A stretch of DNA of 64,000 nt from Leptogranulimonas caecicola (lineage in GTDB: Bacteria; Actinomycetota; Coriobacteriia; Coriobacteriales; Atopobiaceae), in contig NZ_AP025285.1 in NCBI RefSeq assembly GCF_023168405.1, positions 928,001 to 992,000 on the forward strand, in the 5' to 3' direction. Of this stretch, positions 1-64,000 are shown piece after piece. The translations under genes and the position numbers were made by a program. The first letter of the stretch is position 1. Each line of letters starts with the position of its first letter. The notes under the pieces are model-generated. The model searched no databases. It saw only the letters and a list, made by a program, of their open reading frames with translations, and was not told where the DNA came from.

Positions 1-2
1 AT

Positions 3-1418
3 CTGATCCTGGTAGAAAACACCGACGATCTCGCTCGTCTGGTAGAAGACTTGCAGCTGTTGGTGCGCCAGAGCGGTTCTGCAGGCTCGCTGGATCGCCT
101 TATGCGCATTTTGCTGGATCGCGACGATCTCCCTGCTTTGGCAGAGTGCGCCTCAGAGGTGCTTAGAAACCCAGTGATTGTGTGCGATGCATCCTATAAC
201 ATCGTGGCTCACTCTGAATATCACGGCACGGCAGACGCGGTGTGGCGCACCGGCCTTACGCGTGGCTATCTCACCTTCGAGTTCATCGCCAAACTCCGAG
301 GGCAAGACACCAACTACTTTGAGACCGACGCATCCCGTGTCTCAACGATCGTGGAGCGCATCTCTCCTCACCGTCGACTTATGCATAAGCTCATCTATGG
401 AGGCTCCTTTGTAGGCTATCTTCTGGTGTTGGAGCTAGAAAGCGCACTGGAGGAGACGTCTACAACCCTCTATCGTCAGGTGGCAGAGATCTTGGCAAAG
501 CAGATGGCCTCAGAGAAAGCCATTGCCGGTCAGTTTCACACCCATCGCAGTCGTGAGGTCAATCTCTTGTTGGACCTCATGAGCAACCGCGTGGTAAGTC
601 GCCGTATGTTTGACGAGCTGGTGGGTCAAACCAGTTTCGCAGCCGAGCAATCCTATGTGGTGCTCGCTCTAGATTTGCGCCTCGAGCTCATGGACAACGT
701 GGTGCAAGACTCTCTGCGTCAGCGCATCAATGAGATGGTACCCGACTGCTATGCGGTGTTCAGAGATTCCTGGGTGTTGGTATTGGTGTGCATGCCCAAA
801 GATGCAGCGTTATCCCGAGCAAGCATTGCGCCAGGAGGCGCACAAGTGCGTATTGGCGCAACTATAAGCAAATATATGCATCCTGTACGCGCATTTTTGG
901 AAGAAAGCGATCTTCGAGGCGGATTATCAGAGCCTTTTTCAGATCTCTATGACTTGCCCTGGCATGTCGAGCAAGCAGAGCAATCAGTGCGCGTTGCAGA
1001 AAGCTTGTCACGAGTACAAAGTGAAAGATTTGAATATTTGGGTGATGGGGGAGAGCTGTCAAAGACACGCTTTGGGGGAGCCGCCATCTTGAATCCTGTG
1101 CCATATGATCGAGTGCGCTTCGATCATCTTCTGGCATATGTGCCTGAACATCGCCGGCTTTGGTTTGTGTCTCCAGAGGTGCGCCATTTGATTGCCGAGG
1201 AAGGTGTCGATAGCGAGCTCTTCGAAACTTTGGATACCTATATGTCCCACGCCTCATCGTTGGCCCGCACCGCCGAGGCGTGCTTTGTGCATCGCAACAC
1301 AGTGAAGTATCGCCTAGAGACCCTGAGACAAAAGTACGGCATTGATGTAGATGATGACGCTGGCTTCTATGACCTGGCGATGTCAGTAGCTATCGCACGG
1401 CGCAGTTCCGGTTATTAG
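3..1418 (+). CDS. PucR/CdaR-family transcriptional regulator (5' partial)
   Basis: The frame is open to the left window edge, so the true start lies outside; the TTG at 51 is in frame but nothing marks it as the start. The C-terminus (about the last 70 residues, around ARTAEACFVHRNTVKYRLE) is the PucR-type helix-turn-helix found at the end of purine-catabolism and sugar-diacid regulators. The preceding part, beginning near NPVIVCDASYNIVAHS, looks like a PAS/GAF-like sensory region, as in other PucR-type proteins. It is followed after 234 bases by an FAD oxidoreductase on the same strand, which it may control; PucR-type regulators often sit beside the gene they regulate. The effector cannot be read from sequence. 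No DNA-binding site was recognised in the gap. Confidence 0.85.
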   Translation: MILVENTDDLARLVEDLQLLVRQSGSAGSLDRLMRILLDRDDLPALAECASEVLRNPVIVCDASYNIVAHSEYHGTADAVWRTGLTRGYLTFEFIAKLRGQDTNYFETDASRVSTIVERISPHRRLMHKLIYGGSFVGYLLVLELESALEETSTTLYRQVAEILAKQMASEKAIAGQFHTHRSREVNLLLDLMSNRVVSRRMFDELVGQTSFAAEQSYVVLALDLRLELMDNVVQDSLRQRINEMVPDCYAVFRDSWVLVLVCMPKDAALSRASIAPGGAQVRIGATISKYMHPVRAFLEESDLRGGLSEPFSDLYDLPWHVEQAEQSVRVAESLSRVQSERFEYLGDGGELSKTRFGGAAILNPVPYDRVRFDHLLAYVPEHRRLWFVSPEVRHLIAEEGVDSELFETLDTYMSHASSLARTAEACFVHRNTVKYRLETLRQKYGIDVDDDAGFYDLAMSVAIARRSSGY

Positions 1419-1652
1419 GTAAACCATGCTTCTGAGTCGGGGAAGGGCCATGACGTCCAAGAATGCCCGTATAAGCAGATGCTCATAACCTCTACTTTAC
1501 ATAACATATATTATCCGAGAAATGCTGCAACCAGCGCAGGGGAGTCTCATCTAGAAGTTTTGGCTACGTAAGTCGAAAGCTCTACTGACGCTCTGTCATA
1601 CTGAGCATTCAAGATCAATAGCCATCGATCGCTATAACTCAGAAGGGCTCTC
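1419..1652. other. Intergenic region upstream of the FAD oxidoreductase
   Basis: 234 bases. It contains an AT-rich patch around 1495-1515 (TTTACA followed by TATATTAT) that could be promoter material, and a one-off CCGAGAAA similar to the dispersed motif described elsewhere. The Shine-Dalgarno-like AGAAGGG before the ATG at 1653 supports that start. No terminator or RNA gene was recognised. Confidence 0.4.
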
Positions 1653-3104
1653 ATGAAACTCTTGCGCTGCGATGTCTGTGTAGTGGGATCTGGCATTGCT
1701 GGAATCTCTGCCGCTTTGGCCGCTCGCGAAGCGGGCGCCTGTGTGGTCCTGGTGAGCTTGGGCACGTTGGGATCAGGCGCGAGCTTTTCTGGCACTACCT
1801 GGGGTCTTGGTATGGTGGGCCCCCTTAGCGACAGCACTGAAGATAAAGAGGCTTTTGTTCAGGGCATCCTGGCCCCCGCAGGCGACGTGGCCACTTCAGG
1901 GATGGCAGAGGTGCTCGCAAATAGATTTTATGAGTCTCTGACCACCTTTGAACGTTGGGGTGCAGTATTAGAACCTGCCGAGAAAGGCCAAGAAACCCAC
2001 CGGAGCTATGTGCCGTGCTTTGACACAGAGACGCGTGGATGGTTTGGTTTTCATGCCGGGCCCTCGCATGACCCATTGGTGAATACGGTACTCCGATCAG
2101 GGGTGGAGTGTTTCTCGGCAGCCCAAGCCCTCTCTTTGTTAAAAGACCCAGACACCGGAGCCCTTAGTGGGCTTGTAGCTTCCTGTGAGGGAGAGCTCAT
2201 GGCTGTGGTATGTCCCTGTGTGGTGCTGGCCACAGGAGGCATGGCGGCGCTAAGAAAGCCCACGCTCTCTTCGGGGCAATGCCGAGGCGTGGGAGCTTCT
2301 ATGGCGGCGGACGTAGGAGCTCAGGTGGCTAATCTGGAGTTCGAGCAGCTCATGGTGGGCATCAAGACTTCAGGGACGCCTGCGGTATTCAATGAGAAGC
2401 TCTGGCGTTACACACGGCTGGAGAAAGACGGTAAAGACGTGTTCCGGCTTGCGGGCATTGACGAGCAGGAGGCCAAGGCAGCGCTGGAAGCTCATTCTTG
2501 GCATGGCCCCTATACCTCCCAGCGGCCTTCTCGCAAAGTGGAAGAGGCCATTTGGGCGGTAGGCGGGTCGTGTGACGCGATCATTAAGCGCCCCGAGGGC
2601 GAGCTGCCTTCCTTCATCGCCACATACATGGATTGGCTCCAAGAGGCCCATGGGCTGGGATTTGGCGACAAGCTGCCTGTCGCGGTCTATCACCAAGCTT
2701 CCAATGGCGGCATCGTGATAGATCCGAAGACCTGTCAAACCCAGGTAGAGGGCCTTTATGCCGCAGGAGAGTGCGCTCCCCTCTTCGCCATTGACCGGCT
2801 AGGCGGCATCGCCAGCTCTCAAGCCATGGTATTTGGCCAGTTGGCAGGGATTGAAGGGGCGGCCTACGCCAAGAGACGCCCGTTGGCGCCGGAAGTGCCA
2901 ACGGATCAGTTGCAGTTGGTTTCTTGCCCGGATGAACAGGCAGCCACGCCGAAAGACCTGAAGAGCTTGGATGCCCCCCAATTAAAATGCAAATTTGAGC
3001 AATGGAGAGCCTATCATCAGGCGCACGGAGAAGCGCTTCTTAAGGCATGCATCCAGCGAAGGATCGTTTCTGGCAAGGAGCCGGGACCAATACTGTGTCC
3101 CTGA
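1653..3104 (+). CDS. FAD-dependent oxidoreductase (fumarate reductase/aspartate oxidase-like flavoprotein)
   Basis: A 483-residue flavoprotein. The N-terminal CVVGSGIAGISAALAAREAG is a dinucleotide-binding Rossmann motif, and the C-terminal GLYAAGECAPLFAIDRLGG is the second FAD-contact region typical of the FAD_binding_2 family (fumarate reductase, L-aspartate oxidase, urocanate reductase). There is no signal peptide, Tat motif or haem-binding CxxCH, so a soluble cytoplasmic flavoenzyme is more likely than a secreted flavocytochrome c. The substrate is unknown. L-aspartate oxidase is possible, but no nadA or nadC lies beside it. It lies just downstream of a PucR-type regulator on the same strand. 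It contains two copies of the dispersed 10-mer, one in each orientation (1976-1985 and 2111-2120). Confidence 0.8.
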   Translation: MKLLRCDVCVVGSGIAGISAALAAREAGACVVLVSLGTLGSGASFSGTTWGLGMVGPLSDSTEDKEAFVQGILAPAGDVATSGMAEVLANRFYESLTTFERWGAVLEPAEKGQETHRSYVPCFDTETRGWFGFHAGPSHDPLVNTVLRSGVECFSAAQALSLLKDPDTGALSGLVASCEGELMAVVCPCVVLATGGMAALRKPTLSSGQCRGVGASMAADVGAQVANLEFEQLMVGIKTSGTPAVFNEKLWRYTRLEKDGKDVFRLAGIDEQEAKAALEAHSWHGPYTSQRPSRKVEEAIWAVGGSCDAIIKRPEGELPSFIATYMDWLQEAHGLGFGDKLPVAVYHQASNGGIVIDPKTCQTQVEGLYAAGECAPLFAIDRLGGIASSQAMVFGQLAGIEGAAYAKRRPLAPEVPTDQLQLVSCPDEQAATPKDLKSLDAPQLKCKFEQWRAYHQAHGEALLKACIQRRIVSGKEPGPILCP

Positions 3105-3123
3105 CCGCTAGGCTCTGCGCACA

Positions 3124-4884
3124 TCAGGCTTGACGCACCTGTGCCACCAGCACTTTAATCGGCTCATCGTCTATGGCCGGCCGCAAACGATAACTTTGCA
3201 CCTGGGCTGGCACGATGACGGTCTCCGCATAGTGGATCTCTCTGGGCTCGAAGGCGCCCTGAGGGCTTTCGAGCCACGCGGCGGTCCCTTCTACCAGGTT
3301 AAATACCTGTACTTCGCCTTGAGTGGACAAATCGATGGCGCGAGAGGAGCTATAGCGGCGCGTCTCTATGAACTCCAACTCGTGCAGGCCTGTCTTCTCT
3401 ACCTTGAGGTCTTCGTCGTCGTAAAGCGTCTCAACCTGATTGATCAGATGTCCTTTCACCCAGGAGGCGTCTCTGTCCCACTGGATGTTTCGAGCGCCGT
3501 CTTCTATGTGAATGGGCCGGGGGTTTCCGTCAAGATCGGTGCGGTCCCAGTCCCAGAGCTTGTAGGTGAAGATGTAAGGGGTGGCGCTGACTTCCAGCAC
3601 CATGCAGTCTGCTGAGGAGCAATGGACGGTGCCGGCGGGAATAAGAAAGTGGTCATGTTTGGCTGCGGGCCAGAAGTTGACGTATTTTGCGGCATCAAAA
3701 GAGCCTGTGACCTGTGCTTCCTTGAGATCGCCAATCATTTGATCGCTATCGATGCCCTCTTTTACCCCAAGGTAAACCCCGCCATTTTGTCCTGCATCCA
3801 AAATGTAATAACTCTCATCCTGGGTGTAGGTCATGCCATAATGGTTTATTATATAATCTGTCGTGGGGTGCACTTGCAAGCTGAGGTTCTGGCCGCCCAT
3901 GGTGTCCAGCAAATCGAACCGTATTGGGAATTCTGCGCCAAAACGTGCATAGTTACGTGCGCCCAGCAGCTCTTTTGGATGAGCCAAGACAATATCTTGA
4001 GCCGGCACCTCCACATTGGTGGTGCCATAGCGCAAAAGCACGCTGTTCTCTTCTGGCACTCCGTCAAAACTCCAGGCATAATTTGGCGCCTCAGGGCTTA
4101 GGCCAAAGTGCTCTCGCATCCATTGGCCGCCCCACACCCCCGGGTCAAAATATGGCACCATGCGAAACGGCGAACGCACCGCCTGGGCAAGCCCTGCGCG
4201 ATAGGCATCCCCGCTTATCATGAGCGGTTTTTGCCTATGGGTAAGCGCAAGCAGGTAATCGAGGCTGGGTTGGAGCTGGCGCTTGATTTTGTCAGCCAGC
4301 CGCCATTCAATGAAATAGCCGCGTTTGAATTTGCGCGCGTTGGATTCTTGGGGGTTGTTCCAAAAATGATTAGGCATCCCTTGGCGGTACCTTTGTTGGA
4401 TTTCCCAGCGGGAGATATCTCCATAGACGGTAAGCACCTGCTCTTCAGGAAGCTCTCGGGCACAAGGATCTGCAATCAAAGAAGCCCCAAAACCCCAGAC
4501 AATCACCGGTCTGTGAGCTTTTAGGCAACGGCGGATATCTTCCTGGATGCGAGCCTTTGCGCTTGTATCCATAAGGTCTTGCAGGGTGCCCCTATACATG
4601 ACACCGCGAACGCTGTCGCAGGTGACGTGTGGGGCTAGGATCGCCTGAATAGCCTCTTGATCCAGATAGGCGTCCCTGGCATCTACTACCGTTGCGTCAG
4701 GAAATGCGGGAGCCACCAAATCCAGAGCTTCAGAAGATATCCCTGGGTACATCTCCACCACTATGAGGCGTGCCTGCGTGCGGGAAGACAGCTCCTCCAA
4801 GATCGCCTGCGGAGTCTCCCATAGGGCATGGTCATAGCCATCAACTTTGATAGTGGGTGAAAGATCGTAGCGGTAATCGCTCAT
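3124..4884 (-). CDS. manA: Class I mannose-6-phosphate isomerase with long N-terminal domain
   Basis: At 586 residues it is much longer than single-domain phosphomannose isomerases (roughly 300-400). The C-terminal half is the cupin isomerase: YFDPGVWGGQWM starts the domain, SLQVHP, DESYYI and IPAGTVHCS carry the expected metal-binding His/Glu residues, and TYKLWDWDR follows. It should interconvert mannose-6-phosphate and fructose-6-phosphate. Residues 1 to about 270 form an extra domain (around VIVWGFGASLIADP and LTVYGDISRWEIQQRY) of unknown role with a kinase-like look but no evident Walker A. Start ATG has a strong GGAGGGGCC site. The GntR regulator just upstream on the same strand is the likely controller. 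Confidence 0.85.
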   Translation of the reverse strand: MSDYRYDLSPTIKVDGYDHALWETPQAILEELSSRTQARLIVVEMYPGISSEALDLVAPAFPDATVVDARDAYLDQEAIQAILAPHVTCDSVRGVMYRGTLQDLMDTSAKARIQEDIRRCLKAHRPVIVWGFGASLIADPCARELPEEQVLTVYGDISRWEIQQRYRQGMPNHFWNNPQESNARKFKRGYFIEWRLADKIKRQLQPSLDYLLALTHRQKPLMISGDAYRAGLAQAVRSPFRMVPYFDPGVWGGQWMREHFGLSPEAPNYAWSFDGVPEENSVLLRYGTTNVEVPAQDIVLAHPKELLGARNYARFGAEFPIRFDLLDTMGGQNLSLQVHPTTDYIINHYGMTYTQDESYYILDAGQNGGVYLGVKEGIDSDQMIGDLKEAQVTGSFDAAKYVNFWPAAKHDHFLIPAGTVHCSSADCMVLEVSATPYIFTYKLWDWDRTDLDGNPRPIHIEDGARNIQWDRDASWVKGHLINQVETLYDDEDLKVEKTGLHELEFIETRRYSSSRAIDLSTQGEVQVFNLVEGTAAWLESPQGAFEPREIHYAETVIVPAQVQSYRLRPAIDDEPIKVLVAQVRQA

Positions 4885-5070
4885 AAGGCCCCTCCAACTC
4901 GATGGCTTTTTGGCTCATTGGCACGACAGGGCTTCGGGATGAAATCCGGGAAATCCATCTAGTACATCCTAATGTTATGACAATAAGAACAATAGCATAG
5001 TAGAGGTCTAAAAAGAAGAGCTTGCGATGATGGATAAAAGCATGAAGGGTAAACAGTTCTCCCTTATACG

Positions 5071-5080
5071 TGCCGAGAAA
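5071..5080 (+). repeat. Intergenic copy of dispersed 10-mer TGCCGAGAAA
   Basis: Exact copy in the 205-base gap between gntR and manA, ten bases beyond the gntR stop, so it is not explained by protein coding. See the finding on this motif. Confidence 0.6.
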
Positions 5081-5089
5081 AGCTTCCGC

Positions 5090-5803
5090 CTACTCCCCTA
5101 GCCGGATAGTAAGCTCGTAATCTTGGCCTCGATAGGTGGAGTTGGTGTATTCCACAGGCATCTGTCCAAAGGAACCTTGTCGGCAGCGCTTCAAGAGAGC
5201 TCCCTCCCCTAGCCCCTCGAATCTCTCGCGATCTTTCTCTGTGGGATTAGCAGCACGCACGGTTTCTACAATAGAGGTCACGGGAAAGCCAAGCTCTCCC
5301 AAATACTCGTAGAGCGAGCCGGTGTCATCCAAGCGATCAAAAGGCACCTCTGGCGATAGATAGGTCTCGAAGTAGGCAGCCCTATGATCATTGATAACAG
5401 TGGCGCGGCAAAGCCGAACTACTTTCTGAGCACGTGGGATTCCAAAAAACTCTGCAACCTCCTCAGGAGGGGTTTCTCGGCTAAGAGACAGCAGCTTTCT
5501 CTCGGTATGGTTTCTCACTTCTGCAAAGTCAGAAAAACTGGAGTGCAAATGGGTTTCAATGAGGTCCTGAGGTTTGAGCACCAAGGTCCCCTTGCCTCGA
5601 CGGCGTTCTATCAGGCCTCGGGACACCAGTTTGTCCAATGCTTGACGCACAGTGATGCGTGAGACGCCAAACTCTTCCATTAAGGCCATCTCGCCGGGCA
5701 TCGTGCTTCCCACAGGATAGGTGCCGTTGGCTATGCGCTCGCTGAGGATTTGGGCGATCTGGCTCCAAAGCGGCTTATCTCCGGGGAGACTGACGAGCTG
5801 CAT
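5090..5803 (-). CDS. GntR/HutC-family regulator with UTRA ligand domain
   Basis: 237 residues from the ATG at 5803, chosen because AAGGAC precedes it and the winged helix follows at once (MQLVSLPGDKPLWSQIAQILSE would begin the domain; an upstream in-frame ATG at 5899 adds 32 unconserved residues). The DNA-binding domain includes MEEFGVSRITVRQALDKL and the RRRGKGT wing. The rest is a UTRA effector domain (FSDFAEVR to the end, with YFETYLSPE). HutC-type regulators bind sugar phosphates, amino sugars or histidine intermediates. The adjacent manA suggests a sugar phosphate ligand. The 5' end overlaps the clc stop by 29 bases. A near copy of the dispersed motif (AGCCGAGAAACCCC) lies inside the gene near 5470. 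Confidence 0.88.
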   Translation of the reverse strand: MQLVSLPGDKPLWSQIAQILSERIANGTYPVGSTMPGEMALMEEFGVSRITVRQALDKLVSRGLIERRRGKGTLVLKPQDLIETHLHSSFSDFAEVRNHTERKLLSLSRETPPEEVAEFFGIPRAQKVVRLCRATVINDHRAAYFETYLSPEVPFDRLDDTGSLYEYLGELGFPVTSIVETVRAANPTEKDRERFEGLGEGALLKRCRQGSFGQMPVEYTNSTYRGQDYELTIRLGE

Positions 5804-7421
5804 GAGAGGGTCCTTCCTGAGGGGGCGAAGATGAGGGGGTTTCATTGGCCTGGTGGGGATATCCAGGCCTAAAGAGACCTTCGATGCGAGCTTCTGCAAT
5901 AGGTGCCAAGGCGGAGTCTATTACAAAAAGCACGCCGTCAGCGGCTTCCAGCACGAGATCCTGGCTTGGCACGAGCGAACGTCCGCAGCGGGTCACCAGG
6001 CACACCGAGCTGCCCTGCGGGCAATGCAACTCTGAGAGCCTTTTGCCTTCTGCCTCAGAGCCAAAGTTCACATACCAGGTATGGGTAACCACTGAGCGCC
6101 TGGGCGCCTTTACGATCTCATCGCTGTCATGGGCCAGTAGATTTCCAAGCAGATGTTCGTAGTAGCCAGGCGTTTTAGTAAGGTTTGCCACCACATAGGC
6201 TACCAGGCTCACCAACCCCAAGGAAAGCAGCGCCGAGAAGCTTCCAGTGAGCTCGAACACCAAAAGGCATCCGGTCACTGGCGCTTGGACTGCGCCCGCG
6301 AAGAGGCCTGCAATACCCAGGAGCATAAAATTGTTGATATAGGCGCCATCGAGGCCGAGAAATGCCACCGCTGCACGCCCAAACAACGCTCCAGCAAGCG
6401 CACCCATGACTACAAGCGGGTAAAGGGTCCCTCCTGGAGCCCCGGAGCTGGCCGAGATATTGGTAAATAAGTATTTGCCCAACAGCAAGAGCAGCAGAAG
6501 GAGCGTGGGGTGGTTTGAAACCCGGACGAGGATCTCTAAGATGGCGTCGCCGCCGTCCATGAGGGAGGGAGCTGCAAAGGCGCAGAGGCCTGCAAGCCCA
6601 AAGGGTATGGCCAGCCGTGACAGGGGAAGGTGAGAGCGGATCTTGCCATAGAGCGCTTGACCTAAGAACATGCCGCGGTTATGCAAAGCCCCAAGCAGCC
6701 CCAGAAAGACCCCCAGAAGCGCTACCAGCCCATAGGCGATATGGGGCAAATCAAAGGCGAATCTGATGGGGATCAGGGGGTCTTCTCCTAAAAGAGCCCC
6801 TGTGCACAGCACCGCAGCTACCGCAGAGGCCATGGTGCCAATGACAAGCGGCGCAGAAAACGATTTGTGGATCTCTTCTACCGCAAACATGACCCCGGTG
6901 AGCGGAGCAGAGAAGGCTGCCGCCATTCCGGCTCCTGCCCCACAGGTCACCAGCAGGCGCCTCTCTTCTTCTGTGGCACGAGTAAGCTCTGAGACCGCCT
7001 TGCCGCACATGCCTCCGAGCTGGACCGACGGCCCTTCTCGGCCAAGAGAGAGCCCAGCAAAGGCAGTGATGCCGCCTTCAAGCACCTTGATGGGGACCAC
7101 GCGACGCCAAGGAAGATCCAGCCGACCAAGGGCGTCTGCTTCAACCTGAGGAATGCCGGAGCCTACTGTGCCTGGGGCAAAGCGCATGAGCGCGCTCAGA
7201 AGCAAAAGCAGCAGCACCAGAACGGCGATCCAGAGAGGAATGATCAGTGGGCTGGTTGCTGCCTGCGAGGTTATGGCGCGCAGCATGTCTTCGCATTGCG
7301 AGAGCAAAAAGCGGTAACCGGCGATGAGCACTCCTACGATGCAGCCCACAAGGGCACCGCGCACCACCATTAAGATCTGAAATGTGCGAGAGAGAGGAGC
7401 CAGTGCAACCTGAGACTTCAT
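5775..7421 (-). CDS. clcA: ClC-type H+/Cl- exchanger with C-terminal TrkA-C domain
   Basis: 548 residues with about a dozen hydrophobic segments. The three ClC filter motifs are visible: GSGIPQVE, GREGPSVQLGG and GAPGGTLYP. Both glutamates that mark exchangers rather than channels are present: the gating Glu in GREGP and the internal proton Glu in GVMFAVEEI. Residues about 450-520 (WYVNFGSEAEGKRLSEL onward) form a TrkA-C (RCK_C) domain that probably binds a small regulatory ligand on the cytoplasmic side. Likely role is acid resistance or chloride homeostasis. It lies upstream of gntR with a 29-base overlap, so the two may be cotranscribed, though a functional link is not evident. Confidence 0.9.
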   Translation of the reverse strand: MKSQVALAPLSRTFQILMVVRGALVGCIVGVLIAGYRFLLSQCEDMLRAITSQAATSPLIIPLWIAVLVLLLLLLSALMRFAPGTVGSGIPQVEADALGRLDLPWRRVVPIKVLEGGITAFAGLSLGREGPSVQLGGMCGKAVSELTRATEEERRLLVTCGAGAGMAAAFSAPLTGVMFAVEEIHKSFSAPLVIGTMASAVAAVLCTGALLGEDPLIPIRFAFDLPHIAYGLVALLGVFLGLLGALHNRGMFLGQALYGKIRSHLPLSRLAIPFGLAGLCAFAAPSLMDGGDAILEILVRVSNHPTLLLLLLLLGKYLFTNISASSGAPGGTLYPLVVMGALAGALFGRAAVAFLGLDGAYINNFMLLGIAGLFAGAVQAPVTGCLLVFELTGSFSALLSLGLVSLVAYVVANLTKTPGYYEHLLGNLLAHDSDEIVKAPRRSVVTHTWYVNFGSEAEGKRLSELHCPQGSSVCLVTRCGRSLVPSQDLVLEAADGVLFVIDSALAPIAEARIEGLFRPGYPHQANETPSSSPPQEGPSHAARQSPRR

Positions 7422-7479
7422 AAGCCTCTACTCCCCTCTCTCGCACGCTGCCATCCAGAGCTAGTGTACTCCTTAGAGC

Positions 7480-8421
7480 TTAGATCACGAGATTGCCCAG
7501 ATAGAGTGCAGCGCTGTTGGCTGCAATGGCGCCATCGGAGGCAGCCGTGATCACTTGGCGCAACGGCTTTTGACGCAGATCGCCTGCCACAAAAAAGCCG
7601 GGGGTGGCAGTGGACATATCCTCGTTGGCCACTACTTCGCCAGCACCGTTGATCTGGGCGAAGGGGGCTGCCAGCTCAGAAGCCGGAATCATGCCGATAA
7701 ACACGAACACGCCAAAAGAGCCCGCCTTGTGCGTGTAGGTTTGGGTCTCGCCGGTGGCCGTGTCTTTGAGCACGATGGTCTGGGGTAGCATGCCTTCGCC
7801 AGAGAGGCTCTTGATCGCGCACTGGTAGCGGATCTCGATCTTGGGATTGAGCGTCACCTTCTCCTGCAGCGCGGCTTGGGCGCGCAGATGGTCCTTACGC
7901 ACAATGAGCACGACTTTCTTGCAGATGCGTGAGAGAAAGTCGGCCTCCTCGCATGCAGTATTGCCACCACCAACGACATAGACCAGCTTGTCGCGATAGA
8001 ACATGCCGTCGCAGGTGGCGCAATAGCTCACACCATGGCCCTTGAAGGCATCCTCGCCCTCAAATCCAGCAGAGCGGGGCGAGCCGCCCGTGGAAAGGAT
8101 CACTGCGCGTGCTTGATAGGTCTCGCTCCATCCGGTGAGCAAAAAGAGGCCTGTGGCAGGATCATGCTCGATCGAAGTGACGCTGTCCGATGTGAAGGCG
8201 GCGCCTAAAGACTCTGCATGGGCATGCATGCGCTCGGAGAGTTCGGCACCGCTGATAGACTCAATGCCAGGGTAGTTGTCTACCATATCCGATTGAGCGA
8301 TCTGCCCGCCAAACATACCTGCTTCTAGAGTGATGGCATCCAGACCGGCACGGTCTGCATAGATGGCTGCCGTCAGGCCTGCAGGGCCCGCACCTACAAT
8401 GGCAAGATCATGAGAGATCAT
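7480..8421 (-). CDS. trxB: Thioredoxin reductase
   Basis: 313 residues from the ATG at 8421 (an upstream in-frame start at 8448 adds nine unconserved residues; GAAAGGG precedes the chosen ATG). The FAD site is IVGAGPAGLTAAIYADRAG at the N-terminus, the redox-active CATC is at residues 134-137, the NADPH site is VVGGGNTACEEADFLS, and the C-terminal FAD contact is FFVAGDLR. It reduces thioredoxin with NADPH in the cytoplasm. No thioredoxin gene is adjacent. The upstream 170-base gap to ansA holds no recognised feature. Confidence 0.94.
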   Translation of the reverse strand: MISHDLAIVGAGPAGLTAAIYADRAGLDAITLEAGMFGGQIAQSDMVDNYPGIESISGAELSERMHAHAESLGAAFTSDSVTSIEHDPATGLFLLTGWSETYQARAVILSTGGSPRSAGFEGEDAFKGHGVSYCATCDGMFYRDKLVYVVGGGNTACEEADFLSRICKKVVLIVRKDHLRAQAALQEKVTLNPKIEIRYQCAIKSLSGEGMLPQTIVLKDTATGETQTYTHKAGSFGVFVFIGMIPASELAAPFAQINGAGEVVANEDMSTATPGFFVAGDLRQKPLRQVITAASDGAIAANSAALYLGNLVI

Positions 8422-8592
8422 AGTAATACCCTTTCTCAAAGGTCCCAAAAGACCTATGGCCTTGGGATCGCTACAGATCTAACAGCCCTGATACGAGGGC
8501 GTCGTTTGGTAAAGACACCTAGATCTATTCCCATAATCATGGCAGCAAGAGGTCGGCAGCGTTACCCCATAAGGGATTCAAAAGTTATCCAG

Positions 8593-9645
8593 TTAGACGG
8601 TAAGTTCGCCGCGCATGGACACTGGCACGTACGCAGCGGCTTGCTGTGGGGTGAGTCCCCGGCCAAAAAGGTGCATGAGTTTGGTCAAGGCTGCCTCGCA
8701 GGTCATATCGCACCCGGAGATGACGCCGGCTTTGGCCAGGGCATCTCCTGTGGCATAGCGCTGCTCTTCGACGCCGCCTGCGGGACATTGGGTAACGTTA
8801 ACCACCAGTAAGCCGGATTTCACTGCATGGGCTATCGCATCCACGAACCATGGTTCTGTGGGGGCGTTGCCTGCGCCAAAGGTGCGAAGGACCACGGCTT
8901 TGAGTCCCGGGGCACTCAGTTGGCTTTCCAGGATTTGCTGGGTAATGCCAGGATAGAGATAGATGACGCTCACCGCAGGGTCCATGGTGAAGAAAGGCGT
9001 GAGCGGTGTGTCGCCTGCGGGGCGCCAGAGCTGCTTTTTTCTAAAGTCGATATGAAGGTCCATGGCGCAGAGCGCGGGATAGTTGTAAGAGGTAAAGGCG
9101 CCAAAATCTGTGGAGCTCACCTTAGTGGAGCGGTTGCCTCGCCACAGATAGCGGCCAAAGGAGATGGCCACCTCTCGCACCATGGCTCCCCCGTCTGTCG
9201 GGTCTTTGGCGGCAGCCACTTGAAGAGCGGTGAGGAGGTTCTCTGTGCCATCCTCGCGTATCTCGCCAATGGGCAACTGGGACCCCGTAAGAATCACTGG
9301 TTTGGTGAGCCCCTCAAGCATGAAAGAGAGCGCCGAGGCGGTATAGGCCATAGTGTCAGTCCCATGGAGCACCACAAATCCGTCGTAGTCCTCATAGGCA
9401 TCGGCAATGGTGTGGGCGATTTGGCTCCAAGCGGCCGGATTCATGTTGGAGGAATCGATAGGCGGGTCAAACTCCTTGTGATTCAAGTCGTAGCCTAAAA
9501 GCTTTAGCTTTGGCACCCCGTCCATGAGATGGGCAAAGTCGAAAGGCACAAGCGCCCCTGTGGCGGGGTCTTCCACCATGCCAATGGTCCCACCGGTATA
9601 GATAAGCAAAAGCCGAGGGCGTTTTGTCGCAGTAGGAGCAGCCAT
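8593..9645 (-). CDS. ansA: Type I L-asparaginase
   Basis: 350 residues. Both catalytic threonine motifs are present: YTGGTIGM at the N-terminus and VLHGTDTMAYTASAL. It hydrolyses asparagine to aspartate and ammonia. There is no signal peptide, which fits the cytoplasmic type I class. The ATG at 9645 is preferred over the GTG at 9651, because GGAGG lies seven bases before the ATG but only one before the GTG. It is transcribed away from mtnN. Confidence 0.92.
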   Translation of the reverse strand: MAAPTATKRPRLLLIYTGGTIGMVEDPATGALVPFDFAHLMDGVPKLKLLGYDLNHKEFDPPIDSSNMNPAAWSQIAHTIADAYEDYDGFVVLHGTDTMAYTASALSFMLEGLTKPVILTGSQLPIGEIREDGTENLLTALQVAAAKDPTDGGAMVREVAISFGRYLWRGNRSTKVSSTDFGAFTSYNYPALCAMDLHIDFRKKQLWRPAGDTPLTPFFTMDPAVSVIYLYPGITQQILESQLSAPGLKAVVLRTFGAGNAPTEPWFVDAIAHAVKSGLLVVNVTQCPAGGVEEQRYATGDALAKAGVISGCDMTCEAALTKLMHLFGRGLTPQQAAAYVPVSMRGELTV

Positions 9646-9770
9646 GGGCACGCCTCCAAATTAATGATGTCAACAGAAATTCTGGCAACCAACAGAAGGA
9701 TACCCTTCCAGAAAGAGTTCTAAGATAGCGTGAATACCGAGAAACACCTCCGACTTAGAAGGGACATGTT

Positions 9771-10475
9771 ATGAAGATCGGCATCATTGGCGCCATGGAC
9801 AACGAGGTTCGCGATCTGGTGGCCCATCTTTCCCAAGACAGCATCATCTGCCGCAGCCATCTGGAGTTTCATGAGGGAACTCTCGAAGGTGTCCCCGTAG
9901 TGGTGGTGAAGTCGGGCATCGGCAAGGTATCCATGGCCGCCTGTGCCCAGCAGCTGGTGGATCTCTTTGGCGTGGACTGCCTGATAAACACCGGCGTGGC
10001 GGGAGCCTTAGGCGATCAGATCGAGGTGGGCGACGTAGTGGTTTCCACCCGCGTGGTTCACCATGACGCAGATGTCACCGCACTCGGCTATCCCATCGGC
10101 ACCATGCCGGGCTATCCCACCTACTTCGAGGCAGATCCCCAACTGGTGGAGGCTTTCTTATCGGCAGTGGCAGAGGTCGCCCCCTCTGTCCACGTCTATT
10201 CGGGAACCGTGGCCTCCGGCGAGCGCTTTGTGGCCTCGGTGGAAGATCGCAAGAGGATCCACGAGCTTTTTGACGGCCTTTGTGCGGAGATGGAGGGTGC
10301 AGCCCTCGCCCAGGTGGCGTGGCTCAACGACATTCCCTTCGTGGTGCTTCGTGCCATGAGCGACAAGGCGGATGGCTCGGGAGCCGAGTCCTACCAGGCC
10401 TTCGAGGATGAGGCTGCCTCCACTATGGCCCATGCCCTCATGGCCGCCCTGCCTACCATTGCAGCGCAAAGTTAG
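9771..10475 (+). CDS. mtnN: 5'-methylthioadenosine/S-adenosylhomocysteine nucleosidase
   Basis: 234 residues, the usual length. The start GIIGAMDNEVRDL carries the first catalytic Glu; CAEMEGAALAQV holds the nucleoside-binding Glu and AMSDKAD the catalytic Asp. It cleaves S-adenosylhomocysteine to S-ribosylhomocysteine and adenine. The next enzyme of that route, LuxS, is encoded 380 bases downstream on the opposite strand, so the two form a convergent functional pair. A Shine-Dalgarno-like AGAAGGGA precedes the ATG. Confidence 0.95.
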   Translation: MKIGIIGAMDNEVRDLVAHLSQDSIICRSHLEFHEGTLEGVPVVVVKSGIGKVSMAACAQQLVDLFGVDCLINTGVAGALGDQIEVGDVVVSTRVVHHDADVTALGYPIGTMPGYPTYFEADPQLVEAFLSAVAEVAPSVHVYSGTVASGERFVASVEDRKRIHELFDGLCAEMEGAALAQVAWLNDIPFVVLRAMSDKADGSGAESYQAFEDEAASTMAHALMAALPTIAAQS

Positions 10476-10531
10476 GGTGTTTATTTTAGTATTACATCAC
10501 CCAAGCTCACAGAGTAGGTTTCATATTCAAT

Positions 10532-10574
10532 TGTACTTAGTAGGCACATGCCGGAGGAAATGTACTTAGTAGGC
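10532..10574 (+). repeat. Two direct repeats TGTACTTAGTAGGC
   Basis: Identical 14-mers at 10532-10545 and 10561-10574, 29 bases apart start to start. A weaker partial match (AGAGTAGG) lies just upstream near 10511. Spacing close to three helical turns would suit a paired protein-binding site, or this is a small duplication. Confidence 0.7.
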
Positions 10575-10763
10575 GCGAGTGTTATTGCTCTTCTGCATCT
10601 TGGCCCCGCAGACCCCAAAAATCGCCTTTTTCATCGAGCCCTGTAAATCCTGGTATAACGACTCGATTCTGCAGCCTTCATCTGGGGTGATAGGGCCTCC
10701 AATAGCACACCCTCTGTCCGGATTCCCGTGTTCAAATTTGTCTTCCGGATTTATACACCAAAG

Positions 10764-10789
10764 GGGACGTTGACCTGTGTCAACGTCCC
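10764..10789. terminator. Stem-loop between mtnN and luxS (possible bidirectional terminator)
   Basis: Perfect 11-bp inverted repeat GGGACGTTGAC / GTCAACGTCCC with a 4-base loop. No clear T-run follows on either strand, so it may be an operator rather than an intrinsic terminator. Confidence 0.45.
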
Positions 10790-10854
10790 AATTCATAGCA
10801 TGCTTTATGTCCTGTAAGCCTCAATGAGGTGGAACGTGGGGCCCAGTTCTGGGC

Positions 10855-11334
10855 CTACTCGCTATAGACGAGATGGGCCTTGTCGATATCGCGCAAAGTG
10901 CGATCCAAATAGCGACGGGCTTCCCACTGGGCCATGGGAAGATTGAGGTCTAGATAGTTGCCGCACTCTTTAGGATCTGCGCCGGGGACAGCTCCCTCAT
11001 AGCCGGCAACCCACTCGAAGAGCTCTGTGACAAGGGGCACGACGTCGCGGGAGTCCATATCGCCCGCCATCACCAGATAAAAGCCGGTACGACAGCCCAT
11101 GGGGCCAAAGTAGACTACCCGTTCAGCCCAGGTGGAATGGTTGCGCAAAAACGTGGCGCCCAAGTGCTCGAGGCAATGGATGGCTGCGGTATCCATGACC
11201 GGCTCCTTGTTGGGAGTGGTCATGCGCACATCGAAAGTAGTAATGACCTCGTCGCCTGCCTTATCCTTGCGAGACACATAGACGCCGGGCTCTAAGGTGA
11301 GGTGGTTTACGGTAAAGCTTGCGATTTTGTCCAC
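10855..11334 (-). CDS. luxS: S-ribosylhomocysteine lyase (autoinducer-2 synthase)
   Basis: 159 residues starting at a GTG (11334) with AAGGAG six bases upstream. The metal site is H53-CLE-H57 (HxxEH) plus Cys124 in PKECGNYLDL, and the catalytic Cys81 lies in GCRTGFYLV. It converts S-ribosylhomocysteine to homocysteine and 4,5-dihydroxy-2,3-pentanedione, the precursor of AI-2. It pairs functionally with mtnN. Full length and intact. Confidence 0.95.
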   Translation of the reverse strand: MDKIASFTVNHLTLEPGVYVSRKDKAGDEVITTFDVRMTTPNKEPVMDTAAIHCLEHLGATFLRNHSTWAERVVYFGPMGCRTGFYLVMAGDMDSRDVVPLVTELFEWVAGYEGAVPGADPKECGNYLDLNLPMAQWEARRYLDRTLRDIDKAHLVYSE

Positions 11335-11510
11335 GAACAGCTCCTTTGCACGGTTGCCTCAGCGGATTCGGCAGCGTGAAACCGGTGGCCAGCTGCGATT
11401 CTTCGTGCTTAGTGTGACACACAGGCGAAGGTGGCGTGTAGGGAGCGTGATGAGGCATGAGGAGCTCTCCACAGCGGGTAGGTTCTCTTTAGAATGCAGC
11501 TTCGGCCTTA

Positions 11511-11531
11511 GGGGGCACGGGTTTCTCGGCA
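11511..11531 (-). repeat. Intergenic copy of the extended dispersed repeat
   Basis: The plus strand reads GGGCACGGGTTTCTCGGCA with two more G at the left. It is intergenic, upstream of the gene at 11583, and matches 30258-30278 (inside ecfT) in 20 of 21 positions. Confidence 0.65.
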
Positions 11532-11582
11532 GCTCCTGGAATGTTCGTGTTTCTATACCTCGCTATGAAGGGTGATGACTCC

Positions 11583-12578
11583 ATGCATCAGCCAGCCGAT
11601 AAGGACAACCTTGATGAGCGCAACCTTGAGGTGACTCGGGCTTATGAGCAGGGTTTGAAAGATGCTCGGGCAAAGGACCATGAGCCGGCGGGGGAATCTG
11701 ACGATAAAAAAGGCGGGCTGTTGAGCGATCTCTCGGTGCCTCAGGTGGCTGCCGGTGCACTGGCTGCGGTGACCTCGATGCTTCTCACCAACCAGATTGG
11801 CATCGCAGGGTCGGTCATCGGCGTGGCGGTAGGCTCGGTGGTATCTACGGTGGCCAGCTCGGTCTATAAGCGCATGGTGGCTACCGGTGCTTCAACCCTT
11901 AAAGAGAAGATCAACACCTCAGATGATGAGCCAGGGGCTACGCGTCCCCTGGATGTTCACGAAGGCACCGTCGACGCCTCTGGGGCGCGCATCGCTCCTG
12001 AAGAGCTACGGCAGAGAGTCCATGCGCAGCAGGCTGCCCGCACCCATAAAAAGGTGGCAGTGGGCGTCATAGTGGTGGCCGTGGTAGCTGCGCTGATAGG
12101 AGTGGCGCTCTCGGCCGGCTTTGTGTCTCTTGCCACCGCAGGCCAGGGCTTGGGCACGAAGACCTCCCTGGTGGCTCCTAAGGAGCCACAGAAGAGCGAT
12201 CAGGCCGCTGCCGCTGACAACGACGCACAAAAAAGCGCCGCTGCGAAGCCGGATAATTCTACTGAGAACTCTTCCAATAAACCTCAAGATAGCAGCGCTG
12301 CCACTAATGGCAACTCTGATGCCGGCGACCAAAACGCCGCTGCTGCGGGGGGCGACGGGACTAACAGTGCTGCGGACAACACTTCCAACGGCGGGTCTTC
12401 CACAAATCCACAAAAGCCGGAGGATGGCACCGCTACTCCCCCTTCAGATCCCTCTACCAATGGCGAACAGGCTTCTGGCAATGCTTCTGGCACTCCTGGT
12501 GCGCAGCAAGGAGGCCAGAGTGCTCAAGGCACGCAAGGAACTCAGGGTCAAGCCTCTGCCCAATCTACCAATAATTAG
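11583..12578 (+). CDS. Membrane protein with low-complexity extracellular tail, unknown function
   Basis: 331 residues from the ATG at 11583 (AGGG lies ten bases upstream; in-frame ATGs at 11541 and 11565 have no ribosome site). Residues 1 to about 45 are charged and presumably cytoplasmic. Around residues 52-100 there is a weakly hydrophobic Ala/Gly/Val stretch (SMLLTNQIGIAGSVIG). A clear membrane segment follows near residues 155-185 (VAVGVIVVAVVAALIGVAL). The last ~135 residues are low-complexity, rich in Ala, Asn, Ser, Gly, Gln and Asp, ending in short GTQGTQGQ-like runs, and are probably outside the cell. I do not recognise a family. It lies before two glycosyltransferase-like genes on the same strand. 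Confidence 0.65.
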   Translation: MHQPADKDNLDERNLEVTRAYEQGLKDARAKDHEPAGESDDKKGGLLSDLSVPQVAAGALAAVTSMLLTNQIGIAGSVIGVAVGSVVSTVASSVYKRMVATGASTLKEKINTSDDEPGATRPLDVHEGTVDASGARIAPEELRQRVHAQQAARTHKKVAVGVIVVAVVAALIGVALSAGFVSLATAGQGLGTKTSLVAPKEPQKSDQAAAADNDAQKSAAAKPDNSTENSSNKPQDSSAATNGNSDAGDQNAAAAGGDGTNSAADNTSNGGSSTNPQKPEDGTATPPSDPSTNGEQASGNASGTPGAQQGGQSAQGTQGTQGQASAQSTNN

Positions 12579-12746
12579 CGGAATGTAGGGCAATTAAATA
12601 CCGGACAATCTCTTAAAGTATCCCTTATTTTGCGAGCTGAAGAACGCAGTAAGAAACCTGTAAGTTATCAAAAGTCCCCATTTATTGCATCGATGGTAAT
12701 TGGTATTCTAAAGACAATCTGAAACCCCAAGACCCATCGAGGCTTC

Positions 12747-14624
12747 ATGAGCACCACGGAGTTTTCCATCATTCTTCCTGCGTTGCCCAATCGCCCTTGG
12801 GCCGCAGCACTCAGCAGCTGTTTAGCCCAAGAGGGCGTTCGTGCCACTGTGACGGTACTGGCCACTTATGACACGGCAGACGGCGCCCCCGCTTTGGATC
12901 CCGCAGAAAGCGCCCTTTTGGAAGGCTTCTCTGTGCCTGATTCCATCGAAGTGCGCTGGGTTTCCGCGCATTCTGCCGAGGATCTGCACTCCTACCTGGC
13001 AGTGTTGCTCTCTACGCCGGCTCAATGGGTGATGCTTTTGCATCCAGACTGTGTGCTGGCTCCCACTGCCTGCGCCCAAGCCCGGGATCTCGCAGTGGCT
13101 CACGAGGCTTCTCTGGTGATCCCTGGAACTCAAGAGATTACCTTGGATACCGCTCAAGGCGAGGCCACCCAAGCGATCTTTGGCAGCCATCTGGCATCCT
13201 TGGATCCCGCCTGTCTTTTGGCAGACCACACCAGCGCCATCCTTGCCTGTGCCGCGATGCTTTCTGCCACCGTCCAGACCCCTGTGCGCCATAGCTTCCT
13301 CTTTAGCCTTTGCTCTTTGGCAAAGCGGGCGCATATCACCCAGATGCCACTGGCAGAAGAGCTTTTCGAAGGCGCCCCCAAGACGCTCTGCGATTGTCAG
13401 GAGGTCTCCGAAAACGCCACCATCGCTTCTCAAGTGGGTCGCATGATCTCCCAAAACCAGCGCTGGGACGAGCTGCGTGCCAGCTACGAGGTGCTCTGCC
13501 AAGAGCTGATCGAGCCCTTTGCCAGAGCCTGCTTCCCTGCAGCTTGTCATGCCGAAGCCTCTAAAATGGTGGCCAAAGAAGGCCCGGTGTCGCTTTTTGA
13601 CACTTTGGCAGAGTGCTGGCCTCTCCCTGAGCTTGTCTCGAGCATTGCCTACTGGGCTACCTCTCATCCTGAGACCATCGCTTCGGTGGTGCTTCGCGCC
13701 GGCTGCCTGGAGGCCCACCTCAGCGCCCTTGATCGCGTGATGGTGGTCACCTGCCCTCAAAGTCCTCTGTCGCTGGACGACAGCAATGAGATCCAGGATG
13801 CCTTGGATCGCTTCGCCATTCAAACCTCGAAGTTTTACACAATGGCTCCCCTTGCTGCCGAGATACCCCTCGATGCTTGCAGCATCACTGCCCTTAAAGC
13901 CACGTCCTCTAGAGCAGCGTCATCGGAGGGCGCCTGTGGCTTCCCTCTGGCTTTGGCCCAGCGCTGGCACCGGACCCTCAGGGAGGAGGCGCCGGATCTG
14001 GTAGTCCTTCCGCTTTGCAACTCCCCCGAGCTCTTCTGGGGCGCCCTCATGGCGCGCCTGGCGCACATTCCGGTGGTGGCCGTTGCTCAGTCTGACACCC
14101 AGGATGGCTCCAAGGCGCTCTGGGCCAAGGCTGCCGCCAGTTTGGCCTCGGTGGTAGCGGTGGATGCCGAGGCTGCAGACCCTTTGGTAGGCTCCAATAC
14201 CACGGATCTCAATGGCTCCCAGTCTGCCAAGGAGCGTTTCTCGGCATCGCTGACCTCGGCGCTATTGGCAGCTCATGGCAAAGCCCCAACCATCATTCGC
14301 GGCGCTTCTGAGCCATTGGCCCTTTGGGCCAGCCGAGTGCTGGATGCCCTAGAAGAGCGGCTCTCCCAGCCTCCCGCGCCTTCCATGCCTTCCGACGCCC
14401 TGTTGCCCCTCTTCGACGCACGGCTTAACAGCGGGCAGCGGTCGTTCTTATCGGCAGAGCAGATGGCAGCTCAGCTCGAGGATCGTGTAGAAATTCTTGA
14501 GGCGCGCTTGGCGTCCTCTCGAAGCGAGGCGGCCATGCTGCGCAGGCGTTTGGCAGAAGCCCAGGGTTTCACGCAAGAACCGCGCACCCCCAATTGCCCC
14601 CTCTCCCCCCGAGACGATTGCTAA
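12747..14624 (+). CDS. Glycosyltransferase-like protein with C-terminal coiled coil
   Basis: 625 residues. The N-terminal ~200 residues resemble a GT2-type fold (FSIILPALPNRPWAAALSSCLAQEG, then WVMLLHPDCVLAP at the usual metal-site position), but the classical VVDDxS segment is replaced by VLATYDTADG, so catalysis is uncertain. The middle has no family I can name. Residues about 570-610 form a heptad-like coiled coil (LEDRVEILEARLASSRSEA). The same overall plan (GT-like domain, long middle, C-terminal coiled coil) recurs in the next gene, suggesting distant paralogues or a partner pair. One copy of the dispersed 10-mer lies at 14237-14246. No membrane segment is evident. Possibly involved in surface polysaccharide or protein glycosylation (inference). 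Confidence 0.6.
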   Translation: MSTTEFSIILPALPNRPWAAALSSCLAQEGVRATVTVLATYDTADGAPALDPAESALLEGFSVPDSIEVRWVSAHSAEDLHSYLAVLLSTPAQWVMLLHPDCVLAPTACAQARDLAVAHEASLVIPGTQEITLDTAQGEATQAIFGSHLASLDPACLLADHTSAILACAAMLSATVQTPVRHSFLFSLCSLAKRAHITQMPLAEELFEGAPKTLCDCQEVSENATIASQVGRMISQNQRWDELRASYEVLCQELIEPFARACFPAACHAEASKMVAKEGPVSLFDTLAECWPLPELVSSIAYWATSHPETIASVVLRAGCLEAHLSALDRVMVVTCPQSPLSLDDSNEIQDALDRFAIQTSKFYTMAPLAAEIPLDACSITALKATSSRAASSEGACGFPLALAQRWHRTLREEAPDLVVLPLCNSPELFWGALMARLAHIPVVAVAQSDTQDGSKALWAKAAASLASVVAVDAEAADPLVGSNTTDLNGSQSAKERFSASLTSALLAAHGKAPTIIRGASEPLALWASRVLDALEERLSQPPAPSMPSDALLPLFDARLNSGQRSFLSAEQMAAQLEDRVEILEARLASSRSEAAMLRRRLAEAQGFTQEPRTPNCPLSPRDDC

Positions 14625-14713
14625 TGCAACTTTTTTGGAAGGCCCATTAAGGGTAGAGTGTGAACTATCCGCGCACTCACACCCTTAATCACACCCTGCG
14701 AGGAGGCCTTCTT

Positions 14714-16567
14714 ATGGCATGCGACGTCTCGGTCATCATTCGCTCTTCCAATGGCGGGGCTTATCTCCCTGCGGCAATTCAGGCTGCCATGGCCCAAGAA
14801 GGATTGAATTTCGAGATTGTGGTGGTTGATGACGCCAGCACAGATTCCACCGCCCAGGTAGCGGCAGAGGCATCGCTGGCTCATCCTTCGCTGCGCGTGA
14901 TCTCTATGGCAGAGCACTCTGGCCGCATGGAAAGCTATCGCGCCGGCCTCAGGGCTTCTTCGGGCACCTATGTGCTCTTCTCGGATGCTCCAGACATGCT
15001 TTTGCCTCAAAGCCTAGGCCGTCTTTTCCAAGTGGCCAGCCAAACTCGGGCAGACATCCTGGTGACCTCCTCTGAGTTCAAGCCGCTGCAAGATTCCCCG
15101 GATGCCAATGAGGAACAGAGGTCCGCAGCGTCGTCTCAATCCTCCTTATCGCCCGAGGATACAGGCAATATCGCTCAAGCCCGCCTCTTGGCTGCCGACA
15201 TCTTTAGCGACCAAGATACCGGCGCTGCCGTGCGCGTGGTGTCGCCGCTGATGCAGACGGTGGACGGCGAGGCTATCATCGACGCCTTCTTCCGCACTCG
15301 CAGCGTGCCGGTGCAACTGCGCGGGCGCCTCTTTAAAACCGAGCTGGCCCGCCACGCATTTGCAGAGATAGAAATCAACTCTGTAGCTTCTCACGACGAG
15401 GCGGTCGCAGGGTTCATGTGCGCCATCCTGGCTCAACGCCTGGTGGTGCGCCCGGATCTCCACGGCCTCGTCATTGCCGAGAACCCCGCGCCGTCCCTTC
15501 TGGAAGCCTCTGATTTCGCCGCCATCTGCGCCAACCGGTCCACTGCCGAGGTGGCGGTAGGCTATCTCAACCGCTCCGAGCAGTGGGAGCGTTACTACGA
15601 TGCCTGGGAAGGCTTGGCGGTGGGTTTGGTGCGCCAAGCCACCGATATCTTCCCTGCTCGGGTGCAGCCGGTAGCCTGGGCCGATGCCGCCACAGAGCTT
15701 CTCAATTCCTGGGGCGCCCCCTATATCGCCGCAGCCCTGGAAGACAACGAGGACTCCGATCTTTGCTCGGTCGCCATTGCCCTTGCAAGCTCGGCTGCCT
15801 TGGCGCAGACAGGAGCCAGGCCTCACAACCTCGCTATTTTGGTGCGCGAGGGCGACGACTTGGTGCAGCTGCGAAAGCTCCAAGACTCACTGGCTTCTCG
15901 CCGCACCAGCTGCTCCATCATTGCCGAGGAAGGTGCTGCCACCGGCTCTCTTGCTGTGGCTCAAACCATTCCTGCTTACAGCTCCACGCTGGAGCGTGCC
16001 CGAGAACTCTCGCGCATTTTGAGCGACCTGGAGATCGACGGGTTGGTGCTCTCTGCCGGTGATGTGCGCGGGGTTTACGACGAGCTGGTAGCCCGAGCCC
16101 AGATGGTTCCTGTCGCCCTCATCGCCACTGAGCCTATCGAGTCGGTGGCCGCCTATCGCGCCGTAGCCGCCCAGGTGGCTTTGGCCAGCTGCGTGGTGCC
16201 GGCCACTGGAGTCGATTCAGAGCTATGGAGCTTGCTGGGAGTGCGCATCGCCAGCCTAGGTGGGCTTGTGGCTTCGCTTTCCTTGGGCACCACCAGGGCA
16301 GACCTCAATGCCCGCCGTCTGGCGCTGCAGCTCAACACGCTGGTTCGCTCCTATCAGACGTCTATCGACAACCTCAAGGAATCCTGCGCCCATGCCATCG
16401 ACCGCAACGGCCGCATGGAGACCCAGATCGCCGGCCTCAAAGATCGCTGCGCCAATTTGGAAGGGCGTTTGGAAGAAGCCGTGGCCGAGCGCGACGAGCT
16501 GGAACGAGAACTGGAATCCCTGCGCTCCTCAGGAATCTTTTCTCGGCTGCGCCATAAAGGCAAGTAA
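14714..16567 (+). CDS. Family 2 glycosyltransferase with C-terminal coiled coil
   Basis: 617 residues from the ATG at 14714, which has GGAGG seven bases upstream (an in-frame ATG at 14660 lacks this). The N-terminal domain is a recognisable GT2: VSVIIRSSNGGAYLPAAI, then EIVVVDDASTDST with the nucleotide-binding Asp pair, and YVLFSDAPDML at the position of the metal-binding acidic motif. Residues roughly 230-530 are unassigned. The last ~85 residues are a strongly predicted coiled coil (LKDRCANLEGRLEEAVAERD) with a basic tail. The donor and acceptor are unknown. It probably forms a transcription unit with the preceding gene (90-base gap). A near copy of the dispersed motif is at about 15474. 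Confidence 0.75.
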   Translation: MACDVSVIIRSSNGGAYLPAAIQAAMAQEGLNFEIVVVDDASTDSTAQVAAEASLAHPSLRVISMAEHSGRMESYRAGLRASSGTYVLFSDAPDMLLPQSLGRLFQVASQTRADILVTSSEFKPLQDSPDANEEQRSAASSQSSLSPEDTGNIAQARLLAADIFSDQDTGAAVRVVSPLMQTVDGEAIIDAFFRTRSVPVQLRGRLFKTELARHAFAEIEINSVASHDEAVAGFMCAILAQRLVVRPDLHGLVIAENPAPSLLEASDFAAICANRSTAEVAVGYLNRSEQWERYYDAWEGLAVGLVRQATDIFPARVQPVAWADAATELLNSWGAPYIAAALEDNEDSDLCSVAIALASSAALAQTGARPHNLAILVREGDDLVQLRKLQDSLASRRTSCSIIAEEGAATGSLAVAQTIPAYSSTLERARELSRILSDLEIDGLVLSAGDVRGVYDELVARAQMVPVALIATEPIESVAAYRAVAAQVALASCVVPATGVDSELWSLLGVRIASLGGLVASLSLGTTRADLNARRLALQLNTLVRSYQTSIDNLKESCAHAIDRNGRMETQIAGLKDRCANLEGRLEEAVAERDELERELESLRSSGIFSRLRHKGK

Positions 16568-16614
16568 ATCGACAGCTCGCCAACCATACGTACAAGCTGT
16601 CGGCATTTCAAAGC

Positions 16615-16651
16615 GACCGCCCTTCCCCATACGTGATGGAGAAGGGCGGTC
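16615..16651. terminator. Stem-loop between convergent glycosyltransferase and thiZ genes
   Basis: Perfect 11-bp inverted repeat GACCGCCCTTC / GAAGGGCGGTC with a 15-base loop. A second, smaller inverted repeat (CGACAGCT / AGCTGTCG, 16570-16602) lies just before it. Position between convergent genes supports bidirectional termination; T-runs are poor. Confidence 0.6.
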
Positions 16652-16674
16652 GGTTCGTGCATAATCGGCAACGC

Positions 16675-17451
16675 TTAGTGCTCTAGCAGCTCCAGTACCT
16701 GGCGTTTTATTGCCAACGCGTCGGAGGTGAGCATGAATTGGTCGCGATCTTTACGCGGACACCCGATAGTCACCTCTCCCACCAGGCGGCTCACCTGACC
16801 CTGAGCAGGGTTTCCCGCCAGCACCAAAATGCGATCGGCCATGGCGATGGCCTCGTCCGCATCGTGGGTCACCAGCATGCAAGTGAGGTCTAAGCGGCTC
16901 ATGAGTTCCAAGAACCAGGAGCGCATGTCGGCTCGCGTGAGGGCGTCTAGGGCCGAGAAGGGCTCGTCCATCAGCAGCACTGGATCATCCATCAAGTAGG
17001 TGCGCAAAAGGGCCGCCCGCTGGCGCATGCCGCCTGAGAGCTGATCGGGATAGAGCTCCTGCGTCCCTTCAAGCCCAAAGCGATCCAGCTGCGAGGCTAC
17101 CTGTGCCCGCGCCTCTTTGAGACTCATGCCTTTGAGCAGCAGGGGTAAAGCGGCATTGTCCTGCACCGTGCGCTCGGGGATGAGCAGGTCTTTTTGGAGC
17201 ATGTAGGCAACAGACCCCGGCGCACCGGTAACGTCTTTGTCTCCTACAAACACTTGGCCGCGATCAGGAGTGGTAAGGCCTGCCAATGCATGGAAGAGCG
17301 TGGTCTTTCCCGAGCCCGATCGGCCTACCAAACAGACCAGCTCTCCAGCTGCCACCGAGAAGGACGCATCCTCCACGATGGGCTCCCCTTCCCAGGAAAG
17401 CCAGAGGTGGGAGGCCGCAAGCCCTGCTACTTGAGGATCGATGTCGTCCAT
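16675..17451 (-). CDS. thiZ: Thiamine-precursor ABC transporter, ATP-binding protein
   Basis: 258 residues, a single nucleotide-binding domain: Walker A GRSGSGKT, signature LSGGMRQR, Walker B VLLMDEPFSALDA, and the switch His in LVTHDADEA. It resembles the SsuB/TauB/ThiZ group. It is the last gene of the TPP-riboswitch operon, nine bases after the binding-protein gene, and should power the permease encoded two genes upstream. Confidence 0.88.
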   Translation of the reverse strand: MDDIDPQVAGLAASHLWLSWEGEPIVEDASFSVAAGELVCLVGRSGSGKTTLFHALAGLTTPDRGQVFVGDKDVTGAPGSVAYMLQKDLLIPERTVQDNAALPLLLKGMSLKEARAQVASQLDRFGLEGTQELYPDQLSGGMRQRAALLRTYLMDDPVLLMDEPFSALDALTRADMRSWFLELMSRLDLTCMLVTHDADEAIAMADRILVLAGNPAQGQVSRLVGEVTIGCPRKDRDQFMLTSDALAIKRQVLELLEH

Positions 17452-17459
17452 GGCAGTCT

Positions 17460-18491
17460 TTACGCCTCCGGTAGGTATTCGTTGGTAAAGCCGCTGCTGG
17501 CCTCAATAGCCACCGGCGTGAGCTGTTGGTCATTCATCCATTGATAGAACTTCTCCCAACGGCCCTTGTCGATGTGGCCCCACTGAGAAGCGTCAGCCAC
17601 GTACTTGTCCGCCAGGTATTCCTGGGAAGCCTTGGCCAGCGCTGGATCGATCTCAGGATTGGCCGCCACAAGAATCTCTGCGGCATCATCGGGATTTTGC
17701 ACCGCATACTCATAGCCTTTTTGAGTGGCTGCCAAGAAACGCTTCACGGTGTCTGGCTGCTCTGCCAAGAAGCTGTCATTGGCGATGATCACCGGCGTGT
17801 AGTAGTCAAAGGTGTCGTCGATGTCGATAAAGGCCACGTAGTCTACCGGGTAGTCTTGGATTTTGGCATTTTGACCTGCCCAAGCCTCATAGCACCAGAT
17901 GGCATCGAATTGATCTGCCTTGAGACCGGTGACCTCGTCGGTAGAATTGGCGGGTACCAGCTCAACTTTGGACCAGTCCCCTCCGTCAGACTCCACCACC
18001 GATCGCACGATGGCCTTCTCCACATCTTGATCCCAGGTGCCGTAGCGCTTGCCCTCAAGCCCTTTAGGCCTGTCAATGCCGTCTCCCTTGCGAGAGATAA
18101 GACCTGAGGTATTGTGTTGAATGATGGCTGCGACGGCGGTCACCGGGAAGGGGTTGTCGCTGCCCAGGTAGTTGGCCATCACATCTTGATAGGACATGCC
18201 CACCTGAGCCTTGCCAGTGCCCACCAGCGCATCGGCGCCATCCTCAGGGGGCTGAACGATCTCAAGCTCGATGCCCTCGTTAGTATAGAAGCCCTTTTCC
18301 TGAGCCACATAGATGCCTGTGTGGTTGGTGTTGGGGGTGTAATCAAGCACAAAGGTAAGTTTCTCCAAGCCATCAGAAGATGCTTGGGGTGTGCTTGCAG
18401 CATTGTTGGAATTGCAGGCAGCAAGCGAGAGACCTGCGATGCCGGCGCCTGCCAGCTTAAGAAAGCTGCTGCGGCTATAGGAGCGAATCAT
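17460..18491 (-). CDS. thiY: Thiamine-pyrimidine precursor-binding lipoprotein (NMT1/THI5-like)
   Basis: 343 residues. The N-terminus combines a basic Ser/Arg start and hydrophobic stretch with a lipobox LAAC, so it is probably an exported lipoprotein. The mature part begins LTFVLDYTPNTNHTGIYVAQEKGFY, characteristic of NMT1/THI5-like binding proteins for pyrimidine precursors of thiamine such as formylaminopyrimidine. Start ATG has GGAGG seven bases upstream. It lies between the permease and ATPase genes under a TPP riboswitch, which is strong support for a thiamine-precursor ligand. Confidence 0.9.
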   Translation of the reverse strand: MIRSYSRSSFLKLAGAGIAGLSLAACNSNNAASTPQASSDGLEKLTFVLDYTPNTNHTGIYVAQEKGFYTNEGIELEIVQPPEDGADALVGTGKAQVGMSYQDVMANYLGSDNPFPVTAVAAIIQHNTSGLISRKGDGIDRPKGLEGKRYGTWDQDVEKAIVRSVVESDGGDWSKVELVPANSTDEVTGLKADQFDAIWCYEAWAGQNAKIQDYPVDYVAFIDIDDTFDYYTPVIIANDSFLAEQPDTVKRFLAATQKGYEYAVQNPDDAAEILVAANPEIDPALAKASQEYLADKYVADASQWGHIDKGRWEKFYQWMNDQQLTPVAIEASSGFTNEYLPEA

Positions 18492-18515
18492 CGAGAACCT
18501 CCAAAAATGAATGCG

Positions 18516-19310
18516 TTATTTGCTTTGGGAGAGATGGGAGAGCTCCCCAGACTTTTTTGTAGCTGCACGCCAGGGCATGGCAATGCGCGCAATCAAGCCG
18601 ATCAATCCCATGAGAGCTAAAGAGAGTGCAGAAATGATAAGGATCACGGCAAACATCTGGTCATAGGAGTAGGATTTGCGCACGCGAGTCATATAGACTC
18701 CCAATCCGTCGAAACCTCCGAGCCATTCAGCTACTACTGCGCCTACCACGGCGTAGGTAGCGCTGATGCGCAATCCCGAGAAGAACGAACCCGCCGCAGC
18801 CGGGATCTTCACATAGCGAAAGATCTGCCAGCGATTGGCCCCCATGGTGCGCATGAGGTCTATGGCGTCGGGGTCCACCGAGGCAAAGCCTTCTGCCAAC
18901 GCTACCGTGATGGGAAAGAAGGTGGTGAGCGCCACCAGAAGCACCTTGGGCAGCATGCCATAGCCCAGCCACAACACCAAGAGCGGTGCGATGGCCACTG
19001 TAGGGATGGTCTGGCTTAGGGTTACCAAAGGATTGAGGGCGGCTTTTACCAGGGCGAAGCGATCCATAAGTACCGCAAGGCCAAAGCCCGCTGCAACGCC
19101 ACAGGCTAGGCCTACTAGGGCCTCTGTGAGGGTCACCAGGCCGTGGGAGGCCAGTAGAGGCGCATCGGCAATGAGCGCTTCCACCACATCCAAAGGGCTT
19201 GGCAAGAGAAAGGCGGGAACAAGGCCAAAGCTCACTGTGCACTGCCACACCACAAGCACCACAACTACGGTAACGGTAGGGGCGACCCAAGAGCGACGAG
19301 CAGATCTCAC
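18516..19310 (-). CDS. thiX: Thiamine-precursor ABC transporter permease
   Basis: 264 residues from a GTG at 19310, chosen because AGGAG lies five bases upstream and the protein then begins with a short basic tail and a membrane segment (SWVAPTVTVVVVLVVWQ). In-frame upstream starts would overlap the preceding gene. About six membrane segments; the loop LMRTMGANRWQIFRYVKIP is the EAA-type ATPase contact region. The start overlaps the stop of the upstream gene by four bases (GTGA), indicating translational coupling. Confidence 0.88.
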   Translation of the reverse strand: MRSARRSWVAPTVTVVVVLVVWQCTVSFGLVPAFLLPSPLDVVEALIADAPLLASHGLVTLTEALVGLACGVAAGFGLAVLMDRFALVKAALNPLVTLSQTIPTVAIAPLLVLWLGYGMLPKVLLVALTTFFPITVALAEGFASVDPDAIDLMRTMGANRWQIFRYVKIPAAAGSFFSGLRISATYAVVGAVVAEWLGGFDGLGVYMTRVRKSYSYDQMFAVILIISALSLALMGLIGLIARIAMPWRAATKKSGELSHLSQSK

Positions 19311-19648
19311 TGGTTCTCCTCGGAACGAGAAGCATCGAATGCCGCATTGACCTGGGCGTACTTGCCCACTTTGCGCTCGGTGGTAAGCAGGGGCTCTTGC
19401 GCCCTCACATCGATCTTCGCGTAGGTCATGACTTTGCCTGCGCCGGCCGCGATGGCGATGCGTTGACACTCGGCCAGAATGCTCATGCACAGATCATAAT
19501 CGCCTTCGATGGTAGATTCAAAGGGACCCACAAACAGGCTAACCGGTTGGGATTTGAGGTAATCGATGACCTCGTCCACAATGCGTACCACCTCATCGTC
19601 GCTGGCGGCGTCCATAGGCAGCACTTGAATGGCAACAGCGCACTCCAT
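19307..19648 (-). CDS. Small thiamine-binding protein (MTH1187/YkoF family)
   Basis: 113 residues from the ATG at 19648, which has GGAAGGA upstream. Sequence MECAVAIQVLPMDAASDDEVVRIVDEV and the SIEGDYD-like FESTIEGDYDLCMSIL pattern match the MTH1187/YkoF thiamine-binding family. Such proteins bind thiamine or its pyrimidine moiety in the cytoplasm and are often found beside thiamine-precursor ABC transporters. First gene after the TPP riboswitch. Confidence 0.82.
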   Translation of the reverse strand: MECAVAIQVLPMDAASDDEVVRIVDEVIDYLKSQPVSLFVGPFESTIEGDYDLCMSILAECQRIAIAAGAGKVMTYAKIDVRAQEPLLTTERKVGKYAQVNAAFDASRSEENQ

Positions 19649-19668
19649 TGCACGTCCTTCCTGGCGGC

Positions 19669-19696
19669 ATAAAAAATCCCGCCACATTGCGGGACC
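19669..19696 (-). terminator. Riboswitch-controlled intrinsic terminator
   Basis: On the minus strand TCCCGC, a short AATGT loop and GCGGGA are followed by TTTTTT. It sits between the TPP aptamer and the first gene's ribosome site. Its 5' arm (GGTCCC) can alternatively pair with GGGACC at the aptamer's 3' edge, an obvious antiterminator. Confidence 0.85.
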
Positions 19697-19710
19697 CGGA
19701 GGCGAAGTCG

Positions 19711-19812
19711 CATGGTCCCTACGCTGGCATTATCCAGATCAGGTTCTTGGGTCGAGCCGCTTGGGTGCTCCTCTCAGCCGGGCCATAAGCTCCCAGCTCC
19801 CCTTTGTCCATG
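19711..19812 (-). promoter_or_regulatory. TPP riboswitch aptamer (THI element)
   Basis: The minus strand carries the conserved TPP core: CTGAGA, ACCC, and GAACCTGATCTGGATAATG followed by CCAGCGTAGGGA. The closing stem P1 is visible as CATGG / CCATG at 19812-19808 and 19715-19711. It controls the thiamine-precursor transport operon; bound TPP should stabilise P1 and let the downstream terminator form. Confidence 0.95.
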
Positions 19813-19961
19813 GATTATAGCGTGCGCTAGGTGTGACGCAAAGGACGAGCTTATATCTGACAAACTCTTGGATTTATATTTATAGGTGAGACAGGCTCAC
19901 ACACTACAAGTCGACTACTCTAAAAGGAAGCCAAGAACTCCACTGCGGGGAGGATGCATCA

Positions 19962-21299
19962 ATGACAGCGCCCGAATCCACTGCCACTTCCAATACCTCT
20001 TACCAAAGCCTTGACTACAAGCGTTTGGGCGAGGCAGTGACAGAGGCGCTCTCAGGAGTAGATGCGGCTGTAGTGGACTCCCAAGAGGTCCCTCAGCTCA
20101 TCAAGAAGCTCAGTCAGGCAGTAGAGCCTGCGGTGATAGAGATCCGCCGCTTCCTTCACGCCCATCCTGAGCCGTCTCTCAAAGAAGTTGAAACCGCTCG
20201 CACCATTACGCACCAGCTGGAGGCCTTGGGTATCCCCTACTACATGCCTTATGAGAACAGCGTGGTAGCTACCATCAAGGGCACCGCTCCCGGCGCCTAC
20301 GATTCCCAGAGCCATCCCCGCAAGCGCCTGCTCATGCGTGCCGATATCGACGCCCTTCCGGTTCAAGAAGAGACTGGCGCACCCTATGCTTCTCAAACTC
20401 CTGGAATCATGCATGCCTGTGGCCATGATTGCCATGCTGCCATGCTTTTGGGAGCAGCCGCCATCCTTTCCCACATTGCTCCCGTGCTTTGCGGCGAGGT
20501 GCGCTTGGTATTCCAACCAGCCGAGGAAAACTCCACCGGCGCCTCCATGATGGTGAAGGCAGGCGTGTGCGACGGCGTCGACGGAGCCTATGGCTGTCAC
20601 ATTTGGAGCGAGGTGCCGGCAGGCAAAGTCTCTCTCGAGGCCGGCCCGCGCATGGCTAACGCCGACTGGTGGCGCATCGACATCAAAGGCAAGTCTGCTC
20701 ACGGTGCGCTTCCTCACCGCGGCGCCGACGCCATCCTCGCTGGCGCCGCCATCATCGAGGAACTCCAAACCATCGTGAGTCGCTCGGTCTCCCCTTTCGA
20801 GCCCGCCGTGGTGACTGTGGGCCAGTTTCACGGAGGCACCGCCCGCAATGTGGTGGCAGGCTCTGCCTGGCTTGAAGGCACGGTGCGCACCTTCGACCCC
20901 GAGATCCACGCGCGCATGCCGCTTCTTATGAAGCGCGTTGCCGAGGAGACCGCAGCCGCCTTGGGTTGCGAGGCCACGGTGAGCCAGTACGATTTGGGCA
21001 GTTGGGCTGTGGTAAACGACGCCCATGCCTCACAGATCGCCGCGCGTGCGGCGGAAGCGGTTCTCGGCAAGGATGCCATCGCTCGCTACCGAGGCTCCAT
21101 GCCCGGCGAAGACTTCTCTGAGTATCTTTTCGAAGTGCCGGGCGTCTTCGTGTTTTTGGGTTGTGCCAACCCTGCGAAAGGTCCGGTGCACCCTCAGCAT
21201 TCCTGCTTCTACAACCCCGACGAGACCGTGCTCAAAAACGGCGTCGCCCTAGAGGCTGCCTATGCCTGGGAATTCCTAGGCGAGGGGCTTGCGCACTAG
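19962..21299 (+). CDS. M20D-family amidohydrolase
   Basis: 445 residues with the metal-ligand pattern of the M20D (hippuricase/IAA-amino acid hydrolase) group: LMRADIDALPVQEETG, MHACGHDCHAAMLLGAA, VFQPAEEN and a C-terminal PGEDFSEYL. It should cleave an N-acyl amino acid or similar amide. Close relatives include hippurate hydrolase, aminobenzoyl-glutamate hydrolase and N-acetyldiaminopimelate deacetylase; context does not decide among them. The ~50-residue leader before the catalytic domain is longer than usual. GGGGAGG lies eight bases before the ATG. It is divergent from the thiamine operon. Confidence 0.88.
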   Translation: MTAPESTATSNTSYQSLDYKRLGEAVTEALSGVDAAVVDSQEVPQLIKKLSQAVEPAVIEIRRFLHAHPEPSLKEVETARTITHQLEALGIPYYMPYENSVVATIKGTAPGAYDSQSHPRKRLLMRADIDALPVQEETGAPYASQTPGIMHACGHDCHAAMLLGAAAILSHIAPVLCGEVRLVFQPAEENSTGASMMVKAGVCDGVDGAYGCHIWSEVPAGKVSLEAGPRMANADWWRIDIKGKSAHGALPHRGADAILAGAAIIEELQTIVSRSVSPFEPAVVTVGQFHGGTARNVVAGSAWLEGTVRTFDPEIHARMPLLMKRVAEETAAALGCEATVSQYDLGSWAVVNDAHASQIAARAAEAVLGKDAIARYRGSMPGEDFSEYLFEVPGVFVFLGCANPAKGPVHPQHSCFYNPDETVLKNGVALEAAYAWEFLGEGLAH

Positions 21300-21324
21300 G
21301 GCGTCGTGTGAATCAGTAGTGCGA

Positions 21325-22068
21325 CTATTCTTTCTCTTCGCCGGAAAGCAGGCGATCCACCATCACCTGGTTGGCCGCCAGCTCCACCGAGTCATCCAAA
21401 GGTTCCAGGGCGCCGTCGCCGTAGCGACGCTCTAGCGCTGCCGACAAAAGCGCGTCTGCCACACCCGGGTTCTTGGGCAGCAGGGGCCCATGGATATAGG
21501 TGCCCACTACGTTGTCTTGCCAGCAGCCCTCATAGCCTGTGATGCCGTCGTTGCCATGTCCAAAGAGCACTTTGCCCAAGGGACGAAGACCTGCGCCCAA
21601 GTGGGTCCGGCCCCCATGGTTCTCATAGCCCACGATGGGCTGAGGGGAAAGATCGCTCTCGATGGCAATGTTGCCGATGAGGCGAGGGTTGCCGCGATCG
21701 GTATAGAGGTCTACCAACCCCAAGCCTTCTACCTTCTCGTCGCCCATGAGGTAGGAGTGGCCTAAGAGTTGATAGCCACCACATACGGCAAGCAGCACTC
21801 CTCCATCGGCTACGTAGGCTGCCAGCTCGGCTTTTTGGGCCAGCAGCTTGTCACACACAATGCGCTGCTCGCGGTCGGAGCCGCCGCCGATAAAGACCAG
21901 GTCCACCTCTTTGAAGCTGGGGGTATCGTCGATGGAGACCTCGGCGATCTCTGGGGTGAGGCCGCGCCACTCCAAGCGTTTGGCAAGCGTGATGATATTG
22001 CCGCTGTCGCCATAGAGGTTTAGGAGCTCGGGATAGAGATGGGCAATGCGCACAGACTTACCGCTCAT
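21325..22068 (-). CDS. gatD: Lipid II isoglutaminyl synthase, glutamine amidotransferase subunit
   Basis: 247 residues from the ATG at 22068, which overlaps the murT stop and has GGGGAG upstream. IAHLYPELLNLYGDSGNI is the GatD/CobQ-like start; the nucleophile is Cys96 in LLAVCGGYQLLG and the partner His lies in GTYIHGPLLPKNP. It releases ammonia from glutamine for MurT, together amidating the D-glutamate of lipid II. Last gene of the amaP-asp23-murT operon. Confidence 0.93.
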   Translation of the reverse strand: MSGKSVRIAHLYPELLNLYGDSGNIITLAKRLEWRGLTPEIAEVSIDDTPSFKEVDLVFIGGGSDREQRIVCDKLLAQKAELAAYVADGGVLLAVCGGYQLLGHSYLMGDEKVEGLGLVDLYTDRGNPRLIGNIAIESDLSPQPIVGYENHGGRTHLGAGLRPLGKVLFGHGNDGITGYEGCWQDNVVGTYIHGPLLPKNPGVADALLSAALERRYGDGALEPLDDSVELAANQVMVDRLLSGEEKE

Positions 22069-23449
22069 GGCTCTCCCCAATCTTTTCAAGCTCTGCCTTG
22101 GCAGGCCACAGGGCAGAATAGTTGGTAAGCACATACAGAGGACGGTCTTTGGGAAGGGATGTTATGTGATCCAAGGCATCCTTGACGCTTGCGCAGAGCG
22201 GCGCGTCCATGCCGGCATACTTCATACGTACCTGCAGGTCGTTGGAGCGATGTCCACCCACTGCCAGTGTGAGGTCGTCTTCCTGGGAGAGGCGCTCGAA
22301 GTCCACATCCCAGATCCAAGAGATATCTTTGCCGTCGTTGTAGTCGTCGTTCACCACAAAGAAGGCGGCTTTGGGCCGATCGTCGGCAAGCATGAGGGAG
22401 ATGTTCTGGTTAAAGCCAGTAGGGTTTTTGGCTAAGTTGAGCACCACTTCTCTACCGTCCACATCAAAGCGCTGCAAGCGCCCGTTCTCCGGATGGTAGT
22501 GATCCAGGGTGTCTTGGAACTGTTCTGGGGTCACCCCGGCCAGCGTGGCCCCAATGAAGGCGGCCAGCAGGTTGTAGACCATGTAGACGCCGCCAAAGGA
22601 CGCCTTAAGGTGCACAGGCCACTGGGGTGTTTCAAGCGGAGAGGCTGCGGGTTTCTCGGCAGCAGGGGTGCGCGGACCTGTCACGTCAAAGGAGACTCCT
22701 GTGCGCTCCACCTTGACGTGGGTGGCACGCCAGTCGAGCTCAGGGCGAGCGAAGTCTCCATTGGGGCATGCAAAGTTTCCCAGCTGGGCGTAGTGGCGGA
22801 AGACATAGTCGAGCTCTGCTCCGCAGACTTGGCAAAAGCGAGCCTCGGGCACACGGTCGGGGGGAAGGCCCAGAGCCTCGTCGATGCCAAAGGAGATGAC
22901 GGGATTGCCTTGGGTAAGACGCAGCGCCACGCCCATGGAAAGCGGGTCGTCGCCACAGACTACCAGCGTGGTCGCGGGAGAGGCGTCCAGCGCGTGGGCA
23001 ATGGTGTCTTGCACGCGGTCTATCTCGCCTGCGCGGTCCAGCTGGTCGCGAAAGAGATTGAGCAAGATGAGATAGCGGGGTTTTAGGGCCGGCAAGATCT
23101 TGATGGTGGAGAGCTCGTCTGCCTCGATGACAGCCCAATTGGCCGAGAGCTTGGTCATGAGGGCTGCGGTGACGCCTGGTGCCATGTTGGCTCCAGCGCG
23201 GTTGCACATCACTGTCTGACCAGAGGCTTCTATGGCCGAGGCGAGCACGTTATTGGTAGTGGTTTTGCCGTTGGTGCCGCAGACCACGATGGAGCCCTCT
23301 ACATGAGAAGCCAGCTCGCTCAAGAGCGCAGGATCGATGGCCAAGGCGATGCGGCCTGGCAGCTGAGAGGCGTTTCGGTGAAGCACTGAGACAAGGCCCC
23401 AGCGCGTCAGTTTTCCAGCGCCTAAGGCAAAGGAAGCGCGCAATGTCAT
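22058..23449 (-). CDS. murT: Lipid II isoglutaminyl synthase, Mur ligase-like subunit
   Basis: 463 residues from the ATG at 23449, one base after the asp23 stop; GAGG precedes it. ATP site VVCGTNGKTTTNN; central Mur-ligase domain; C-terminal DUF1727-type region (NPTGFNQNISLM). The inserted zinc-ribbon region has CQVCG and ACPNGDF, so only three of the four cysteines usual in MurT are visible. Just after it is PAAEKPAASPLETP, encoded by a copy of the dispersed repeat (22652-22661). The protein uses ammonia from GatD to amidate lipid II at the cytoplasmic membrane face. Confidence 0.93.
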   Translation of the reverse strand: MTLRASFALGAGKLTRWGLVSVLHRNASQLPGRIALAIDPALLSELASHVEGSIVVCGTNGKTTTNNVLASAIEASGQTVMCNRAGANMAPGVTAALMTKLSANWAVIEADELSTIKILPALKPRYLILLNLFRDQLDRAGEIDRVQDTIAHALDASPATTLVVCGDDPLSMGVALRLTQGNPVISFGIDEALGLPPDRVPEARFCQVCGAELDYVFRHYAQLGNFACPNGDFARPELDWRATHVKVERTGVSFDVTGPRTPAAEKPAASPLETPQWPVHLKASFGGVYMVYNLLAAFIGATLAGVTPEQFQDTLDHYHPENGRLQRFDVDGREVVLNLAKNPTGFNQNISLMLADDRPKAAFFVVNDDYNDGKDISWIWDVDFERLSQEDDLTLAVGGHRSNDLQVRMKYAGMDAPLCASVKDALDHITSLPKDRPLYVLTNYSALWPAKAELEKIGESHER

Positions 23450-23450
23450 G

Positions 23451-23939
23451 CTAATTGGCCTCACGCTCGTCGTCGTCCAGCTCGCCGGCCGCGATAACGT
23501 CTTCGATGCGCAGGTTCACGCCGGAGACCTCAAGGCCGGTCATGGAGGAAAGCTCGCGCACCACAGCCTTCTTCACATCTTCGAAGACCTGAGGCGCGTA
23601 GGCGCCGTAGGCCATGAGGATGGAGATGTTCACGCGCACGGAGTTGTCCTGCATAACCTCTACTGTGACGCCCTTGGTGAGATCTGCGCCGGTGAGCGTC
23701 TCTTGAACGCGCTTGAAAAAGCCGCCCTTCATGCCTACCACACCGGGGACGTCGCGGCAGGCGATGGCCACGATCTTCTCGATGACGCCGTTGGAGAAAG
23801 TGAGGGAGTCCTCGGAGTCTGCATCCTCGACGTCTTCGATGACGTCATCGTCTGTGGTTTGGGCCATGGCGCTCACAGGCAGCTGCACCAATGAAGATTC
23901 TTGAGCCTCAGAGGTTGAGGTGGTAGAAGCGTCGTTCAT
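23451..23939 (-). CDS. Asp23/Gls24-family envelope stress protein
   Basis: 162 residues: an acidic, Ser/Thr-rich leader of about 45 residues, then the Asp23 domain (FSNGVIEKIVAIACRDVPGVVGM, SILMAYGAYAPQVFEDVKKAV). Asp23 proteins are soluble but held at the membrane by AmaP, encoded two genes upstream in the same operon. AAGGAG six bases before the ATG. It ends one base before murT. Confidence 0.92.
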   Translation of the reverse strand: MNDASTTSTSEAQESSLVQLPVSAMAQTTDDDVIEDVEDADSEDSLTFSNGVIEKIVAIACRDVPGVVGMKGGFFKRVQETLTGADLTKGVTVEVMQDNSVRVNISILMAYGAYAPQVFEDVKKAVVRELSSMTGLEVSGVNLRIEDVIAAGELDDDEREAN

Positions 23940-23962
23940 GATGTCTCCTTAAAGCTCGCGCT

Positions 23963-24382
23963 TTAGCGGTAATCGTTAGAAGGGGCAAGTAGATGCTTGA
24001 CGGCATTGATGATGCGCGGGTCGCCGTCCAGCCATTGACCAAAGGCTACCCCGGCAGTGGCCATAAGCGCTACAAAAAGCGCCTGGAAGAAACCGACCCA
24101 AAAGATAAGCAGAGCCACCACCACTCCAAGCACGCCAAAGATCACCGCATTGGAATGGCCGGGCGCCAATCCCTCTACCCAACTGGCAGCAGTGGATCGC
24201 GTTTTGGCGGCCAGTATGCGTGCATGGGCTCCTTGCGCCTTGAAGTTTGTGACTGCGTCGGCAGGCTGGGAGCCTTTTTCCTGCCGAGAAGCTCCTGCCT
24301 CAGTAGTTGAGGCTTTTTGAGTGGACTCGCCATCGGCAGACTCCACATCGACTTCGACGGTTACAGGAGGCTTTTTGGCCAT
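23963..24382 (-). CDS. DUF2273 small membrane protein
   Basis: 139 residues from the ATG at 24382 (GGAGG upstream; one base after the amaP stop). The first ~75 residues are polar (MAKKPPVTVEVDVESADGES). The C-terminal part has two adjacent membrane segments (AVIFGVLGVVVALLIFWVGF and the FVALMATAGVAFGQWLDGD region), the DUF2273 signature commonly found between amaP and asp23 genes. Likely part of the same membrane-anchored stress complex. Confidence 0.82.
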   Translation of the reverse strand: MAKKPPVTVEVDVESADGESTQKASTTEAGASRQEKGSQPADAVTNFKAQGAHARILAAKTRSTAASWVEGLAPGHSNAVIFGVLGVVVALLIFWVGFFQALFVALMATAGVAFGQWLDGDPRIINAVKHLLAPSNDYR

Positions 24383-24383
24383 G

Positions 24384-25169
24384 CTAGTGCACCTCCTTAG
24401 ATATAGCCTGAGGATGCACGATGGTAACCTCAGAAGAGCTGCTGGTAGAAGCTTCGGATTCTGGAGAGACTGCTTCTTCTGGTGACAAGCCTGTAGAGCT
24501 TTGAGCATCCTTCGAGGCTTCGATTCCGTAAGGTACGGGTTTCTCGGCAACTTGGCCGGTATCATGACGCAGGGCACGATCGGCCTTGTGGGCGGCGGTG
24601 GGCTTGAAGCTGCCATTCTTTTGAGGGGACACGGCGTTGCCGGGAGTGATGTCGGCAGTTTGGCGAGGCTCCAAAAAGCGCAGAGTCAACGATCCCAAAC
24701 GGTCGCCAATGAGAATGGTGAGTCCCCGGCGCAATGATTCTTGGAGGGCCTGAGCTTCGGCCTGGACATCGAGAGAGTGGTAGGGCTGGATCCAAAGGGC
24801 TACATCCACCTGATCGCGATGGCGAGTATCTACCACCACCTTGGTAACCAGGCATAGGCCGTCAGCCTCGGCCAGATAGGTGGCTTGGGACGCCACCGCA
24901 GAGCGCGCGATGGAAACGCGGTCGCCATCTTCATTGATGACTTCGATGTCTTTGGGTTTTTTGGCGCGCACCCCAGCCACAAAGAGACAGATGAATCCCA
25001 CGAGCCCTATGACGATGAAGGCTTCTGTGAGGAAGACGAACCAGTCAAGGGCGAACAAGGCAGAGATCTGGGCTGTCCAAGGGCCGAGCCACCAGACAAG
25101 GCCAAGACCAACCACTAGCAAGCCTAGCAGCGAAAAGACTATGAGGCAGAAGCGCTTGAACCCATTCAT
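24384..25169 (-). CDS. amaP: Alkaline shock response membrane anchor protein AmaP
   Basis: 261 residues from the ATG at 25169, which has GAAGGG nine bases upstream; earlier in-frame ATGs (25178, 25193) are placed too close to that site or lack one. Two N-terminal membrane segments (RFCLIVFSLLGLLVVGLGL, FLTEAFIVIGLVGFICLFV) and a cytoplasmic domain (SIARSAVASQATYLAEADG) match AmaP. The C-terminal ~85 residues are low-complexity, Ser/Glu-rich, and include VAEKPVPYGIE encoded by a copy of the dispersed repeat. First gene of the operon. Confidence 0.85.
   Translation of the reverse strand: MNGFKRFCLIVFSLLGLLVVGLGLVWWLGPWTAQISALFALDWFVFLTEAFIVIGLVGFICLFVAGVRAKKPKDIEVINEDGDRVSIARSAVASQATYLAEADGLCLVTKVVVDTRHRDQVDVALWIQPYHSLDVQAEAQALQESLRRGLTILIGDRLGSLTLRFLEPRQTADITPGNAVSPQKNGSFKPTAAHKADRALRHDTGQVAEKPVPYGIEASKDAQSSTGLSPEEAVSPESEASTSSSSEVTIVHPQAISKEVH
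24530..24550 (-). repeat. Copy of extended dispersed repeat inside amaP
   Basis: Plus strand GGTACGGGTTTCTCGGCAA. It is read in the gene as AEKPVP within the unconserved C-terminal tail. Confidence 0.6.
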
Positions 25170-25274
25170 GGACTTCATCCCTTCGACATTCATCTATGGG
25201 TGTGCCCAGCGGCACGTGCAATAGATGCCTCTTCACTGTAAACGCTCCCGACCACTCAGGCGCTGATCCTGTGC

Positions 25275-25325
25275 AAAAAGAAACCCGGTTTCCAAAAACG
25301 CCACCAGACGTCTTGGAAAACCGGG
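25275..25325 (-). terminator. Intrinsic terminator of yebC
   Basis: Inverted repeat CCCGGTTTCCAA / TTGGAAAACCGGG; on the minus strand the stem is followed by TTTCTTTTT. It sits 30 bases after the yebC stop. Confidence 0.85.
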
Positions 25326-25354
25326 CAAAAATGCAACTTTTGAGAACCTAAGGA

Positions 25355-26152
25355 TTACTCCTCATCCAGAGCAGCGGCGATCTCGTCTGTCATCTCCATG
25401 GTATTGTAGACGTTCTGCACGTCTTCCAACTCCTCCAAACGGTCTACCAGGCGCTGGACCTTCTTGGCATCTGCCACGGAGACCTGGCTGGGGGTGGTGG
25501 GAACCATGGTGAGCTCCGAGCCCTTGACCTCAATGCCCTGAGCCTCAAGGCCAGCCTGGACGTTTTGCATGTTGTCGTAAGCGGTGTAGACGATCCACTG
25601 ATCGCCGGCATCCTCGTAGTCCTCGCCGCCGGCCTCTGCCACGGCCATCATGAACTCGTCCTCATCGGTAGCGTTGGGGCGGTCCTCGACCTTCTTGTCA
25701 TCAGACTTGATGATCTTGTCTACAGCGATGGAACCCTTGCGCTCGAACTGGAAGGCCACCGAGCCAGAAGTGCCCAGGTTGCCGCCAGAGTGAGAGAAGG
25801 CAGAGCGCACGTCTGCGGCGGTGCGATTGCGGTTGTCGGTGAGGCATTCCACATAGACGGCGACGCCAGCAGGGCCGTAGCCCTCATAGGTGACGTTCTC
25901 GTAGACGGCAGCATCTGCGCCGGCGCCAAAGGCCTTGTCAATAGCGGCCTTGATCTTGGCGTTGGGCATGGAAACCATGCGGGCGCGAGCAACGGCTGCA
26001 GCCAAAGAAGCGTTGTTGTCCGGGTTTGGATCGCCGCCCAGTTTTGCCGCAACGGTGATGTTGCGGGAGAGCTTAGAGAACAAAGTGGAACGCTTGGCGT
26101 CGATGGCCGCTTTCTTGTGCTTGGTAGTGGCCCACTTAGAGTGTCCGGACAT
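25355..26152 (-). CDS. yebC: YebC/PmpR-family transcription or translation regulator
   Basis: 265 residues, starting MSGHSKWATTKHKKAAIDAKRS, the invariant start of the family. Proteins of this family have been described as DNA-binding regulators and, more recently, as translation factors that ease ribosome stalling at proline tracts. It has its own terminator downstream. The RBS GGAG lies six bases before the ATG. The C-terminal acidic tail is normal. Confidence 0.93.
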   Translation of the reverse strand: MSGHSKWATTKHKKAAIDAKRSTLFSKLSRNITVAAKLGGDPNPDNNASLAAAVARARMVSMPNAKIKAAIDKAFGAGADAAVYENVTYEGYGPAGVAVYVECLTDNRNRTAADVRSAFSHSGGNLGTSGSVAFQFERKGSIAVDKIIKSDDKKVEDRPNATDEDEFMMAVAEAGGEDYEDAGDQWIVYTAYDNMQNVQAGLEAQGIEVKGSELTMVPTTPSQVSVADAKKVQRLVDRLEELEDVQNVYNTMEMTDEIAAALDEE

Positions 26153-26441
26153 GCATGCTCCTTCGATTTGGTACTGGCGCTCACCTGAGCGCTGCGGTTG
26201 GTGTCTTGGCGCTGATGCTGCCAGCTAAAGGCGCGCTCAGAGTAAACTCTGGACTCTACCTACCCAAAAGCAAAAGCCTTGAGGCCAGCCAACAGATCCT
26301 AAAGACGCACAGATCCATAACCCCGCAATGATACCACGGTGTCTCCATCGCACTACCCCCTATCTCACAGAAGAACGGCTCTCCATGAAGGGAAGGGCGC
26401 TTGTGCATGATTGCATGGCCTGACGCCCTCTTTGAGATCTC

Positions 26442-27113
26442 CTATTCCAAGAGGCCGTAGCGTTGCTTGAAACGCTTGAGCACACGCCCCCAGCTATCCC
26501 AGAGCAACCACAGAAATGCCGCAGTGGCAACGCCGTGTACCAGATCAAATGCGAGAGAGGCTGCACAGGTGGCCATGATACTGGCCCAACTCAAGGGCCT
26601 GACAAAGCCTACCAATGTATAGCCGTTCATAATAAGGCCAAAGCCTAGAGCCGCTACAAAACCAAATGCTGCGGCTTGATTTTGCGTTCTAAGCCATCCA
26701 TGCTTAGCCCATATCCCTGCCATGTAGCCCATGAGTCCCCAGGCATACATCTGCCAAGGCGTCCAGGATCCCTGTCCAAAAAAGAGATTGGATACCAAAG
26801 CCGCCAGAGCTCCGCATAAAAAGCCGCTGCGCGAGCCTAGAGAGGCGCCCGTCAAAATAACGATAGCCGATAAAGGCTTCACATCGGGGACGGCAGCAAA
26901 CAGCATTCTGCCCACCGCCCCGAGGGCAGCGAGGCTCACCGCAGGAAGAAACTGACGCAACGCGGGAGTGGAGGTCTCCCATCCTGCAAGCATTATCCCT
27001 AAGGCTGCAAACACCACCACTGCCGACAAGAGCGCCCAGGGGCCTTGAAACCAAAGCCCTAGCACCAATACGCAAGGCACTGCAGCCAGTGCGCAGGGTT
27101 CCAACTTTTGCAT
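26442..27113 (-). CDS. ECF transporter S component (substrate-binding membrane subunit)
   Basis: 223 residues from the ATG at 27113 (AGAAGGA upstream). Six or so membrane segments and the block PLSAIVILTGASLGSRSGF followed by NLFFGQGSWTPWQMYAWGLMG, a pattern I associate with S components assigned to cobalamin or related vitamins (CbrT-like); the substrate call is tentative. It would dock with the EcfT and fused ATPase encoded at 28461-30853, separated from it by an antiporter gene on the other strand. Confidence 0.78.
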   Translation of the reverse strand: MQKLEPCALAAVPCVLVLGLWFQGPWALLSAVVVFAALGIMLAGWETSTPALRQFLPAVSLAALGAVGRMLFAAVPDVKPLSAIVILTGASLGSRSGFLCGALAALVSNLFFGQGSWTPWQMYAWGLMGYMAGIWAKHGWLRTQNQAAAFGFVAALGFGLIMNGYTLVGFVRPLSWASIMATCAASLAFDLVHGVATAAFLWLLWDSWGRVLKRFKQRYGLLE

Positions 27114-27149
27114 AGCAGGTCCTTCTGGGTAGATAGCTAAAAACTCCAA

Positions 27150-27174
27150 AGGGCATCTGATAAGAAGATGCCCT
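27150..27174. promoter_or_regulatory. Stem-loop in the divergent region between ECF S component and antiporter
   Basis: Perfect 9-bp inverted repeat AGGGCATCT / AGATGCCCT. On the minus strand it is followed by a T-rich stretch (TTTGGAGTTTTTAG) and lies in the leader of the S-component gene, so it could be a leader terminator or an operator. No aptamer was recognised. Confidence 0.4.
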
Positions 27175-27197
27175 GACTCTCACATTGGGGGCAACCT

Positions 27198-28391
27198 GTG
27201 GCAGCCGCTCTATTCTCATTAGCCATTGTATGTGTGGCCACCTTCGTGGGGCCGTTTTTATCATCCCTTATTCCCGGCAATTGGATACAAGCGGGAGCGT
27301 TCATCCTTATTCTAGGATCTCTCTTAGGTCCCCACGGCGCAGGTCTCATTGATCCGGCTGCCCCAGGTTTGCCATTGCTGCGTCAGCTAGGGTTGGCTTT
27401 CATCTTTCTTATGGGCGGCTACAATCTCGAGCCTTCTCGCGTGGTGGGCTCCACCGGGCGCCATGCCATGCTGGCCTGGCTGTCTTCCTTTGGATTGGGT
27501 CTTCTAGTGGCTTGGCTGTTGCCCTTGGAGTTTTCTGCCAAAGCCCTCATAGCCTTTGCCATTTCCCTTACCTCCACCGCATTCTCCAAGGTCGAGAGCA
27601 TATTGTCTGCCCGTCATGAACTTGATACTCCTATGGGCAAAGTCACAGAATCCTATGGCGCCACAGGAGAGCTTCTGCCAGTGGTTGCCGTTGCGCTGCT
27701 TTTGGAAGAGAGATCTCCTTTGGTGGAGCTTGGGATCATGGCCTTCTTCGTGGTGGTGGCATTGGTGGGCAAGCGCCTGGTGCTCCATGAGGAACATGCC
27801 CATAGCAAGCTGGATGTCTTTGTGCATAAGGGCGCAGATTCCAACCAGATGATGCTTCGACTGGTGATCGCTATTCTTGTAGGTCTGGTGGCCCTAGGCG
27901 TCATTTTAGGTGCCGATATGATTGTGGCAGGCTTTGCTGCCGGCTTCATCCTGCGTCAGCTCACACCTGACGACTCTCCAGTCATAGGCCAGGTAAAGAT
28001 TGTGGCCTACGGCTTCTTTGTGCCAGTGGCCTTTGTGCTATCCGGTTGCAATGTCGATGTCTTCGAAGGCGGATCTGAGCCTCTCGTCGTAGCCGGGTTC
28101 ATTCTCTTGCTTTTGCTGGTGCGCGGGTTGCCCGTCTTTGTGACCTTAAGCCTCGCCCCCGAGACCCGCTCCATGAATCCCTGGCGGCGCTTCAATATTG
28201 CCATCTATAGCTGCACTGCCATGTCCACCGTGGTGGCCATGACCTCAGTGGCCCAGGAAGCCGGCGACATGACTGCCCACATTGCTTCTGTGTTGGTATT
28301 CGCTGCTGCCCTTACCACTATCGTGGTGCCTATCATCACGCGTCTGGTAGAGAAGACCCATAGCCAGGCCCAGCTCAAAAGCCACGCCTGA
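27198..28391 (+). CDS. CPA2-family cation:proton antiporter
   Basis: 397 residues with about twelve membrane segments and no C-terminal RCK domain. The run from GPHGAGLIDPAAPGLPLLRQLG through LAFIFLMGGYNLEP and the SLTSTAFSKVESIL region matches the Kef/Nha-like CPA2 family. It probably exchanges Na+ or K+ for H+ at the cytoplasmic membrane. Start is GTG at 27198 with GGGGG five bases upstream. It is divergent from the S-component gene and convergent with the ECF ATPase gene. Confidence 0.8.
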   Translation: MAAALFSLAIVCVATFVGPFLSSLIPGNWIQAGAFILILGSLLGPHGAGLIDPAAPGLPLLRQLGLAFIFLMGGYNLEPSRVVGSTGRHAMLAWLSSFGLGLLVAWLLPLEFSAKALIAFAISLTSTAFSKVESILSARHELDTPMGKVTESYGATGELLPVVAVALLLEERSPLVELGIMAFFVVVALVGKRLVLHEEHAHSKLDVFVHKGADSNQMMLRLVIAILVGLVALGVILGADMIVAGFAAGFILRQLTPDDSPVIGQVKIVAYGFFVPVAFVLSGCNVDVFEGGSEPLVVAGFILLLLLVRGLPVFVTLSLAPETRSMNPWRRFNIAIYSCTAMSTVVAMTSVAQEAGDMTAHIASVLVFAAALTTIVVPIITRLVEKTHSQAQLKSHA

Positions 28392-28460
28392 GCGAGTGGC
28401 AACCTTTCGATCGCCTTCATATCCAATGATCTCGCACAAGACCTGCTTCGCTCTATGACG

Positions 28461-29873
28461 CTACCCCAAAAGCGAGTCCTGGAAATATGCGCCTGTCTCT
28501 TGCGTAGTGCAAATGCCTCCATCAAACATGAGAGAGGTAGCATGGCTGGCTACCCGCGCGAAGTCCAAGTCATGGGTGGCATAAAGGATAGCGCTCCCCT
28601 CCTGCGCCGCCTCGCACAAAAGATTTGCCACCAGGGATTTGAGCGAGCTGTCCAGCCCTTTGACCGGTTCATCCAACAAAAGAAGCAAGGGCTTAAGTAA
28701 GAGCAGCTTGCCTAGAGCGAGCAGTTGAAGCTGGCCTCCAGAAAGCGAAGGGGGGTCTTGTTCCCATGCCTTTAAAAGCCCAAGCCTTTTAGCCATGGCG
28801 CGCGCATCATGCTCTCTATAACCTACAGAGGTCGCCCACTCCATCAGCTCTTCTCCCACAGTCTCTGAGATCAAAAGCTCCATAGGATCCTGCGGCAGGT
28901 AGGCAACGCTTTGTGCTACCTGGTTGTGAAGAGTGCCCCGACTGGCTCTGGTGATGCCCGCCAGTGTTTTTAGCAGGCTGGATTTGCCAGACCCATTGCC
29001 TCCCACCAATGCGCGCATCTCTTTGGCGGACAAGGTGAGGTCGCACTGCCTTAACACCCAGGGGTCGCGCTTGGTGTAGCGCATCCAAAGATCATGAGCC
29101 TCCACCACCGTTACTCCCAGCTGAGGCAACGGCGTTTCTCGGCAAAGAGGAGCGGGAGAGGCCAAGGAAGATAGCTCTTGAGCCTCCAGGCGCCCGTGAG
29201 AGAGACGCACAGCCATGGACGCATAAGGGGCGATGGCAGAAGCTCGGTGAGAAGCCACCACTATCGTGATGCCTAGCTGCTGGTTAAGCCGGTATAAACT
29301 GCCGAGAAAAGACCCCTCAGCCACAGGGTCTAGTTGCGAGGTGGGCTCGTCAAGCAGGAGCACCGATGGCCTGAGGGCGCAGACTGCGGCGAGGGCTACC
29401 AGTTGGCGTTGGCCACCGGATAATTCTGCACAGGGGCGATGCAACCAGGGGTCGAGACCCAAAAAGGCGCAGGTCTCAGCGATAGAGCGCTTCATTGCAT
29501 CCTGGGGCACATCGAGGTTTTCAAGGCCAAACGCGAGTTCGCCAATGACGGTGTCGGCCACGATTTGAGCCGAAGGATCCTGGTCCACAAATCCTAGCGA
29601 TCTGGCTGATACCTCTTTTGAGAGCCGGGATACCGGAGTGCCTTGGAAGGACACCGTTCCCCTGAGATTGCCTTTGGGTGCCAACTGGGGTTTTGCTAAG
29701 CGCAAGAGAGTGGATTTGCCCGAGCCTGTAGCCCCAGTGAGAAGGCAGAAGGCTCCTTGAGGCACTTGGAGTCTCACGTCATGAAGAACATCGATGACAG
29801 GAGAGGCTGCATCCAGGGCTGGATAGCTAAAGCTCACCGAATCCCAGGATAGAATTATGGGACTGAGGCTCAT
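28461..29873 (-). CDS. ECF transporter ATPase, two fused nucleotide-binding domains
   Basis: 470 residues from the ATG at 29873 (GGAGG five bases upstream; it overlaps the ecfT stop as ATGA). Two complete ATPase halves: Walker A GATGSGKST with LSGGQRQLVALA and VLLLDEPTSQLD, then GGNGSGKSS with LSGGQLQLLALG and LLLLDEPVKGLD. This replaces the usual separate EcfA1/EcfA2. It powers vitamin uptake with EcfT and an S component. Three dispersed-motif copies or near copies fall in or near this gene (29135, 29300). Confidence 0.9.
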   Translation of the reverse strand: MSLSPIILSWDSVSFSYPALDAASPVIDVLHDVRLQVPQGAFCLLTGATGSGKSTLLRLAKPQLAPKGNLRGTVSFQGTPVSRLSKEVSARSLGFVDQDPSAQIVADTVIGELAFGLENLDVPQDAMKRSIAETCAFLGLDPWLHRPCAELSGGQRQLVALAAVCALRPSVLLLDEPTSQLDPVAEGSFLGSLYRLNQQLGITIVVASHRASAIAPYASMAVRLSHGRLEAQELSSLASPAPLCRETPLPQLGVTVVEAHDLWMRYTKRDPWVLRQCDLTLSAKEMRALVGGNGSGKSSLLKTLAGITRASRGTLHNQVAQSVAYLPQDPMELLISETVGEELMEWATSVGYREHDARAMAKRLGLLKAWEQDPPSLSGGQLQLLALGKLLLLKPLLLLLDEPVKGLDSSLKSLVANLLCEAAQEGSAILYATHDLDFARVASHATSLMFDGGICTTQETGAYFQDSLLG

Positions 29874-30853
29874 GGCATCCTCCTCTCTTGAAAGGTCAGA
29901 TAGCCAAAGACAGCCAGGGGCATTCCCAAAAGCACCAGCGACAAAAGGTTGACGGGGCCAGGAAGGATTCCCCCTAAAAGTGCCTGGGGTGCGAGAGCGC
30001 TTGCCCAACCTGCCTGGTAGTAGAAGGAGGAGCTGAGCATGAACCCGTCTGCCATGAGAAGCATCGCGAACTGCATCTTTTGGGATAGGGTCCAACGCCA
30101 TTGGCGATAATGGCTTCTAGGGCCCACTCCCCACCCACGAGCTTCCATGGAAGAAGCGCGAGAGAGCGAGTCTGCTAGAGTCCAGCCCAACAGTGCGGTA
30201 GAGATGCAGGCAGCCCAACTCAGTTTTGCGCTGATCAATCTGGGGCGCACAACCTTTGGGGGCACGGGTTTCTCGACAAGGGTGGAGCCGGGAGCATTTT
30301 GAGCGTTTGGGGGTCGCGAGGCCGTGCAGGCTTCTCTAACAGCCTTGGCGCCTTGAGCCTGCACAAAGAGATCGGGCACCAGGCGCATTGCCATAGAGAC
30401 CATCAGCGCCAGTGTGGGGGTCGTCGAACCCAAAAGATCGCAAAGACCATCGGCGGGAAGGATGAGTCCAAAGACCTCCAGCCAAGCCAGTGAGGCTGCA
30501 AACATGAGACCCATGAGGATTCCCCACATAAGGCTTTCACCATAGATGGCGAAGGGCCCCAGAGTGAGGAGCGCATGGGTGCCCGAAGGAGAAATAAGCG
30601 GATTGAGCACCATAATGACGATCAGGAGCGGCGCAGCTTGCCTGAGCGTGCGCAGGCAAGCGGCAGGCCCGCGGACAAAACCGATAAAGCCCAGGGCAAG
30701 CAGCAAGGACATGGCAAGCATCACCACAGAGAAGCATCCCAAAGTGATCAAGAGCGGCGTGAGGGCCAAGAGTGCTCTCAAGGCTGGGTGCAGCTGGCCA
30801 AAGAGCGGCTGCTGCGAGTGGCATTTGTAGATGTCGAAGAAACCACTGGTCAC
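29870..30853 (-). CDS. ecfT: ECF transporter transmembrane subunit EcfT
   Basis: 327 residues from a GTG at 30853 with AAGGAG upstream. About five or six membrane segments; SRASSMEARGWGVGPRSHY is the coupling-helix region carrying the conserved Ala-Arg-Gly motif that contacts the ATPases. Between membrane parts, residues about 185-205 (STLVEKPVPPKVVRPRL) look inserted relative to other EcfT proteins and are encoded by a copy of the dispersed repeat. Confidence 0.86.
   Translation of the reverse strand: MTSGFFDIYKCHSQQPLFGQLHPALRALLALTPLLITLGCFSVVMLAMSLLLALGFIGFVRGPAACLRTLRQAAPLLIVIMVLNPLISPSGTHALLTLGPFAIYGESLMWGILMGLMFAASLAWLEVFGLILPADGLCDLLGSTTPTLALMVSMAMRLVPDLFVQAQGAKAVREACTASRPPNAQNAPGSTLVEKPVPPKVVRPRLISAKLSWAACISTALLGWTLADSLSRASSMEARGWGVGPRSHYRQWRWTLSQKMQFAMLLMADGFMLSSSFYYQAGWASALAPQALLGGILPGPVNLLSLVLLGMPLAVFGYLTFQERRMP
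30258..30278 (-). repeat. Copy of extended dispersed repeat inside ecfT
   Basis: Plus strand GGGCACGGGTTTCTCGACA with two further G at the left; one mismatch to the intergenic copy at 11511-11531. Read in frame as VEKPVPP. Confidence 0.65.
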
Positions 30854-30896
30854 AAACGAGCTCCTTGGATGGCGAGGATTATCCAGCAGTCTAGCG

Positions 30897-30926
30897 AAAG
30901 AGGCCTCCTGTTACGAAGGCCTCTTT
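30897..30926. terminator. Stem-loop downstream of the NlpC/P60 gene
   Basis: Perfect 10-bp inverted repeat AAAGAGGCCT / AGGCCTCTTT with a 10-base loop, about 40 bases past the stop at 30969. The T-run is short (TTT). Confidence 0.6.
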
Positions 30927-30968
30927 GAGGGGAATCAAAACCCCGTATTTCACCTAGAGTCTAAAGCC

Positions 30969-32903
30969 TTAGACGTAAAGGCGGCCCACTCCCAGATAAT
31001 TGGCGCCTGAGGCTCGAATGGAAGCTTGGCGCACGCGTCCAGGAACGGCTTCGATCACCTGGTCGTTTCCAATATAGATAGCAACATGGCCCGGCCAGAA
31101 GATAAGGTCGCCCGGGGCTCGGGACTCGAAGGCGATCTTTTGGATCTTGCCGTAAGACCAGAAGTTATTGGCGTCGTGGCTGTGCCACCCATGAGGTCCA
31201 GTGATCCAATGGTTATAAGGATTGAATTCTCCCAGATCCATGCCAGTTGCATAGGCGCACTGGTAAACCAAGCCAATGCAGTCCACCCCTACTCCGGGAG
31301 CGTCAGAGTAATTCCACCTGTAGGGGGTGCCTAGGTAGTTGCGAGCCCGCGCCAAGAACGCGCTGATGCATTGCTCTCGAGTGGCATCTGCCCTAATGGT
31401 AGGCACGGTGACATAATAGCCATGGCCTGCCCCCGGAAACCGCACCCCATAGGAAGACACCTGATAGTAGTTGGAAGGGTTTTGCCAACCTGTCTTTCCC
31501 GATGCAGGAAGGCTGGGATCCCAGGCGCCCGACCCATTGACCCACCAGGAGCCAATCCATTCGTTGTGGGCCATGGCTCCCGAGCCATCGCAGTAATACC
31601 AATAGTCGCCGTCTTGAAACCACCCTGTCTTCATGGCGCCGTCGTCGGGGCCGCCCAGATAGTACCAGGCCCCTCCCACCCATTGCCAACCTGAGGCCAT
31701 GGCCCCCGAGGCATAGAGGTAATACCAGGTATTCCCCAGCCTCATCCAACCGTTGGCACGCATGGCTCCCGAGCCGTCCAAGCAGTACCAGGCATTGTCG
31801 ATCTTTTGCCAGCCTGTGCGCATGGCGGCAGAAGCAGGGTCCAAGTAGTACCAGGAGCCGTTTAAAAGCCAGCCGGTAGCAGCGGCTCCGGAGCCATGAA
31901 GGTAATACCAGGATCCTCCCAGCCACTTCCAGCCGCTGGAAAGCATATGGCCAGAGCCGTCCATATAGTAATGGGCGCCATCGACAGTGTGCCACCCGGT
32001 AGCCATGGCGCCGTTGTCGTCAAGCCAATACCAGGCGCCGTCCCAGAGCCAGCCATGCTTGCGCATAGCCCCATCGTGAGCCGCACCCTGGCCTCCATAG
32101 TAGCGCCACACAGCACCATCCAAAAACCAACCGGTAACCATGGTGCCTTGAGCATTAAACCGATAGGCCCTGCCATCGATGACACGCGTGGCATTTGCTA
32201 CCCGCGTGCCATCGTAGGTGGTGTAATGCCATCCCTGACTATCTAAAGACCAGGTGCCTGCAGGCTCGTTCCACTCACAGTCAATCCTCACAGCACTCAC
32301 AGGCGAACCGTCGCAGCTGAGCGAGACTACTTGAAGGGCGCCGTCCTCGTCTTTCACCGTCACATCCAAGGTGAGGCTGGGTTTTGCCAGTGAGAGTCCT
32401 GGCCGGTCTTTAGCCGTGAGCTCCAACTTGTAGCTATAAGTCCCCGGGGCATCAAAGGTGAGCGCAGGAAGCGCGATGGTCCCCTCTGTGGAATTGGCCG
32501 CCTCTCCTACACAGATGCCCTGATCTATGAGCTTGGCTGTGACATCTGCTTCTTGTAGCGTTCCTCCATTGTTGACAGTAACCGAGACAGGCACCTCGTA
32601 GGAGATGGGGTCGTAGGCGGGAGGCTGGGGCTCTTCAGGATCCTCCTGCTCTTCATCAGGGTTTGTAGGCTCGCTGGGTTTGACCGGAGCATCGGGGTCT
32701 TGACCCTCAGCACTGGAGTCTGGGGAGGGCTCCTGCGACACGGTGGAACTCTGCTGAGCATCCTGCGATGAGGAAGCGGAATCTATTAACGGTTTATCAG
32801 GGCCTGCAGCCAATGCTATTGGCTCCGGCGCCATCACAAGACTTGCCACAATCATGCAGATCGCAAGTGTGCTGATGGGAGTTGGGTGACTTCTACGTGT
32901 CAT
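30969..32903 (-). CDS. Secreted NlpC/P60 peptidase with pilin-like domain and wall-binding repeats
   Basis: 644 residues from the ATG at 32903 (GGAGG upstream). In order: signal peptide (STLAICMIVASLVMAPEPIALAAG); Ser/Pro/Glu-rich linker; an FctA/pilin isopeptide-type domain around residues 110-195 (DVTAKLIDQG, FDAPGTYSYKLEL); about nine glucan/choline-binding-type repeats of ~20 residues (pattern GW..I.. AWYYL..SGAM.TGW); and a C-terminal NlpC/P60 domain with catalytic Cys in GVDCIGLVYQ and His in WPGHVAIYIG. It probably cuts peptidoglycan stem peptides at the cell surface. Repeats share a 317-bp near-identical tract with the next gene. Confidence 0.92.
   Translation of the reverse strand: MTRRSHPTPISTLAICMIVASLVMAPEPIALAAGPDKPLIDSASSSQDAQQSSTVSQEPSPDSSAEGQDPDAPVKPSEPTNPDEEQEDPEEPQPPAYDPISYEVPVSVTVNNGGTLQEADVTAKLIDQGICVGEAANSTEGTIALPALTFDAPGTYSYKLELTAKDRPGLSLAKPSLTLDVTVKDEDGALQVVSLSCDGSPVSAVRIDCEWNEPAGTWSLDSQGWHYTTYDGTRVANATRVIDGRAYRFNAQGTMVTGWFLDGAVWRYYGGQGAAHDGAMRKHGWLWDGAWYWLDDNGAMATGWHTVDGAHYYMDGSGHMLSSGWKWLGGSWYYLHGSGAAATGWLLNGSWYYLDPASAAMRTGWQKIDNAWYCLDGSGAMRANGWMRLGNTWYYLYASGAMASGWQWVGGAWYYLGGPDDGAMKTGWFQDGDYWYYCDGSGAMAHNEWIGSWWVNGSGAWDPSLPASGKTGWQNPSNYYQVSSYGVRFPGAGHGYYVTVPTIRADATREQCISAFLARARNYLGTPYRWNYSDAPGVGVDCIGLVYQCAYATGMDLGEFNPYNHWITGPHGWHSHDANNFWSYGKIQKIAFESRAPGDLIFWPGHVAIYIGNDQVIEAVPGRVRQASIRASGANYLGVGRLYV
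31620..31936 (-). repeat. 317-bp tract nearly identical to 33801-34117
   Basis: Direct comparison shows two differences (at about 31890 and 31917). It encodes five or so wall-binding repeats in the NlpC/P60 gene. Both copies are in the same orientation, 2181 bp apart. Confidence 0.95.
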
Positions 32904-32963
32904 CCTGAGCGGCCTCCAACAATAACTTTTCGTTCTTATAAGCAATCATTTCTATAGTAACGT

Positions 32964-33001
32964 AAAACAGGACCGCCCTTTATGAGACAGCCCTGTTTTT
33001 T
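32964..33001 (-). terminator. Intrinsic terminator of the L,D-transpeptidase gene
   Basis: Inverted repeat AAAACAGG / CCTGTTTTT with an internal GCC-rich portion. T-runs flank it on both strands. It lies 71 bases past the stop at 33072. Confidence 0.75.
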
Positions 33002-33071
33002 GGGATCATGTATTGGATATAGCTGCAGGCAGTGTCCTGTATATCCAACCTAAGATTTAATGCTCTGACTC

Positions 33072-35021
33072 CTAATAGACAACCACCTTGCTGCCGCGAG
33101 GGAGCGTTTGCTGCACCCAATAGGCATCGTCGATGGAGAGGCGTACACAGCCATGGCTTAAGTTTTGGCCCAGGCGCCCATCTTGCACTACGCGGGTACC
33201 GGGATTGTAGAGAATCGAGTGGAAGAGGTACCCATCGTAGAACTGGGTCCAGTAATAACAGCTATAACCCTTATTCTCACCAAAGGAATAACCTTTATTG
33301 CCCACGGTAAACTGTCCTTTGACAGTGGGAGTGTAATGAGAGCCGGCGCTGCAGGTCATAAAGCGCACTTGGTTCCAGTGTCCCTGAGAGCCCTGATAGA
33401 TGCCCACGCGGTTAGCGGAAGTGTCGACCATGGCAAGCCAGGGAGTTGCGCTGCTATAGCCTTGGGCCCAAAGGCTCATAGTCCCTTGCACCGTGGTAGG
33501 CATCGCTCCGGGCACCCAACGACCGGCGCCATCCACATAGTAGCGGCCTCCATCAACCCAGCTGTTGGCAGACATAGCTCCAGATGGCCCTACCCAGTAA
33601 GTATTGTCTATCCAGCAGTTGGCGCGCATGGCTCCATCGTTGGCGCCTCCAAGGTAGTACCAGGCGCCCCCTATCCACTGCCAGCCAGAGAGCATGGAGC
33701 CGGAGCCGTTCAAGTAATACCAAGCATTGCCTATCCAGCGCCAGCCCGTAGCCATCGCTCCTGAACCCGTAAGGTAATACCAGGTGCCACGTACCTTGTT
33801 CCACCCTGTCTTCATGGCGCCGTCGTCGGGGCCGCCCAGATAGTACCAGGCCCCTCCCACCCATTGCCAACCTGAGGCCATGGCCCCCGAGGCATAGAGG
33901 TAATACCAGGTATTCCCCAGCCTCATCCAACCGTTGGCACGCATGGCTCCCGAGCCGTCCAAGCAGTACCAGGCATTGTCGATCTTTTGCCAGCCTGTGC
34001 GCATGGCGGCAGAAGCAGGGTCCAAGTAGTACCAGGAGCCGTTTAAAAGCCAGCCGGTAGCAGCGGCTCCAGAGCCATGAAGGTAATACCAGGATCCTTC
34101 CAGCCACTTCCAGCCGCCAGATAGCATGCGGCCTGACATGTCCAGGTAGTAATGGACGCCGTCTACCACTTTCCACCCAGTAGCCATGGCGCAATTCTCG
34201 GCAGGGTCAAGGTAGTACCAGGAGTCGTCCAAGAACCAGCCGGAGGTAAGCTCTCCTTGAGCGGTGGCATGGTAGCGACGGTTTTGGAATGTCTTCCATC
34301 CATTGGCCTCAAGCTTGCCAGAGCCATCGAAGAGGTAATGGTTGTCACCGATCTTCGCCACGCAGCTTTTTATAAGGGAGCCATCGTCTTGCACGAAAGT
34401 GCGCGAGGAGCCACTCCCCTGCCAGCCACGATTGGGAGCGAGATAGCTATTGGCAAAGGTCATGGGCGTAGAGGGAGAAGTGACCTTGGCAACCAGGGAG
34501 GCCTTGTCTTCTGAGAGGGAGACGGTGAGCACTACGGTGAACTTTTGAGTATCAAGGGTATAGCCAGAAGCAGCCTTGCCGGTTTGGGAAAGCTCATAGG
34601 TATAGGTGCCTGCTTGAGCAATCTCAAAGCTGCTGAGCACTACCTTGCCCGAGGCATCGTTTGTGCCCGAAGCCACAGTTTGACCCTTGTCATCTTTGAG
34701 CACAAAGCTGAATTGCCCTTGGGTGAGCCCATGGTTCTTGAGGGTTACCTGGGCTGTGAGGTGTTCAACCGTCGCAGGGATGGGATCCTTTTTATCGTCG
34801 GGATCTTGAGGGTCTACGGGGTCTTTAGGATCTTGCGATCCCGGGTTTTCTGGATTTGGATCAGGAGCAGCAGGATTGGCGGTGGCGGGCTCGCCTGGGC
34901 CTGCCTGCACCAAAGCATTGAGCGCTATAGCTGGCGTAGTCAGGTCGCTAAAAGCAAACAGTATCACTAAAGCCAAGGTCAACAGCGTTTTCCAACGAGT
35001 CGTCCTCGATCTCTTGACCAT
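33072..35021 (-). CDS. Secreted L,D-transpeptidase with pilin-like domain and wall-binding repeats
   Basis: 649 residues. Signal peptide (KTLLTLALVILFAFSDLTTPAIALNA), a Pro/Asp-rich linker (residues ~45-80), an FctA/pilin isopeptide-type domain (~residues 85-195, with GTYTYELSQTGKAASGYTLD), about a dozen glucan/choline-binding-type repeats, and a C-terminal YkuD domain with the catalytic SHGCVRLS motif. It should make 3-3 peptidoglycan cross-links or attach proteins to the wall. Same plan as the NlpC/P60 gene immediately downstream, so the pair look like one scaffold carrying two catalytic heads. Strong GAGGAGAGGGG site before the ATG. Confidence 0.93.
   Translation of the reverse strand: MVKRSRTTRWKTLLTLALVILFAFSDLTTPAIALNALVQAGPGEPATANPAAPDPNPENPGSQDPKDPVDPQDPDDKKDPIPATVEHLTAQVTLKNHGLTQGQFSFVLKDDKGQTVASGTNDASGKVVLSSFEIAQAGTYTYELSQTGKAASGYTLDTQKFTVVLTVSLSEDKASLVAKVTSPSTPMTFANSYLAPNRGWQGSGSSRTFVQDDGSLIKSCVAKIGDNHYLFDGSGKLEANGWKTFQNRRYHATAQGELTSGWFLDDSWYYLDPAENCAMATGWKVVDGVHYYLDMSGRMLSGGWKWLEGSWYYLHGSGAAATGWLLNGSWYYLDPASAAMRTGWQKIDNAWYCLDGSGAMRANGWMRLGNTWYYLYASGAMASGWQWVGGAWYYLGGPDDGAMKTGWNKVRGTWYYLTGSGAMATGWRWIGNAWYYLNGSGSMLSGWQWIGGAWYYLGGANDGAMRANCWIDNTYWVGPSGAMSANSWVDGGRYYVDGAGRWVPGAMPTTVQGTMSLWAQGYSSATPWLAMVDTSANRVGIYQGSQGHWNQVRFMTCSAGSHYTPTVKGQFTVGNKGYSFGENKGYSCYYWTQFYDGYLFHSILYNPGTRVVQDGRLGQNLSHGCVRLSIDDAYWVQQTLPRGSKVVVY
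33801..34117 (-). repeat. 317-bp tract nearly identical to 31620-31936
   Basis: Second copy of the tract, in the L,D-transpeptidase gene. One of the two differences changes Gly to Glu (LGGSWYY versus LEGSWYY); the other is silent. Confidence 0.95.
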
Positions 35022-35155
35022 TAAAACCCCTCTCCTCTGGTTTGCACCAACTCAAGAATATGGGGACTCATGCCCAGATTCAAGGGAGTAAAAATCATTA
35101 TGCAATTGATTGGCAAAGTCTAATGATTCGCGGTTAGTTTTCCCGTCGTCCTCTG

Positions 35156-35197
35156 GCCGAGAAACACTCCCCTTTCTTTGAGGGAGTTATTCTCGGC
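35156..35197. repeat. Hairpin formed by an inverted pair of the dispersed motif
   Basis: Arms GCCGAGAAACACTCCC (35156-35171) and GGGAGTTATTCTCGGC (35182-35197) pair over 16 positions with two mismatches, with a 10-base loop. It lies 35 bases past the gshA-like stop. No T-run follows on either strand. Confidence 0.8.
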
Positions 35198-35230
35198 AAG
35201 GCTAAAAAAGATCGAGACCGCCCAAGAGCT

Positions 35231-36571
35231 CTAGATGACAAACTGCTCTTTGTAAAGGTCTTTGGGGACCATATGGGAGAGCCAGAGGCTCGAGATGGCA
35301 TGGAAGATGTTGCGCTCTTCCTGATCTTGAAGGCCGTTTTCTGCCAGCTGCACCAAGCGCATCACCAGTGTGGTGCAAGGGAGGCCGTAGAGCTTGGCAT
35401 CCCAGCCATGCTCCTCGAGCTCTGTCTGGGCATCCATGACATTTTTCGCGGTAACGTCACGGAAGAGCTCGCTGGCCTTGGCGAATGCGTTGTCATTGTA
35501 GAAGATGCCTTTGATGAAGGCGGCAAGGGCTGCCGCGAGCTGAGGAGGCATGGAGTCTGGCGTGCGAATCTCGAGGAAGCCCTTGAGGCGTACCGTGGGA
35601 AAGACCATGGAAAGCAGATGGAAGAGCTCGCCTTGAGAAAGCTCGCGCATGGCCATGATGTCGGCTTCGGTAGCAGAACAAGTGGGGATGGTGAGACCGG
35701 AGTCGTCGGTGAAAAGGATAGGGCAGACACCCATAAGCCATTGCACGTAGGCTTCTGCCCCAAAGCCCTCGTCAAAAGTGCCGGGAACGATGCCGCAGCG
35801 CGCAGGATCCATGTGGTCCCAAATGCGGGCGCGCACCATGCGAGGAGTGTCGCCCACACTGAGGCCTCGCCAAGAAATCACGTTGTCGCACAGGAAGGCT
35901 AACAGCGGGCCCAGGGCTACGGCAAGCCTGTATTCGGCAACCATATTCTGCTCGTCAGAGCAGTCTAAAGAGATCTGAGTAGAGGCCGAGCAACGCATCA
36001 TATCCCGCGCATAACGCCCGGTATGAGAAAGGGTTTTATCCATGAGGCGATAGCGCTCTTTAGGGATCAGAGCCACTTCGCGAGGATCGATGGTAAAGGG
36101 ATCGGTCCCCAGGGCCACCAGCTGCCATTCGACCCCCAGATCTTGGCAGAGCTGGGCATACTGCTCGTCAAAGGCCAGAATGGCACCCAAAAGATCGCTC
36201 ACCGAATTGGAGGGGCCCACGGCCACCTCGAGTTGGGCGCCTGGTTCCAAAGTGATGGAGATGCCCACCTCTTTGTTCTCAACCGTGACGATTCCTTCGT
36301 AGCCAAAGAGGGTGTTGTCGATAATGAGGGCGCATTCCGGCGCGAAAAAGCGCTCCCAGCGCGCCAGGAGCGTGCTGATGCTCAAAGGCCCTTCAAAAGG
36401 AACGCGCTGTCCTGAGACAGGATCCAAGATGAGGCGCTCAAGCTCGATGCCTAAAGTGCGCTCATTGCCCAAGCGCTGGGGTCTGCCATCGCCTCGCACC
36501 AAAGAGATCATGGCTTCGCGATTGCGATCAAGACGTTGTTGCTCTTGAAGCGTATAGGCATGATGACCCAT
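35231..36571 (-). CDS. Glutamate-cysteine ligase family protein (GCS2 type)
   Basis: 446 residues from the ATG at 36571 (GAGGA eight bases upstream). LGIELERLILDPVSGQRVPFEG, TVENKEVGISITLEPGAQLE and MMRCSASTQISLDCSDE match the GCS2/EgtA-like ATP-grasp-unrelated ligase family that joins glutamate to cysteine. The product would be gamma-glutamylcysteine. No glutathione synthetase gene is nearby, so the final thiol is unknown. A related family member, EgtA, feeds ergothioneine synthesis, but no egt genes are present here. Confidence 0.8.
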   Translation of the reverse strand: MGHHAYTLQEQQRLDRNREAMISLVRGDGRPQRLGNERTLGIELERLILDPVSGQRVPFEGPLSISTLLARWERFFAPECALIIDNTLFGYEGIVTVENKEVGISITLEPGAQLEVAVGPSNSVSDLLGAILAFDEQYAQLCQDLGVEWQLVALGTDPFTIDPREVALIPKERYRLMDKTLSHTGRYARDMMRCSASTQISLDCSDEQNMVAEYRLAVALGPLLAFLCDNVISWRGLSVGDTPRMVRARIWDHMDPARCGIVPGTFDEGFGAEAYVQWLMGVCPILFTDDSGLTIPTCSATEADIMAMRELSQGELFHLLSMVFPTVRLKGFLEIRTPDSMPPQLAAALAAFIKGIFYNDNAFAKASELFRDVTAKNVMDAQTELEEHGWDAKLYGLPCTTLVMRLVQLAENGLQDQEERNIFHAISSLWLSHMVPKDLYKEQFVI

Positions 36572-36727
36572 TGGCAAATCCTCGCTCTGATTTAATGCGT
36601 GACGAATATGCGCCAAACTAGTCCTGCGTGGCCCATTCTACTCCTCAAATACAAATCGGTGGAGTGCAGAAAATAATTGGCGAACGGTTATATACCCTCG
36701 TGAAAGATATGTTATCAAGAGTGCATC

Positions 36728-38287
36728 TTAATTATGGCAACCATTAAGGGAGTAGAGCCGAGCCAACAGGGCGCTTTTCTCGGCAGGCAAAAAACCCGAC
36801 TGCACCTCCTTAAGAAGCCGTTGCAAAAGCAAGCCCACCGAAGGCCCTGGAGTCAGCGCCAGCTCGCGGATGATGTCATTTCCAGAGATAGGCAAATCAG
36901 AAATACGATAGGGCGCACCTGCAGCAAGGAGCGTTGCAGCCAGTGACTCAAGCTCATCAACTTCGATAGCATAAGATCTATAAGCAGGAGCTTTTGCCAT
37001 GGCGTCGGCGCGTTTGATGATCATCAACTCATGAACAAGCCACGGAGCCTGTCCTGGGGCATAGTGATCCAAATCTGAAAGGATCGAGAGCACCGAAGCC
37101 CTCTGCGGCTTTACAGGCCTATCATGCAGGCGGATAAGCGCCAGTGCAGGGATCGTCACGTCTTTGGGAATGGCCAATCGGCGCAGCACCGTTTGTGCAA
37201 TATCGCGGCCATGGGCGGGATGGCCATAGAAATGCGCTTGGCCACGGGTATCAAAGGTAAGACATTCTGGCTTGGCGATGTCGTGCAAAAGCGATGCCCA
37301 TCCCAAGCGCTCGCTTAGGATGCCGCCGCAAAACACAGAGGTGAAATCGCAGACACGCGCCACATGGTCGAGCACGTCATAAGAGTGGTAAGGCGTCTGC
37401 TGAGGAAATCCAGCCATGGGTCCGAGCTCGGGGATTGCCGAGAAAAGCGCGTCTTTCTGCTCCCGAAGTGCCCAGCCAGCCCTGCCAGAGGCAACAATGC
37501 CGCGCATCTCTTGTCCTACGCGCTCGCGGCTCACCAGGTAGAGCCGTTGGGCTCCTCGATTCACCGCCGCCTGGGTAGCAGGATCGATGGCAAACCCATA
37601 GCGAGCAGCAAACCGTACGGCTCGAAGGACTCGCAACGCATCTTCTTCCATGCGCTTTTGAGGATTTCCCACGGCACGAATTCGCCGCAGCGCGAGGTCG
37701 TCGAGGCCCCCAAAGAGATCCAGCAAGCCGCGATTGGGATGGTAGGCCATGGCATTGATGGTGAAATCCCGTCTCGCGAGATCCTGCTCGATAGATGAGA
37801 CATAGGATACTTGGGAGGGGTGGCGGCCATCTAGATAGGCCCCCTCCCTTCGATAGGTAGTCACCTCGACTGGCATGCCGTCTACCAGGACAGTAATGGT
37901 GCCATGAGCCGATCCTGTGGGAATTACAACGAGGCCGCGATCCCGCAAGAGGGATGCCGCCTCTTGCCAAGGGGCTGAGCTTGCCACATCCACATCATGA
38001 CCAGGCCTGCCCAAAAGCCCGTCTCGCACCCATCCGCCAACGATCCATGCGCTGTAACCTGCTTCTTCCAGCGCCTGGATTACCTTGAGCCCTGCGACAG
38101 GCTGAGGCAGCGCTGCGAGCGTGCGCTCAGCTTCCTGATAGGCCTGTAGGACCTGCGGCAAATATTTATGATGGAGGGTAAAGAGATGGGCGGGTTTCTC
38201 GGCAGCGTTATCACCAGCGGCCCCTTGAGCCACAAGCTCCAGATGAGCCGGCGGCTCGACAAGGCTAAGAGGAGGACCTGGGACCAT
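36728..38287 (-). CDS. cca: CCA tRNA nucleotidyltransferase with HD domain
   Basis: 519 residues. Nucleotidyltransferase head WIVGGWVRDGLLGRPGHDVDVAS with the two catalytic Asp; RRDFTINAMAYHP; the tRNA-binding RMEEDALRVLRAVRFAARYGF; and an HD phosphohydrolase-like domain (ASLLHDIAKPE, GHPAHGRDIA). It completes or repairs tRNA 3' ends, though poly(A) polymerase activity cannot be excluded from sequence. The ~65-residue leader before the head is unusual, and includes AAEKPAHLF encoded by a dispersed-motif copy; two more copies lie at 36776 and 37436. GGAAGGGA precedes the ATG. Confidence 0.9.
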   Translation of the reverse strand: MVPGPPLSLVEPPAHLELVAQGAAGDNAAEKPAHLFTLHHKYLPQVLQAYQEAERTLAALPQPVAGLKVIQALEEAGYSAWIVGGWVRDGLLGRPGHDVDVASSAPWQEAASLLRDRGLVVIPTGSAHGTITVLVDGMPVEVTTYRREGAYLDGRHPSQVSYVSSIEQDLARRDFTINAMAYHPNRGLLDLFGGLDDLALRRIRAVGNPQKRMEEDALRVLRAVRFAARYGFAIDPATQAAVNRGAQRLYLVSRERVGQEMRGIVASGRAGWALREQKDALFSAIPELGPMAGFPQQTPYHSYDVLDHVARVCDFTSVFCGGILSERLGWASLLHDIAKPECLTFDTRGQAHFYGHPAHGRDIAQTVLRRLAIPKDVTIPALALIRLHDRPVKPQRASVLSILSDLDHYAPGQAPWLVHELMIIKRADAMAKAPAYRSYAIEVDELESLAATLLAAGAPYRISDLPISGNDIIRELALTPGPSVGLLLQRLLKEVQSGFLPAEKSALLARLYSLNGCHN

Positions 38288-38542
38288 GGCTTCCCTTCCT
38301 GTGGCTGGACAGACAGCTGGGAGCGAGAGTGTTCGATGAGGGTGTCTGCAGCATTACCAACGCATTGGCAGACAACTAGAAATTCTATCCTACACGCTTC
38401 TGAGAAGCGTGCTTTGAAGGTTTCGTTCGACTCTGTGGGATGCACGTGACCCGCCGCGCTGTCCCTCAAAACGCAAAGACGGTCCAGGTGGTGATGGTAC
38501 TCTAGAGACAGTCGCTACACCTAAACAGTCGCAGGAGGAGCA

Positions 38543-39889
38543 ATGGATACATCGGTTACTGGCGAGCTTTGCGAGCGCGCTCAGGAGCGCTTTTCTAAGG
38601 AACGAGCCAATATCGTGGCGAAAAATGCCGTGAGCTCGGTGGGAGTGAGGGCTGCTGCGCGTGTGCCCGAGGGCGTTGGTGCCAACGCTATGGCTTTCGA
38701 TATCGATCTGGTTCAGGGCGACCGCTGCGACCAGCAACGTTCTGGCCGTTGCTGGATGTTTGCCAGCCTCAATACCATGCGCCAGCGCATTATTGAACGC
38801 TTGGACCTCAAGACCTTCGAGCTTTCCCAAGCCTATCCCCTTTTCTTTGACAAGCTGGAAAAATCCAACTGGTTTTTAAATAACATCATCGATACGGCTT
38901 CAGAGCCTCTAGACGGGCGTCTGGTGGCTTTTCTACTCACCGATCCCATCGGCGACGGCGGCCAATGGGATATGTTCCGTTCCTTGGTCAAGAAGTACGG
39001 CGTTGTACCCAAGGAAGCCATGCCCGAGACCGCCTGCTCGCGCAACACCTCTGAGATGGACTCCTATCTCACCCGCTACCTACGCGGATGCGCCTTGCGC
39101 CTTCGCAGGGCTGTCTCTGAAGGCGCCACGCCCAATGAGCTCAACGAGCTTCGCCAAACCATGATGTGCGACGTTTGGAGCCTCTTGGAAACCTGCCTTG
39201 GCGAGCCTCCCAAAGAGTTCGACGTACGCTTGCGCTCCAAAGACAACGAGCTCGTGCTTTCAGGCACCTACACTCCTCAAAGCTTCTTTGCCCAGGTAGT
39301 GCAGATGGACGTGGACACTCTCGTCTCTTGCATCAATGCAGAAACTGCCGATAAGCCCCTCATGCACACCTTCACGGTTTCCAGGCTTGGCAACGTCATC
39401 GAAGACGGAGGTGTGCGCTATCTCAACCTGCCTATGAAACGCCTGAAGGAGCTGGCAGTGGCTCAGCTCAAAGACGGCCGCCCTGTATGGTTTGGCTGTG
39501 ACGTCGCCCAGAGCTACCTGCGTGACGAAGGCATGATGAGTTGCGAGGCCCTGCAGGTAGACGAGCTCTTTGGCTTTGCGGTGGAGGGCTGCCTCAACCG
39601 AGAAGAGCGCCTTGACTATGGAGAGAGCGTCATGACTCACGCCATGGTATTGGAAGGCGTGCGTCTTGATGCTCATGGCGATCCGGAGATTTGGAAGGTG
39701 GAGAATTCCTGGGGCAAGGATCATGGCCGCAACGGCTTCGACACGATCACCGACGATTGGTTTGACCAATACGTCTATCAGATAGTCATAGACAAGGCCT
39801 ATCTCACTGACGAAGAGCGTACCGTCTACGACACCTGCGAGCCCATTGTATTGGCTCCTTGGGATCCAATGGGTTCCCTGGCTAAATAA
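38543..39889 (+). CDS. pepC: Aminopeptidase C (bleomycin hydrolase family, C1B)
   Basis: 448 residues, typical length. Catalytic Cys70 in QQRSGRCWMFASLN, His in SVMTHAMVLEGV and Asn in VENSWGKDHGRNG. These cytoplasmic hexameric cysteine peptidases remove N-terminal residues from peptides, common in peptide-fermenting Coriobacteriia. GGAGGAGC lies just before the ATG. It is divergent from cca, with a 255-base gap that holds no recognised element. Confidence 0.95.
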   Translation: MDTSVTGELCERAQERFSKERANIVAKNAVSSVGVRAAARVPEGVGANAMAFDIDLVQGDRCDQQRSGRCWMFASLNTMRQRIIERLDLKTFELSQAYPLFFDKLEKSNWFLNNIIDTASEPLDGRLVAFLLTDPIGDGGQWDMFRSLVKKYGVVPKEAMPETACSRNTSEMDSYLTRYLRGCALRLRRAVSEGATPNELNELRQTMMCDVWSLLETCLGEPPKEFDVRLRSKDNELVLSGTYTPQSFFAQVVQMDVDTLVSCINAETADKPLMHTFTVSRLGNVIEDGGVRYLNLPMKRLKELAVAQLKDGRPVWFGCDVAQSYLRDEGMMSCEALQVDELFGFAVEGCLNREERLDYGESVMTHAMVLEGVRLDAHGDPEIWKVENSWGKDHGRNGFDTITDDWFDQYVYQIVIDKAYLTDEERTVYDTCEPIVLAPWDPMGSLAK

Positions 39890-39959
39890 TTCAATCCAAT
39901 ACTCTCGAGGTCGCTTGTCAGCTGGATTGCACAAAACACTAATGGGGGAAAGGGTTTCT

Positions 39960-40577
39960 ATGAGCGTGCATAATATCGTATTTGATATGGGTGGTGTGCT
40001 TTTGGATTGGAATCCCTTCTCCTATGCATCTCAGGTGAGCGACTCGCAAGAGGATGCGGACCTGATCTTTGAAGCCCTCTTTATGAATCATGCCTGGTCC
40101 TTGGGGGACTCGGGCACCCCCTCTGATCAATGGGTGCTCGAGTCTGCCCTCTCTAAGCTGCCAGAGCGCCTTCATAGGGCCTGTGAGGTTGCTTGGCGCA
40201 CCTATCCTGAGATGCAAGCAGTCATCTCCGAGACCAATGAGCTTGGTCGCCAACTGCATGAGGCAGGCTTTGGCGTCTACATCCTCTCAAACGTGAGCAA
40301 TCGCTTTAGAGAAGAGCTTGAACCAAGGATTCCCTTAAGTTCTTGCACCGATGGGATTTTGATCTCTGCTGAGGAGCTTCTTATGAAGCCGGATCCTCGT
40401 ATATTCACCCGTTTTTGCCAACGATTTGACGTGGATGCTGATGACTGTCTGTTTGTAGACGACCTGGAACTCAATTGCCAAGGCGCTCGAGCAGCAGGTT
40501 GGCACGCATTTCATTTCAATGGCGCAATAGAGCCTCTTAAATGCGAGGTCTCCAAGCTTATGGGGTTTAACTGCTAG
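39960..40577 (+). CDS. HAD-superfamily hydrolase (YihX-like)
   Basis: 205 residues from the ATG at 39960 (GGGGGAAAGGG upstream; an earlier in-frame ATG at 39942 would place the site inside the gene). VFDMGGVLLDWNP is HAD motif I, ILSNVSNRF motif II, MKPDPRIF motif III with the Lys, and CLFVDDLELNCQGARAAGWHAF motif IV. A small-molecule phosphatase or epoxide hydrolase-type HAD; YihX acts on glucose-1-phosphate. Substrate not deducible. Confidence 0.85.
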   Translation: MSVHNIVFDMGGVLLDWNPFSYASQVSDSQEDADLIFEALFMNHAWSLGDSGTPSDQWVLESALSKLPERLHRACEVAWRTYPEMQAVISETNELGRQLHEAGFGVYILSNVSNRFREELEPRIPLSSCTDGILISAEELLMKPDPRIFTRFCQRFDVDADDCLFVDDLELNCQGARAAGWHAFHFNGAIEPLKCEVSKLMGFNC

Positions 40578-40596
40578 AAAGCAAAACGCCAAAGAT

Positions 40597-40946
40597 GCGA
40601 AGTGGGCCTATAAGCCGGGTTCTGTCGAGGATGATCATTTATCTCGAGGCCGTGTTGCCACGATCCTTCTCTCGCGAGCAACCCGTGCGCGAGCCGGGCC
40701 AGCCCATAGCGCACCTATTTGCTCTTGCTCCAGATGGGGTTTACCCAGCCACCCCGTTGCCGGGATGCTGGTGGTCTCTTACACCACCGTTTCAGCTTTT
40801 CTCTCACCTCAAAAGAGGCAGCGGGAGTCTTCTTTTCTGCGGCACTTTCCGTCGGATTGCTCCGCCCGGCCGTTAGCCGGCATCCTGCCCTAGGGAGCCC
40901 GGACTTTCCTCAGGGAATAACCCCGCGATCATCTGGCCCACTTCGC
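40597..40946 (-). ncRNA. rnpB: RNase P RNA, class A
   Basis: The minus strand contains GAGGAAAGTCCGGGCTCC near the 5' end and ACAGAACCCGGCTTATAGG at the 3' end, the most conserved segments of bacterial RNase P RNA. The ends pair (GCGAAGTGGGCC at both limits: 40946-40935 and its complement at 40597-40608). Length of about 350 nucleotides is normal. It provides catalytic tRNA 5' processing together with RnpA. Confidence 0.96.
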
Positions 40947-41020
40947 GCAATGAAGTATAGCATTGACCCTGGATATGCCTCAGGACTTCCATGGAATTCA
41001 TTCTCACGAAGAGGACCTTT

Positions 41021-41656
41021 ATGGATAGTTACACCACGATAGCCCCCGACAGCTGTGCTACCGCCGAGTTGGTAGATAGGAAGAGCCGCTTTATCGCCCA
41101 ACTTAAAGCCATCTCTTCCGAGCAAGATGCCTCATCATTTTTAGAGGAAGTAAGAAAAGAGCACTATGATGCCCGTCATCATGTATGCGCATGGATTCTA
41201 GCGTCTGGAGAAAAGCGCGCCAGCGATGACGGGGAGCCCCAGCGAACCGCAGGGATGCCTGTATTAGAAGTGCTGGAAGGCGCCGGATTGCGCGATGTGT
41301 GCTGCATTGTCACCCGCTATTTTGGCGGTACACTGCTGGGGCCAGGAGGACTTATCAGAGCTTATTCCGGAGCAGCAAAACTTGCTGTAGAAGCAGCTCA
41401 AACAGACGGCGATCTTGTGGACATGCGATCTATTACCAAGGTAGTGACATGCATCCCTTACAGCGCCTATGACAAAGTGCGCAGGATGGCCGAGGACGCC
41501 CATGGCAAGATAGAAGGATCCCTCTTTACTGATGAAGTGCAGCTCACTTTGGTATTTTGCACTGGTGATGAGCTGGCGTTTTGCTCAGCCCTGAAAGATT
41601 TTGCCAATGGCGAGGATCTCTGCCTGGTCCATGAGCCCATTTTTGGGCCTTTCTAA
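41021..41656 (+). CDS. yigZ: YigZ/IMPACT family protein
   Basis: 211 residues from the ATG at 41021, with AGAGGA upstream. KSRFIAQLKAISSEQDASSFL, DARHHVCAWIL, SDDGEPQRTAGMPVLEVLEG and VTRYFGGTLLGPGGLIRAYSGAA are the conserved blocks of the IMPACT N-terminal domain; the C-terminal DUF1949-like domain follows. Biochemical role in bacteria is not established. It is followed by the SOS-box promoter of the radical SAM gene. Confidence 0.92.
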   Translation: MDSYTTIAPDSCATAELVDRKSRFIAQLKAISSEQDASSFLEEVRKEHYDARHHVCAWILASGEKRASDDGEPQRTAGMPVLEVLEGAGLRDVCCIVTRYFGGTLLGPGGLIRAYSGAAKLAVEAAQTDGDLVDMRSITKVVTCIPYSAYDKVRRMAEDAHGKIEGSLFTDEVQLTLVFCTGDELAFCSALKDFANGEDLCLVHEPIFGPF

Positions 41657-41694
41657 CTTAGGGCACTCGAGAGCAAGTCCTTCAAATTGTAAGC

Positions 41695-41734
41695 GAACAC
41701 CCGTTCTTCATCTGGTATAGTAGAACGGACGTTC
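41695..41734 (+). promoter_or_regulatory. Two tandem LexA-type (SOS) boxes
   Basis: GAAC-ACCC-GTTC at 41695-41706 and GAAC-GGAC-GTTC at 41723-41734, 28 bases apart, both exact matches to the Gram-positive LexA core GAAC-N4-GTTC. A possible -10 element TATAGT (41716-41721) lies between them, and the ATG of the radical SAM gene follows 22 bases after the second box. Confidence 0.75.
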
Positions 41735-41755
41735 TCATTCAATGGGAAGAGACCT

Positions 41756-43138
41756 ATGGATACCCTGTCTAAACTCTCAATACTGGCAGATGCCGCCAAG
41801 TATGATGCAGCCTGCACATCTTCAGGTGCGGATAGGGCCCCTCGAAAAGGCATGCTAGGCATGGCGAGCAGCAGCGGATGTTGCCACAGTTTCACCCCTG
41901 ATGGTCGCTGCATTACACTGCTAAAAGTCCTCATGTCTAATGCATGCACCTATGACTGCGCCTATTGCGTCAATAGGCGTAGTGCAGGAGGTCTGCGAGC
42001 CACTTTCGAGCCAAAAGAATTAGCGGCGCTCACCATAGATTTTTACAAACGCAACTATATAGAGGGTCTTTTTTTAAGCTCAGGAGTGCTTGGCGAGCCA
42101 AATGCCACCTGTGAGCGCATGATAGAAACGCTCCGTCTACTAAGAGAAGATTACCGATTTAACGGATACATACACGCAAAGGCAATCCCCGGGGTGGCTC
42201 CGGAGCTCATTGACCGCTTGGGAAGATTGGCAGACAGGATCTCTGTCAACATCGAGCTTCCCAGCTCCGCCTCTCTTCATACGCTCTGCCCTCAAAAGCA
42301 GGGGGCGGATATCCTCAAACCCATGCGCCAGATCCATGACACTCTTCAGCAAGAAAAACTATTGGGCGCGGGAGGGAAAGGCAACAGCGGTGCAGGATCT
42401 TACCTGTCTACCGTAAAGCCTCCTCTTCCAGCCGAGAACAGCCACCATCAGCTCCCTGAAAGAACTGGGCAAAGACCGCAGTTGTTTAGAAGTACGAGTG
42501 CTTCGTCTGCCTTTGCTCCCGCAGGGCAGGCGACGCAATTAATCGTGGGGGCCTCTCCGGAAGACGACAATCACATATTGAAGCTCTCAAGCTCCCTCTA
42601 TAAAACATACGGGTTGAAAAGAGTGTTTTTCTCGGCCTATATGCCGGTAATCGAGGATTCGCGCCTCCCCCATCCAGAAACTCCGGTTCCCCTTCGTAGA
42701 GAGCACCGGCTATACCAAGCAGATTGGCTCATGCGTTTTTATGGCTTTGATGCTGACGAGCTGGTGAGCCCAGAAGCACCTTTTTTGGATTTGGAAGTCG
42801 ATCCAAAGTTGGCTTGGGCACTGACCCACATGGAGCAGTTCCCCATAGAGGTGAATACTGCCTCAAAAGGCGACCTTCTGAGAGTTCCGGGCATAGGGCC
42901 TGTCGGCGTTAGGAAGATATTGCGCGCTCGTAAAAGCCATCAGCTTACCTTTGATGATTTGAAAAGGCTCAAACTCACCATGCGCAGGGCGTGCCATTTT
43001 CTCACCTGTGGCGGGCAACGCGATCCACAAAGCCCTGCTCATCCAGAACAAATAAGAGAGTTGGTGATTCAAGATGCCGCTGCCTCTTCCTATAACCGCA
43101 CTCAACGAAACCTCCAAGGCCAGCTCTCGCTCTTCTGA
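41756..43138 (+). CDS. Putative DNA modification/repair radical SAM protein (TIGR03916 type)
   Basis: 460 residues. The radical SAM cluster is C64-x3-C68-x2-C71 (CTYDCAYC). KGMLGMASSSGCCHSFTPDGRC, LFLSSGV and VFFSAYMPV match the family named for linkage to uracil-DNA-glycosylase-like proteins. The C-terminus has a helix-hairpin-helix (LLRVPGIGPVGVRKILRAR) that should bind DNA. Residues about 205-245 (GAGGKGNSGAG to SSAFAPAG) form a Ser/Gly/Pro-rich insertion that I do not expect in the family. The partner gene overlaps its 3' end by 65 bases. Two LexA-type boxes sit in the promoter, suggesting damage induction. Confidence 0.85.
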   Translation: MDTLSKLSILADAAKYDAACTSSGADRAPRKGMLGMASSSGCCHSFTPDGRCITLLKVLMSNACTYDCAYCVNRRSAGGLRATFEPKELAALTIDFYKRNYIEGLFLSSGVLGEPNATCERMIETLRLLREDYRFNGYIHAKAIPGVAPELIDRLGRLADRISVNIELPSSASLHTLCPQKQGADILKPMRQIHDTLQQEKLLGAGGKGNSGAGSYLSTVKPPLPAENSHHQLPERTGQRPQLFRSTSASSAFAPAGQATQLIVGASPEDDNHILKLSSSLYKTYGLKRVFFSAYMPVIEDSRLPHPETPVPLRREHRLYQADWLMRFYGFDADELVSPEAPFLDLEVDPKLAWALTHMEQFPIEVNTASKGDLLRVPGIGPVGVRKILRARKSHQLTFDDLKRLKLTMRRACHFLTCGGQRDPQSPAHPEQIRELVIQDAAASSYNRTQRNLQGQLSLF

Positions 43139-44153
43139 GATCCTGAATACCCTCGAGTCGGAAACCTGCAAATTTGTGGGCTCACTTCAAAAGCTCGCTA
43201 TTCAAGGGCAGCGTCTTTGTCTAGGCTGCATCCCTTCTGCAGAAGGGATGCTTACAGCAGTGGGAGCGCTCTATCTAGCCCGTGTTCCTGAGGAATGCGC
43301 TCGCCTTATCGTCCCTACAACCGGACAAGCTAGACTGGATGAGGTCTATCTCTCTGCGCCTTGTGATGCGACTTTGGCGACGTACGTGTTTGAAGGATTC
43401 ATCAGGGCCACTTTTGGAGCCAAAGGGATGCCACAATATGTGCGCGATCCAAAGACCATGGTGACCTATATAGCAGCCCAGGTACAAAATCCTTCTATGC
43501 CAGAAATCTTGCATCGTTATGTGCGATGTGGCTTTACTTTTGGAAAAAAGATTGGAACCCATGGGGCAGACCCTCTGATCGCCGAGGCAGAGGCGTTGGC
43601 CACAAGCACCTCTTCAGAGGCAGAACATCTTCGTCAGTTTGTGAGGTTCTCACGGCTAGCAGATGGTTCGTTTTTTGCCCAATTCCGGCCAAAGGCAGAC
43701 GTGGTGCCTCTGGCCGCAGGCTATTTCAAGCGAAGGATGGGTGAAGAGAGATTCTGCCTATTGGATCCAGTTCATGGATCTGCTGCTCTCTATGGAGACC
43801 ATCATTTGGGAATCATGAAGCTTGATCCCCTTGAGGCAGAGCTACTAGCCTCTCAAACCGCATTATTGGCTCAAGACGAACCCTATGTCCGTGCACTCTG
43901 GAAAGGCTTTTATGATGCGGTGACATTGCCTCATAGGACAAAAATGCAGCGAGGCTATGATCTTCGACAGCAGTTTATGCCACAGAGGCTATGGGCTTAT
44001 CTTCCCGAGCTGGACCCTCGAACAGATACGGCCTGGACTTGGATTCCACCAATCTATCGTGGAAATGCTCCTTTGGCCTCGAAGATGCTGAATGCACCTG
44101 TTGGCAAGAGAGAATCGCTGCCTGCCTCTCCTGAAGAGACAGAGGAAAGTTGA
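43074..44153 (+). CDS. Partner of the radical SAM protein (TIGR03915, DUF4130-type DNA metabolism protein)
   Basis: 359 residues from the ATG at 43074, which overlaps the upstream gene by 65 bases; a start further in is possible because the family usually begins close to the GCIPSAEGMLTAVGALY region, but no better ATG with a ribosome site was seen. ILHRYVRCGFTFGKKIG, QFVRFSRLADGSFFAQF, PLAAGYFKRRMG and QQFMPQRLWAYLPEL are typical of the TIGR03915 family, almost always beside the TIGR03916 radical SAM gene. Some relatives are fused to a uracil-DNA-glycosylase domain; this one is not. Function unproven. Confidence 0.8.
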   Translation: MPLPLPITALNETSKASSRSSEILNTLESETCKFVGSLQKLAIQGQRLCLGCIPSAEGMLTAVGALYLARVPEECARLIVPTTGQARLDEVYLSAPCDATLATYVFEGFIRATFGAKGMPQYVRDPKTMVTYIAAQVQNPSMPEILHRYVRCGFTFGKKIGTHGADPLIAEAEALATSTSSEAEHLRQFVRFSRLADGSFFAQFRPKADVVPLAAGYFKRRMGEERFCLLDPVHGSAALYGDHHLGIMKLDPLEAELLASQTALLAQDEPYVRALWKGFYDAVTLPHRTKMQRGYDLRQQFMPQRLWAYLPELDPRTDTAWTWIPPIYRGNAPLASKMLNAPVGKRESLPASPEETEES

Positions 44154-44324
44154 TTTGAAACCCTCATACTCATTTGGAGGGGCATAATTTGATTTATGAA
44201 TTTTTATTTAGAGAGGATTTAAGTTTAAGGTTCTTCTCAGCCAAGAACATATCGATGATTATCATAGAGATGGGATGCGGTTTATCACTTATCTTCTAGA
44301 CTTGCCTGGAGGATGGAGCCATCT

Positions 44325-44720
44325 ATGGGAGCTGTAACTTATTCTATCTCCAGCTTTAGCAAAATATGCTTTATGCCTCCCCTCTTGCGATCGCTTTTTG
44401 AGAATTGGGCGCGAGATAGCTACTTTAAGCTCTACGGCTATGAACCTTCAGACGAAGAGATCGATGTCTATACCACTCTTTGCGACTTGCATGGGGCAAG
44501 TCGCAGGCTTCGCAGGGATTGGGCAGAGGCTCTTCTCGATCGTTTTATACCGACCTCTTATATCAAAGATCTCCCTATAGGAGAAGAGGGCCTTCATGTA
44601 GAAGGTCTTCAGGTGCGCTATTTCTCAGAGGAGGACGGGGCTATTCCTTTTTGTGGAACCACTTCAGCACCTAAAGATTCCAAGCGTAAGCTTCTGGGGG
44701 TCAAGTTCTCCAAAATGTGA
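44325..44720 (+). CDS. Hypothetical protein in an AT-richer pocket
   Basis: 131 residues from the ATG at 44325 (GGAG six bases upstream); an in-frame ATG at 44313 has GGAGG with no spacing. Moderately charged, no membrane segment or signal peptide. Recognisable blocks: FENWARDSYFKLYGYEPSDEEIDVYTTLC and RRDWAEALLDRF. No family recognised. The 170 bases upstream are clearly AT-richer than the neighbourhood, which may mark transferred or decaying DNA. Ends before a terminator-like hairpin shared with nanE. Confidence 0.45.
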   Translation: MGAVTYSISSFSKICFMPPLLRSLFENWARDSYFKLYGYEPSDEEIDVYTTLCDLHGASRRLRRDWAEALLDRFIPTSYIKDLPIGEEGLHVEGLQVRYFSEEDGAIPFCGTTSAPKDSKRKLLGVKFSKM

Positions 44721-44746
44721 ATCTTTAAGTTGTGTCTGGTAATGAA

Positions 44747-44779
44747 AATGGCCTCATTCGTCTATGGGATGAGGCCATT
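44747..44779 (-). terminator. Intrinsic terminator of nanE
   Basis: Perfect 11-bp inverted repeat AATGGCCTCAT / ATGAGGCCATT; on the minus strand the stem is followed by TTTCATT. Lies 66 bases after the nanE stop, between convergent genes. Confidence 0.75.
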
Positions 44780-44844
44780 CACTGGATGGATGAAAATCGT
44801 ATTATTCAAGCAGGTCTTATCAATAGGCTTAATTGGCACCGCAA

Positions 44845-45528
44845 CTATCGCACTGCATCACAGAACCAGCTGGTAAGAGAGGTAGGGTGTGTGATAGCGG
44901 TGCCAACGACTACTGCCCAGGCACCTGCGTCGATGGCGTCTTTGGCATCTTGGGGACAATGAACGCTGCCCTCGCAAATCACTGGTTTGCCAGGGAATTC
45001 TTCAGAGGCTTGGCGAAGAAGCCCAAGGTTGGGACCCTGAGTGGCCGCCTGGTCAATGGCTGCACCGGCATGAGAGAGCGTCGTGGAGCAGATATCGCAT
45101 CCAACAGCGAAGCCCCGACGAATGTCTTCAATGGAAGAGCAGTCGGCCATGAGCAGCACGCCGTCTTTTTTGAGAGCGGTTACAGTCTCTTCGAATGTGA
45201 GGCCATCAGGTCGAGGCCTGTCCGTTGCGTCAAGAGCAACTATGTCAGCACCTGCCATAGAGCATGCCCGCGCATGGCGCAACGTAGGGGTGATGTAGAC
45301 ACCTTCGTGGCCTTCCTTCCAAAGACCGATGACGGGAATCTCTACGCGGCCCTTGATGGCAGAGATGTCTGAGAGGCCTTGGCAGCGAATAGCGGAGGCG
45401 CCTCCTAGCTCACATGCACGAGAAATTTGGGCCATAGTCTCAGGATGACGGAGAGGCTCACCGGGATAGGCCTGGACGGAAACGATAAGGGTGCCTTTTA
45501 GCGATTGCACCAGTGGATGAACTGACAT
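44845..45528 (-). CDS. nanE: N-acetylmannosamine-6-phosphate 2-epimerase
   Basis: 227 residues from the ATG at 45528 (GGAG six bases upstream; the ATG at 45540 has no spacing to its GAGGGG). LIVSVQAYPGEPLR, AIRCQG, PVIGLWK, DIVALDATDRPRP and LLMADCSS are NanE hallmarks. It converts ManNAc-6-phosphate to GlcNAc-6-phosphate, the third step of sialic acid catabolism after NanA and NanK, both encoded upstream in the same direction. Confidence 0.95.
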   Translation of the reverse strand: MSVHPLVQSLKGTLIVSVQAYPGEPLRHPETMAQISRACELGGASAIRCQGLSDISAIKGRVEIPVIGLWKEGHEGVYITPTLRHARACSMAGADIVALDATDRPRPDGLTFEETVTALKKDGVLLMADCSSIEDIRRGFAVGCDICSTTLSHAGAAIDQAATQGPNLGLLRQASEEFPGKPVICEGSVHCPQDAKDAIDAGAWAVVVGTAITHPTSLTSWFCDAVR

Positions 45529-45654
45529 GGGGAGCTCCATCCCCTCGCGTTACACGCGAGTTGCAGTAGGGGCGAAAGATAGCAAGAGACATCTGCTGCT
45601 CTCATACCAGAGCTTGTGAATATGAGGCTGAGAGCGAAATGTCAACCAAAGAGA

Positions 45655-45696
45655 CCGAGGACTCCGATAAGACAGGAGGATTACCGAAGTCCTCGG
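45655..45696 (-). terminator. Stem-loop between nanK and nanE
   Basis: Perfect 9-bp inverted repeat CCGAGGACT / AGTCCTCGG; on the minus strand followed by TCTCTTTGG. Could partially terminate after nanK. Confidence 0.6.
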
Positions 45697-45729
45697 CAGG
45701 CAAAAGAGAAGCGAGATGTCACAAAGGAC

Positions 45730-46686
45730 TTACTTCTCGTAGCCGTCATCAATGAAGTGTTCTGCGGCTCCTAAGAGGGGCGCATCATTACCAAGAGCTC
45801 CGCGCTCGATAGGAAGATCGCGCACAGGCTCCATCACACGCGATGCGTAGCCACGGGCAAGTGCGTTATGCCATACAGGACCGCATTCGACCACAGAGCC
45901 AGAGAGAATAATGGCTTCCGGATCGATCAAATTTGCCGCGGAAGCAAGTACGCCGCCCAAGCCAAGGCCGCTTCTTTCCTCGGCAGCAATAGCAGCCTGA
46001 TCTCCAGACTCAGCCATCTGAGATATGGCAGCGCCGCCAATAGGGTTGTCCTGGGCGTCTTTGTCATTGCCGGAGAGACGTATATATTCTTCGACAATAG
46101 CCGGACCTGCGGCAATGGACTCTAGATGGCCAGTGGCTCCACAGGTACAAGGGATGCCTGCGGCTTCCTCACAGGCCATATGGCCAATATTGCCGGCCAT
46201 ATCGTGAACGCCAAGGCGCAGTTTCCCGTTGTCGACAATGGCGCCGGAGATTCCAGTGCCAATGGCCACCACCAACACAGAAGACATGCCTTTGCCGCCG
46301 CCCCACCGAGCTTCGCCCAGCGCATGGGCATGCACGTCGTTGAGCACACGACAAGAAAGGCCCGTGGCAGAAGCGACTTCAGACCCTAATTTGGTGCCAG
46401 ACCAACCCGGCATCATCTCGTTGGCATAGGTGATATCGCCGGTTTTGGGATTCACCACACCACCGGTAGAGATGCCAACGCCTGCAACAGGTCCTTCGGC
46501 ACACTCAATGGCTGCTTTGATAGAGCGGATCACATCATGGAGCACACTCGTACCGCCGCGTAAGGGATCGGTGGGAATCCTTTCTACAGAGGAAACTTCA
46601 GGGAAGGAATCACCATCAAAGGTGACGATGCCCGTAGCGATTTTAGTGCCGCCAATGTCTACCGCAACTACACGGGTAGGGTCCAT
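45730..46686 (-). CDS. nanK: ROK-family N-acetylmannosamine kinase
   Basis: 318 residues. ATP phosphate motif VAVDIGGTKIATGIV, catalytic Asp in VLNDVHAHALGEARWGGG, and GIGTGISGAIV-like ATP contact. The ROK zinc motif appears as PCTCGATGHLES: the usual final Cys of CxCGxxGC is His here, which may still bind metal. Placement between nanA-like and nanE identifies the substrate as ManNAc rather than glucose (inference). GGGAGG site before the ATG. Confidence 0.88.
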   Translation of the reverse strand: MDPTRVVAVDIGGTKIATGIVTFDGDSFPEVSSVERIPTDPLRGGTSVLHDVIRSIKAAIECAEGPVAGVGISTGGVVNPKTGDITYANEMMPGWSGTKLGSEVASATGLSCRVLNDVHAHALGEARWGGGKGMSSVLVVAIGTGISGAIVDNGKLRLGVHDMAGNIGHMACEEAAGIPCTCGATGHLESIAAGPAIVEEYIRLSGNDKDAQDNPIGGAAISQMAESGDQAAIAAEERSGLGLGGVLASAANLIDPEAIILSGSVVECGPVWHNALARGYASRVMEPVRDLPIERGALGNDAPLLGAAEHFIDDGYEK

Positions 46687-46714
46687 GGGACCTCCCTCTT
46701 CCTATACGTACGAC

Positions 46715-46751
46715 AAAGGGAGAGGGGCGGAGTTTTGCCACCTCTCCCCTT
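46715..46751 (-). terminator. Stem-loop between nanA-like gene and nanK
   Basis: Minus strand AAGGGGAGAGG / CCTCTCCCTTT with an extra inner GGC/GCC pairing; short T-run follows. Probably a partial terminator or mRNA-stability element inside the operon. Confidence 0.6.
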
Positions 46752-46762
46752 GCCATTGATTG

Positions 46763-47686
46763 CTAGATCAAACCGGCATCTACCAGCACAGAGTGAATAG
46801 CCTCGACATTCTCGCCCTCGAGAGCATCCACAGGGGAAGGCATGCGGTTGGTGTTAAAGATGCCCATTTCTTTAAGAGCGGTCTTAAAGGCGCCAACACC
46901 TGCGCCATAGCCACCAACGCCAACAGTGACCTGGGTGATGAGCATAAGGTCTGCCAGGTAGTCCTGAATGGCCTTGACCTGTGCCCAGTCACCAGCCTGA
47001 TAGGCCTTCCACATCTTGACATAGGAGACAGGATCGATATTGGCAAGGCCGGGCACAGAACCATCGGCACCAGCCAGATATGCGCCGTCAACCACTACCT
47101 CATGGCCAGTAAGCAGGCTCATGGGGTGGCCGTTGCGGTCGTTTTCGCGGACCAAGAAACGGAATGACACGTCATCACCCGAAGAATCCTTAACACCGGC
47201 CAGCGTACCCTCGGCGCCAAGCATAGCCAGCTCTTGCCAACCCAGCTTGGTATTGACGCATACAGGGATGTCGTAGGCAAAGAGCGGGAGGTCTACCGCC
47301 TCATGAATGGCGCGAAAGTGATTGGCAATCACGCCGGGGCCGGGAATGGCATAGAAAGGCGCGGTGGCGACGATGGCGTCAACACCCAGCTGCTCCATAG
47401 CACGTGCGTGTTCGATTACACGGTTGGTCTGCATATCGATGCAGCCAGCGAGAACCGGCAGGCGCCCCTGGTTGATCTCCATGCCGATCTCGATGATCTC
47501 ACTGCGACGCTCGTCGGTAGAGAAGGCTACCTCGCCAGAGGAGCCCAGGAAGAAAAGGCCGTCAATACCGGCATCGATCATGCGGTTGAGGTGCTTCTCA
47601 TAGGCCTCGCGGTCAATGGAGCCGTCCTCTGCCATGGGGACGACTACGGGAGGAACAACACCGGAGATCTTGAAATCCGAGCTCAT
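46763..47686 (-). CDS. nanA: N-acetylneuraminate lyase-like protein (DapA family)
   Basis: 307 residues from the ATG at 47686 (GGGAG upstream). DHDPS/NAL barrel: VVPPVVVPMAEDGSIDREA, FFLGSSGEVAFS (GxxGE), YDIPVCVN with the catalytic Tyr, and the Schiff-base Lys in LAGVKDSSGD. Sequence alone could be another aldolase of the DapA family; nanK and nanE immediately downstream make sialic acid lyase the best call. It splits N-acetylneuraminate into ManNAc and pyruvate. Confidence 0.82.
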   Translation of the reverse strand: MSSDFKISGVVPPVVVPMAEDGSIDREAYEKHLNRMIDAGIDGLFFLGSSGEVAFSTDERRSEIIEIGMEINQGRLPVLAGCIDMQTNRVIEHARAMEQLGVDAIVATAPFYAIPGPGVIANHFRAIHEAVDLPLFAYDIPVCVNTKLGWQELAMLGAEGTLAGVKDSSGDDVSFRFLVRENDRNGHPMSLLTGHEVVVDGAYLAGADGSVPGLANIDPVSYVKMWKAYQAGDWAQVKAIQDYLADLMLITQVTVGVGGYGAGVGAFKTALKEMGIFNTNRMPSPVDALEGENVEAIHSVLVDAGLI

Positions 47687-47741
47687 ATAACGAGCTCCCT
47701 TCATGTCTGGCGCGCCACTTATGGGCGCAAATGCGAATAAC

Positions 47742-47773
47742 AAGGCCTGGAGCCTGGTGAGGCCCCAGGCCTT
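47742..47773 (-). terminator. Stem-loop between dppF and nanA-like gene
   Basis: Perfect 9-bp inverted repeat AAGGCCTGG / CCAGGCCTT; minus strand followed by TTGTTATT. Likely attenuates read-through from the transporter genes. Confidence 0.6.
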
Positions 47774-47799
47774 AGGAAACCGAGATCTTAGCCTAACTC

Positions 47800-48654
47800 C
47801 TAGATCTTGGGGTGGAGCAGCGAAGGAGCTGCTCCCAATAGAAGCTTGGTATAGGGATCCTTGGGATCCTCGAAGATCTGCTTGGCATTGCCATGCTCTA
47901 CCACGGTGCCGCCATTCATGACGCAGATCTCATCAGAGATGTAGCGCACAGTTTGGATGTCATGGCTAATGAAGACCATAGCCAAACCCAGCTCGTGCTT
48001 GAGGTCGGTAAGCAGATTCAGGATCTGGGCACGCACCGACACGTCGAGGGCCGAGGTGGGCTCGTCGGCGATGATGCAGTCAGGGCCGATGGACAGCGCG
48101 CGGGCAATGGCCACACGCTGGCGTTGACCGCCGGAGAGCTGTCCGGGCAGGGCATCCAAAGCAGAAGAAGGAAGGCCGACAAGACCAATGAGCTCGCGGA
48201 TTCGATCCTCGCGGGAGTCGGGGTCGCCCACCTTGTGCACCAACATGGGATCCAGAAGCTGGTCGTGCACAGACATGCGGGCGTTGAGCGCGGTGGCTGG
48301 GTCTTGAAAGACCACGGACAGCACCGAACCGATGTGCTTGCGATCGGCAGCCGTACGCTTGGTGACGTCTTTGCCCTTGAAGAAGACCTTGCCGGAAGTG
48401 GGGGGCTGAAGGCCGCACATCACGTTGGCGGTGGTGGACTTGCCGCAGCCGGACTCGCCTACGATGCCTAAAGTTTTACCAGGCATGACGCGCATGGTAA
48501 CACCCTTCACCGCATGCACCAGGTTGGGGTGGAGCAGGGAGCCGGTACGAGTCTTGAAAGTCACCTTCACGTCGTCAAGGAAGATGATGGGCTGGACGCC
48601 GTCGATAGTCCCGTCGTTTACCGCGGTGGGAGTTTGAGTCGTGGTGTCGCTCAT
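47800..48654 (-). CDS. dppF: Dpp/Opp-type ABC transporter ATP-binding protein (DppF-like)
   Basis: 284 residues. Walker A GESGCGKST, signature LSGGQRQR, Walker B CIIADEPTSALD, and switch His in VFISHDIQTV. Second ATPase of the transporter, starting four bases after the fused permease-ATPase gene. With nanA-like, nanK and nanE downstream it likely energises uptake of sialic acid, comparable to the SatABCD Dpp-type system of Haemophilus ducreyi; a peptide substrate remains possible. Confidence 0.9.
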   Translation of the reverse strand: MSDTTTQTPTAVNDGTIDGVQPIIFLDDVKVTFKTRTGSLLHPNLVHAVKGVTMRVMPGKTLGIVGESGCGKSTTANVMCGLQPPTSGKVFFKGKDVTKRTAADRKHIGSVLSVVFQDPATALNARMSVHDQLLDPMLVHKVGDPDSREDRIRELIGLVGLPSSALDALPGQLSGGQRQRVAIARALSIGPDCIIADEPTSALDVSVRAQILNLLTDLKHELGLAMVFISHDIQTVRYISDEICVMNGGTVVEHGNAKQIFEDPKDPYTKLLLGAAPSLLHPKI

Positions 48655-48657
48655 GGG

Positions 48658-50694
48658 TTAGGCATCTCCCTTCTTGGCAGGCTCAGCAGTGGTTACTACA
48701 GTCTCGGTCTCGCTATAGGCGACGACACGAGTAGTGAGTCCGTTCTTGGCGAGCTCCTCATCAGGCAGCTCGGCGACATAGTGCTCGGTGCCGGGGATCT
48801 TCTTGAGGACAGGGTGCACGTTGAGGCCCACTGTGGGATGACTCGAACGAGGAGCGAAGCGATCGCCGTCGTTGAAGTCTTTGGGGCTGGGAACTGTGCC
48901 GGGTACCTGGTGCAGGCGGCCGGCGCCACCTTCGATGGAGAGCACGGCGCCCAGAAGGCCGCGGGTGTACTCGTGAGTGGGGTGCATGAGCAGCTCGATG
49001 GTGGGAGCCTGCTCTACCACCTGACCGGCATACATGACGGTGATGTAGTTGGCCACTTCAGCCACCAGCGCGAGGTCGTGAGAGACGAAAATCATGGCGA
49101 AGCCGAGCTTGGCTTGAAGGTCGTTCAGAAGCTTGATGACTTGCTTTTGTACCGTCACGTCAAGAGCGGTGGTGGGCTCGTCGGCAATGATCACCTTGGG
49201 ATCGCGGGTGAGCGCCATTGCGATGAGGACGCGCTGGCGCTGGCCACCGGAGAGCTCGTGCGGATAGCTCTCAAGGGTACGGGCAGGATCCAGGCCTACA
49301 AGTTCCAGGAGCTCCTCGGCAGAACGGGTGCCGCCGCGATCAGTGAGCTGCTTCATCTGATTCTTGATGAGCATGGAGGGGTTCAGGGCTGAGAGGGCGT
49401 CCTGATAGATCATGGCAATTTCATGGCCACGAAGGTCATTGCGTTGCTGATCGGACATTTCAAGCAGGTTCTTGCCCTGGTAAAGAATCTCACCGGAGAT
49501 CTGGGCGCGCGAGTCAATAAGGCCCATGATGGTGAGGGCGGTGATGGACTTGCCGCAGCCGGACTCGCCTACCAGGCCCATGGTTTGGCCAGGGCGTACG
49601 GCATAGTTCACGTGGTCAACCACGTTCACGTCACCGTGGCGAGGGAACTTGATGCAGAGGTTCTTTACCTCAAGGATGGGCGCCACAGAGTTATCGGGCT
49701 CATGGCGGTCGTGACGCTTGGCCTCTACCTTAGCCAGCGCGCTGAGCGAGGCGTCCAAGGAAGCCTTCTGCTCCTCATAAGCACGGACAGGGTCAAACAG
49801 CAAGCGGTCCTGCTTGCGGGCATGCTTGCCATCGTCCTCGATGGGGGCATTGGGGGCGGCCACCATGGCATCGGTGATGCCTTCGGAGAAGATGTTCAGG
49901 CAAAGGACCGTGATCATGATTGCCAAGCCGGGGAAGAGCGCCTGCCACCAACGGCCGGCCAACACGCCAGAGCGAGCGTCAGAGAGGATGTTGCCCCAAG
50001 TGGGGGTGGGCTCTTGAATGCCGGCGGAGATGAAGGACAGCGAAGCCTCCAGGATGATGGCGTCGGCCACCAGCACGATGACGTAGACCAAGATGGGGGC
50101 TATGCAGTTACGCATGACGTGCTTGAGCAGGATCCATGGGGCTTTGGCGCCGGAGACCACTACTGCACGGACGTAGTCCTCGCCATACTCGGCAACCACG
50201 TTTGCACGCACGATACGGGTTACCTGAGGAATGTAAATGAAGCCGATGGCCAATACGATGGAGGGTACTGAGTTGCCGAAGACGGATACAAACACGGCAG
50301 CCAAAGCGATGCCAGGGAAAGCCATGATGATATCCATGATTCGCATGATGACCTCAGAGATCCACTTGCGACTCACGGCAGCCACAGAACCAATGATGCA
50401 ACCAGCCACAAAAGCCAATGTGGTAGCACCAAAGCCGATGGCCAACGAGTAACGGGCACCAAACATCATACGAGAGAGGATGTCACGACCCTTCTCGTCA
50501 GTACCAAAAAGGAACTCGCCGTTAGGAGCCTGGCGAGCCTTAAAGATCTCAAAGGGATCGTGAGGTGCCAGGAAGTTTGCGAACAAGGCGATGAAAGCAA
50601 CCAGGATGAGCACGACAATGGAGATCCTGGAGCCAATGCTCATAGCAGCCCAGCGACGAGCTATGCCAGAGCGGCGCTGTACGGTCTCTGCCAT
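48658..50694 (-). CDS. Fused ABC permease-ATPase (DppC-DppD)
   Basis: 678 residues combining two proteins that are usually separate. Residues ~25-285 are a DppC-type permease (FGTDEKGRDILSRMMFGARYS; EYGEDYVRAVVVSGAKAPWI as the ATPase-contact loop). After a charged linker (~290-345), residues ~350-600 are an ATPase: GESGCGKSI, LSGGQRQR, VIIADEPTTALD, IFVSHDLAL. A C-terminal oligopeptide-type extension follows. The frame is uninterrupted across the junction, so this is a true fusion. ATG lies one base after the dppB stop. Confidence 0.92.
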   Translation of the reverse strand: MAETVQRRSGIARRWAAMSIGSRISIVVLILVAFIALFANFLAPHDPFEIFKARQAPNGEFLFGTDEKGRDILSRMMFGARYSLAIGFGATTLAFVAGCIIGSVAAVSRKWISEVIMRIMDIIMAFPGIALAAVFVSVFGNSVPSIVLAIGFIYIPQVTRIVRANVVAEYGEDYVRAVVVSGAKAPWILLKHVMRNCIAPILVYVIVLVADAIILEASLSFISAGIQEPTPTWGNILSDARSGVLAGRWWQALFPGLAIMITVLCLNIFSEGITDAMVAAPNAPIEDDGKHARKQDRLLFDPVRAYEEQKASLDASLSALAKVEAKRHDRHEPDNSVAPILEVKNLCIKFPRHGDVNVVDHVNYAVRPGQTMGLVGESGCGKSITALTIMGLIDSRAQISGEILYQGKNLLEMSDQQRNDLRGHEIAMIYQDALSALNPSMLIKNQMKQLTDRGGTRSAEELLELVGLDPARTLESYPHELSGGQRQRVLIAMALTRDPKVIIADEPTTALDVTVQKQVIKLLNDLQAKLGFAMIFVSHDLALVAEVANYITVMYAGQVVEQAPTIELLMHPTHEYTRGLLGAVLSIEGGAGRLHQVPGTVPSPKDFNDGDRFAPRSSHPTVGLNVHPVLKKIPGTEHYVAELPDEELAKNGLTTRVVAYSETETVVTTAEPAKKGDA

Positions 50695-50695
50695 G

Positions 50696-51646
50696 CTACA
50701 CGCTCCTGATTCGAGGGTTGATAAGGATGTAGAGCATGTCTACCACGATGTTGATCACTATGAAGGCCAATGCAACCACCAGGGTGACGCCTTGTACCAG
50801 TGTGGGGAAGTTCGAGGAAACACCGTCGAGAATAGCCATACCCATGCCGGGGAGGTTGAAGATGACCTCAATTACCACAGCGCCGCCCATGAGGTAGCCA
50901 ATGCGCAGGCCCAGGACAGTAACCGGGGTGATCATGGCATTGCGCAGCACGTTCTTCACAATAACGGTGCCGCGGGGAACGCCTGCGCCAATAGCGGTGC
51001 GCACGTAGTCGCGATCCAGTTCCTCAGCCATAGAAGTACGGATCACACGGGTGAGCTGACCCGCCAGGGGCACAGAAAGTGCCAGAGCGGGCAGAAGCAT
51101 GCGAGCCCACCAGCCACCGGTAAACAGCGGGGGAAGAACGCCAGATGCAGGCAGCAGCTTGAGATTGATAGAGAACACCAGGATCAAAAGTACTGCGAGC
51201 CAGAAGGAGGGCGTGGCAATGCATGCGATGGAGAAGATACGAATGACCTGGTCTGGCCATTTGTCTCTATAGACTGCTGCTACCACACCAAGGATGAACG
51301 CGATGACGACACCAATAATGAGGCCAAAGAACGTGAGCTGCATGGTGACAGGGAACGCTTTAGAAACACGCTCAGCTACTGAAGCGGCATTCACACCGTA
51401 CTCGCCCAGATTCCCCTGAAACATACCGCCGAGAAAATCGCCGTACTGTACGATCCACGGTTGATCAAGACCATGCTTTTCTCGGTAAAGTTGGACGGCT
51501 TCCTGGGTGGCGCCTTCGCCAAGCGCACCATAGGCCGGGTCAACGGGAGAGAAGGACATCACGAAGAACACCAGGAAGGTTACACCTAAAACCATGATCG
51601 GCAGAGCGATAAGGCGGCGTCCAATAAGCCTGATTAGGTTATTCAC
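50696..51646 (-). CDS. dppB: Dpp-type ABC transporter permease (DppB-like)
   Basis: 316 residues from a GTG at 51646 with AAAGGAG eight bases upstream. N-terminal FVVMSFSPVDPAYGALG-like loop and LDRDYVRTAIGAGVPRGTVIVKNVLRNA as the EAA coupling loop, with six membrane segments. It forms the membrane channel with the DppC half of the next protein. Confidence 0.92.
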   Translation of the reverse strand: MNNLIRLIGRRLIALPIMVLGVTFLVFFVMSFSPVDPAYGALGEGATQEAVQLYREKHGLDQPWIVQYGDFLGGMFQGNLGEYGVNAASVAERVSKAFPVTMQLTFFGLIIGVVIAFILGVVAAVYRDKWPDQVIRIFSIACIATPSFWLAVLLILVFSINLKLLPASGVLPPLFTGGWWARMLLPALALSVPLAGQLTRVIRTSMAEELDRDYVRTAIGAGVPRGTVIVKNVLRNAMITPVTVLGLRIGYLMGGAVVIEVIFNLPGMGMAILDGVSSNFPTLVQGVTLVVALAFIVINIVVDMLYILINPRIRSV

Positions 51647-51703
51647 GCTGTTCTCTCCTTTCTGTTAATTCGGTAATTGATGGATACTATCGACAAGGAA
51701 GGA

Positions 51704-51738
51704 GCGCGGGGAGGCATGGAAGAGACGCCTCCCCGCGC
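51704..51738 (-). terminator. Strong stem-loop between dppA and dppB
   Basis: Perfect 12-bp GC-rich inverted repeat GCGCGGGGAGGC / GCCTCCCCGCGC with an 11-base loop and only a weak T/C run after it on the minus strand. Such elements between a binding-protein gene and its permeases commonly raise binding-protein mRNA over the rest by partial termination or 3'-end protection. Confidence 0.75.
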
Positions 51739-51804
51739 CCACGGGGTCACGCTTCTTTCCACGGCCAGCTTCAAAAGCGGCAAGCTGGGTTCACGGGAAA
51801 AGAG

Positions 51805-53409
51805 TTACTTGGCCTTGCAGCCCACGAGGTCGACACCGGTGCAGCCAATGGCCTGGAAGCCGTCGATCTTGTCTGCCCAGACGCCAGTGGGGGTCACACG
51901 GTGGAGTAAAGGATACAGGGGCACCTGCTCGGCGATGAGGTCGAAGCACTGGTTCCAGGTATCCTGCTGCTCGGAGCCAGACTGGGTAACGGCCTTGGCC
52001 ATGAGGGCCTGAAGCTCCTGGCACTTGGGATCCTCTTGCCAGCCGTAACGAGACTGGGTCCAGATGCCGTCGCCGTAGAACCAGCTCATGAGCAGGTCGG
52101 GGTCGTTGCCAAAGACGGAGGGGTCGCCGGAGGCGAGCACTACGTCGTAGGGGCATACGCCGGAGGCATCGGGGGTTGCCTGGTTGGCGTAGAGGTCGGA
52201 GCTCTTCTGAGAGTTGAGCTCGACATTCAGGCCAGCGGCTTGGAGATCCTGCTGGATCTGGGCGGCGATGTCCTTGATCCAAGCGGTGTCGGTGGTCTGG
52301 AGGGTCAGGGAGGTGCCTGCGGCGCCAGCCTCGTCCAGCAGGCTCTTGGCCTTGTCTACGTCGTAGGTGTAGACAGTGGAAGCCTTGTGGTAGCCGGGGA
52401 AATTCTCAGGCAGATAGCAGGTGGCAGGCTTGGCAAGGCCGGAGAGGGCGTTCTCAATGAGCTTCTCGGTGTCAACGGCATAGAAGAAGGCCTGGCGCAC
52501 GCGGTAGTCATCGAAGGGCTTCTTCTTGGTGTTGAACATGAAGAAGGGAAGGTTGAAGCCCTGGACCTCGTCGACGGTGATGCCCTGGTTCTTGAAGTTG
52601 TCGATCTGATCGGCGGGGACGGCCTCGCAAATCATGGTGGTGCCCTCGGTCATGGCAGTCACACGGGGATCGTTGTCCACAAGGACGGAGAACTCGACAG
52701 GGTTGGAGGCGGGACGATCGCCGTTGTAGTTCTCGTTCACAGAGAGCTTGATGGACTGAGGATCAGAGGAATCATACTTCCAAGGACCGGTGCCAATGGG
52801 GAGCTTGGTAAGATCGTCCTTGGACATAGAGGCGGGGCACACCTTGATGATGCAGAGGCGCTTCTTCATGATCTCGGGGTCGAAGGCGACGTTAAGGGTG
52901 AACTTCACGCCATCCTCGCCGTCGGCCTCGACGTTCTCGATGAAGGAGAGCATGGGCACGTAGATGTTGCCGGCGTACTCCTCGTCCTTGCCAGCGGCAC
53001 GCTGCCAGGACTTGATGACGTCCTCGGGGGTAACCGCGGTGCCGTCGGAGAACTTGGCGTCCTTGCGCAGCTTTACGGTGTACTCGGTGTCAGAAACCTT
53101 GGTGAGCTCGTCCTCTGCCGCCAAAGCCTTGTACGCCTCCATCTTGGCGTAGTCGAACTCGAAGAAGCCCTCGGCCACGCACCAGTTGGCGGCCATGCCA
53201 GTGGCGCTGGAGGTGGACAGAGGATCCAGGTTGCCCTGGTTCTGGTACGCAAGACCAGCAGTGAGGGTAGCGTTGGGATCGCTGCCGCCCTCAGTAGAGG
53301 TGGAGCTGTCGTCAGTGCCGCCGCAGCCTACAAGACCCAGGCCCGCCACAGCAGCGGCGGCGCCGGAGAGGCCGACGAAAGTACGACGAGTCATGCCCTT
53401 CTTAAACAT
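51805..53409 (-). CDS. dppA: Extracellular solute-binding lipoprotein, family 5 (DppA-like)
   Basis: 534 residues from the ATG at 53409 (AGGAG upstream); upstream in-frame starts add unconserved sequence. The N-terminus has a twin-arginine motif (MTRRTFVGLSG), a hydrophobic stretch and lipobox GLVGC, so it is likely Tat-exported and lipid-anchored. The mature part is an SBP_bac_5 protein (KLRKDAKFSDGTAVTPEDVIKSW; the RQAFFYAVD region). Family members bind peptides, nickel chelates, or, in some pathogens, sialic acid. First gene of the transporter-nan cluster. Confidence 0.9.
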   Translation of the reverse strand: MFKKGMTRRTFVGLSGAAAAVAGLGLVGCGGTDDSSTSTEGGSDPNATLTAGLAYQNQGNLDPLSTSSATGMAANWCVAEGFFEFDYAKMEAYKALAAEDELTKVSDTEYTVKLRKDAKFSDGTAVTPEDVIKSWQRAAGKDEEYAGNIYVPMLSFIENVEADGEDGVKFTLNVAFDPEIMKKRLCIIKVCPASMSKDDLTKLPIGTGPWKYDSSDPQSIKLSVNENYNGDRPASNPVEFSVLVDNDPRVTAMTEGTTMICEAVPADQIDNFKNQGITVDEVQGFNLPFFMFNTKKKPFDDYRVRQAFFYAVDTEKLIENALSGLAKPATCYLPENFPGYHKASTVYTYDVDKAKSLLDEAGAAGTSLTLQTTDTAWIKDIAAQIQQDLQAAGLNVELNSQKSSDLYANQATPDASGVCPYDVVLASGDPSVFGNDPDLLMSWFYGDGIWTQSRYGWQEDPKCQELQALMAKAVTQSGSEQQDTWNQCFDLIAEQVPLYPLLHRVTPTGVWADKIDGFQAIGCTGVDLVGCKAK

Positions 53410-54046
53410 TGCATTCTCCTGTCTGCCCGTTGCGAGGTTCTCCTCGCGCTTACAACTGCGTTTAATCCTAAGGGTTAACTGAAAGATCCACTTCGCAGCT
53501 GATATGATTCTCCGCAAACGACAGCGAGTTGTACACCAGCTCTAGGAGATGCTCGACAGACGGAAAAAGGTATATCTATAGGGGCTAAATAGGCATCTTA
53601 CCTGTGGATTTAGACATGTTTAGTTTTGATAAAGGGGGCATCAAAATATTCTTCATATCCGATGCAAGTGGGCTTTGTAACTATTCCGTGAACGGTTGTC
53701 TAATCCCAATCCTTACATTGGTGCATTTTAGGGATTTTTAGACACTATTCCGTAAGTTCTACTGTATCGAAGTATCTCTATGCGTAACTAGTTTTATGGA
53801 TATCATAATATTATCTTATTCCTATAACATTGCGTAGATATTAGGCAACCCTGATTTCATTTCATTTCGCTGAATGGTAGCTGTAGTGCACCAGCGGTGC
53901 CCGTTATTCCGCCAACGGCAGCTTGACCCCTTCTTAGTGTACAAGTAAAAGTAGCCTCAAAAGATTATTTGCCACCGAGCATTGCTAAACTCTCATTGAG
54001 CGTTCGTAGTTCAAAGGCAGTGTGCAAGCTTTTAAAAGGATTCACT
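53410..54046. other. 637-base AT-rich intergenic region between dppA and the histidinol-phosphatase gene
   Basis: The longest gap in the window and clearly AT-richer than its surroundings. It must hold divergent promoters for the dppA-nan cluster (minus) and the PHP gene (plus). It contains three TATTCCG repeats (53682, 53746, 53905). An in-frame upstream start at 53969 for the plus-strand gene lacks a ribosome site. No RNA gene or riboswitch was recognised. Confidence 0.55.
53682..53911 (+). promoter_or_regulatory. Three TATTCCG repeats, candidate regulator sites upstream of the dppA-nan cluster
   Basis: TATTCCGTGAACGG at 53682, TATTCCGTAAGTTC at 53746 and TATTCCGCCAACGG at 53905. The first contains CCGT-GA-ACGG, and the third lies in CCGTT-N8-AACGG, both inverted repeats, as expected of dimeric repressor sites. 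The regulator is not encoded in the window. Confidence 0.45.
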
Positions 54047-54844
54047 ATGTTGGTAGACACCCATTCGCACACCTACTTTTCCGATGGCGCCGATAGCCCC
54101 CAAGCCATGGTGGAAGTCGCTGAACAAGCGGGCCTCGATCTTCTATGCATCACCGATCACCTTACTCTGCCTGTGTGGCTAGATCCTCGGGCTGAGTGCT
54201 CCGTTGCCGAGAAAGACCTCCCCCTCTGGCGGCAGGAAATTACGGAGGCTGCTGCCCGTGTTTCTATTCCTGTGCTCTGGGGTGCCGAATGCGATTGGTA
54301 CGAAGGCTGCGAACCGCTTATAGAGCGTTGGAGCCAGGAGGTGCAGATACGCTTAGGCTCGGTTCACTGGGTGGATGGTCGCCCCATAGATGATCCTGAG
54401 GACCTCTCGTTTTGGGAAGATGAGGGCCCCGACACTGTGTGGCAGCGCTACGTAGAAGCTTGGTGTGCCGCTTGCGAAAGCACTGCTGATTTTGACACCA
54501 TGGCGCACCCAGACTTGCCTGCCCGCTTCTGGCATGAAGGTTATGCACCTTCCATAGACTTGGAGCCCCTTTATAAGACTATGGCCGAATGCGCCCATGA
54601 CACTCATCGCCGCGTCGAGGTTTCCACAGCGCTCTTGCGTAAAGGTGGGAAACGCCTTTATCCAGACACTCCCCTGCTCAAGCATTTCTCTGATGCCCAA
54701 GTGCCCGTCACGTTTGGCAGCGATGCCCATAGAGCACGAGACGTGGGCGCCGATCTCACCGAGGCACACAGGGTTGCCTGGGATCTAGGCTATCGATTCC
54801 AAGAAGTGCCTTCCACAGAAGGCTGGCGCTCTGTAGCTCTGTAG
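54047..54844 (+). CDS. hisK: Histidinol-phosphatase, PHP family
   Basis: 265 residues from the ATG at 54047 (AAAGGA upstream). MLVDTHSHTYFSDGADS with HxH metal ligands, DLLCITDHL, WGAECDW, DTMAHPDLP and TFGSDAHRARDVG are the PHP metal-binding blocks, in the arrangement of HisK/HisJ enzymes. It hydrolyses histidinol phosphate to histidinol. The his operon that ends convergently 60 bases away lacks any other phosphatase, which supports this assignment. Confidence 0.85.
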   Translation: MLVDTHSHTYFSDGADSPQAMVEVAEQAGLDLLCITDHLTLPVWLDPRAECSVAEKDLPLWRQEITEAAARVSIPVLWGAECDWYEGCEPLIERWSQEVQIRLGSVHWVDGRPIDDPEDLSFWEDEGPDTVWQRYVEAWCAACESTADFDTMAHPDLPARFWHEGYAPSIDLEPLYKTMAECAHDTHRRVEVSTALLRKGGKRLYPDTPLLKHFSDAQVPVTFGSDAHRARDVGADLTEAHRVAWDLGYRFQEVPSTEGWRSVAL

Positions 54845-54865
54845 CTCTGTAGCTCTGTAGCTCTG
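54834..54865 (+). repeat. Four tandem copies of TAGCTCTG at the hisK stop
   Basis: Exact 8-bp unit repeated four times. The hisK stop codon (54842-54844) is the first three bases of the second unit. A partial further unit lies just before. Confidence 0.95.
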
Positions 54866-54904
54866 CAGGGCTCACGACTGAAACGGGTAACCCGGAGGTT
54901 CCGG

Positions 54905-55222
54905 TTAGCCCATACGGGCGTTTAGCTCTCCTGCAAGCTCGTCCAAATTCACGCCCTCTGCCTCGAGCACCACCATCAAGTGATAAATGAGATCGGCTGC
55001 CTCATAGCGCACATGGTCATGGTCGTGATCCTTGGCTGCCATGACTACCTCGACAGCCTCTTCTGCTACCTTTTTGAGCCGCTTGTCTTCAGGACTTGTA
55101 AGCAGCAGCGCAGTGTAGCTCTCATGTGGGTCATGGTCCCATCGACCGTGGATAGTGGCTGCGAGCGATTCCAGCGTCGCGCCCAAATCGCCAGCTTCCA
55201 CATGCAATGTGCGCTCTCCCAT
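54905..55222 (-). CDS. hisE: Phosphoribosyl-ATP pyrophosphohydrolase
   Basis: 105 residues from the ATG at 55222, with GGAGGAG upstream. LTSPEDKRLKKVAEEAVEVVMAAKD and RYEAADLIYHLMVVLE are the MazG-like helices with metal-binding acidic residues. Hydrolyses phosphoribosyl-ATP to phosphoribosyl-AMP, step two of histidine synthesis. Separate from hisI here, unlike the fused hisIE of many bacteria. Last gene of the his operon. Confidence 0.92.
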   Translation of the reverse strand: MGERTLHVEAGDLGATLESLAATIHGRWDHDPHESYTALLLTSPEDKRLKKVAEEAVEVVMAAKDHDHDHVRYEAADLIYHLMVVLEAEGVNLDELAGELNARMG

Positions 55223-55299
55223 GGAGCTCCTCCAAACACTTCGATGTCCTCTTGCCATATGCGATGCTGCGCTGCTTCTGCTGCCGAGAAGGCCATGCC

Positions 55300-55713
55300 T
55301 CAGGGCCTCTGGACGTCTCCTTGCTGTGGGGCCTCTTCTGCAGCTATAGCGGCATCGGGAGCCAGCTCCCTGAAGAAACAAGATCGATGCCCAGTGTGGC
55401 ATGCGGGACCCGGAGAATCCACTTCCACCAGCAAGGTGTCGTTGTCGCAATCTATGAGCAAAGATCTTACGGTTTGAATGTTTCCGCTGGTGGCGCCCTT
55501 GTTCCAAAGCTCATGGCGCGACCTGGACCAAAACCAGGTTGTGCCCGTCTCTAAGGTGAGCTTCAGCGACTCCTCACTCATCCAAGCCACCATAAGCACT
55601 TCATGGGTATCCGATTGCTGCACTACTGCAGGTATGAGTCCATGCTCATCCAGTTTGAGCGTGACGGCCTCAAGAGGTGTGGGTTCACAGGTTTCGCCTG
55701 CATAACTAGTCAC
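55300..55713 (-). CDS. hisI: Phosphoribosyl-AMP cyclohydrolase
   Basis: 137 residues from a GTG at 55713 with AAGGAG eight bases upstream; upstream in-frame codons overlap hisF and are not conserved. [36 protein letters not shown] and [16 protein letters not shown] carry the zinc- and Mg-binding residues. Opens the purine ring of phosphoribosyl-AMP. The C-terminus has a ~15-residue Ala/Gln-rich extra tail. Confidence 0.92.
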
Positions 55714-55730
55714 AGGAAGACTCCTTGCGG

Positions 55731-55752
55731 TGGGGGTGTAGGTTTCTCGGCA
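55731..55752 (-). repeat. Copy of the dispersed motif between hisF and hisI
   Basis: Plus strand GGGGGTGTAGGTTTCTCGGCA (core 55743-55752), located in the 43-base gap between the hisF stop and the hisI start, so noncoding. Confidence 0.6.
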
Positions 55753-55756
55753 AGCA

Positions 55757-56521
55757 TTAAAAATCGAGGCGCACGGGGATGCCTTGGGAAGCCATATACT
55801 CTTTGACTTGGCGGATAGAGAAGGTGCCAAAGTGGAAGACGGAGGCGGCAAGGACGGCGTCGGCTTCGCCGTCGAGGATGCCCTCGGCGAAGTGTTCCAG
55901 CGTTCCCACGCCGCCCGAAGCGATGACCGGTACAGGTACTGCCCGAGCTGCGGCGCGGGTGAGGGGGATATCGAAGCCGCTTTTGGTGCCGTCTCGGTCC
56001 ATGGAGGTAAGAAGGATCTCGCCAGCGCCTCGGCGAGCGGCCTCCTGGGCCCAAGCGACTGCATCTATGCCAGTGGGAGTACGGCCGCCAGCCGTATAGA
56101 CTTCCCAGTTATTGGGACCCGTTTGCTTGGCATCGATGGCCACAACCACCGCTTGGCTGCCAAACGCCCGGGCGGCCACAGAGATAAGCTCAGGGTTCTT
56201 CACTGCTGCCGAGTTCACAGAAACCTTGTCGGCGCCTACGGCCACCATGGTACGCATGGACTCCAGGTCGCGAAAGCCGCCGCCTACCGTATAGGGGATG
56301 CGCAGCTTCTCGCTTGCGCGAGAAGCCATGTCGATAGTGGTGGCGCGTTCGTCGCTGGTGGCAGTGATGTCCAAAAAGATTACCTCGTCGGCGCCTTCTA
56401 GGTCATAGGCGCCAGCTAGCTCTACCGGATCGCCGGCGTCCACCAGTGAGACAAAGTTCACCCCTTTGACCACGCGTCCTGCCTTGACGTCAAGGCAGGG
56501 AATCACACGTTTAGCTAACAT
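55757..56521 (-). CDS. hisF: Imidazole glycerol phosphate synthase, cyclase subunit
   Basis: 254 residues, the standard length. Barrel with catalytic Asp in [18 protein letters not shown] and the second Asp in [13 protein letters not shown]. It forms imidazole glycerol phosphate and AICAR using ammonia from HisH. The start overlaps the hisA stop by seven bases; GGAGG precedes it. Confidence 0.95.
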
Positions 56522-57279
56522 CCGGCCTCCAACGTTTGAGTAGCAGGCTGTACCAGCTCGAGAGCTTCCTTAAGGTCTACCTGACCCTCATAGAGCGCAC
56601 GGCCCACGATAATGCCTTCAATGACCTCGTCGCCCATGGCACAGAGCGCGCGGATGTCTTCCAGAGAGGCGATGCCTCCCGAAGCCACCACCGGAAAGCC
56701 GCATCTTGACGCGAGCATCTCGTAGGCCCTTGCGTCAATGCCGCAACTGCAGCCGTCACGAGCGATATCGGTGTAGACCAAATGCTTGTAACCCCAGCTG
56801 CAAAGCTCGTCTACCAATTGGTTTAGCGACAGCTCCACATCTTCGCGCCAGCCGTTCACATGGACCTGGCCGTCCTTTGCGGCCACATCGGCCACTAAAA
56901 GATCGCCAAATTCTCGAGCGGCTGCCTTTGCAAAGGCAGGATCCTTGACCAGTTGAGTGCCAAGGGCTATCCGAGAAACCCCCGCCTCCGCGAGCCGCTG
57001 GACATCTGCCATGGTGCGCACGCCGCCACCGGCATCCATGTGAAGCAACCCAGACTGGCAGATAGCTGTGATGGCGGCCTGGTTGGCAGCCAGCGACTCT
57101 TCGTCTTCTCCAAAGGCACGGGAGAGATCCACCACATGGACCCAGGCGGCCCCTGCCTGAGCGAAGGCCTGTGCCTGAGCGAGGGGATCATCCCCATAGA
57201 TATCCACAGCAGAGCGCTTCCCTTGCTTGAGGCGCACCACCTTGCCGCCAATGAGGTCGATGGCAGGAAAGAGAATCAT
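56515..57279 (-). CDS. hisA: ProFAR isomerase
   Basis: 254 residues. [17 protein letters not shown] holds the first catalytic Asp and YTDIARDG the second. Isomerises the aminoaldose ProFAR to the aminoketose PRFAR. The start overlaps the hisH stop by four bases (ATGA) after a strong GGGGAGGGG site. A mechanism shared with TrpF (PriA-like) is possible in Actinobacteria but cannot be told from this sequence by eye. Confidence 0.93.
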
Positions 57280-57926
57280 GAGCGCCCCTCCCCTGCCTGA
57301 GCTACAAAGTTTTGAAGCACCTTAAGCCCTGCGCCGGAGCTTTTCTCAGGATGGAACTGGCAGCCAAAGACAGAGCCGCCATCCCACACCACAGAGGCAA
57401 AACTGCGCCCGTAGTGAGTGTAGGCACCCACAAGTTGGGCAGGGAAGTCTGAGGCAAGCGCATAAGAATGTGTAAAATACATATGTGTGCCCTCAGAGAT
57501 GCCCGAAAGCAGCGGACAATGGCGCCCCAGCGGCGTGATGTCCAACGTGTCCCAACCTACATGGGGCACTTTGAGCCTTGAGGATTCCAGACGCGTGCAG
57601 CTTCCTGGAAGCGCGCCTAGCCCCTCGACCCATTGATCATGCTGGGCGTTCTCGTTGCCTTTTGCCACCAAGAGCTGAAGCCCTAGGCAGATACCGAGAA
57701 ACGCAGCTCCCGCCTCCAGTGCTTCGACGATGGCTGCGGCCTGTCCGGAGCTCGTCATATAGTCCATGGCATCAGCAAAGGCGCCCACGCCGGGCACGAC
57801 CAATGCGGAGGCTTTGGCGATGGCAGCCGGGTCGTCGGTGGCATGGGCGAAGGCTCCGGCGCGCTCAAGGCCACGCACGACAGAGGAGATATTGCCTTTG
57901 TGATAGTCGACCACAAGAATCGTCAT
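57276..57926 (-). CDS. hisH: Imidazole glycerol phosphate synthase, glutaminase subunit
   Basis: 216 residues. Class I amidotransferase triad: Cys in FLGICLGLQLL, His and Glu in GCQFHPEKSS. Supplies ammonia to HisF. Start ATG shares one base with the hisB stop (TGATG), so translation is coupled. Confidence 0.94.
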   Translation of the reverse strand: MTILVVDYHKGNISSVVRGLERAGAFAHATDDPAAIAKASALVVPGVGAFADAMDYMTSSGQAAAIVEALEAGAAFLGICLGLQLLVAKGNENAQHDQWVEGLGALPGSCTRLESSRLKVPHVGWDTLDITPLGRHCPLLSGISEGTHMYFTHSYALASDFPAQLVGAYTHYGRSFASVVWDGGSVFGCQFHPEKSSGAGLKVLQNFVAQAGEGRS

Positions 57927-58510
57927 CAGAGAGTGCCTTTGGTTGAGGGGATGCCGCTTACTCGCGAATCGAGTTCGCAGGCAAAACGCAATGCCCGGCC
58001 TGCAGCCTTGAAACAGGCTTCGAGGATATGATGGGCGTTTTCGCCCGCAATCTCACGCATGTGCAAGGTAATGCCGCTATTGCGGGCAAGGCCTGCGAAA
58101 AACTCATGGCCCAGCTGGGTGTCGAAGTTCCCTACCTGAGGAACTTGGATGGGCACGTCCCAGAAAAGCTCGCCACGACCAGAGATGTCCACCACAGAGA
58201 GCACCAATGCCTCGTCCATGGGGACCATGGCTTGCGCAAAGCGGGTGACAGATTCCTTGGATCCCAGGGCAGCCGCAAAGCAATCCCCCAGCACGATGCC
58301 CACATCTTCTACCGTATGATGGGCGTCTACCTCAAGGTCTCCTTCGCATTGGACCTTAAGGTCGAAGAGGCCATGACGTCCAAAGGCAGAGAGCATGTGG
58401 TCAAAGAACCCCACTCCGGTATGCACATCCACCTGGCCGGTACCGTCGAGGTTCAAGCTGATGGTAATGGCGGTCTCTTGGGTGGCACGGGAAAGCGTGG
58501 CGCATCTCAT
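57926..58510 (-). CDS. hisB: Imidazoleglycerol-phosphate dehydratase
   Basis: 194 residues from the ATG at 58510 (GGAGG six bases upstream). GVGFFDHMLSAFGRHG, DAHHTVEDVGIVLG and GENAHHILEACFKA provide the paired His/Glu Mn ligands. Monofunctional, without the phosphatase domain of enteric HisB, so a separate histidinol-phosphatase is needed; hisK at 54047 fits. Confidence 0.95.
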   Translation of the reverse strand: MRCATLSRATQETAITISLNLDGTGQVDVHTGVGFFDHMLSAFGRHGLFDLKVQCEGDLEVDAHHTVEDVGIVLGDCFAAALGSKESVTRFAQAMVPMDEALVLSVVDISGRGELFWDVPIQVPQVGNFDTQLGHEFFAGLARNSGITLHMREIAGENAHHILEACFKAAGRALRFACELDSRVSGIPSTKGTL

Positions 58511-58547
58511 GGGCAACCTCCTTTGTCTTTAGGCATAGTAGATGGTT

Positions 58548-59639
58548 TTAGCTGGACGTGCCTTGGGATAAAAGCTCGCGAAACGCCTTGATCACAGATT
58601 GGTTCTCTTCTGGAGTGCCCACGGTGATGCGCAGGCAGTCCCTAAGGCCGGGACTGTGGGAGAAATCGCGCACCAAAATGGAATACCTGTCGATGAGCGC
58701 CTGTCGGACTTGGTGCGCATGCTGTAGGCGCACCAGCAAGAAATTGGCCTCCGAGTCCCAGACTTCGCAGCCTAAGGCTCGCAGTTGCTGGGCGAGAGAA
58801 GCCCGCTCTTGGCAGATAGAGGCCACCGTTTTCAACAATTCGCCTTTATGGCTCAATGCGACTTGTGCTGCCGCTTGGGACAGGCTGTTGACCGAATAGG
58901 GCTGGCGGACGGCTGCAAAGACGTCGATGACCTCAGGAGAGGCCACCACATATCCCAAGCGCGCGCCTGCAAGCCCAAAGGCTTTGGAGAGGGTTTTGAG
59001 CACCATGAGTCGAGGATGGCGTCCAAGCAGCGGCATCGCCGAGCTGTTTGGAGGAGCAAATTCACCGTAGGCCTCGTCTACCATCACCACACCGGGACAG
59101 CACTCGCATAGCTCCTGAATCTTATCCAATGGAGCCAGGTCTCCAGTAGGATTATTGGGCGAGGTCACCACTACAATATCTGCAGTGGCAGCCGCGTTTA
59201 GGGTCTGATCCCAAAGCGGTGTGAAGGTTTCAGGATCACGCCAGACATTGACTACCTGAGTGCCTAACAGCTTGCTGTAAAGCTCATAGACAGAGAAAGT
59301 GGGAGGCATGTTGACCAGCACTTTGCCGGAACCTCCAAAGGCAAGGAAGAGATTGAATAGCAACTCGTCGCCGCCGTTTCCCACGATGAGGGTTTCTGGA
59401 GCCACTCCCAGCCACTGAGCAAGGGAGTTTTTGAGATTATGGGCTAAAGGGTCTGGATAACGATGGACCTGAACCTGAGACAGAGCCAAGTCCAAATCCT
59501 GCCTAAATGCTTCTGACTGCGGCCAGGTATTCTCGTTGGCAGACAGATTGACATCACAGAGAGTGAAGGCAGGATCGTAGGGCTCCAGCGAAGCCACTTC
59601 GCTTCTTACCAATGACTGCACCCAGGGCGATAGAGCCAT
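58548..59639 (-). CDS. hisC: Histidinol-phosphate aminotransferase
   Basis: 363 residues, class I/II PLP aminotransferase. LSANENTWPQSE at the N-terminus, TSPNNPTGDL, the PLP-binding Lys in LKTLSKAFGLAGARLGY, and a C-terminal LRITVGTPEENQ substrate-phosphate contact. Converts imidazole acetol phosphate to histidinol phosphate. AAAGGAG before the ATG. Confidence 0.94.
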   Translation of the reverse strand: MALSPWVQSLVRSEVASLEPYDPAFTLCDVNLSANENTWPQSEAFRQDLDLALSQVQVHRYPDPLAHNLKNSLAQWLGVAPETLIVGNGGDELLFNLFLAFGGSGKVLVNMPPTFSVYELYSKLLGTQVVNVWRDPETFTPLWDQTLNAAATADIVVVTSPNNPTGDLAPLDKIQELCECCPGVVMVDEAYGEFAPPNSSAMPLLGRHPRLMVLKTLSKAFGLAGARLGYVVASPEVIDVFAAVRQPYSVNSLSQAAAQVALSHKGELLKTVASICQERASLAQQLRALGCEVWDSEANFLLVRLQHAHQVRQALIDRYSILVRDFSHSPGLRDCLRITVGTPEENQSVIKAFRELLSQGTSS

Positions 59640-59666
59640 AGCCTCTCCTTTGATAGTGATGTACGG

Positions 59667-61097
59667 TTAAAGGGTGGCATCCAGATCGAAATCCAGGGCG
59701 GGACGCCCCGGCTCCTGAAGCGGCTCTGGCCAAGCTACCGTAAAGACGTCGGCGCAGATGGAATCCAGGGATTGGGGGAGCGCGTCCTTCTCGGCATCTT
59801 CTAGCTCACGGCATCGCATGCCTACCGAGAGAGCATGGGCCCACAGTCCCTCGCCTTGAGCCAAGGTTTGGGTGGCCTGGGCATCGGCCAGCATGCCTTC
59901 GGGGCTGTAGCAGATGACCGAAGAGCGAGTGACAAAGTCGTCCACGGAAAGCGGGTTGGAGAAGGCCGCGGTGCCTCCGGTGGGAAGTGTGTGGTTGGGA
60001 CCGGCCACGTAGTCGCCCAGAGGCTCAGAGCTCCAGGGGCCCACGAAGATGGCGCCCGCATTGCGGATGGATCCCAAGAGGTGGAGGGCGTCGGCACAGT
60101 GGAGCTCCAGGTGCTCGGGCGCCACCGCATTGGTGGCAGCGACGGCATCTTCTTTAGAGGCAGCAAGCACGATGAGGCCTTGATCTGCCAAAGAGGCAGC
60201 AGTGACCTCAGCGCGGGGAGATTGAGGCACCAAGAGGTCCAGCGCCTGCTGCACCTGACGGGCCAAGGTGGAAGACCAGGTCACCAGGTAGCAGGCACCC
60301 AGAGGGTCGTGCTCGGCCTGGGCCATGAGGTCTGCAGCCACGATGGCTGGATTGGCGCTCTCATCTGCCAGCACGCACACCTCAGAGGGACCGGCGATCA
60401 TATCGATGCCTACATCGCCGGACACACAGCGTTTAGCTGCAGCTACATAGGCGTTGCCGGGGCCGGTGATCTTGGAGACCGCTGGGATCTCTTGGGTGCC
60501 GTAGGCCAAAGCAGCGATGGCCTGGGCGCCTCCTACGGCATAGACCTCGTCGACACCGGCTACCGCTGCGGCAGCCAACGTATAGGCCGAAAGCGAGCCA
60601 TCACGCTGAGGCGGGGTTACCATGACCACGCGGTCGACACCGGCGACCTTGGCGGGCACTACGTTCATGAGCACGGTGGAAGGATACTGGGCGCGGCCTC
60701 CGGGCACATAGACGCCCACCGAAGCCAAAGGAGAGATCTTCACTCCCAGCAAGGTGCCGTCAGGACGGGTGGAAAACCAAGACTGCACCACTTCGCGCTG
60801 GTGGAACTCGGTGAGCTGGCGGTGAGCCTTGTGAAGCGCCTCTAAAAAGGCAGGGTCTACCAGGTCCAGGCTCTCTTGGATGACGCTCTGGGGAACCCTA
60901 AACTGCTTGGGGCAGGCGCCGTCAAATTTGAGACAGAATCGACGCACCGCAGCGTCGCCGTCTTCGCGCACTTGGGCCACAATCTTCTCGGCAGCCACTA
61001 CAACCGATGCCGGCAGCGCCCCAGACCTGTGGAGTTGGGCTTTGGTGAGTTGCTGGCCCGCTTGCAGGGTGACCTGACGCATGGTGGGCGGCTTCAT
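59667..61097 (-). CDS. hisD: Histidinol dehydrogenase
   Basis: 476 residues, slightly longer than the usual ~430 because of N- and C-terminal additions. VYVPGGRAQYPSTVLMNVVPAKVAG, KITGPGNAYVAAAKR, IDMIAGPSEV and AEHDP are family blocks; AGPNHTLPTGG carries a catalytic His region. Oxidises histidinol to histidine with NAD. The C-terminal ~35 residues (after SLDSICADVFTVAW) appear extra. Confidence 0.93.
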   Translation of the reverse strand: MKPPTMRQVTLQAGQQLTKAQLHRSGALPASVVVAAEKIVAQVREDGDAAVRRFCLKFDGACPKQFRVPQSVIQESLDLVDPAFLEALHKAHRQLTEFHQREVVQSWFSTRPDGTLLGVKISPLASVGVYVPGGRAQYPSTVLMNVVPAKVAGVDRVVMVTPPQRDGSLSAYTLAAAAVAGVDEVYAVGGAQAIAALAYGTQEIPAVSKITGPGNAYVAAAKRCVSGDVGIDMIAGPSEVCVLADESANPAIVAADLMAQAEHDPLGACYLVTWSSTLARQVQQALDLLVPQSPRAEVTAASLADQGLIVLAASKEDAVAATNAVAPEHLELHCADALHLLGSIRNAGAIFVGPWSSEPLGDYVAGPNHTLPTGGTAAFSNPLSVDDFVTRSSVICYSPEGMLADAQATQTLAQGEGLWAHALSVGMRCRELEDAEKDALPQSLDSICADVFTVAWPEPLQEPGRPALDFDLDATL

Positions 61098-61136
61098 GGT
61101 GGATTTCCTTCCCTTCGAGGTAGCGGACGAGAGTTT

Positions 61137-62762
61137 TTAAGAGATGCGAGAGAGGGCCTCTGCCAGCGTGCGGACCTGGGGATTTCTGCGATAGGCCGCA
61201 GGACTCGCGAAGAAACGGGCGGAGCAGTTCATTACATCGTCGTCTACCACCACTAAGTCGTTCTCTTTGAGGGTGGTGCCTGTAGCAGTGATGTCAACAA
61301 TGCGGTCGGCCATTCCCACGATGGGGCCAAGCTCGATGTTTCCGTGGAGCGCCACGATATCTACCGGGCAGCCTATGGAGTCATAGTAGGCCTGGGTGAT
61401 GCGAGGGTACTTGGTGGCCACCCGATAAGAGCCTCGGCGGGCAAAGGCTTTCTCTGCGAAACCCTTGCGAGAGGCTGGCTCTGCCACCACAAAATGGCAG
61501 GCGCCCACCTTGAGATCCACCAGTTGTATAAGGTCCAGATTCGCCTCGAAAAGCGAGTCGTTGCCGCAGATTCCGCAGTCAGCGCCGCCATAGGCCACAA
61601 AAGCGGGCGCATCGGTGGCACGCACGATGAGGTACTCCACCTCCCCCGCGTTGACGATAAGCTTGCGGCCCAGATCGTCGAGCTCCTCGGTGGGAAGCCC
61701 TGCACGTTTTAACAGTTCGACCGTAGGAGCGAAAAGGGAGCCTTTAGGCACTGCAATACGCAGGGGGCGCTTGCGGATGTCCTTCTCGGCATCCAAGGAG
61801 GCCTGCACCCGCTCTAGCGAGAGCGCGAACCCACAGGCGGCAGCCCTGGCGTCCAGATTGGAGAGAACGGCGTCATAGCGACCGCCAGAAGCCACCGAAG
61901 CCGAGCAGCCAGGCGCATAGGCCTTGAAGATCAACCCGGTGTAATAATCAAACGAGTTGATTATTGAGAAATCGAAGGAAGGCGTCCAGGGCGATCCGTT
62001 GACATCCAGGCTACCCACCAGCCAGGAAAGCTCCTGGGTGCCCCTTTGGTCGGGTTCTACCTGGGCTTTTTCCAACAGGGCGTCGATAGCGCCTATGACT
62101 TCTGAACCACCGGAGAGCCTTGGGATTTCGCGAATAGCCTGAGCAGCTGGCCCACAAAGCCCACAGACATCCAAATAGGCATCTAGGCCCACCAGGTCGC
62201 TCTCATGAACCAGGGAGAGCACCTCTTGGATTTGCTCTTCCGATAAGCCCGAAACATCCAGGGCTGCACGCAACGGCTGCACCGAGCCGCATACGATAGT
62301 CCAACCTTTAATTCCTGCAGCATCCAGTGTCTGGGCTAGAAGCTGGAGCACCTCTTGCTCGGCCTCGCCATCTGGAGCACCTACAAGCTCGATGCCCAGC
62401 TGAGTGAATTGGCGGGCTTCCCCTCTCAGCGACTGCTGCTCTCGCACCACCGGCGCCTGATAGCGTAGACGCAGCGGAAATCCCGCGGGATCACTCAAGC
62501 GGCTCGCCACCATGCGTGCAATGGGAAGTGTGAGGTCCGGCCTGAGCATGAGCAGGCGGTCATCGTCGTCGATCAGTTGAAAGGGCACGCCTTTTATGCG
62601 CCCCGCTCGCTCCAACACTTCCCGAGACTCCAAAAGCGGCGTCTCAACAGGCAGATATCCGGCAGCAGAGAAGACCTCGCGTACGCGGCCGGCGATCTTT
62701 TCGCGAGTCAATGCCTCCTGAGGAAGTATGTCGCGGAACCCTCGGGGGGTGCTGTGAATCAT
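61137..62762 (-). CDS. hisZG: Fused ATP phosphoribosyltransferase: HisZ regulatory domain plus short-form HisG
   Basis: 541 residues from the ATG at 62762 (AAAGGAG upstream). Residues 1 to ~325 are HisZ, a catalytically inactive class II aminoacyl-tRNA synthetase-like domain (STPRGFRDILPQEA, LLMLRPDLTLPIARM, YQAPVVREQ). From about residue 333 the short-form HisG follows: RPLRIAVPKGSLFAPTVELL, ADCGICGNDSL, and IVDITATGTTLKENDL with the phosphate-binding loop. HisZ and short HisG are normally separate subunits; here one chain, uninterrupted. It starts the pathway and is the feedback point for histidine. First gene of the his operon. Confidence 0.94.
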   Translation of the reverse strand: MIHSTPRGFRDILPQEALTREKIAGRVREVFSAAGYLPVETPLLESREVLERAGRIKGVPFQLIDDDDRLLMLRPDLTLPIARMVASRLSDPAGFPLRLRYQAPVVREQQSLRGEARQFTQLGIELVGAPDGEAEQEVLQLLAQTLDAAGIKGWTIVCGSVQPLRAALDVSGLSEEQIQEVLSLVHESDLVGLDAYLDVCGLCGPAAQAIREIPRLSGGSEVIGAIDALLEKAQVEPDQRGTQELSWLVGSLDVNGSPWTPSFDFSIINSFDYYTGLIFKAYAPGCSASVASGGRYDAVLSNLDARAAACGFALSLERVQASLDAEKDIRKRPLRIAVPKGSLFAPTVELLKRAGLPTEELDDLGRKLIVNAGEVEYLIVRATDAPAFVAYGGADCGICGNDSLFEANLDLIQLVDLKVGACHFVVAEPASRKGFAEKAFARRGSYRVATKYPRITQAYYDSIGCPVDIVALHGNIELGPIVGMADRIVDITATGTTLKENDLVVVDDDVMNCSARFFASPAAYRRNPQVRTLAEALSRIS

Positions 62763-62811
62763 AGAGACTCCTTTAGCCAAACATCCAAAAACTCGTGGAT
62801 AGAGTCGATGC

Positions 62812-62891
62812 TTTACTTTAGTAAAGTGTCTGCAAGCACTTTATCACAGTAAAGTCTTGGGTTGCAGCCCGTGACCTATTGTTTACTAAAG
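62812..62891 (-). promoter_or_regulatory. Palindromic elements upstream of the his operon
   Basis: TTTACT-TT-AGTAAA (62812-62825), ACTTTA-N6-TAAAGT (62838-62855) and TTTACTAAAG (62882-62891), all variants of one ACTTTA/TAAAGT half-site, in the 120 bases before the hisZG start. They look like operator sites of a dimeric repressor controlling the his operon. Confidence 0.6.
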
Positions 62892-62925
62892 CGCCTAGCC
62901 CGCAGAGAATCTGCCAGCTAGGCGC
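62891..62925 (-). terminator. Stem-loop after the liv genes
   Basis: Perfect 9-bp inverted repeat GCGCCTAGC / GCTAGGCGC with an inner CAGA/TCTG pairing. On the minus strand it follows livF and precedes the his regulatory region. The T-run is short. Confidence 0.65.
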
Positions 62926-62948
62926 AAGGTGCAAGAATTGAGGCCGCG

Positions 62949-62963
62949 TTTCTTGGCAAGAAA
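62949..62963. promoter_or_regulatory. Near-perfect palindrome TTTCTTG-G-CAAGAAA
   Basis: 15-bp palindrome between livF and the his region, flanked by GCG and GCGC. Its left part differs from the dispersed 10-mer TTTCTCGGCA by one base. Function unknown. Confidence 0.45.
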
Positions 62964-63010
62964 TGCGCTAGGTGTAAAGCCAGGCACCACAAGAAACAGA
63001 ATCTTAGAGC

Positions 63011-63718
63011 TCAGCCGCCCAGGTAGGCCTTGCGCACGCGGTCATCCTGAGCGAGCTCGTCTGCGTTGCCACTCATGGTGACGCGGCCCGTCTCGAGGAC
63101 ATAGGCGCGATCGGCGATGGAGAGCGCCTTGGCGGCGTTTTGCTCTACCAGCAGGATGGTGGTGCCGGACTGGTGAAGGCTGCGGATGATGTCGAAGATC
63201 TCATCCACCAGAATTGGGGCAAGGCCCATGGAGGGCTCGTCGAGCATGAGGAGCTTAGGACGACTCATAAGAGCGCGACCCATGGCAAGCATCTGCTGCT
63301 CGCCGCCGGAAAGGGTGCCGGCAGACTGGCCTTCGCGCTCTTTCAAGCGAGGGAAGCGCTCATAGACCATCTCAAGGGTCTCCCCCACTTGATTGTCTTT
63401 GCGCACAAATGCGCCCATCTCCAAATTCTCGCGCACGCTCATGTTGAGGAAGACGCGGCGGCCTTCAGGGCAGAGGGCCATGCCTTTGGCTACCGTATGG
63501 TGAGCAGGCACATGCGCCAGATTCTCACCATTGAAGGTAATGGCGCCGCTGCGGGGCTTAAGCAGGCCCGAGACCGTGTTGAGCGTGGTGGTCTTGCCAG
63601 CGCCGTTGGCGCCGATGAGAGTGACGACCTCGCCTTCGTTTACCTCAAAGGAAACATCTTTGATGGCATGGATGTTGCCGTAGAAGACGTTGACTTTATC
63701 GGCTTCCAAAAGTGCCAT
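63011..63718 (-). CDS. livF: Branched-chain amino acid ABC transporter ATP-binding protein LivF
   Basis: 235 residues. Walker A GANGAGKTT, signature LSGGEQQM, Walker B LLMLDEPSMGLAP, and LVEQNAAKAL in the switch region, all LivF-type. It powers uptake of branched-chain or related amino acids with LivG and permeases that should lie beyond the window. GGAGG lies before the ATG, five bases after the livG stop. Confidence 0.93.
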   Translation of the reverse strand: MALLEADKVNVFYGNIHAIKDVSFEVNEGEVVTLIGANGAGKTTTLNTVSGLLKPRSGAITFNGENLAHVPAHHTVAKGMALCPEGRRVFLNMSVRENLEMGAFVRKDNQVGETLEMVYERFPRLKEREGQSAGTLSGGEQQMLAMGRALMSRPKLLMLDEPSMGLAPILVDEIFDIIRSLHQSGTTILLVEQNAAKALSIADRAYVLETGRVTMSGNADELAQDDRVRKAYLGG

Positions 63719-63722
63719 AGCC

Positions 63723-64000
63723 TTATGCCTCCTTTGCAGACGTGCCTAGGTATGCCTCGATGACCTGGGGGTTACCCTGGATCTCTTGAGGCGTCCCCTT
63801 GGCGATGATGCGGCCGAAATTGAGCACTGCGATGCCTTCGCAGATGCCCATGACGAGGTTCATGTCATGCTCGATCAAGAGCACGGCGATCTTGAACTCG
63901 TCGCGAATCTTGCGGATGTTCTCCATGAGCTCGGCGGTCTCGCTGGGGTTCATGCCGGCTGCAGGCTCGTCCAACAGCAAAAGCTTGGGGCCGGTGGCGA
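63723..64000 (-). CDS. livG: Branched-chain amino acid ABC transporter ATP-binding protein LivG (3' part)
   Basis: Only the C-terminal ~92 residues are in the window; the frame is open to the right edge. Walker B LLLLDEPAAGMNPSE, switch LLIEHDMNLVM, and the LivG-type C-terminus GRIIAKGTPQEIQGNPQVIEAYLG. Followed directly by livF. Confidence 0.92.
   Translation of the reverse strand, partial: ATGPKLLLLDEPAAGMNPSETAELMENIRKIRDEFKIAVLLIEHDMNLVMGICEGIAVLNFGRIIAKGTPQEIQGNPQVIEAYLGTSAKEA

Follow-up and report, generated by a model that had tools for sequence, protein, structure and literature searches.

A candidate DNA uptake sequence with genus dialects in Atopobiaceae (Actinomycetota)

We propose that the 10-mer over-represented throughout the window, the 64-kb stretch of DNA analysed here, is likely to be a DNA uptake sequence with genus dialects in Atopobiaceae (Actinomycetota), judging from sequence data. 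A non-palindromic self-tag of ∼13 bp, (C/T)TGCCGAGAA(A/G)CCC, scattered on both strands, would be favoured by a DNA receptor that the competence machinery exposes at the cell surface, so that DNA of the same lineage is taken up, and this uptake preference would bias recombination and enrich the word in the genome. The receptor would belong to the Tad/Flp pilus, as a Flp or TadE-type pilin, or would be ComEA. An uptake sequence was the best supported reading, and the best of the three candidates named by the first-pass annotation, because the word is non-polar, enriched between genes, arranged in inverted pairs, in excess over synonymous shuffles and split into dialects, and because ComEA, ComEC and Tad genes are present.

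All of the 14 exact copies that the first-pass annotation had listed in the window were recovered (Table 1). In 100 dinucleotide shuffles, the mean was 0.14 and the maximum 2, in agreement with its estimate of well under one expected copy in 64 kb. The window also contained 27 one-mismatch copies. Among 11 places previously listed for such copies, nine fitted within 2 bases, the one put at 9738 lies at 9735, and 42430 had no match within 2 bases. Another one-mismatch copy, absent from that list, was found at 42628. By our own gene calls, five of the exact copies are intergenic and nine are genic, the latter comprising six in which the gene strand encodes AEK and three lying antisense in one single phase. 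The claim that the word occurs in at least four reading frames did not hold for these exact window copies but did hold in an 864 kb sample, where all six phases occur.

Table 1. Positions of the exact motif copies and of the second main motif form in the window
Feature	Position	Strand	Context
Exact motif copy	1976..1985	+	Predicted gene, AEK frame; inverted pair with 2111 copy
Exact motif copy	2111..2120	-	Antisense in predicted gene; 3' flank CACTCC; inverted pair with 1976 copy
Exact motif copy	5071..5080	+	Intergenic
Exact motif copy	11522..11531	-	Intergenic; 3' flank CCCG
Exact motif copy	14237..14246	-	Antisense in predicted gene
Exact motif copy	22652..22661	-	Genic, AEK frame; 3' flank CCCG
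Exact motif copy	24540..24549	-	Genic, AEK frame; 3' flank CCCG
Exact motif copy	29135..29144	-	Intergenic; inverted pair with 29300 copy
Exact motif copy	29300..29309	+	Intergenic; inverted pair with 29135 copy
Exact motif copy	36776..36785	-	Genic, AEK frame
Exact motif copy	37436..37445	+	Antisense in predicted gene
Exact motif copy	38195..38204	-	Genic, AEK frame; 3' flank CCCG
Exact motif copy	54205..54214	+	Genic, AEK frame
Exact motif copy	55743..55752	-	Intergenic
TGCCGAGAAG, second main motif form	24282..24291	+	Intergenic
TGCCGAGAAG, second main motif form	55282..55291	+	Intergenic

A genome-wide count, as the first-pass annotation had proposed, gave 332 copies of the 10-mer in the 2.0 Mb chromosome (158 and 174 by strand) against 4 copies (1 and 3) of a reversed-word control, and the same-genus genome G028 gave 333 copies against 6. 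The full motif was approximately (C/T)TGCCGAGAA(A/G)CCC with ∼13 informative bases, followed on the 3' side by a pyrimidine-rich flank at +10 to +20 and a weak GG at +27/28, so that the C-rich 3' flank noticed earlier proved real. A clear 10-bp helical period was sought in this flank, where the pyrimidine profile gave only hints, too weak to claim. TGCCGAGAAG was the second main form in the sampled genome, and the R form, TGCCGAGAAR, was found 293 times in the 864 kb sample (339 per Mb), which extrapolates to ∼680 copies genome-wide. Like a DNA uptake sequence, the word is short, non-palindromic and strongly over-represented on either strand. The exact and extrapolated R-form counts are below the range of 'generally ≥ 1,000' copies per genome given for classical uptake signals in PMC1852404, which is the usual range and not a strict definition.

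In the 864 kb sample, the density of TGCCGAGAAA was 45.5 per 100 kb between genes and 10.7 within them (∼4-fold). Within genes, 75 copies were observed against 5.0 (sd 2.2, maximum 11) in 200 synonymous shuffles, a 15-fold excess, and the AAG form was found 102 times against 10.2 by the same shuffling; the weakest codon phase in this test was antisense phase 0 (6 against 1.4), whose count was also reached by shuffles. Pairs of copies less than 300 bp apart comprised 15 inverted and 2 direct ones, for which 300 random placements expect 5.4 (maximum 14) and 5.2, respectively. Among the 61 copies between tandem genes, 41 lay no more than 100 bp from the upstream stop and 20 were equally close to the next start, with 27.5% expected in either case. 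Intergenic enrichment with inverted pairs at gene ends is likewise a feature of DNA uptake sequences.

Sister genera carried altered forms of the motif around a common CGAGAA core. TGGCGAGAAA occurred in 2 (source genome) and 4 copies in g1 and in 183 (G023) and 246 (G027) copies in g15, and TTCCGAGAAA in 6 (source genome) and 8 copies in g1 and in 114 and 79 copies in g16 and g8 (G029 and G010). GGCGAGAA exceeded GCCGAGAA between genes in G023, G026, G055, G056, G090 and G111. Such related dialects in related species are again as in DNA uptake sequences, and the comparison of relatives and search for competence genes suggested by the first-pass annotation brought up both these dialects and ComEA, ComEC and Tad genes. 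In G028, 10 of 13 aligned sites were intact despite flanks that are 81–97% identical, in this small sample. Outside the family, G316 contained the full motif 290 times (against 1 for the control), and the two sampled members of its own family contained 1 and 2 copies. No clear motif was seen in many genomes that have both ComEC and a Tad-type pair, including G018 and G051 in the family and G357 in another. We also ranked hexamers in 25 sampled relatives. Each sample was 80 kb long, except for the 60 kb of G108, and included 5–28 kb between genes. Enrichment of CGAGAA between genes was not universal: the hexamer ranked below 190 among all hexamers, a weak or absent enrichment, in G018, G020, G035, G039, G040, G044, G051 and G122, and it was low-ranked in several more. 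Absence in this test is weak evidence because the samples are small and G028, with its 333 genome-wide copies, ranks only 66th.

Over 20 kb stretches, the copies were spread in a near-Poisson manner (variance/mean of 1.18 for TGCCGAGAAA and 1.11 for TGCCGAGAAR). An origin-to-terminus trend over 40 stretches was not significant (Spearman -0.17, p 0.28; R form -0.21, p 0.19), with 80 copies in the 21 stretches nearer the assumed origin and 57 in the 19 farther ones. As to depletion in recently acquired DNA, a prophage stretch (L028), picked after counting, had 1 TGCCGAGAAR in 20 kb (mean 6.85), and so did a core-genome stretch (L030). The near-uniform, non-polar and genome-wide spread would also suit a site bound by a protein of nucleoid organisation, replication or repair (such as an SMC loader or a NAP) that drifted in specificity from one genus to the next, and the lineage-specific forms could reflect co-evolution of any DNA-binding protein. 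We consider such a site unlikely, given that a non-palindromic 13-mer is unusual for nucleoid-type proteins, that no significant origin-to-terminus trend was seen, and that the inverted-pair and post-stop preference and the in-gene excess beyond codon usage fit uptake sequences but not especially NAP sites.

Leading and lagging strand counts were 66/71 for TGCCGAGAAA and 138/136 for TGCCGAGAAR, with the contig start assumed as origin and a terminus near 960 kb deduced from the gene-strand switch, neither being located directly. This absence of replication strand bias under the assumed origin and terminus is expected of a DNA uptake sequence, and it upholds the earlier argument from the frequency of both orientations against a Chi or KOPS element. 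A Chi-type recombination hotspot for the AddAB-like nuclease of this genome would similarly be a short over-represented non-palindromic word, and AddA-like (UvrD helicase and PD-(D/E)XK nuclease) and AddB-like (PD-(D/E)XK) genes are adjacent in L011. However, Chi words are polar, neither the inverted-pair excess nor the strong intergenic excess is expected of them, and the motif with its ∼13 informative bases is longer, which makes this role very improbable.

Stems of at least 6 were found just downstream of 18 of the 117 intergenic copies, where 5.2 were expected, a modest enrichment confined to such copies, and some inverted pairs form hairpins (e.g. L016:7168). Together with the clustering of copies after stop codons, this is what a transcription terminator or RNA element would produce, but no stem excess was found at 175 coding copies (8 against 8.5 expected), both orientations occur inside genes, and most copies are not in close pairs. 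We therefore give a primary role of this kind very little credence, and terminator use of the motif looks secondary, by analogy with that described for Neisseria and Pasteurellaceae.

A small mobile repeat (REP/MITE-like), as also put forward by the first-pass annotation, would explain the hundreds of copies but is refuted by the flank analysis, in which only ∼13 bases and a weak compositional bias are common to the copies and flanks are otherwise unrelated, and all codon phases are hit. Equally negligible is the idea that the choice of codons and peptides generates the word: more coding copies are in the AEK frame (37 of 75) than in any other phase, but the synonymous shuffles and the 4-fold intergenic density reject this explanation, as the earlier view that the tripeptide is not the whole cause had anticipated. 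That annotation had named a frequency set by GCC GAG AAA usage, with no excess between genes or in other frames and no conserved flank, as the outcome contrary to its reading, and we found the reverse on every point.

Returning to the uptake sequence, ComEA (TIGR00426) and ComEC (TIGR00361) reached the NCBIfam cut-offs in the source genome, and TadA was below its cut-off (290.6 against 373.15). A Tad/Flp pilus locus had RcpC/CpaB, T2SSE, two T2SSF and two TadE matches above the Pfam cut-offs, and a Flp pilin gene, matching no Pfam family, was named by eye. The competence apparatus that a DNA uptake sequence calls for (ComEA, ComEC and a type IV filament) is present in terms of genes, and 137 of the 140 genomes of the family have ComEC. 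Searches of G023, G026, G027, G029, G055 and G056 revealed no more than a single adjacent Tad-type T2SSF pair in each, and G000 also yielded one Tad-type T2SSF pair. A type IV pilus with an extra GspF/PilC gene was not favoured as the motif reader, since the motif-rich G023, G027 and G029 are without the gene. Candidate receptors include Flp/TadE-type pilins in L033 and ComEA in L019.

From the gene content, we infer that cells of Atopobiaceae are naturally transformable. Their uptake would prefer the motif, and the reader is probably a receptor linked to the Tad pilus or ComEA. With somewhat less confidence, we favour a third origin of sequence-specific DNA uptake, this one within the Gram-positive Coriobacteriia. 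Here either ComEA or a pilus of the Tad/Flp rather than the type IVa kind would read a CGAGAA-core tag split into genus dialects and acting as a mate-recognition barrier among host-associated Actinobacteria. The tag may be ancient in the class because G316, of another family, has its 290 full-motif copies. If true, this third, unrelated case in Actinomycetota would indicate that the trait evolves repeatedly and would open the origin of uptake sequences and the splitting of their dialects to tests in a new lineage. It would also direct attention to a pilus or ComEA protein of a new, sequence-reading kind, and suggest how commensal Atopobiaceae could be provided with DNA in laboratory work. No report of an uptake sequence in Coriobacteriia or Atopobiaceae was found among the matches listed for the open-licence PMC literature, which is weak evidence of absence.

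Among known systems, Chi words (RecBCD/AddAB) share with the motif their shortness, over-representation and AddAB-like genes, but the motif has no strand polarity. The Pasteurellaceae USS has an unrelated core, AAGTGCGGT or ACAAGCGGT, of which AAGTGCGGT, the form covered by the count, had 0 copies in the window, and it differs further in its larger copy number, phylum and pilus type. The 3' flank of the USS is A/T-rich, whereas that of the motif here is C-rich. Both have a short core and, on its 3' side, a degenerate flank that spans one to two helical turns, and both show genus variants and inverted pairs in terminators (PMC1852404 for the USS).

Transformation of the actinobacterium Micrococcus luteus depends on tad genes (PMC4322843), and the ComEA/ComEC and tad gene set of this species is the one found here, although M. 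luteus has two tad loci against the single Tad-type T2SSF pair found in G000; the term 'uptake sequence' is absent from the main text of that paper. Uptake sequences are on record from two families of Gram-negative bacteria, the Neisseriaceae and the Pasteurellaceae (PMC5031613). The Neisseriaceae DUS, ATGCCGTCTGAA and its dialects, is read by the minor pilin ComP and has an invariant CTG core, in contrast to the CGAGAA core here (GCCGTCTGAA had 0 copies in the window), and thousands of copies against 332 exact and ∼680 extrapolated R-form copies. The putative system here also differs in its Gram-positive Actinomycetota host and its Tad/Flp rather than type IVa pilus. Like the DUS (PMC3630211), it has a word that is short and non-palindromic and lies on either strand, in intergenic and coding DNA, with inverted pairs at gene ends (frequent in terminators for the neisserial DUS), some family members without an obvious motif, competence genes, and dialects in related genera.

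All 14 exact copies of the 10-mer TGCCGAGAAA that the first-pass annotation had placed in the window were recovered at the same positions, and its claim that they lie far above chance held (mean 0.14 and maximum 2 in 100 dinucleotide shuffles of the window). The whole chromosome (G000; a single contig of 2,001,235 bases, the window being bases 928001-992000) carries TGCCGAGAAA 158 times in forward and 174 times in reverse orientation; a control, the motif word read backwards, occurs 1 and 3 times. In the sample used for motif statistics (800 kb of evenly spaced stretches plus the window), a count of all 10-mers was run, and the 14 commonest listed were pieces or variants of the motif. With the start of TGCCGAGAAA numbered 0, the C-rich 3' flank noticed earlier proved real: C occupied +12 in 95-97% of sites, +10 in about 70% and +11 in 55-60%, followed by a pyrimidine-rich tract from +14 to +20 and a weak GG at +27/28. 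Among the one-base variants, the one with G as its last base had 142 copies, the main form itself having 151; first base A or G, second A, seventh T or last T gave 15-24 copies, and the remainder 0-9. Beyond motif and flank, the sequences around the copies share no kinship.

Based on gene predictions made within this analysis (80% coding), which underlie all gene and intergenic counts, 77 copies of TGCCGAGAAA were intergenic (45.5 per 100 kb) and 74 genic (10.7 per 100 kb), with all six phases represented. Coding copies numbered 75, the extra one presumably arising from two overlapping genes, compared with 5.0 (sd 2.2, maximum 11) in 200 synonymous-codon shuffles, and the same procedure gave 102 against 10.2 (maximum 24) for TGCCGAGAAG. 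Every phase exceeded its own shuffle mean, the weakest for TGCCGAGAAA being antisense phase 0 (6 against 1.4, with 6 also the shuffle maximum). The tripeptide AEK, read from the motif in one frame, therefore contributes but fails to explain the motif, as had been proposed. Of 61 copies in the gaps separating tandem genes, 41 followed the upstream stop by no more than 100 bp and 20 preceded the next start by no more than 100 bp, each against an expectation of 27.5%.

Outside the window, leading- and lagging-strand copies numbered 66 and 71 for TGCCGAGAAA, bearing out the absence of strand bias argued from the window, and 138 and 136 for the R form TGCCGAGAAR. Scatter over 20 kb stretches was near random (variance/mean 1.18 and 1.11, respectively), and motif density showed no significant trend with distance from the assumed origin. 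Within 300 bp, inverted TGCCGAGAAA pairs numbered 15 against 5.4 (maximum 14) in 300 random placements, and direct pairs 2 against 5.2 (maximum 13); for TGCCGAGAAR, random placements gave 17.0 (maximum 27) against 32 inverted pairs observed and 16.8 against 11 direct pairs. Stems of at least 6 stood directly 3' of 18 of 117 intergenic copies (5.2 expected), with scarcely any excess upstream (7 against 4.5) and none at the 175 coding copies (8 against 8.5).

Over 52.5 kb of columns aligned with G028, the sole other genome of the genus (g1) among 140 family genomes searched, identity was 91.5% overall, paralogous pieces included. Ten of 13 G000 sites were intact, the other three were one base off, and two further sites were present in G028 alone; in this small sample, site conservation was a little above chance, with flanks 81-97% identical. 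The single prophage stretch met (L028), chosen after counting, held no TGCCGAGAAA and 1 TGCCGAGAAR per 20 kb (mean 6.85), and the core stretch L030 was equally low.

In the 140-genome family survey, TGCCGAGAAA was abundant in certain genera only: 332 and 333 copies in g1, 122 in G029 (g16, 1.0 Mb), 68 in G010 (g8, 0.6 Mb), 38, 64 and 69 in g2, 18-51 in g15, 49 in G060 (g29), 21-30 in g34, and 95, 128 and 154 in 3 of 31 g33 genomes, the others having 5-27. One-base changes reversed which genera were rich. TGGCGAGAAA numbered 2 and 4 in g1, 183 (G023) and 246 (G027) in g15 and 15-59 in g33. Per strand, its control counts were 0-3 in the genomes just named and up to 10 in the rest of the family. 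TTCCGAGAAA numbered 6 and 8 in g1, 114 in G029, 79 in G010 and at most 21 in every other genome. Among 25 relatives represented by samples of 80 kb (60 kb in one case), a CGAGAA-based word topped the over-represented list in nine (G003, G023, G026, G028, G029, G044, G055, G056 and G108), that of G028 being TGCCGAGAAA itself. Since GAG AAG is also the common Glu-Lys codon pair, whole-genome counts of words like GGCGAGAAG partly reflect codon usage in GC-rich genomes, and intergenic counts, though small, are the cleaner evidence for dialects, the altered forms around the CGAGAA core. Intergenic GGCGAGAA outnumbered GCCGAGAA by 8 to 1 in G023, G026 and G090, 10 to 0 in G055, 18 to 3 in G056 and 8 to 3 in G111, whereas G000 showed the opposite (6 to 135). 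G116 had 3 and 7, both words were scarce in most other relatives, and many of the 25 had no convincing intergenic CGAGAA excess. Unrelated words were over-represented in G040 (CACTGCCACTC), G090 (ACAAAGGTGAC), G111 (TCAAAAGGGGA), G122 (GGAAAGGAAAA) and G006 (GGGGAGTACCC), several also being high between genes; these are possibly mobile repeats.

Across the class (396 genomes, family members included), most genomes outside the family had fewer than 20 copies of TGCCGAGAAA. The highest count was that of G316 (family f5, 3.3 Mb), with 287 against 12 controls, followed by G194 (59 against 2), G198 (42 against 6) and G359 (40 against 5). The longer TGCCGAGAARNCC numbered 290 in G316 (1 control), 29 in G194 (0), 288 and 297 in G000 and G028 (3 each), and 1 and 2 in the two sampled f5 relatives of G316. 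The tag is either ancient, having often been lost or altered since, or the product of a second origin or a transfer.

The motif distribution, which is shown directly, is the pattern of an uptake sequence; natural competence, an uptake preference and a receptor are inferred. The putative receptor would prefer the motif word, cells would thereby take in DNA from their own lineage, and the word would become enriched through biased replacement where protein selection permits, with the greatest freedom between genes. Copies paired at gene ends could serve also as terminators, and a change of receptor specificity would begin a new dialect. Less probably, a chromosome-organising protein lies behind the motif.

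The suggested check for competence genes found both ComEA (helix-hairpin-helix; TIGR00426 above and TIGR01259 below cut-off) and ComEC (TIGR00361 above cut-off). ComEC was present in 137 of 140 family genomes, and that of Olsenella sp. KGMB02461 (NZ_JABAHI010000008.1; NCBI lineage Atopobiaceae, Coriobacteriia, Actinomycetota) was 87% identical. At the Tad locus, the best NCBIfam model for TadA was the TadA family (E 1.6e-86), yet below that model's cut-off; TadZ-like matches were weak, a TadG-like gene had no NCBIfam match, and the Flp pilin, assigned by eye (…GQGTTEYA…), matched no Pfam family. Because six motif carriers (G023, G026, G027, G029, G055 and G056) have only one kind of T2SSF, an adjacent pair in Tad arrangement, the Tad/Flp filament would be the likely one to serve uptake, if any occurs. 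G316 too combines ComEC with no T2SSF genes other than such a pair, as does G357 of the same family, yet without the motif. A second T2SSF system was also seen in G028, G002 and G003, and several motif carriers have none.

Locations of genes, repeats and other features
Feature	Location	Details
ComEA and ComEC	G000, about 912-915 kb	Together, just beyond the window
Tad locus	G000, stretch L033	Above Pfam cut-offs: RcpC/CpaB, T2SSE (TadA), two T2SSF (TadB, TadC), two TadE
GspF/PilC/ComGB-like gene (second T2SSF system), adjoined by small pilin-like ORF (by eye)	L150:1426-2511 and 2601-2924; G000 C1 about 369.7-371.5 kb	Gene at 369.7 kb, apart from Tad locus
Prophage	L028 (G000 C1:1400001-1420000)	Terminase, major head protein, head protease, integrase (PHROGs)
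CCTGGTA(C/T)TA	Window 31660-34222, minus strand	11 copies on one strand, two clusters, 57-129 bases apart inside cluster, C form alternating with T form; resembles a repetitive coding region
Short tandem array, 8-base step	Window 54829-54865	CAGAGCTACAGAG four times, overlapping; end of predicted gene 53969-54844
Unrelated over-represented words of relatives	L084-L087, L115-L118, L108-L111, L127-L130, L139-L142	

A role of the Tad/Flp filament in uptake has been shown for Micrococcus luteus (PMC4322843). No comparable uptake-sequence report for Coriobacteriia, Actinobacteria, Gram-positive bacteria or Atopobium/Olsenella/Atopobiaceae was among the literature matches listed. Published accounts assign sequence-specific uptake to Neisseriaceae and Pasteurellaceae (PMC5031613, PMC3630211, PMC12616744) and describe ComP and the DUS of Neisseria (PMC6370729). 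The copy number of the present motif is below that of the classical uptake-sequence cases.

Follow-up and report, generated by a model that had tools for sequence, protein, structure and literature searches.

A predicted SOS-controlled radical SAM–DUF4130 gene pair with a putative sliding-clamp docking motif in Leptogranulimonas caecicola

Organization of the locus and its promoter

The window analyzed here is a stretch of 64,000 nucleotides from the genome of Leptogranulimonas caecicola, a member of the Atopobiaceae (Coriobacteriales). It contains two overlapping genes of the TIGR03916 and TIGR03915 families, preceded by a pair of palindromic boxes. The features are as follows (window coordinates):

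41695..41706: predicted LexA box 1, GAACACCCGTTC, an exact GAACN4GTTC over the expected −35 region
41713..41721, + strand: predicted extended −10 element, TGGTATAGT (TGn-TATAGT), with TATAGT at 41716-41721
41723..41734: predicted LexA box 2, GAACGGACGTTC, an exact GAACN4GTTC over the expected transcription start
41756..43138, + strand: gene 1, TIGR03916 (COG4277-type) radical SAM protein, 460 aa (NCBIfam 576 bits, cut-off 343.5)
41813..41911, + strand: C20, C43 and C52 together with H44, candidate auxiliary Fe-S site, each present in 168/168 orthologues
41945..41968, + strand: radical SAM cluster motif C64-x3-C68-x2-C71, all three cysteines present in 168/168 orthologues
43074..44153, + strand: gene 2, TIGR03915/DUF4130 partner, 359 aa (NCBIfam 133.5 bits, cut-off 112.25; Pfam 2.8e-33)
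43118..43135, + strand: GQLSLF, predicted beta-sliding-clamp docking motif, residues 455-460 at the C-terminus of the gene 1 product

An earlier note, made from the sequence of the window, had described two GAAC-N4-GTTC boxes flanking TATAGT, a first protein with a radical SAM cluster and a helix-hairpin-helix (HhH), and a second protein of the TIGR03915 partner family. All of this stands: both boxes are exact, C64, C68 and C71 form the cluster motif, the Pfam matches of the first protein are Radical_SAM and HHH_3 (the HhH comprising residues 364-406), and the second protein scores above its family cut-off and is almost always encoded next to gene 1 orthologues. Gene 2 begins within gene 1, the two sharing 65 nt. 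Loci of Atopobium minutum and Olsenella sp. show the same kind of overlap when the partner is read from its first in-frame start.

The two boxes are 28 bp apart, with the extended −10 element between them. This element was identified by eye and from aligned relatives, four of which also have TGnTAnnnT between the boxes; a scan with the sigma-70 consensus did not call a promoter there. With the −35 region expected over box 1 and the transcription start over box 2, a repressor bound to both boxes would be expected, from the geometry, to cover the promoter. A third exact GAACN4GTTC in the window (8845-8856, GAACCATGGTTC) lies within a 352-aa ORF that looks asparaginase-like by eye and is probably a chance match.

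The LexA box of this genome

The genome (2.00 Mb, one contig) encodes one strong LexA match. The start region of lexA contains GAACATCTGTTT and GAACGTTCGTTT, which are 18 bp apart and differ from GAACN4GTTC by one mismatch each. For the remainder of the regulon we considered exact motif matches only, and these number 26 genome-wide. Genes with an exact box just upstream include recA, ruvC (with ruvA and ruvB next), a Y-family polymerase gene, sbcD, ogt and a RecD2-like helicase gene. The same motif was found in the lexA promoters of 30 out of 31 genomes of Coriobacteriales. Given the occurrence of such boxes before lexA, recA, ruvC, the Y-family polymerase gene, sbcD and ogt, GAACN4GTTC is, by the evidence of sequence, the LexA box of this genome.

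Several additional observations concern the regulon at large. Across Coriobacteriales, lexA promoters mostly have two to three tandem boxes in steps of ~28 bp, which is also the step of the pair in the window. The exact box of the ogt-family (O6-alkylguanine methyltransferase) ORF, at genome position 509642, lies 44 bp upstream; this gene may also belong to the SOS regulon. At genome positions 30688, 205960 and 1271495, exact boxes precede dnaB, a threonylcarbamoyladenylate synthase gene and mraZ, and may be either real or due to chance. Two more exact boxes, at genome positions 1652228 and 1652336, are 108 bp apart with no directly adjoining ORF of at least 110 aa; this region could hold a small SOS gene, for instance one for a division inhibitor.

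Conservation of the boxes upstream of orthologues

TIGR03916 proteins are present in 152 of the 299 genomes of Coriobacteriales. We collected upstream regions of 90 such loci, placing the start sites by alignment with the window protein, and searched positions −120 to −1 with at most one mismatch allowed. At least one box was found in 87 loci and at least two boxes in 73; exact boxes were present in 47 of the 90 regions. With the full set of 256 equally shaped palindromes as a control, the runner-up by exact sites occurred in three loci. With one mismatch allowed, among the palindromes listed, the near neighbour AAAC reached 33 loci, and the best unrelated palindrome had at least one site in 25 loci and at least two in seven (versus 87 and 73). 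Within the coding region, exact boxes counted likewise numbered two. The spacing of the boxes clusters at ~26-28 and ~40-44 bp with no single fixed value.

Outside Coriobacteriales, exact boxes precede 27 of 61 orthologues from Firmicutes, the next motif reaching four. GAACN4GTTC was found in none of the eight homologues on genome contigs from outside Coriobacteria and Firmicutes, as would be expected if the LexA motif differs there. The Caballeronia homologue has CTGTATAAATATACAG within 40 bp of the gene, which we take to be the classical CTGT-N8-ACAG SOS box. In Leisingera and Azospirillum, the plasmid-borne homologues are preceded by GAACN7GAAC, also within 40 bp of the gene. This motif is the other-strand reading of the alphaproteobacterial LexA direct repeat (PMC8565304). 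Thus, alpha- and betaproteobacterial homologues are accompanied by motifs of their own, indicating that each lineage puts its own LexA operator on the TIGR03916 gene. Orthologue sets share phylogeny, so that the counts do not represent independent events; nonetheless, families and phyla with differing spacings and LexA motifs agree.

The earlier note had proposed SOS (LexA) control of the pair, had regarded the two boxes as exceeding chance, and had pointed to the lexA and recA promoters and to orthologous upstream regions as places to look. All of these points are supported by the sequences: the motif is found with one mismatch in each of the two lexA boxes and without mismatches at recA and ruvC, it is retained at most orthologous loci and in most lexA promoters of the order, and the arrangement is well beyond random expectation. 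It is true that a single GAACN4GTTC is expected 0.57-0.64 times per 64-kb window, making a lone site (~0.6 expected) unsurprising. However, paired sites 12-60 bp apart never arose when the window was dinucleotide-shuffled 400 times. Together with the conservation across Coriobacteriales, this rules out a chance coincidence, to which we assign a negligible probability. One could also suppose that a different repressor recognizes GAACN4GTTC and that the pair lies outside the SOS regulon, as the evidence for the motif comes from sequence. This is very improbable, given that the same motif precedes lexA, recA and ruvC here and lexA in nearly all relatives examined, and that, where a lineage has a different LexA motif, its homologues have that motif in place of GAACN4GTTC. 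The designation of the boxes as LexA operators is therefore strongly supported at the sequence level, and the SOS response very probably induces the gene pair. Its role in repair is something that we infer.

An SOS connection of this family has precedents. LexA control was proposed for CAC3343-CAC3344 of Clostridium acetobutylicum, a bacterium of a different phylum, in an excerpt of PMC3828012 that does not mention tandem boxes around an extended −10 element or a clamp motif. In Bacteroidetes, SOS control was predicted for COG1573-COG4277, and earlier cases from Verrucomicrobia and Alphaproteobacteria are cited in the same report (PMC8565304). The COG1573-COG4277 operons resemble the present pair in having a COG4277-type radical SAM gene within a predicted SOS regulon. 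They differ in the LexA motifs and in the partner, which there is a uracil-DNA glycosylase gene and here a DUF4130 gene without a UDG domain. Since the link was already proposed in C. acetobutylicum and Bacteroidetes, the Coriobacteriales case is an extension of the known SOS link of the TIGR03916 family and not a first.

Structural features of the radical SAM protein

The AlphaFold model of the gene 1 product (mean pLDDT 82) displays a radical SAM barrel; among solved structures, it comes closest to lipoyl synthase, HydE and biotin synthase (Z ~17). Lipoyl synthase binds an auxiliary cluster on N-terminal cysteines, which by analogy makes a second Fe-S cluster on C20, C43 and C52 plausible. 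The loops with these three cysteines are modeled with low confidence. Residues 209-250 (42380-42505) make up a disordered insertion, whose length in Atopobiaceae exceeds that in most of the other aligned families.

A conserved tail motif matching the beta-clamp consensus

Bacterial proteins that bind the beta clamp have a C-terminal consensus QL(S/D)LF (PMC9690074). The gene 1 product ends with such a pentapeptide. We searched the tails following the HhH in 168 orthologues with the pattern Q[LM]x[LFM][FLWMI] and found it in 153, compared to a mean of 3.0 and a maximum of 8 for shuffled tails. QLSLF is the most frequent tail pentapeptide (82 cases), followed by QMSLF (26). Several of the 15 tails without a match to the regular expression have near-variants, e.g. 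QLSIF or QPRLF, and the tail glutamine aligns in 167/168 orthologues. As a control, the last 60 residues of 559 other ORFs from the window and the fetched loci gave three matches to the loose motif and none to the strict one. A QLxLF-type motif is also present in four plasmid-borne homologues. In most Atopobiaceae, and in Leisingera, Azospirillum, Caballeronia (QLSLI) and Spirosoma, the motif is at the very end of the protein; elsewhere it is up to ~100 residues before the C-terminus. Such a variable distance (0 to ~100 residues) fits a short linear motif. In the AlphaFold model the QLSLF tail is disordered (pLDDT <50 for residues 456-460), and the genome encodes a normal DnaN. The similarity to the published consensus suggests that the GQLSLF tail docks on the beta sliding clamp.

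Pol IV and ImuB are clamp-binding SOS proteins, and the likeness extends to recruitment through a short QLxLF-type motif. However, they are polymerases or polymerase accessories, whereas the present protein is a radical SAM enzyme. In the literature searched we found no report joining a radical SAM enzyme and a clamp motif, nor any earlier report of the QLSLF tail in TIGR03916 proteins, which appears to be new. In this genome, the Y-family polymerase whose gene has an SOS box (locus L031, 2035-3411) shows no obvious QLxLF clamp motif.

The DUF4130 partner

DUF4130 proteins diverge fast, to ~20-30% identity. They were predicted to be mutagenesis-related enzymes tied to SplB-like radical SAM proteins and uracil DNA glycosylases (PMC3765255). 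Nearly all of the best 50 fold matches to the partner model (pLDDT 84) are DHH/DHHA1 proteins. The match to RecJ has Z 9.0 and rmsd 5.2 over 230 aligned residues, a Z not far from what unrelated models often give, and PAP phosphatase also scores Z 9.0. A sequence-profile link to RecJ or NrnA was rejected, as hhalign of the partner against RecJ and NrnA-like sets returned a probability of ~0.1%, which leaves the DHH likeness as a fold lead only. Likewise, Pfam gave no DHH match among 30 members of the partner family, and the partner profile found nothing convincing among sequences of solved structures. Judging from the model, the partner may be a DHH protein that has degenerated.

Leisingera and Azospirillum encode the partner as a fusion with a UdgX domain. 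The window partner matched only TIGR03915/DUF4130 in NCBIfam and Pfam, with no UdgX or family-4 UDG domain. A UdgX partner encoded elsewhere in this genome was considered and dismissed, as the family-4 UDG found does not have the KRRIH loop. The fusion hints weakly at uracil or AP-site biology; in the literature searched there were no papers on UdgX together with radical SAM proteins. Downstream of gene 2, a 135-aa ORF with no family match lies on the same strand (44313-44720).

A model for the module and alternative readings

Building on the operators, gene pair, domains, tail motif and cysteines read from the sequence, we propose that the pair forms a radical SAM module for DNA processing that is induced by SOS and recruited by the replication clamp, a reading to which we assign a probability of about 0.78. 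With LexA dimers on both boxes, the promoter would be covered and the operon repressed. Upon DNA damage, RecA-stimulated self-cleavage of LexA, the established route of derepression, would free it, and the radical SAM protein would be made along with the product of the overlapping partner gene. The HhH domain would bind DNA, while the flexible C-terminal QLSLF would dock on the beta sliding clamp, putting the enzyme at stalled or newly repaired forks. There, the [4Fe-4S]/SAM radical, perhaps with the second Fe-S cluster, might modify either a damaged base or an intermediate of base excision. The DUF4130 partner, with its RecJ-like predicted fold and UdgX fusions in Proteobacteria, could conceivably present or process the substrate, although we have low confidence in this step.

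Two other readings depart from this model at the tail or at the chemistry. With SOS control retained, the QLSLF tail might bind not the clamp but the DUF4130 partner or another protein, and the nearly invariable adjacency of the partner gene would agree with a conserved docking site of this sort. Yet the pentapeptide is the published clamp consensus QL(S/D)LF (PMC9690074), it is kept even though the partner diverges to ~20% identity and where the partner is fused to UdgX, and its shifting distance from the C-terminus is that of a short linear motif, all of which makes partner docking unlikely. Alternatively, the enzyme might resemble spore photoproduct lyase (SPL) and repair photoproducts by direct reversal: DUF4130 has been grouped with SplB-like radical SAM photolyases (PMC3765255), and SplB itself is SOS-regulated in several species (PMC8565304). 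Nevertheless, TIGR03916 is the sole NCBIfam match of the gene 1 product, the SPL family being absent from its NCBIfam matches; the nearest solved folds are those named above, and SPL is not among the best 50 fold matches, which still leaves room for such a fold. Moreover, the protein has three extra invariant cysteines, and to our knowledge simple SPL chemistry needs none of this kind. SplB and the present protein are alike as SOS-linked radical SAM enzymes with a known or presumed role in DNA repair, but they belong to different families, and the extra cysteines, the HhH, the clamp-like tail and the DUF4130 partner (with its UdgX fusions) are features of the latter. We consider an SPL-like activity to be quite improbable.

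A bolder version of the clamp-recruited module is that TIGR03916 represents a widespread SOS-induced, clamp-travelling radical SAM enzyme with a second Fe-S cluster, which together with a catalytically altered RecJ-like partner, joined by UdgX in Proteobacteria, carries out an as-yet-undescribed repair reaction at forks. We offer this as a whole only tentatively, at somewhat less than even odds.

The TIGR03916/TIGR03915 pair is found in many phyla. The order-wide LexA operators bear on when the pair acts, the conserved, predicted clamp-docking peptide on where the enzyme acts, and the three extra invariant cysteines on what to look for in it. Jointly, the operators, tail and cysteines make an orphan family open to direct genetic and biochemical tests.

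TIGR03916 homologues also occur on mobile elements: we counted 158 plasmid records, many of them from Phaeobacter, Paracoccus and Azospirillum, as well as 10 records of phage or gut-virome origin.
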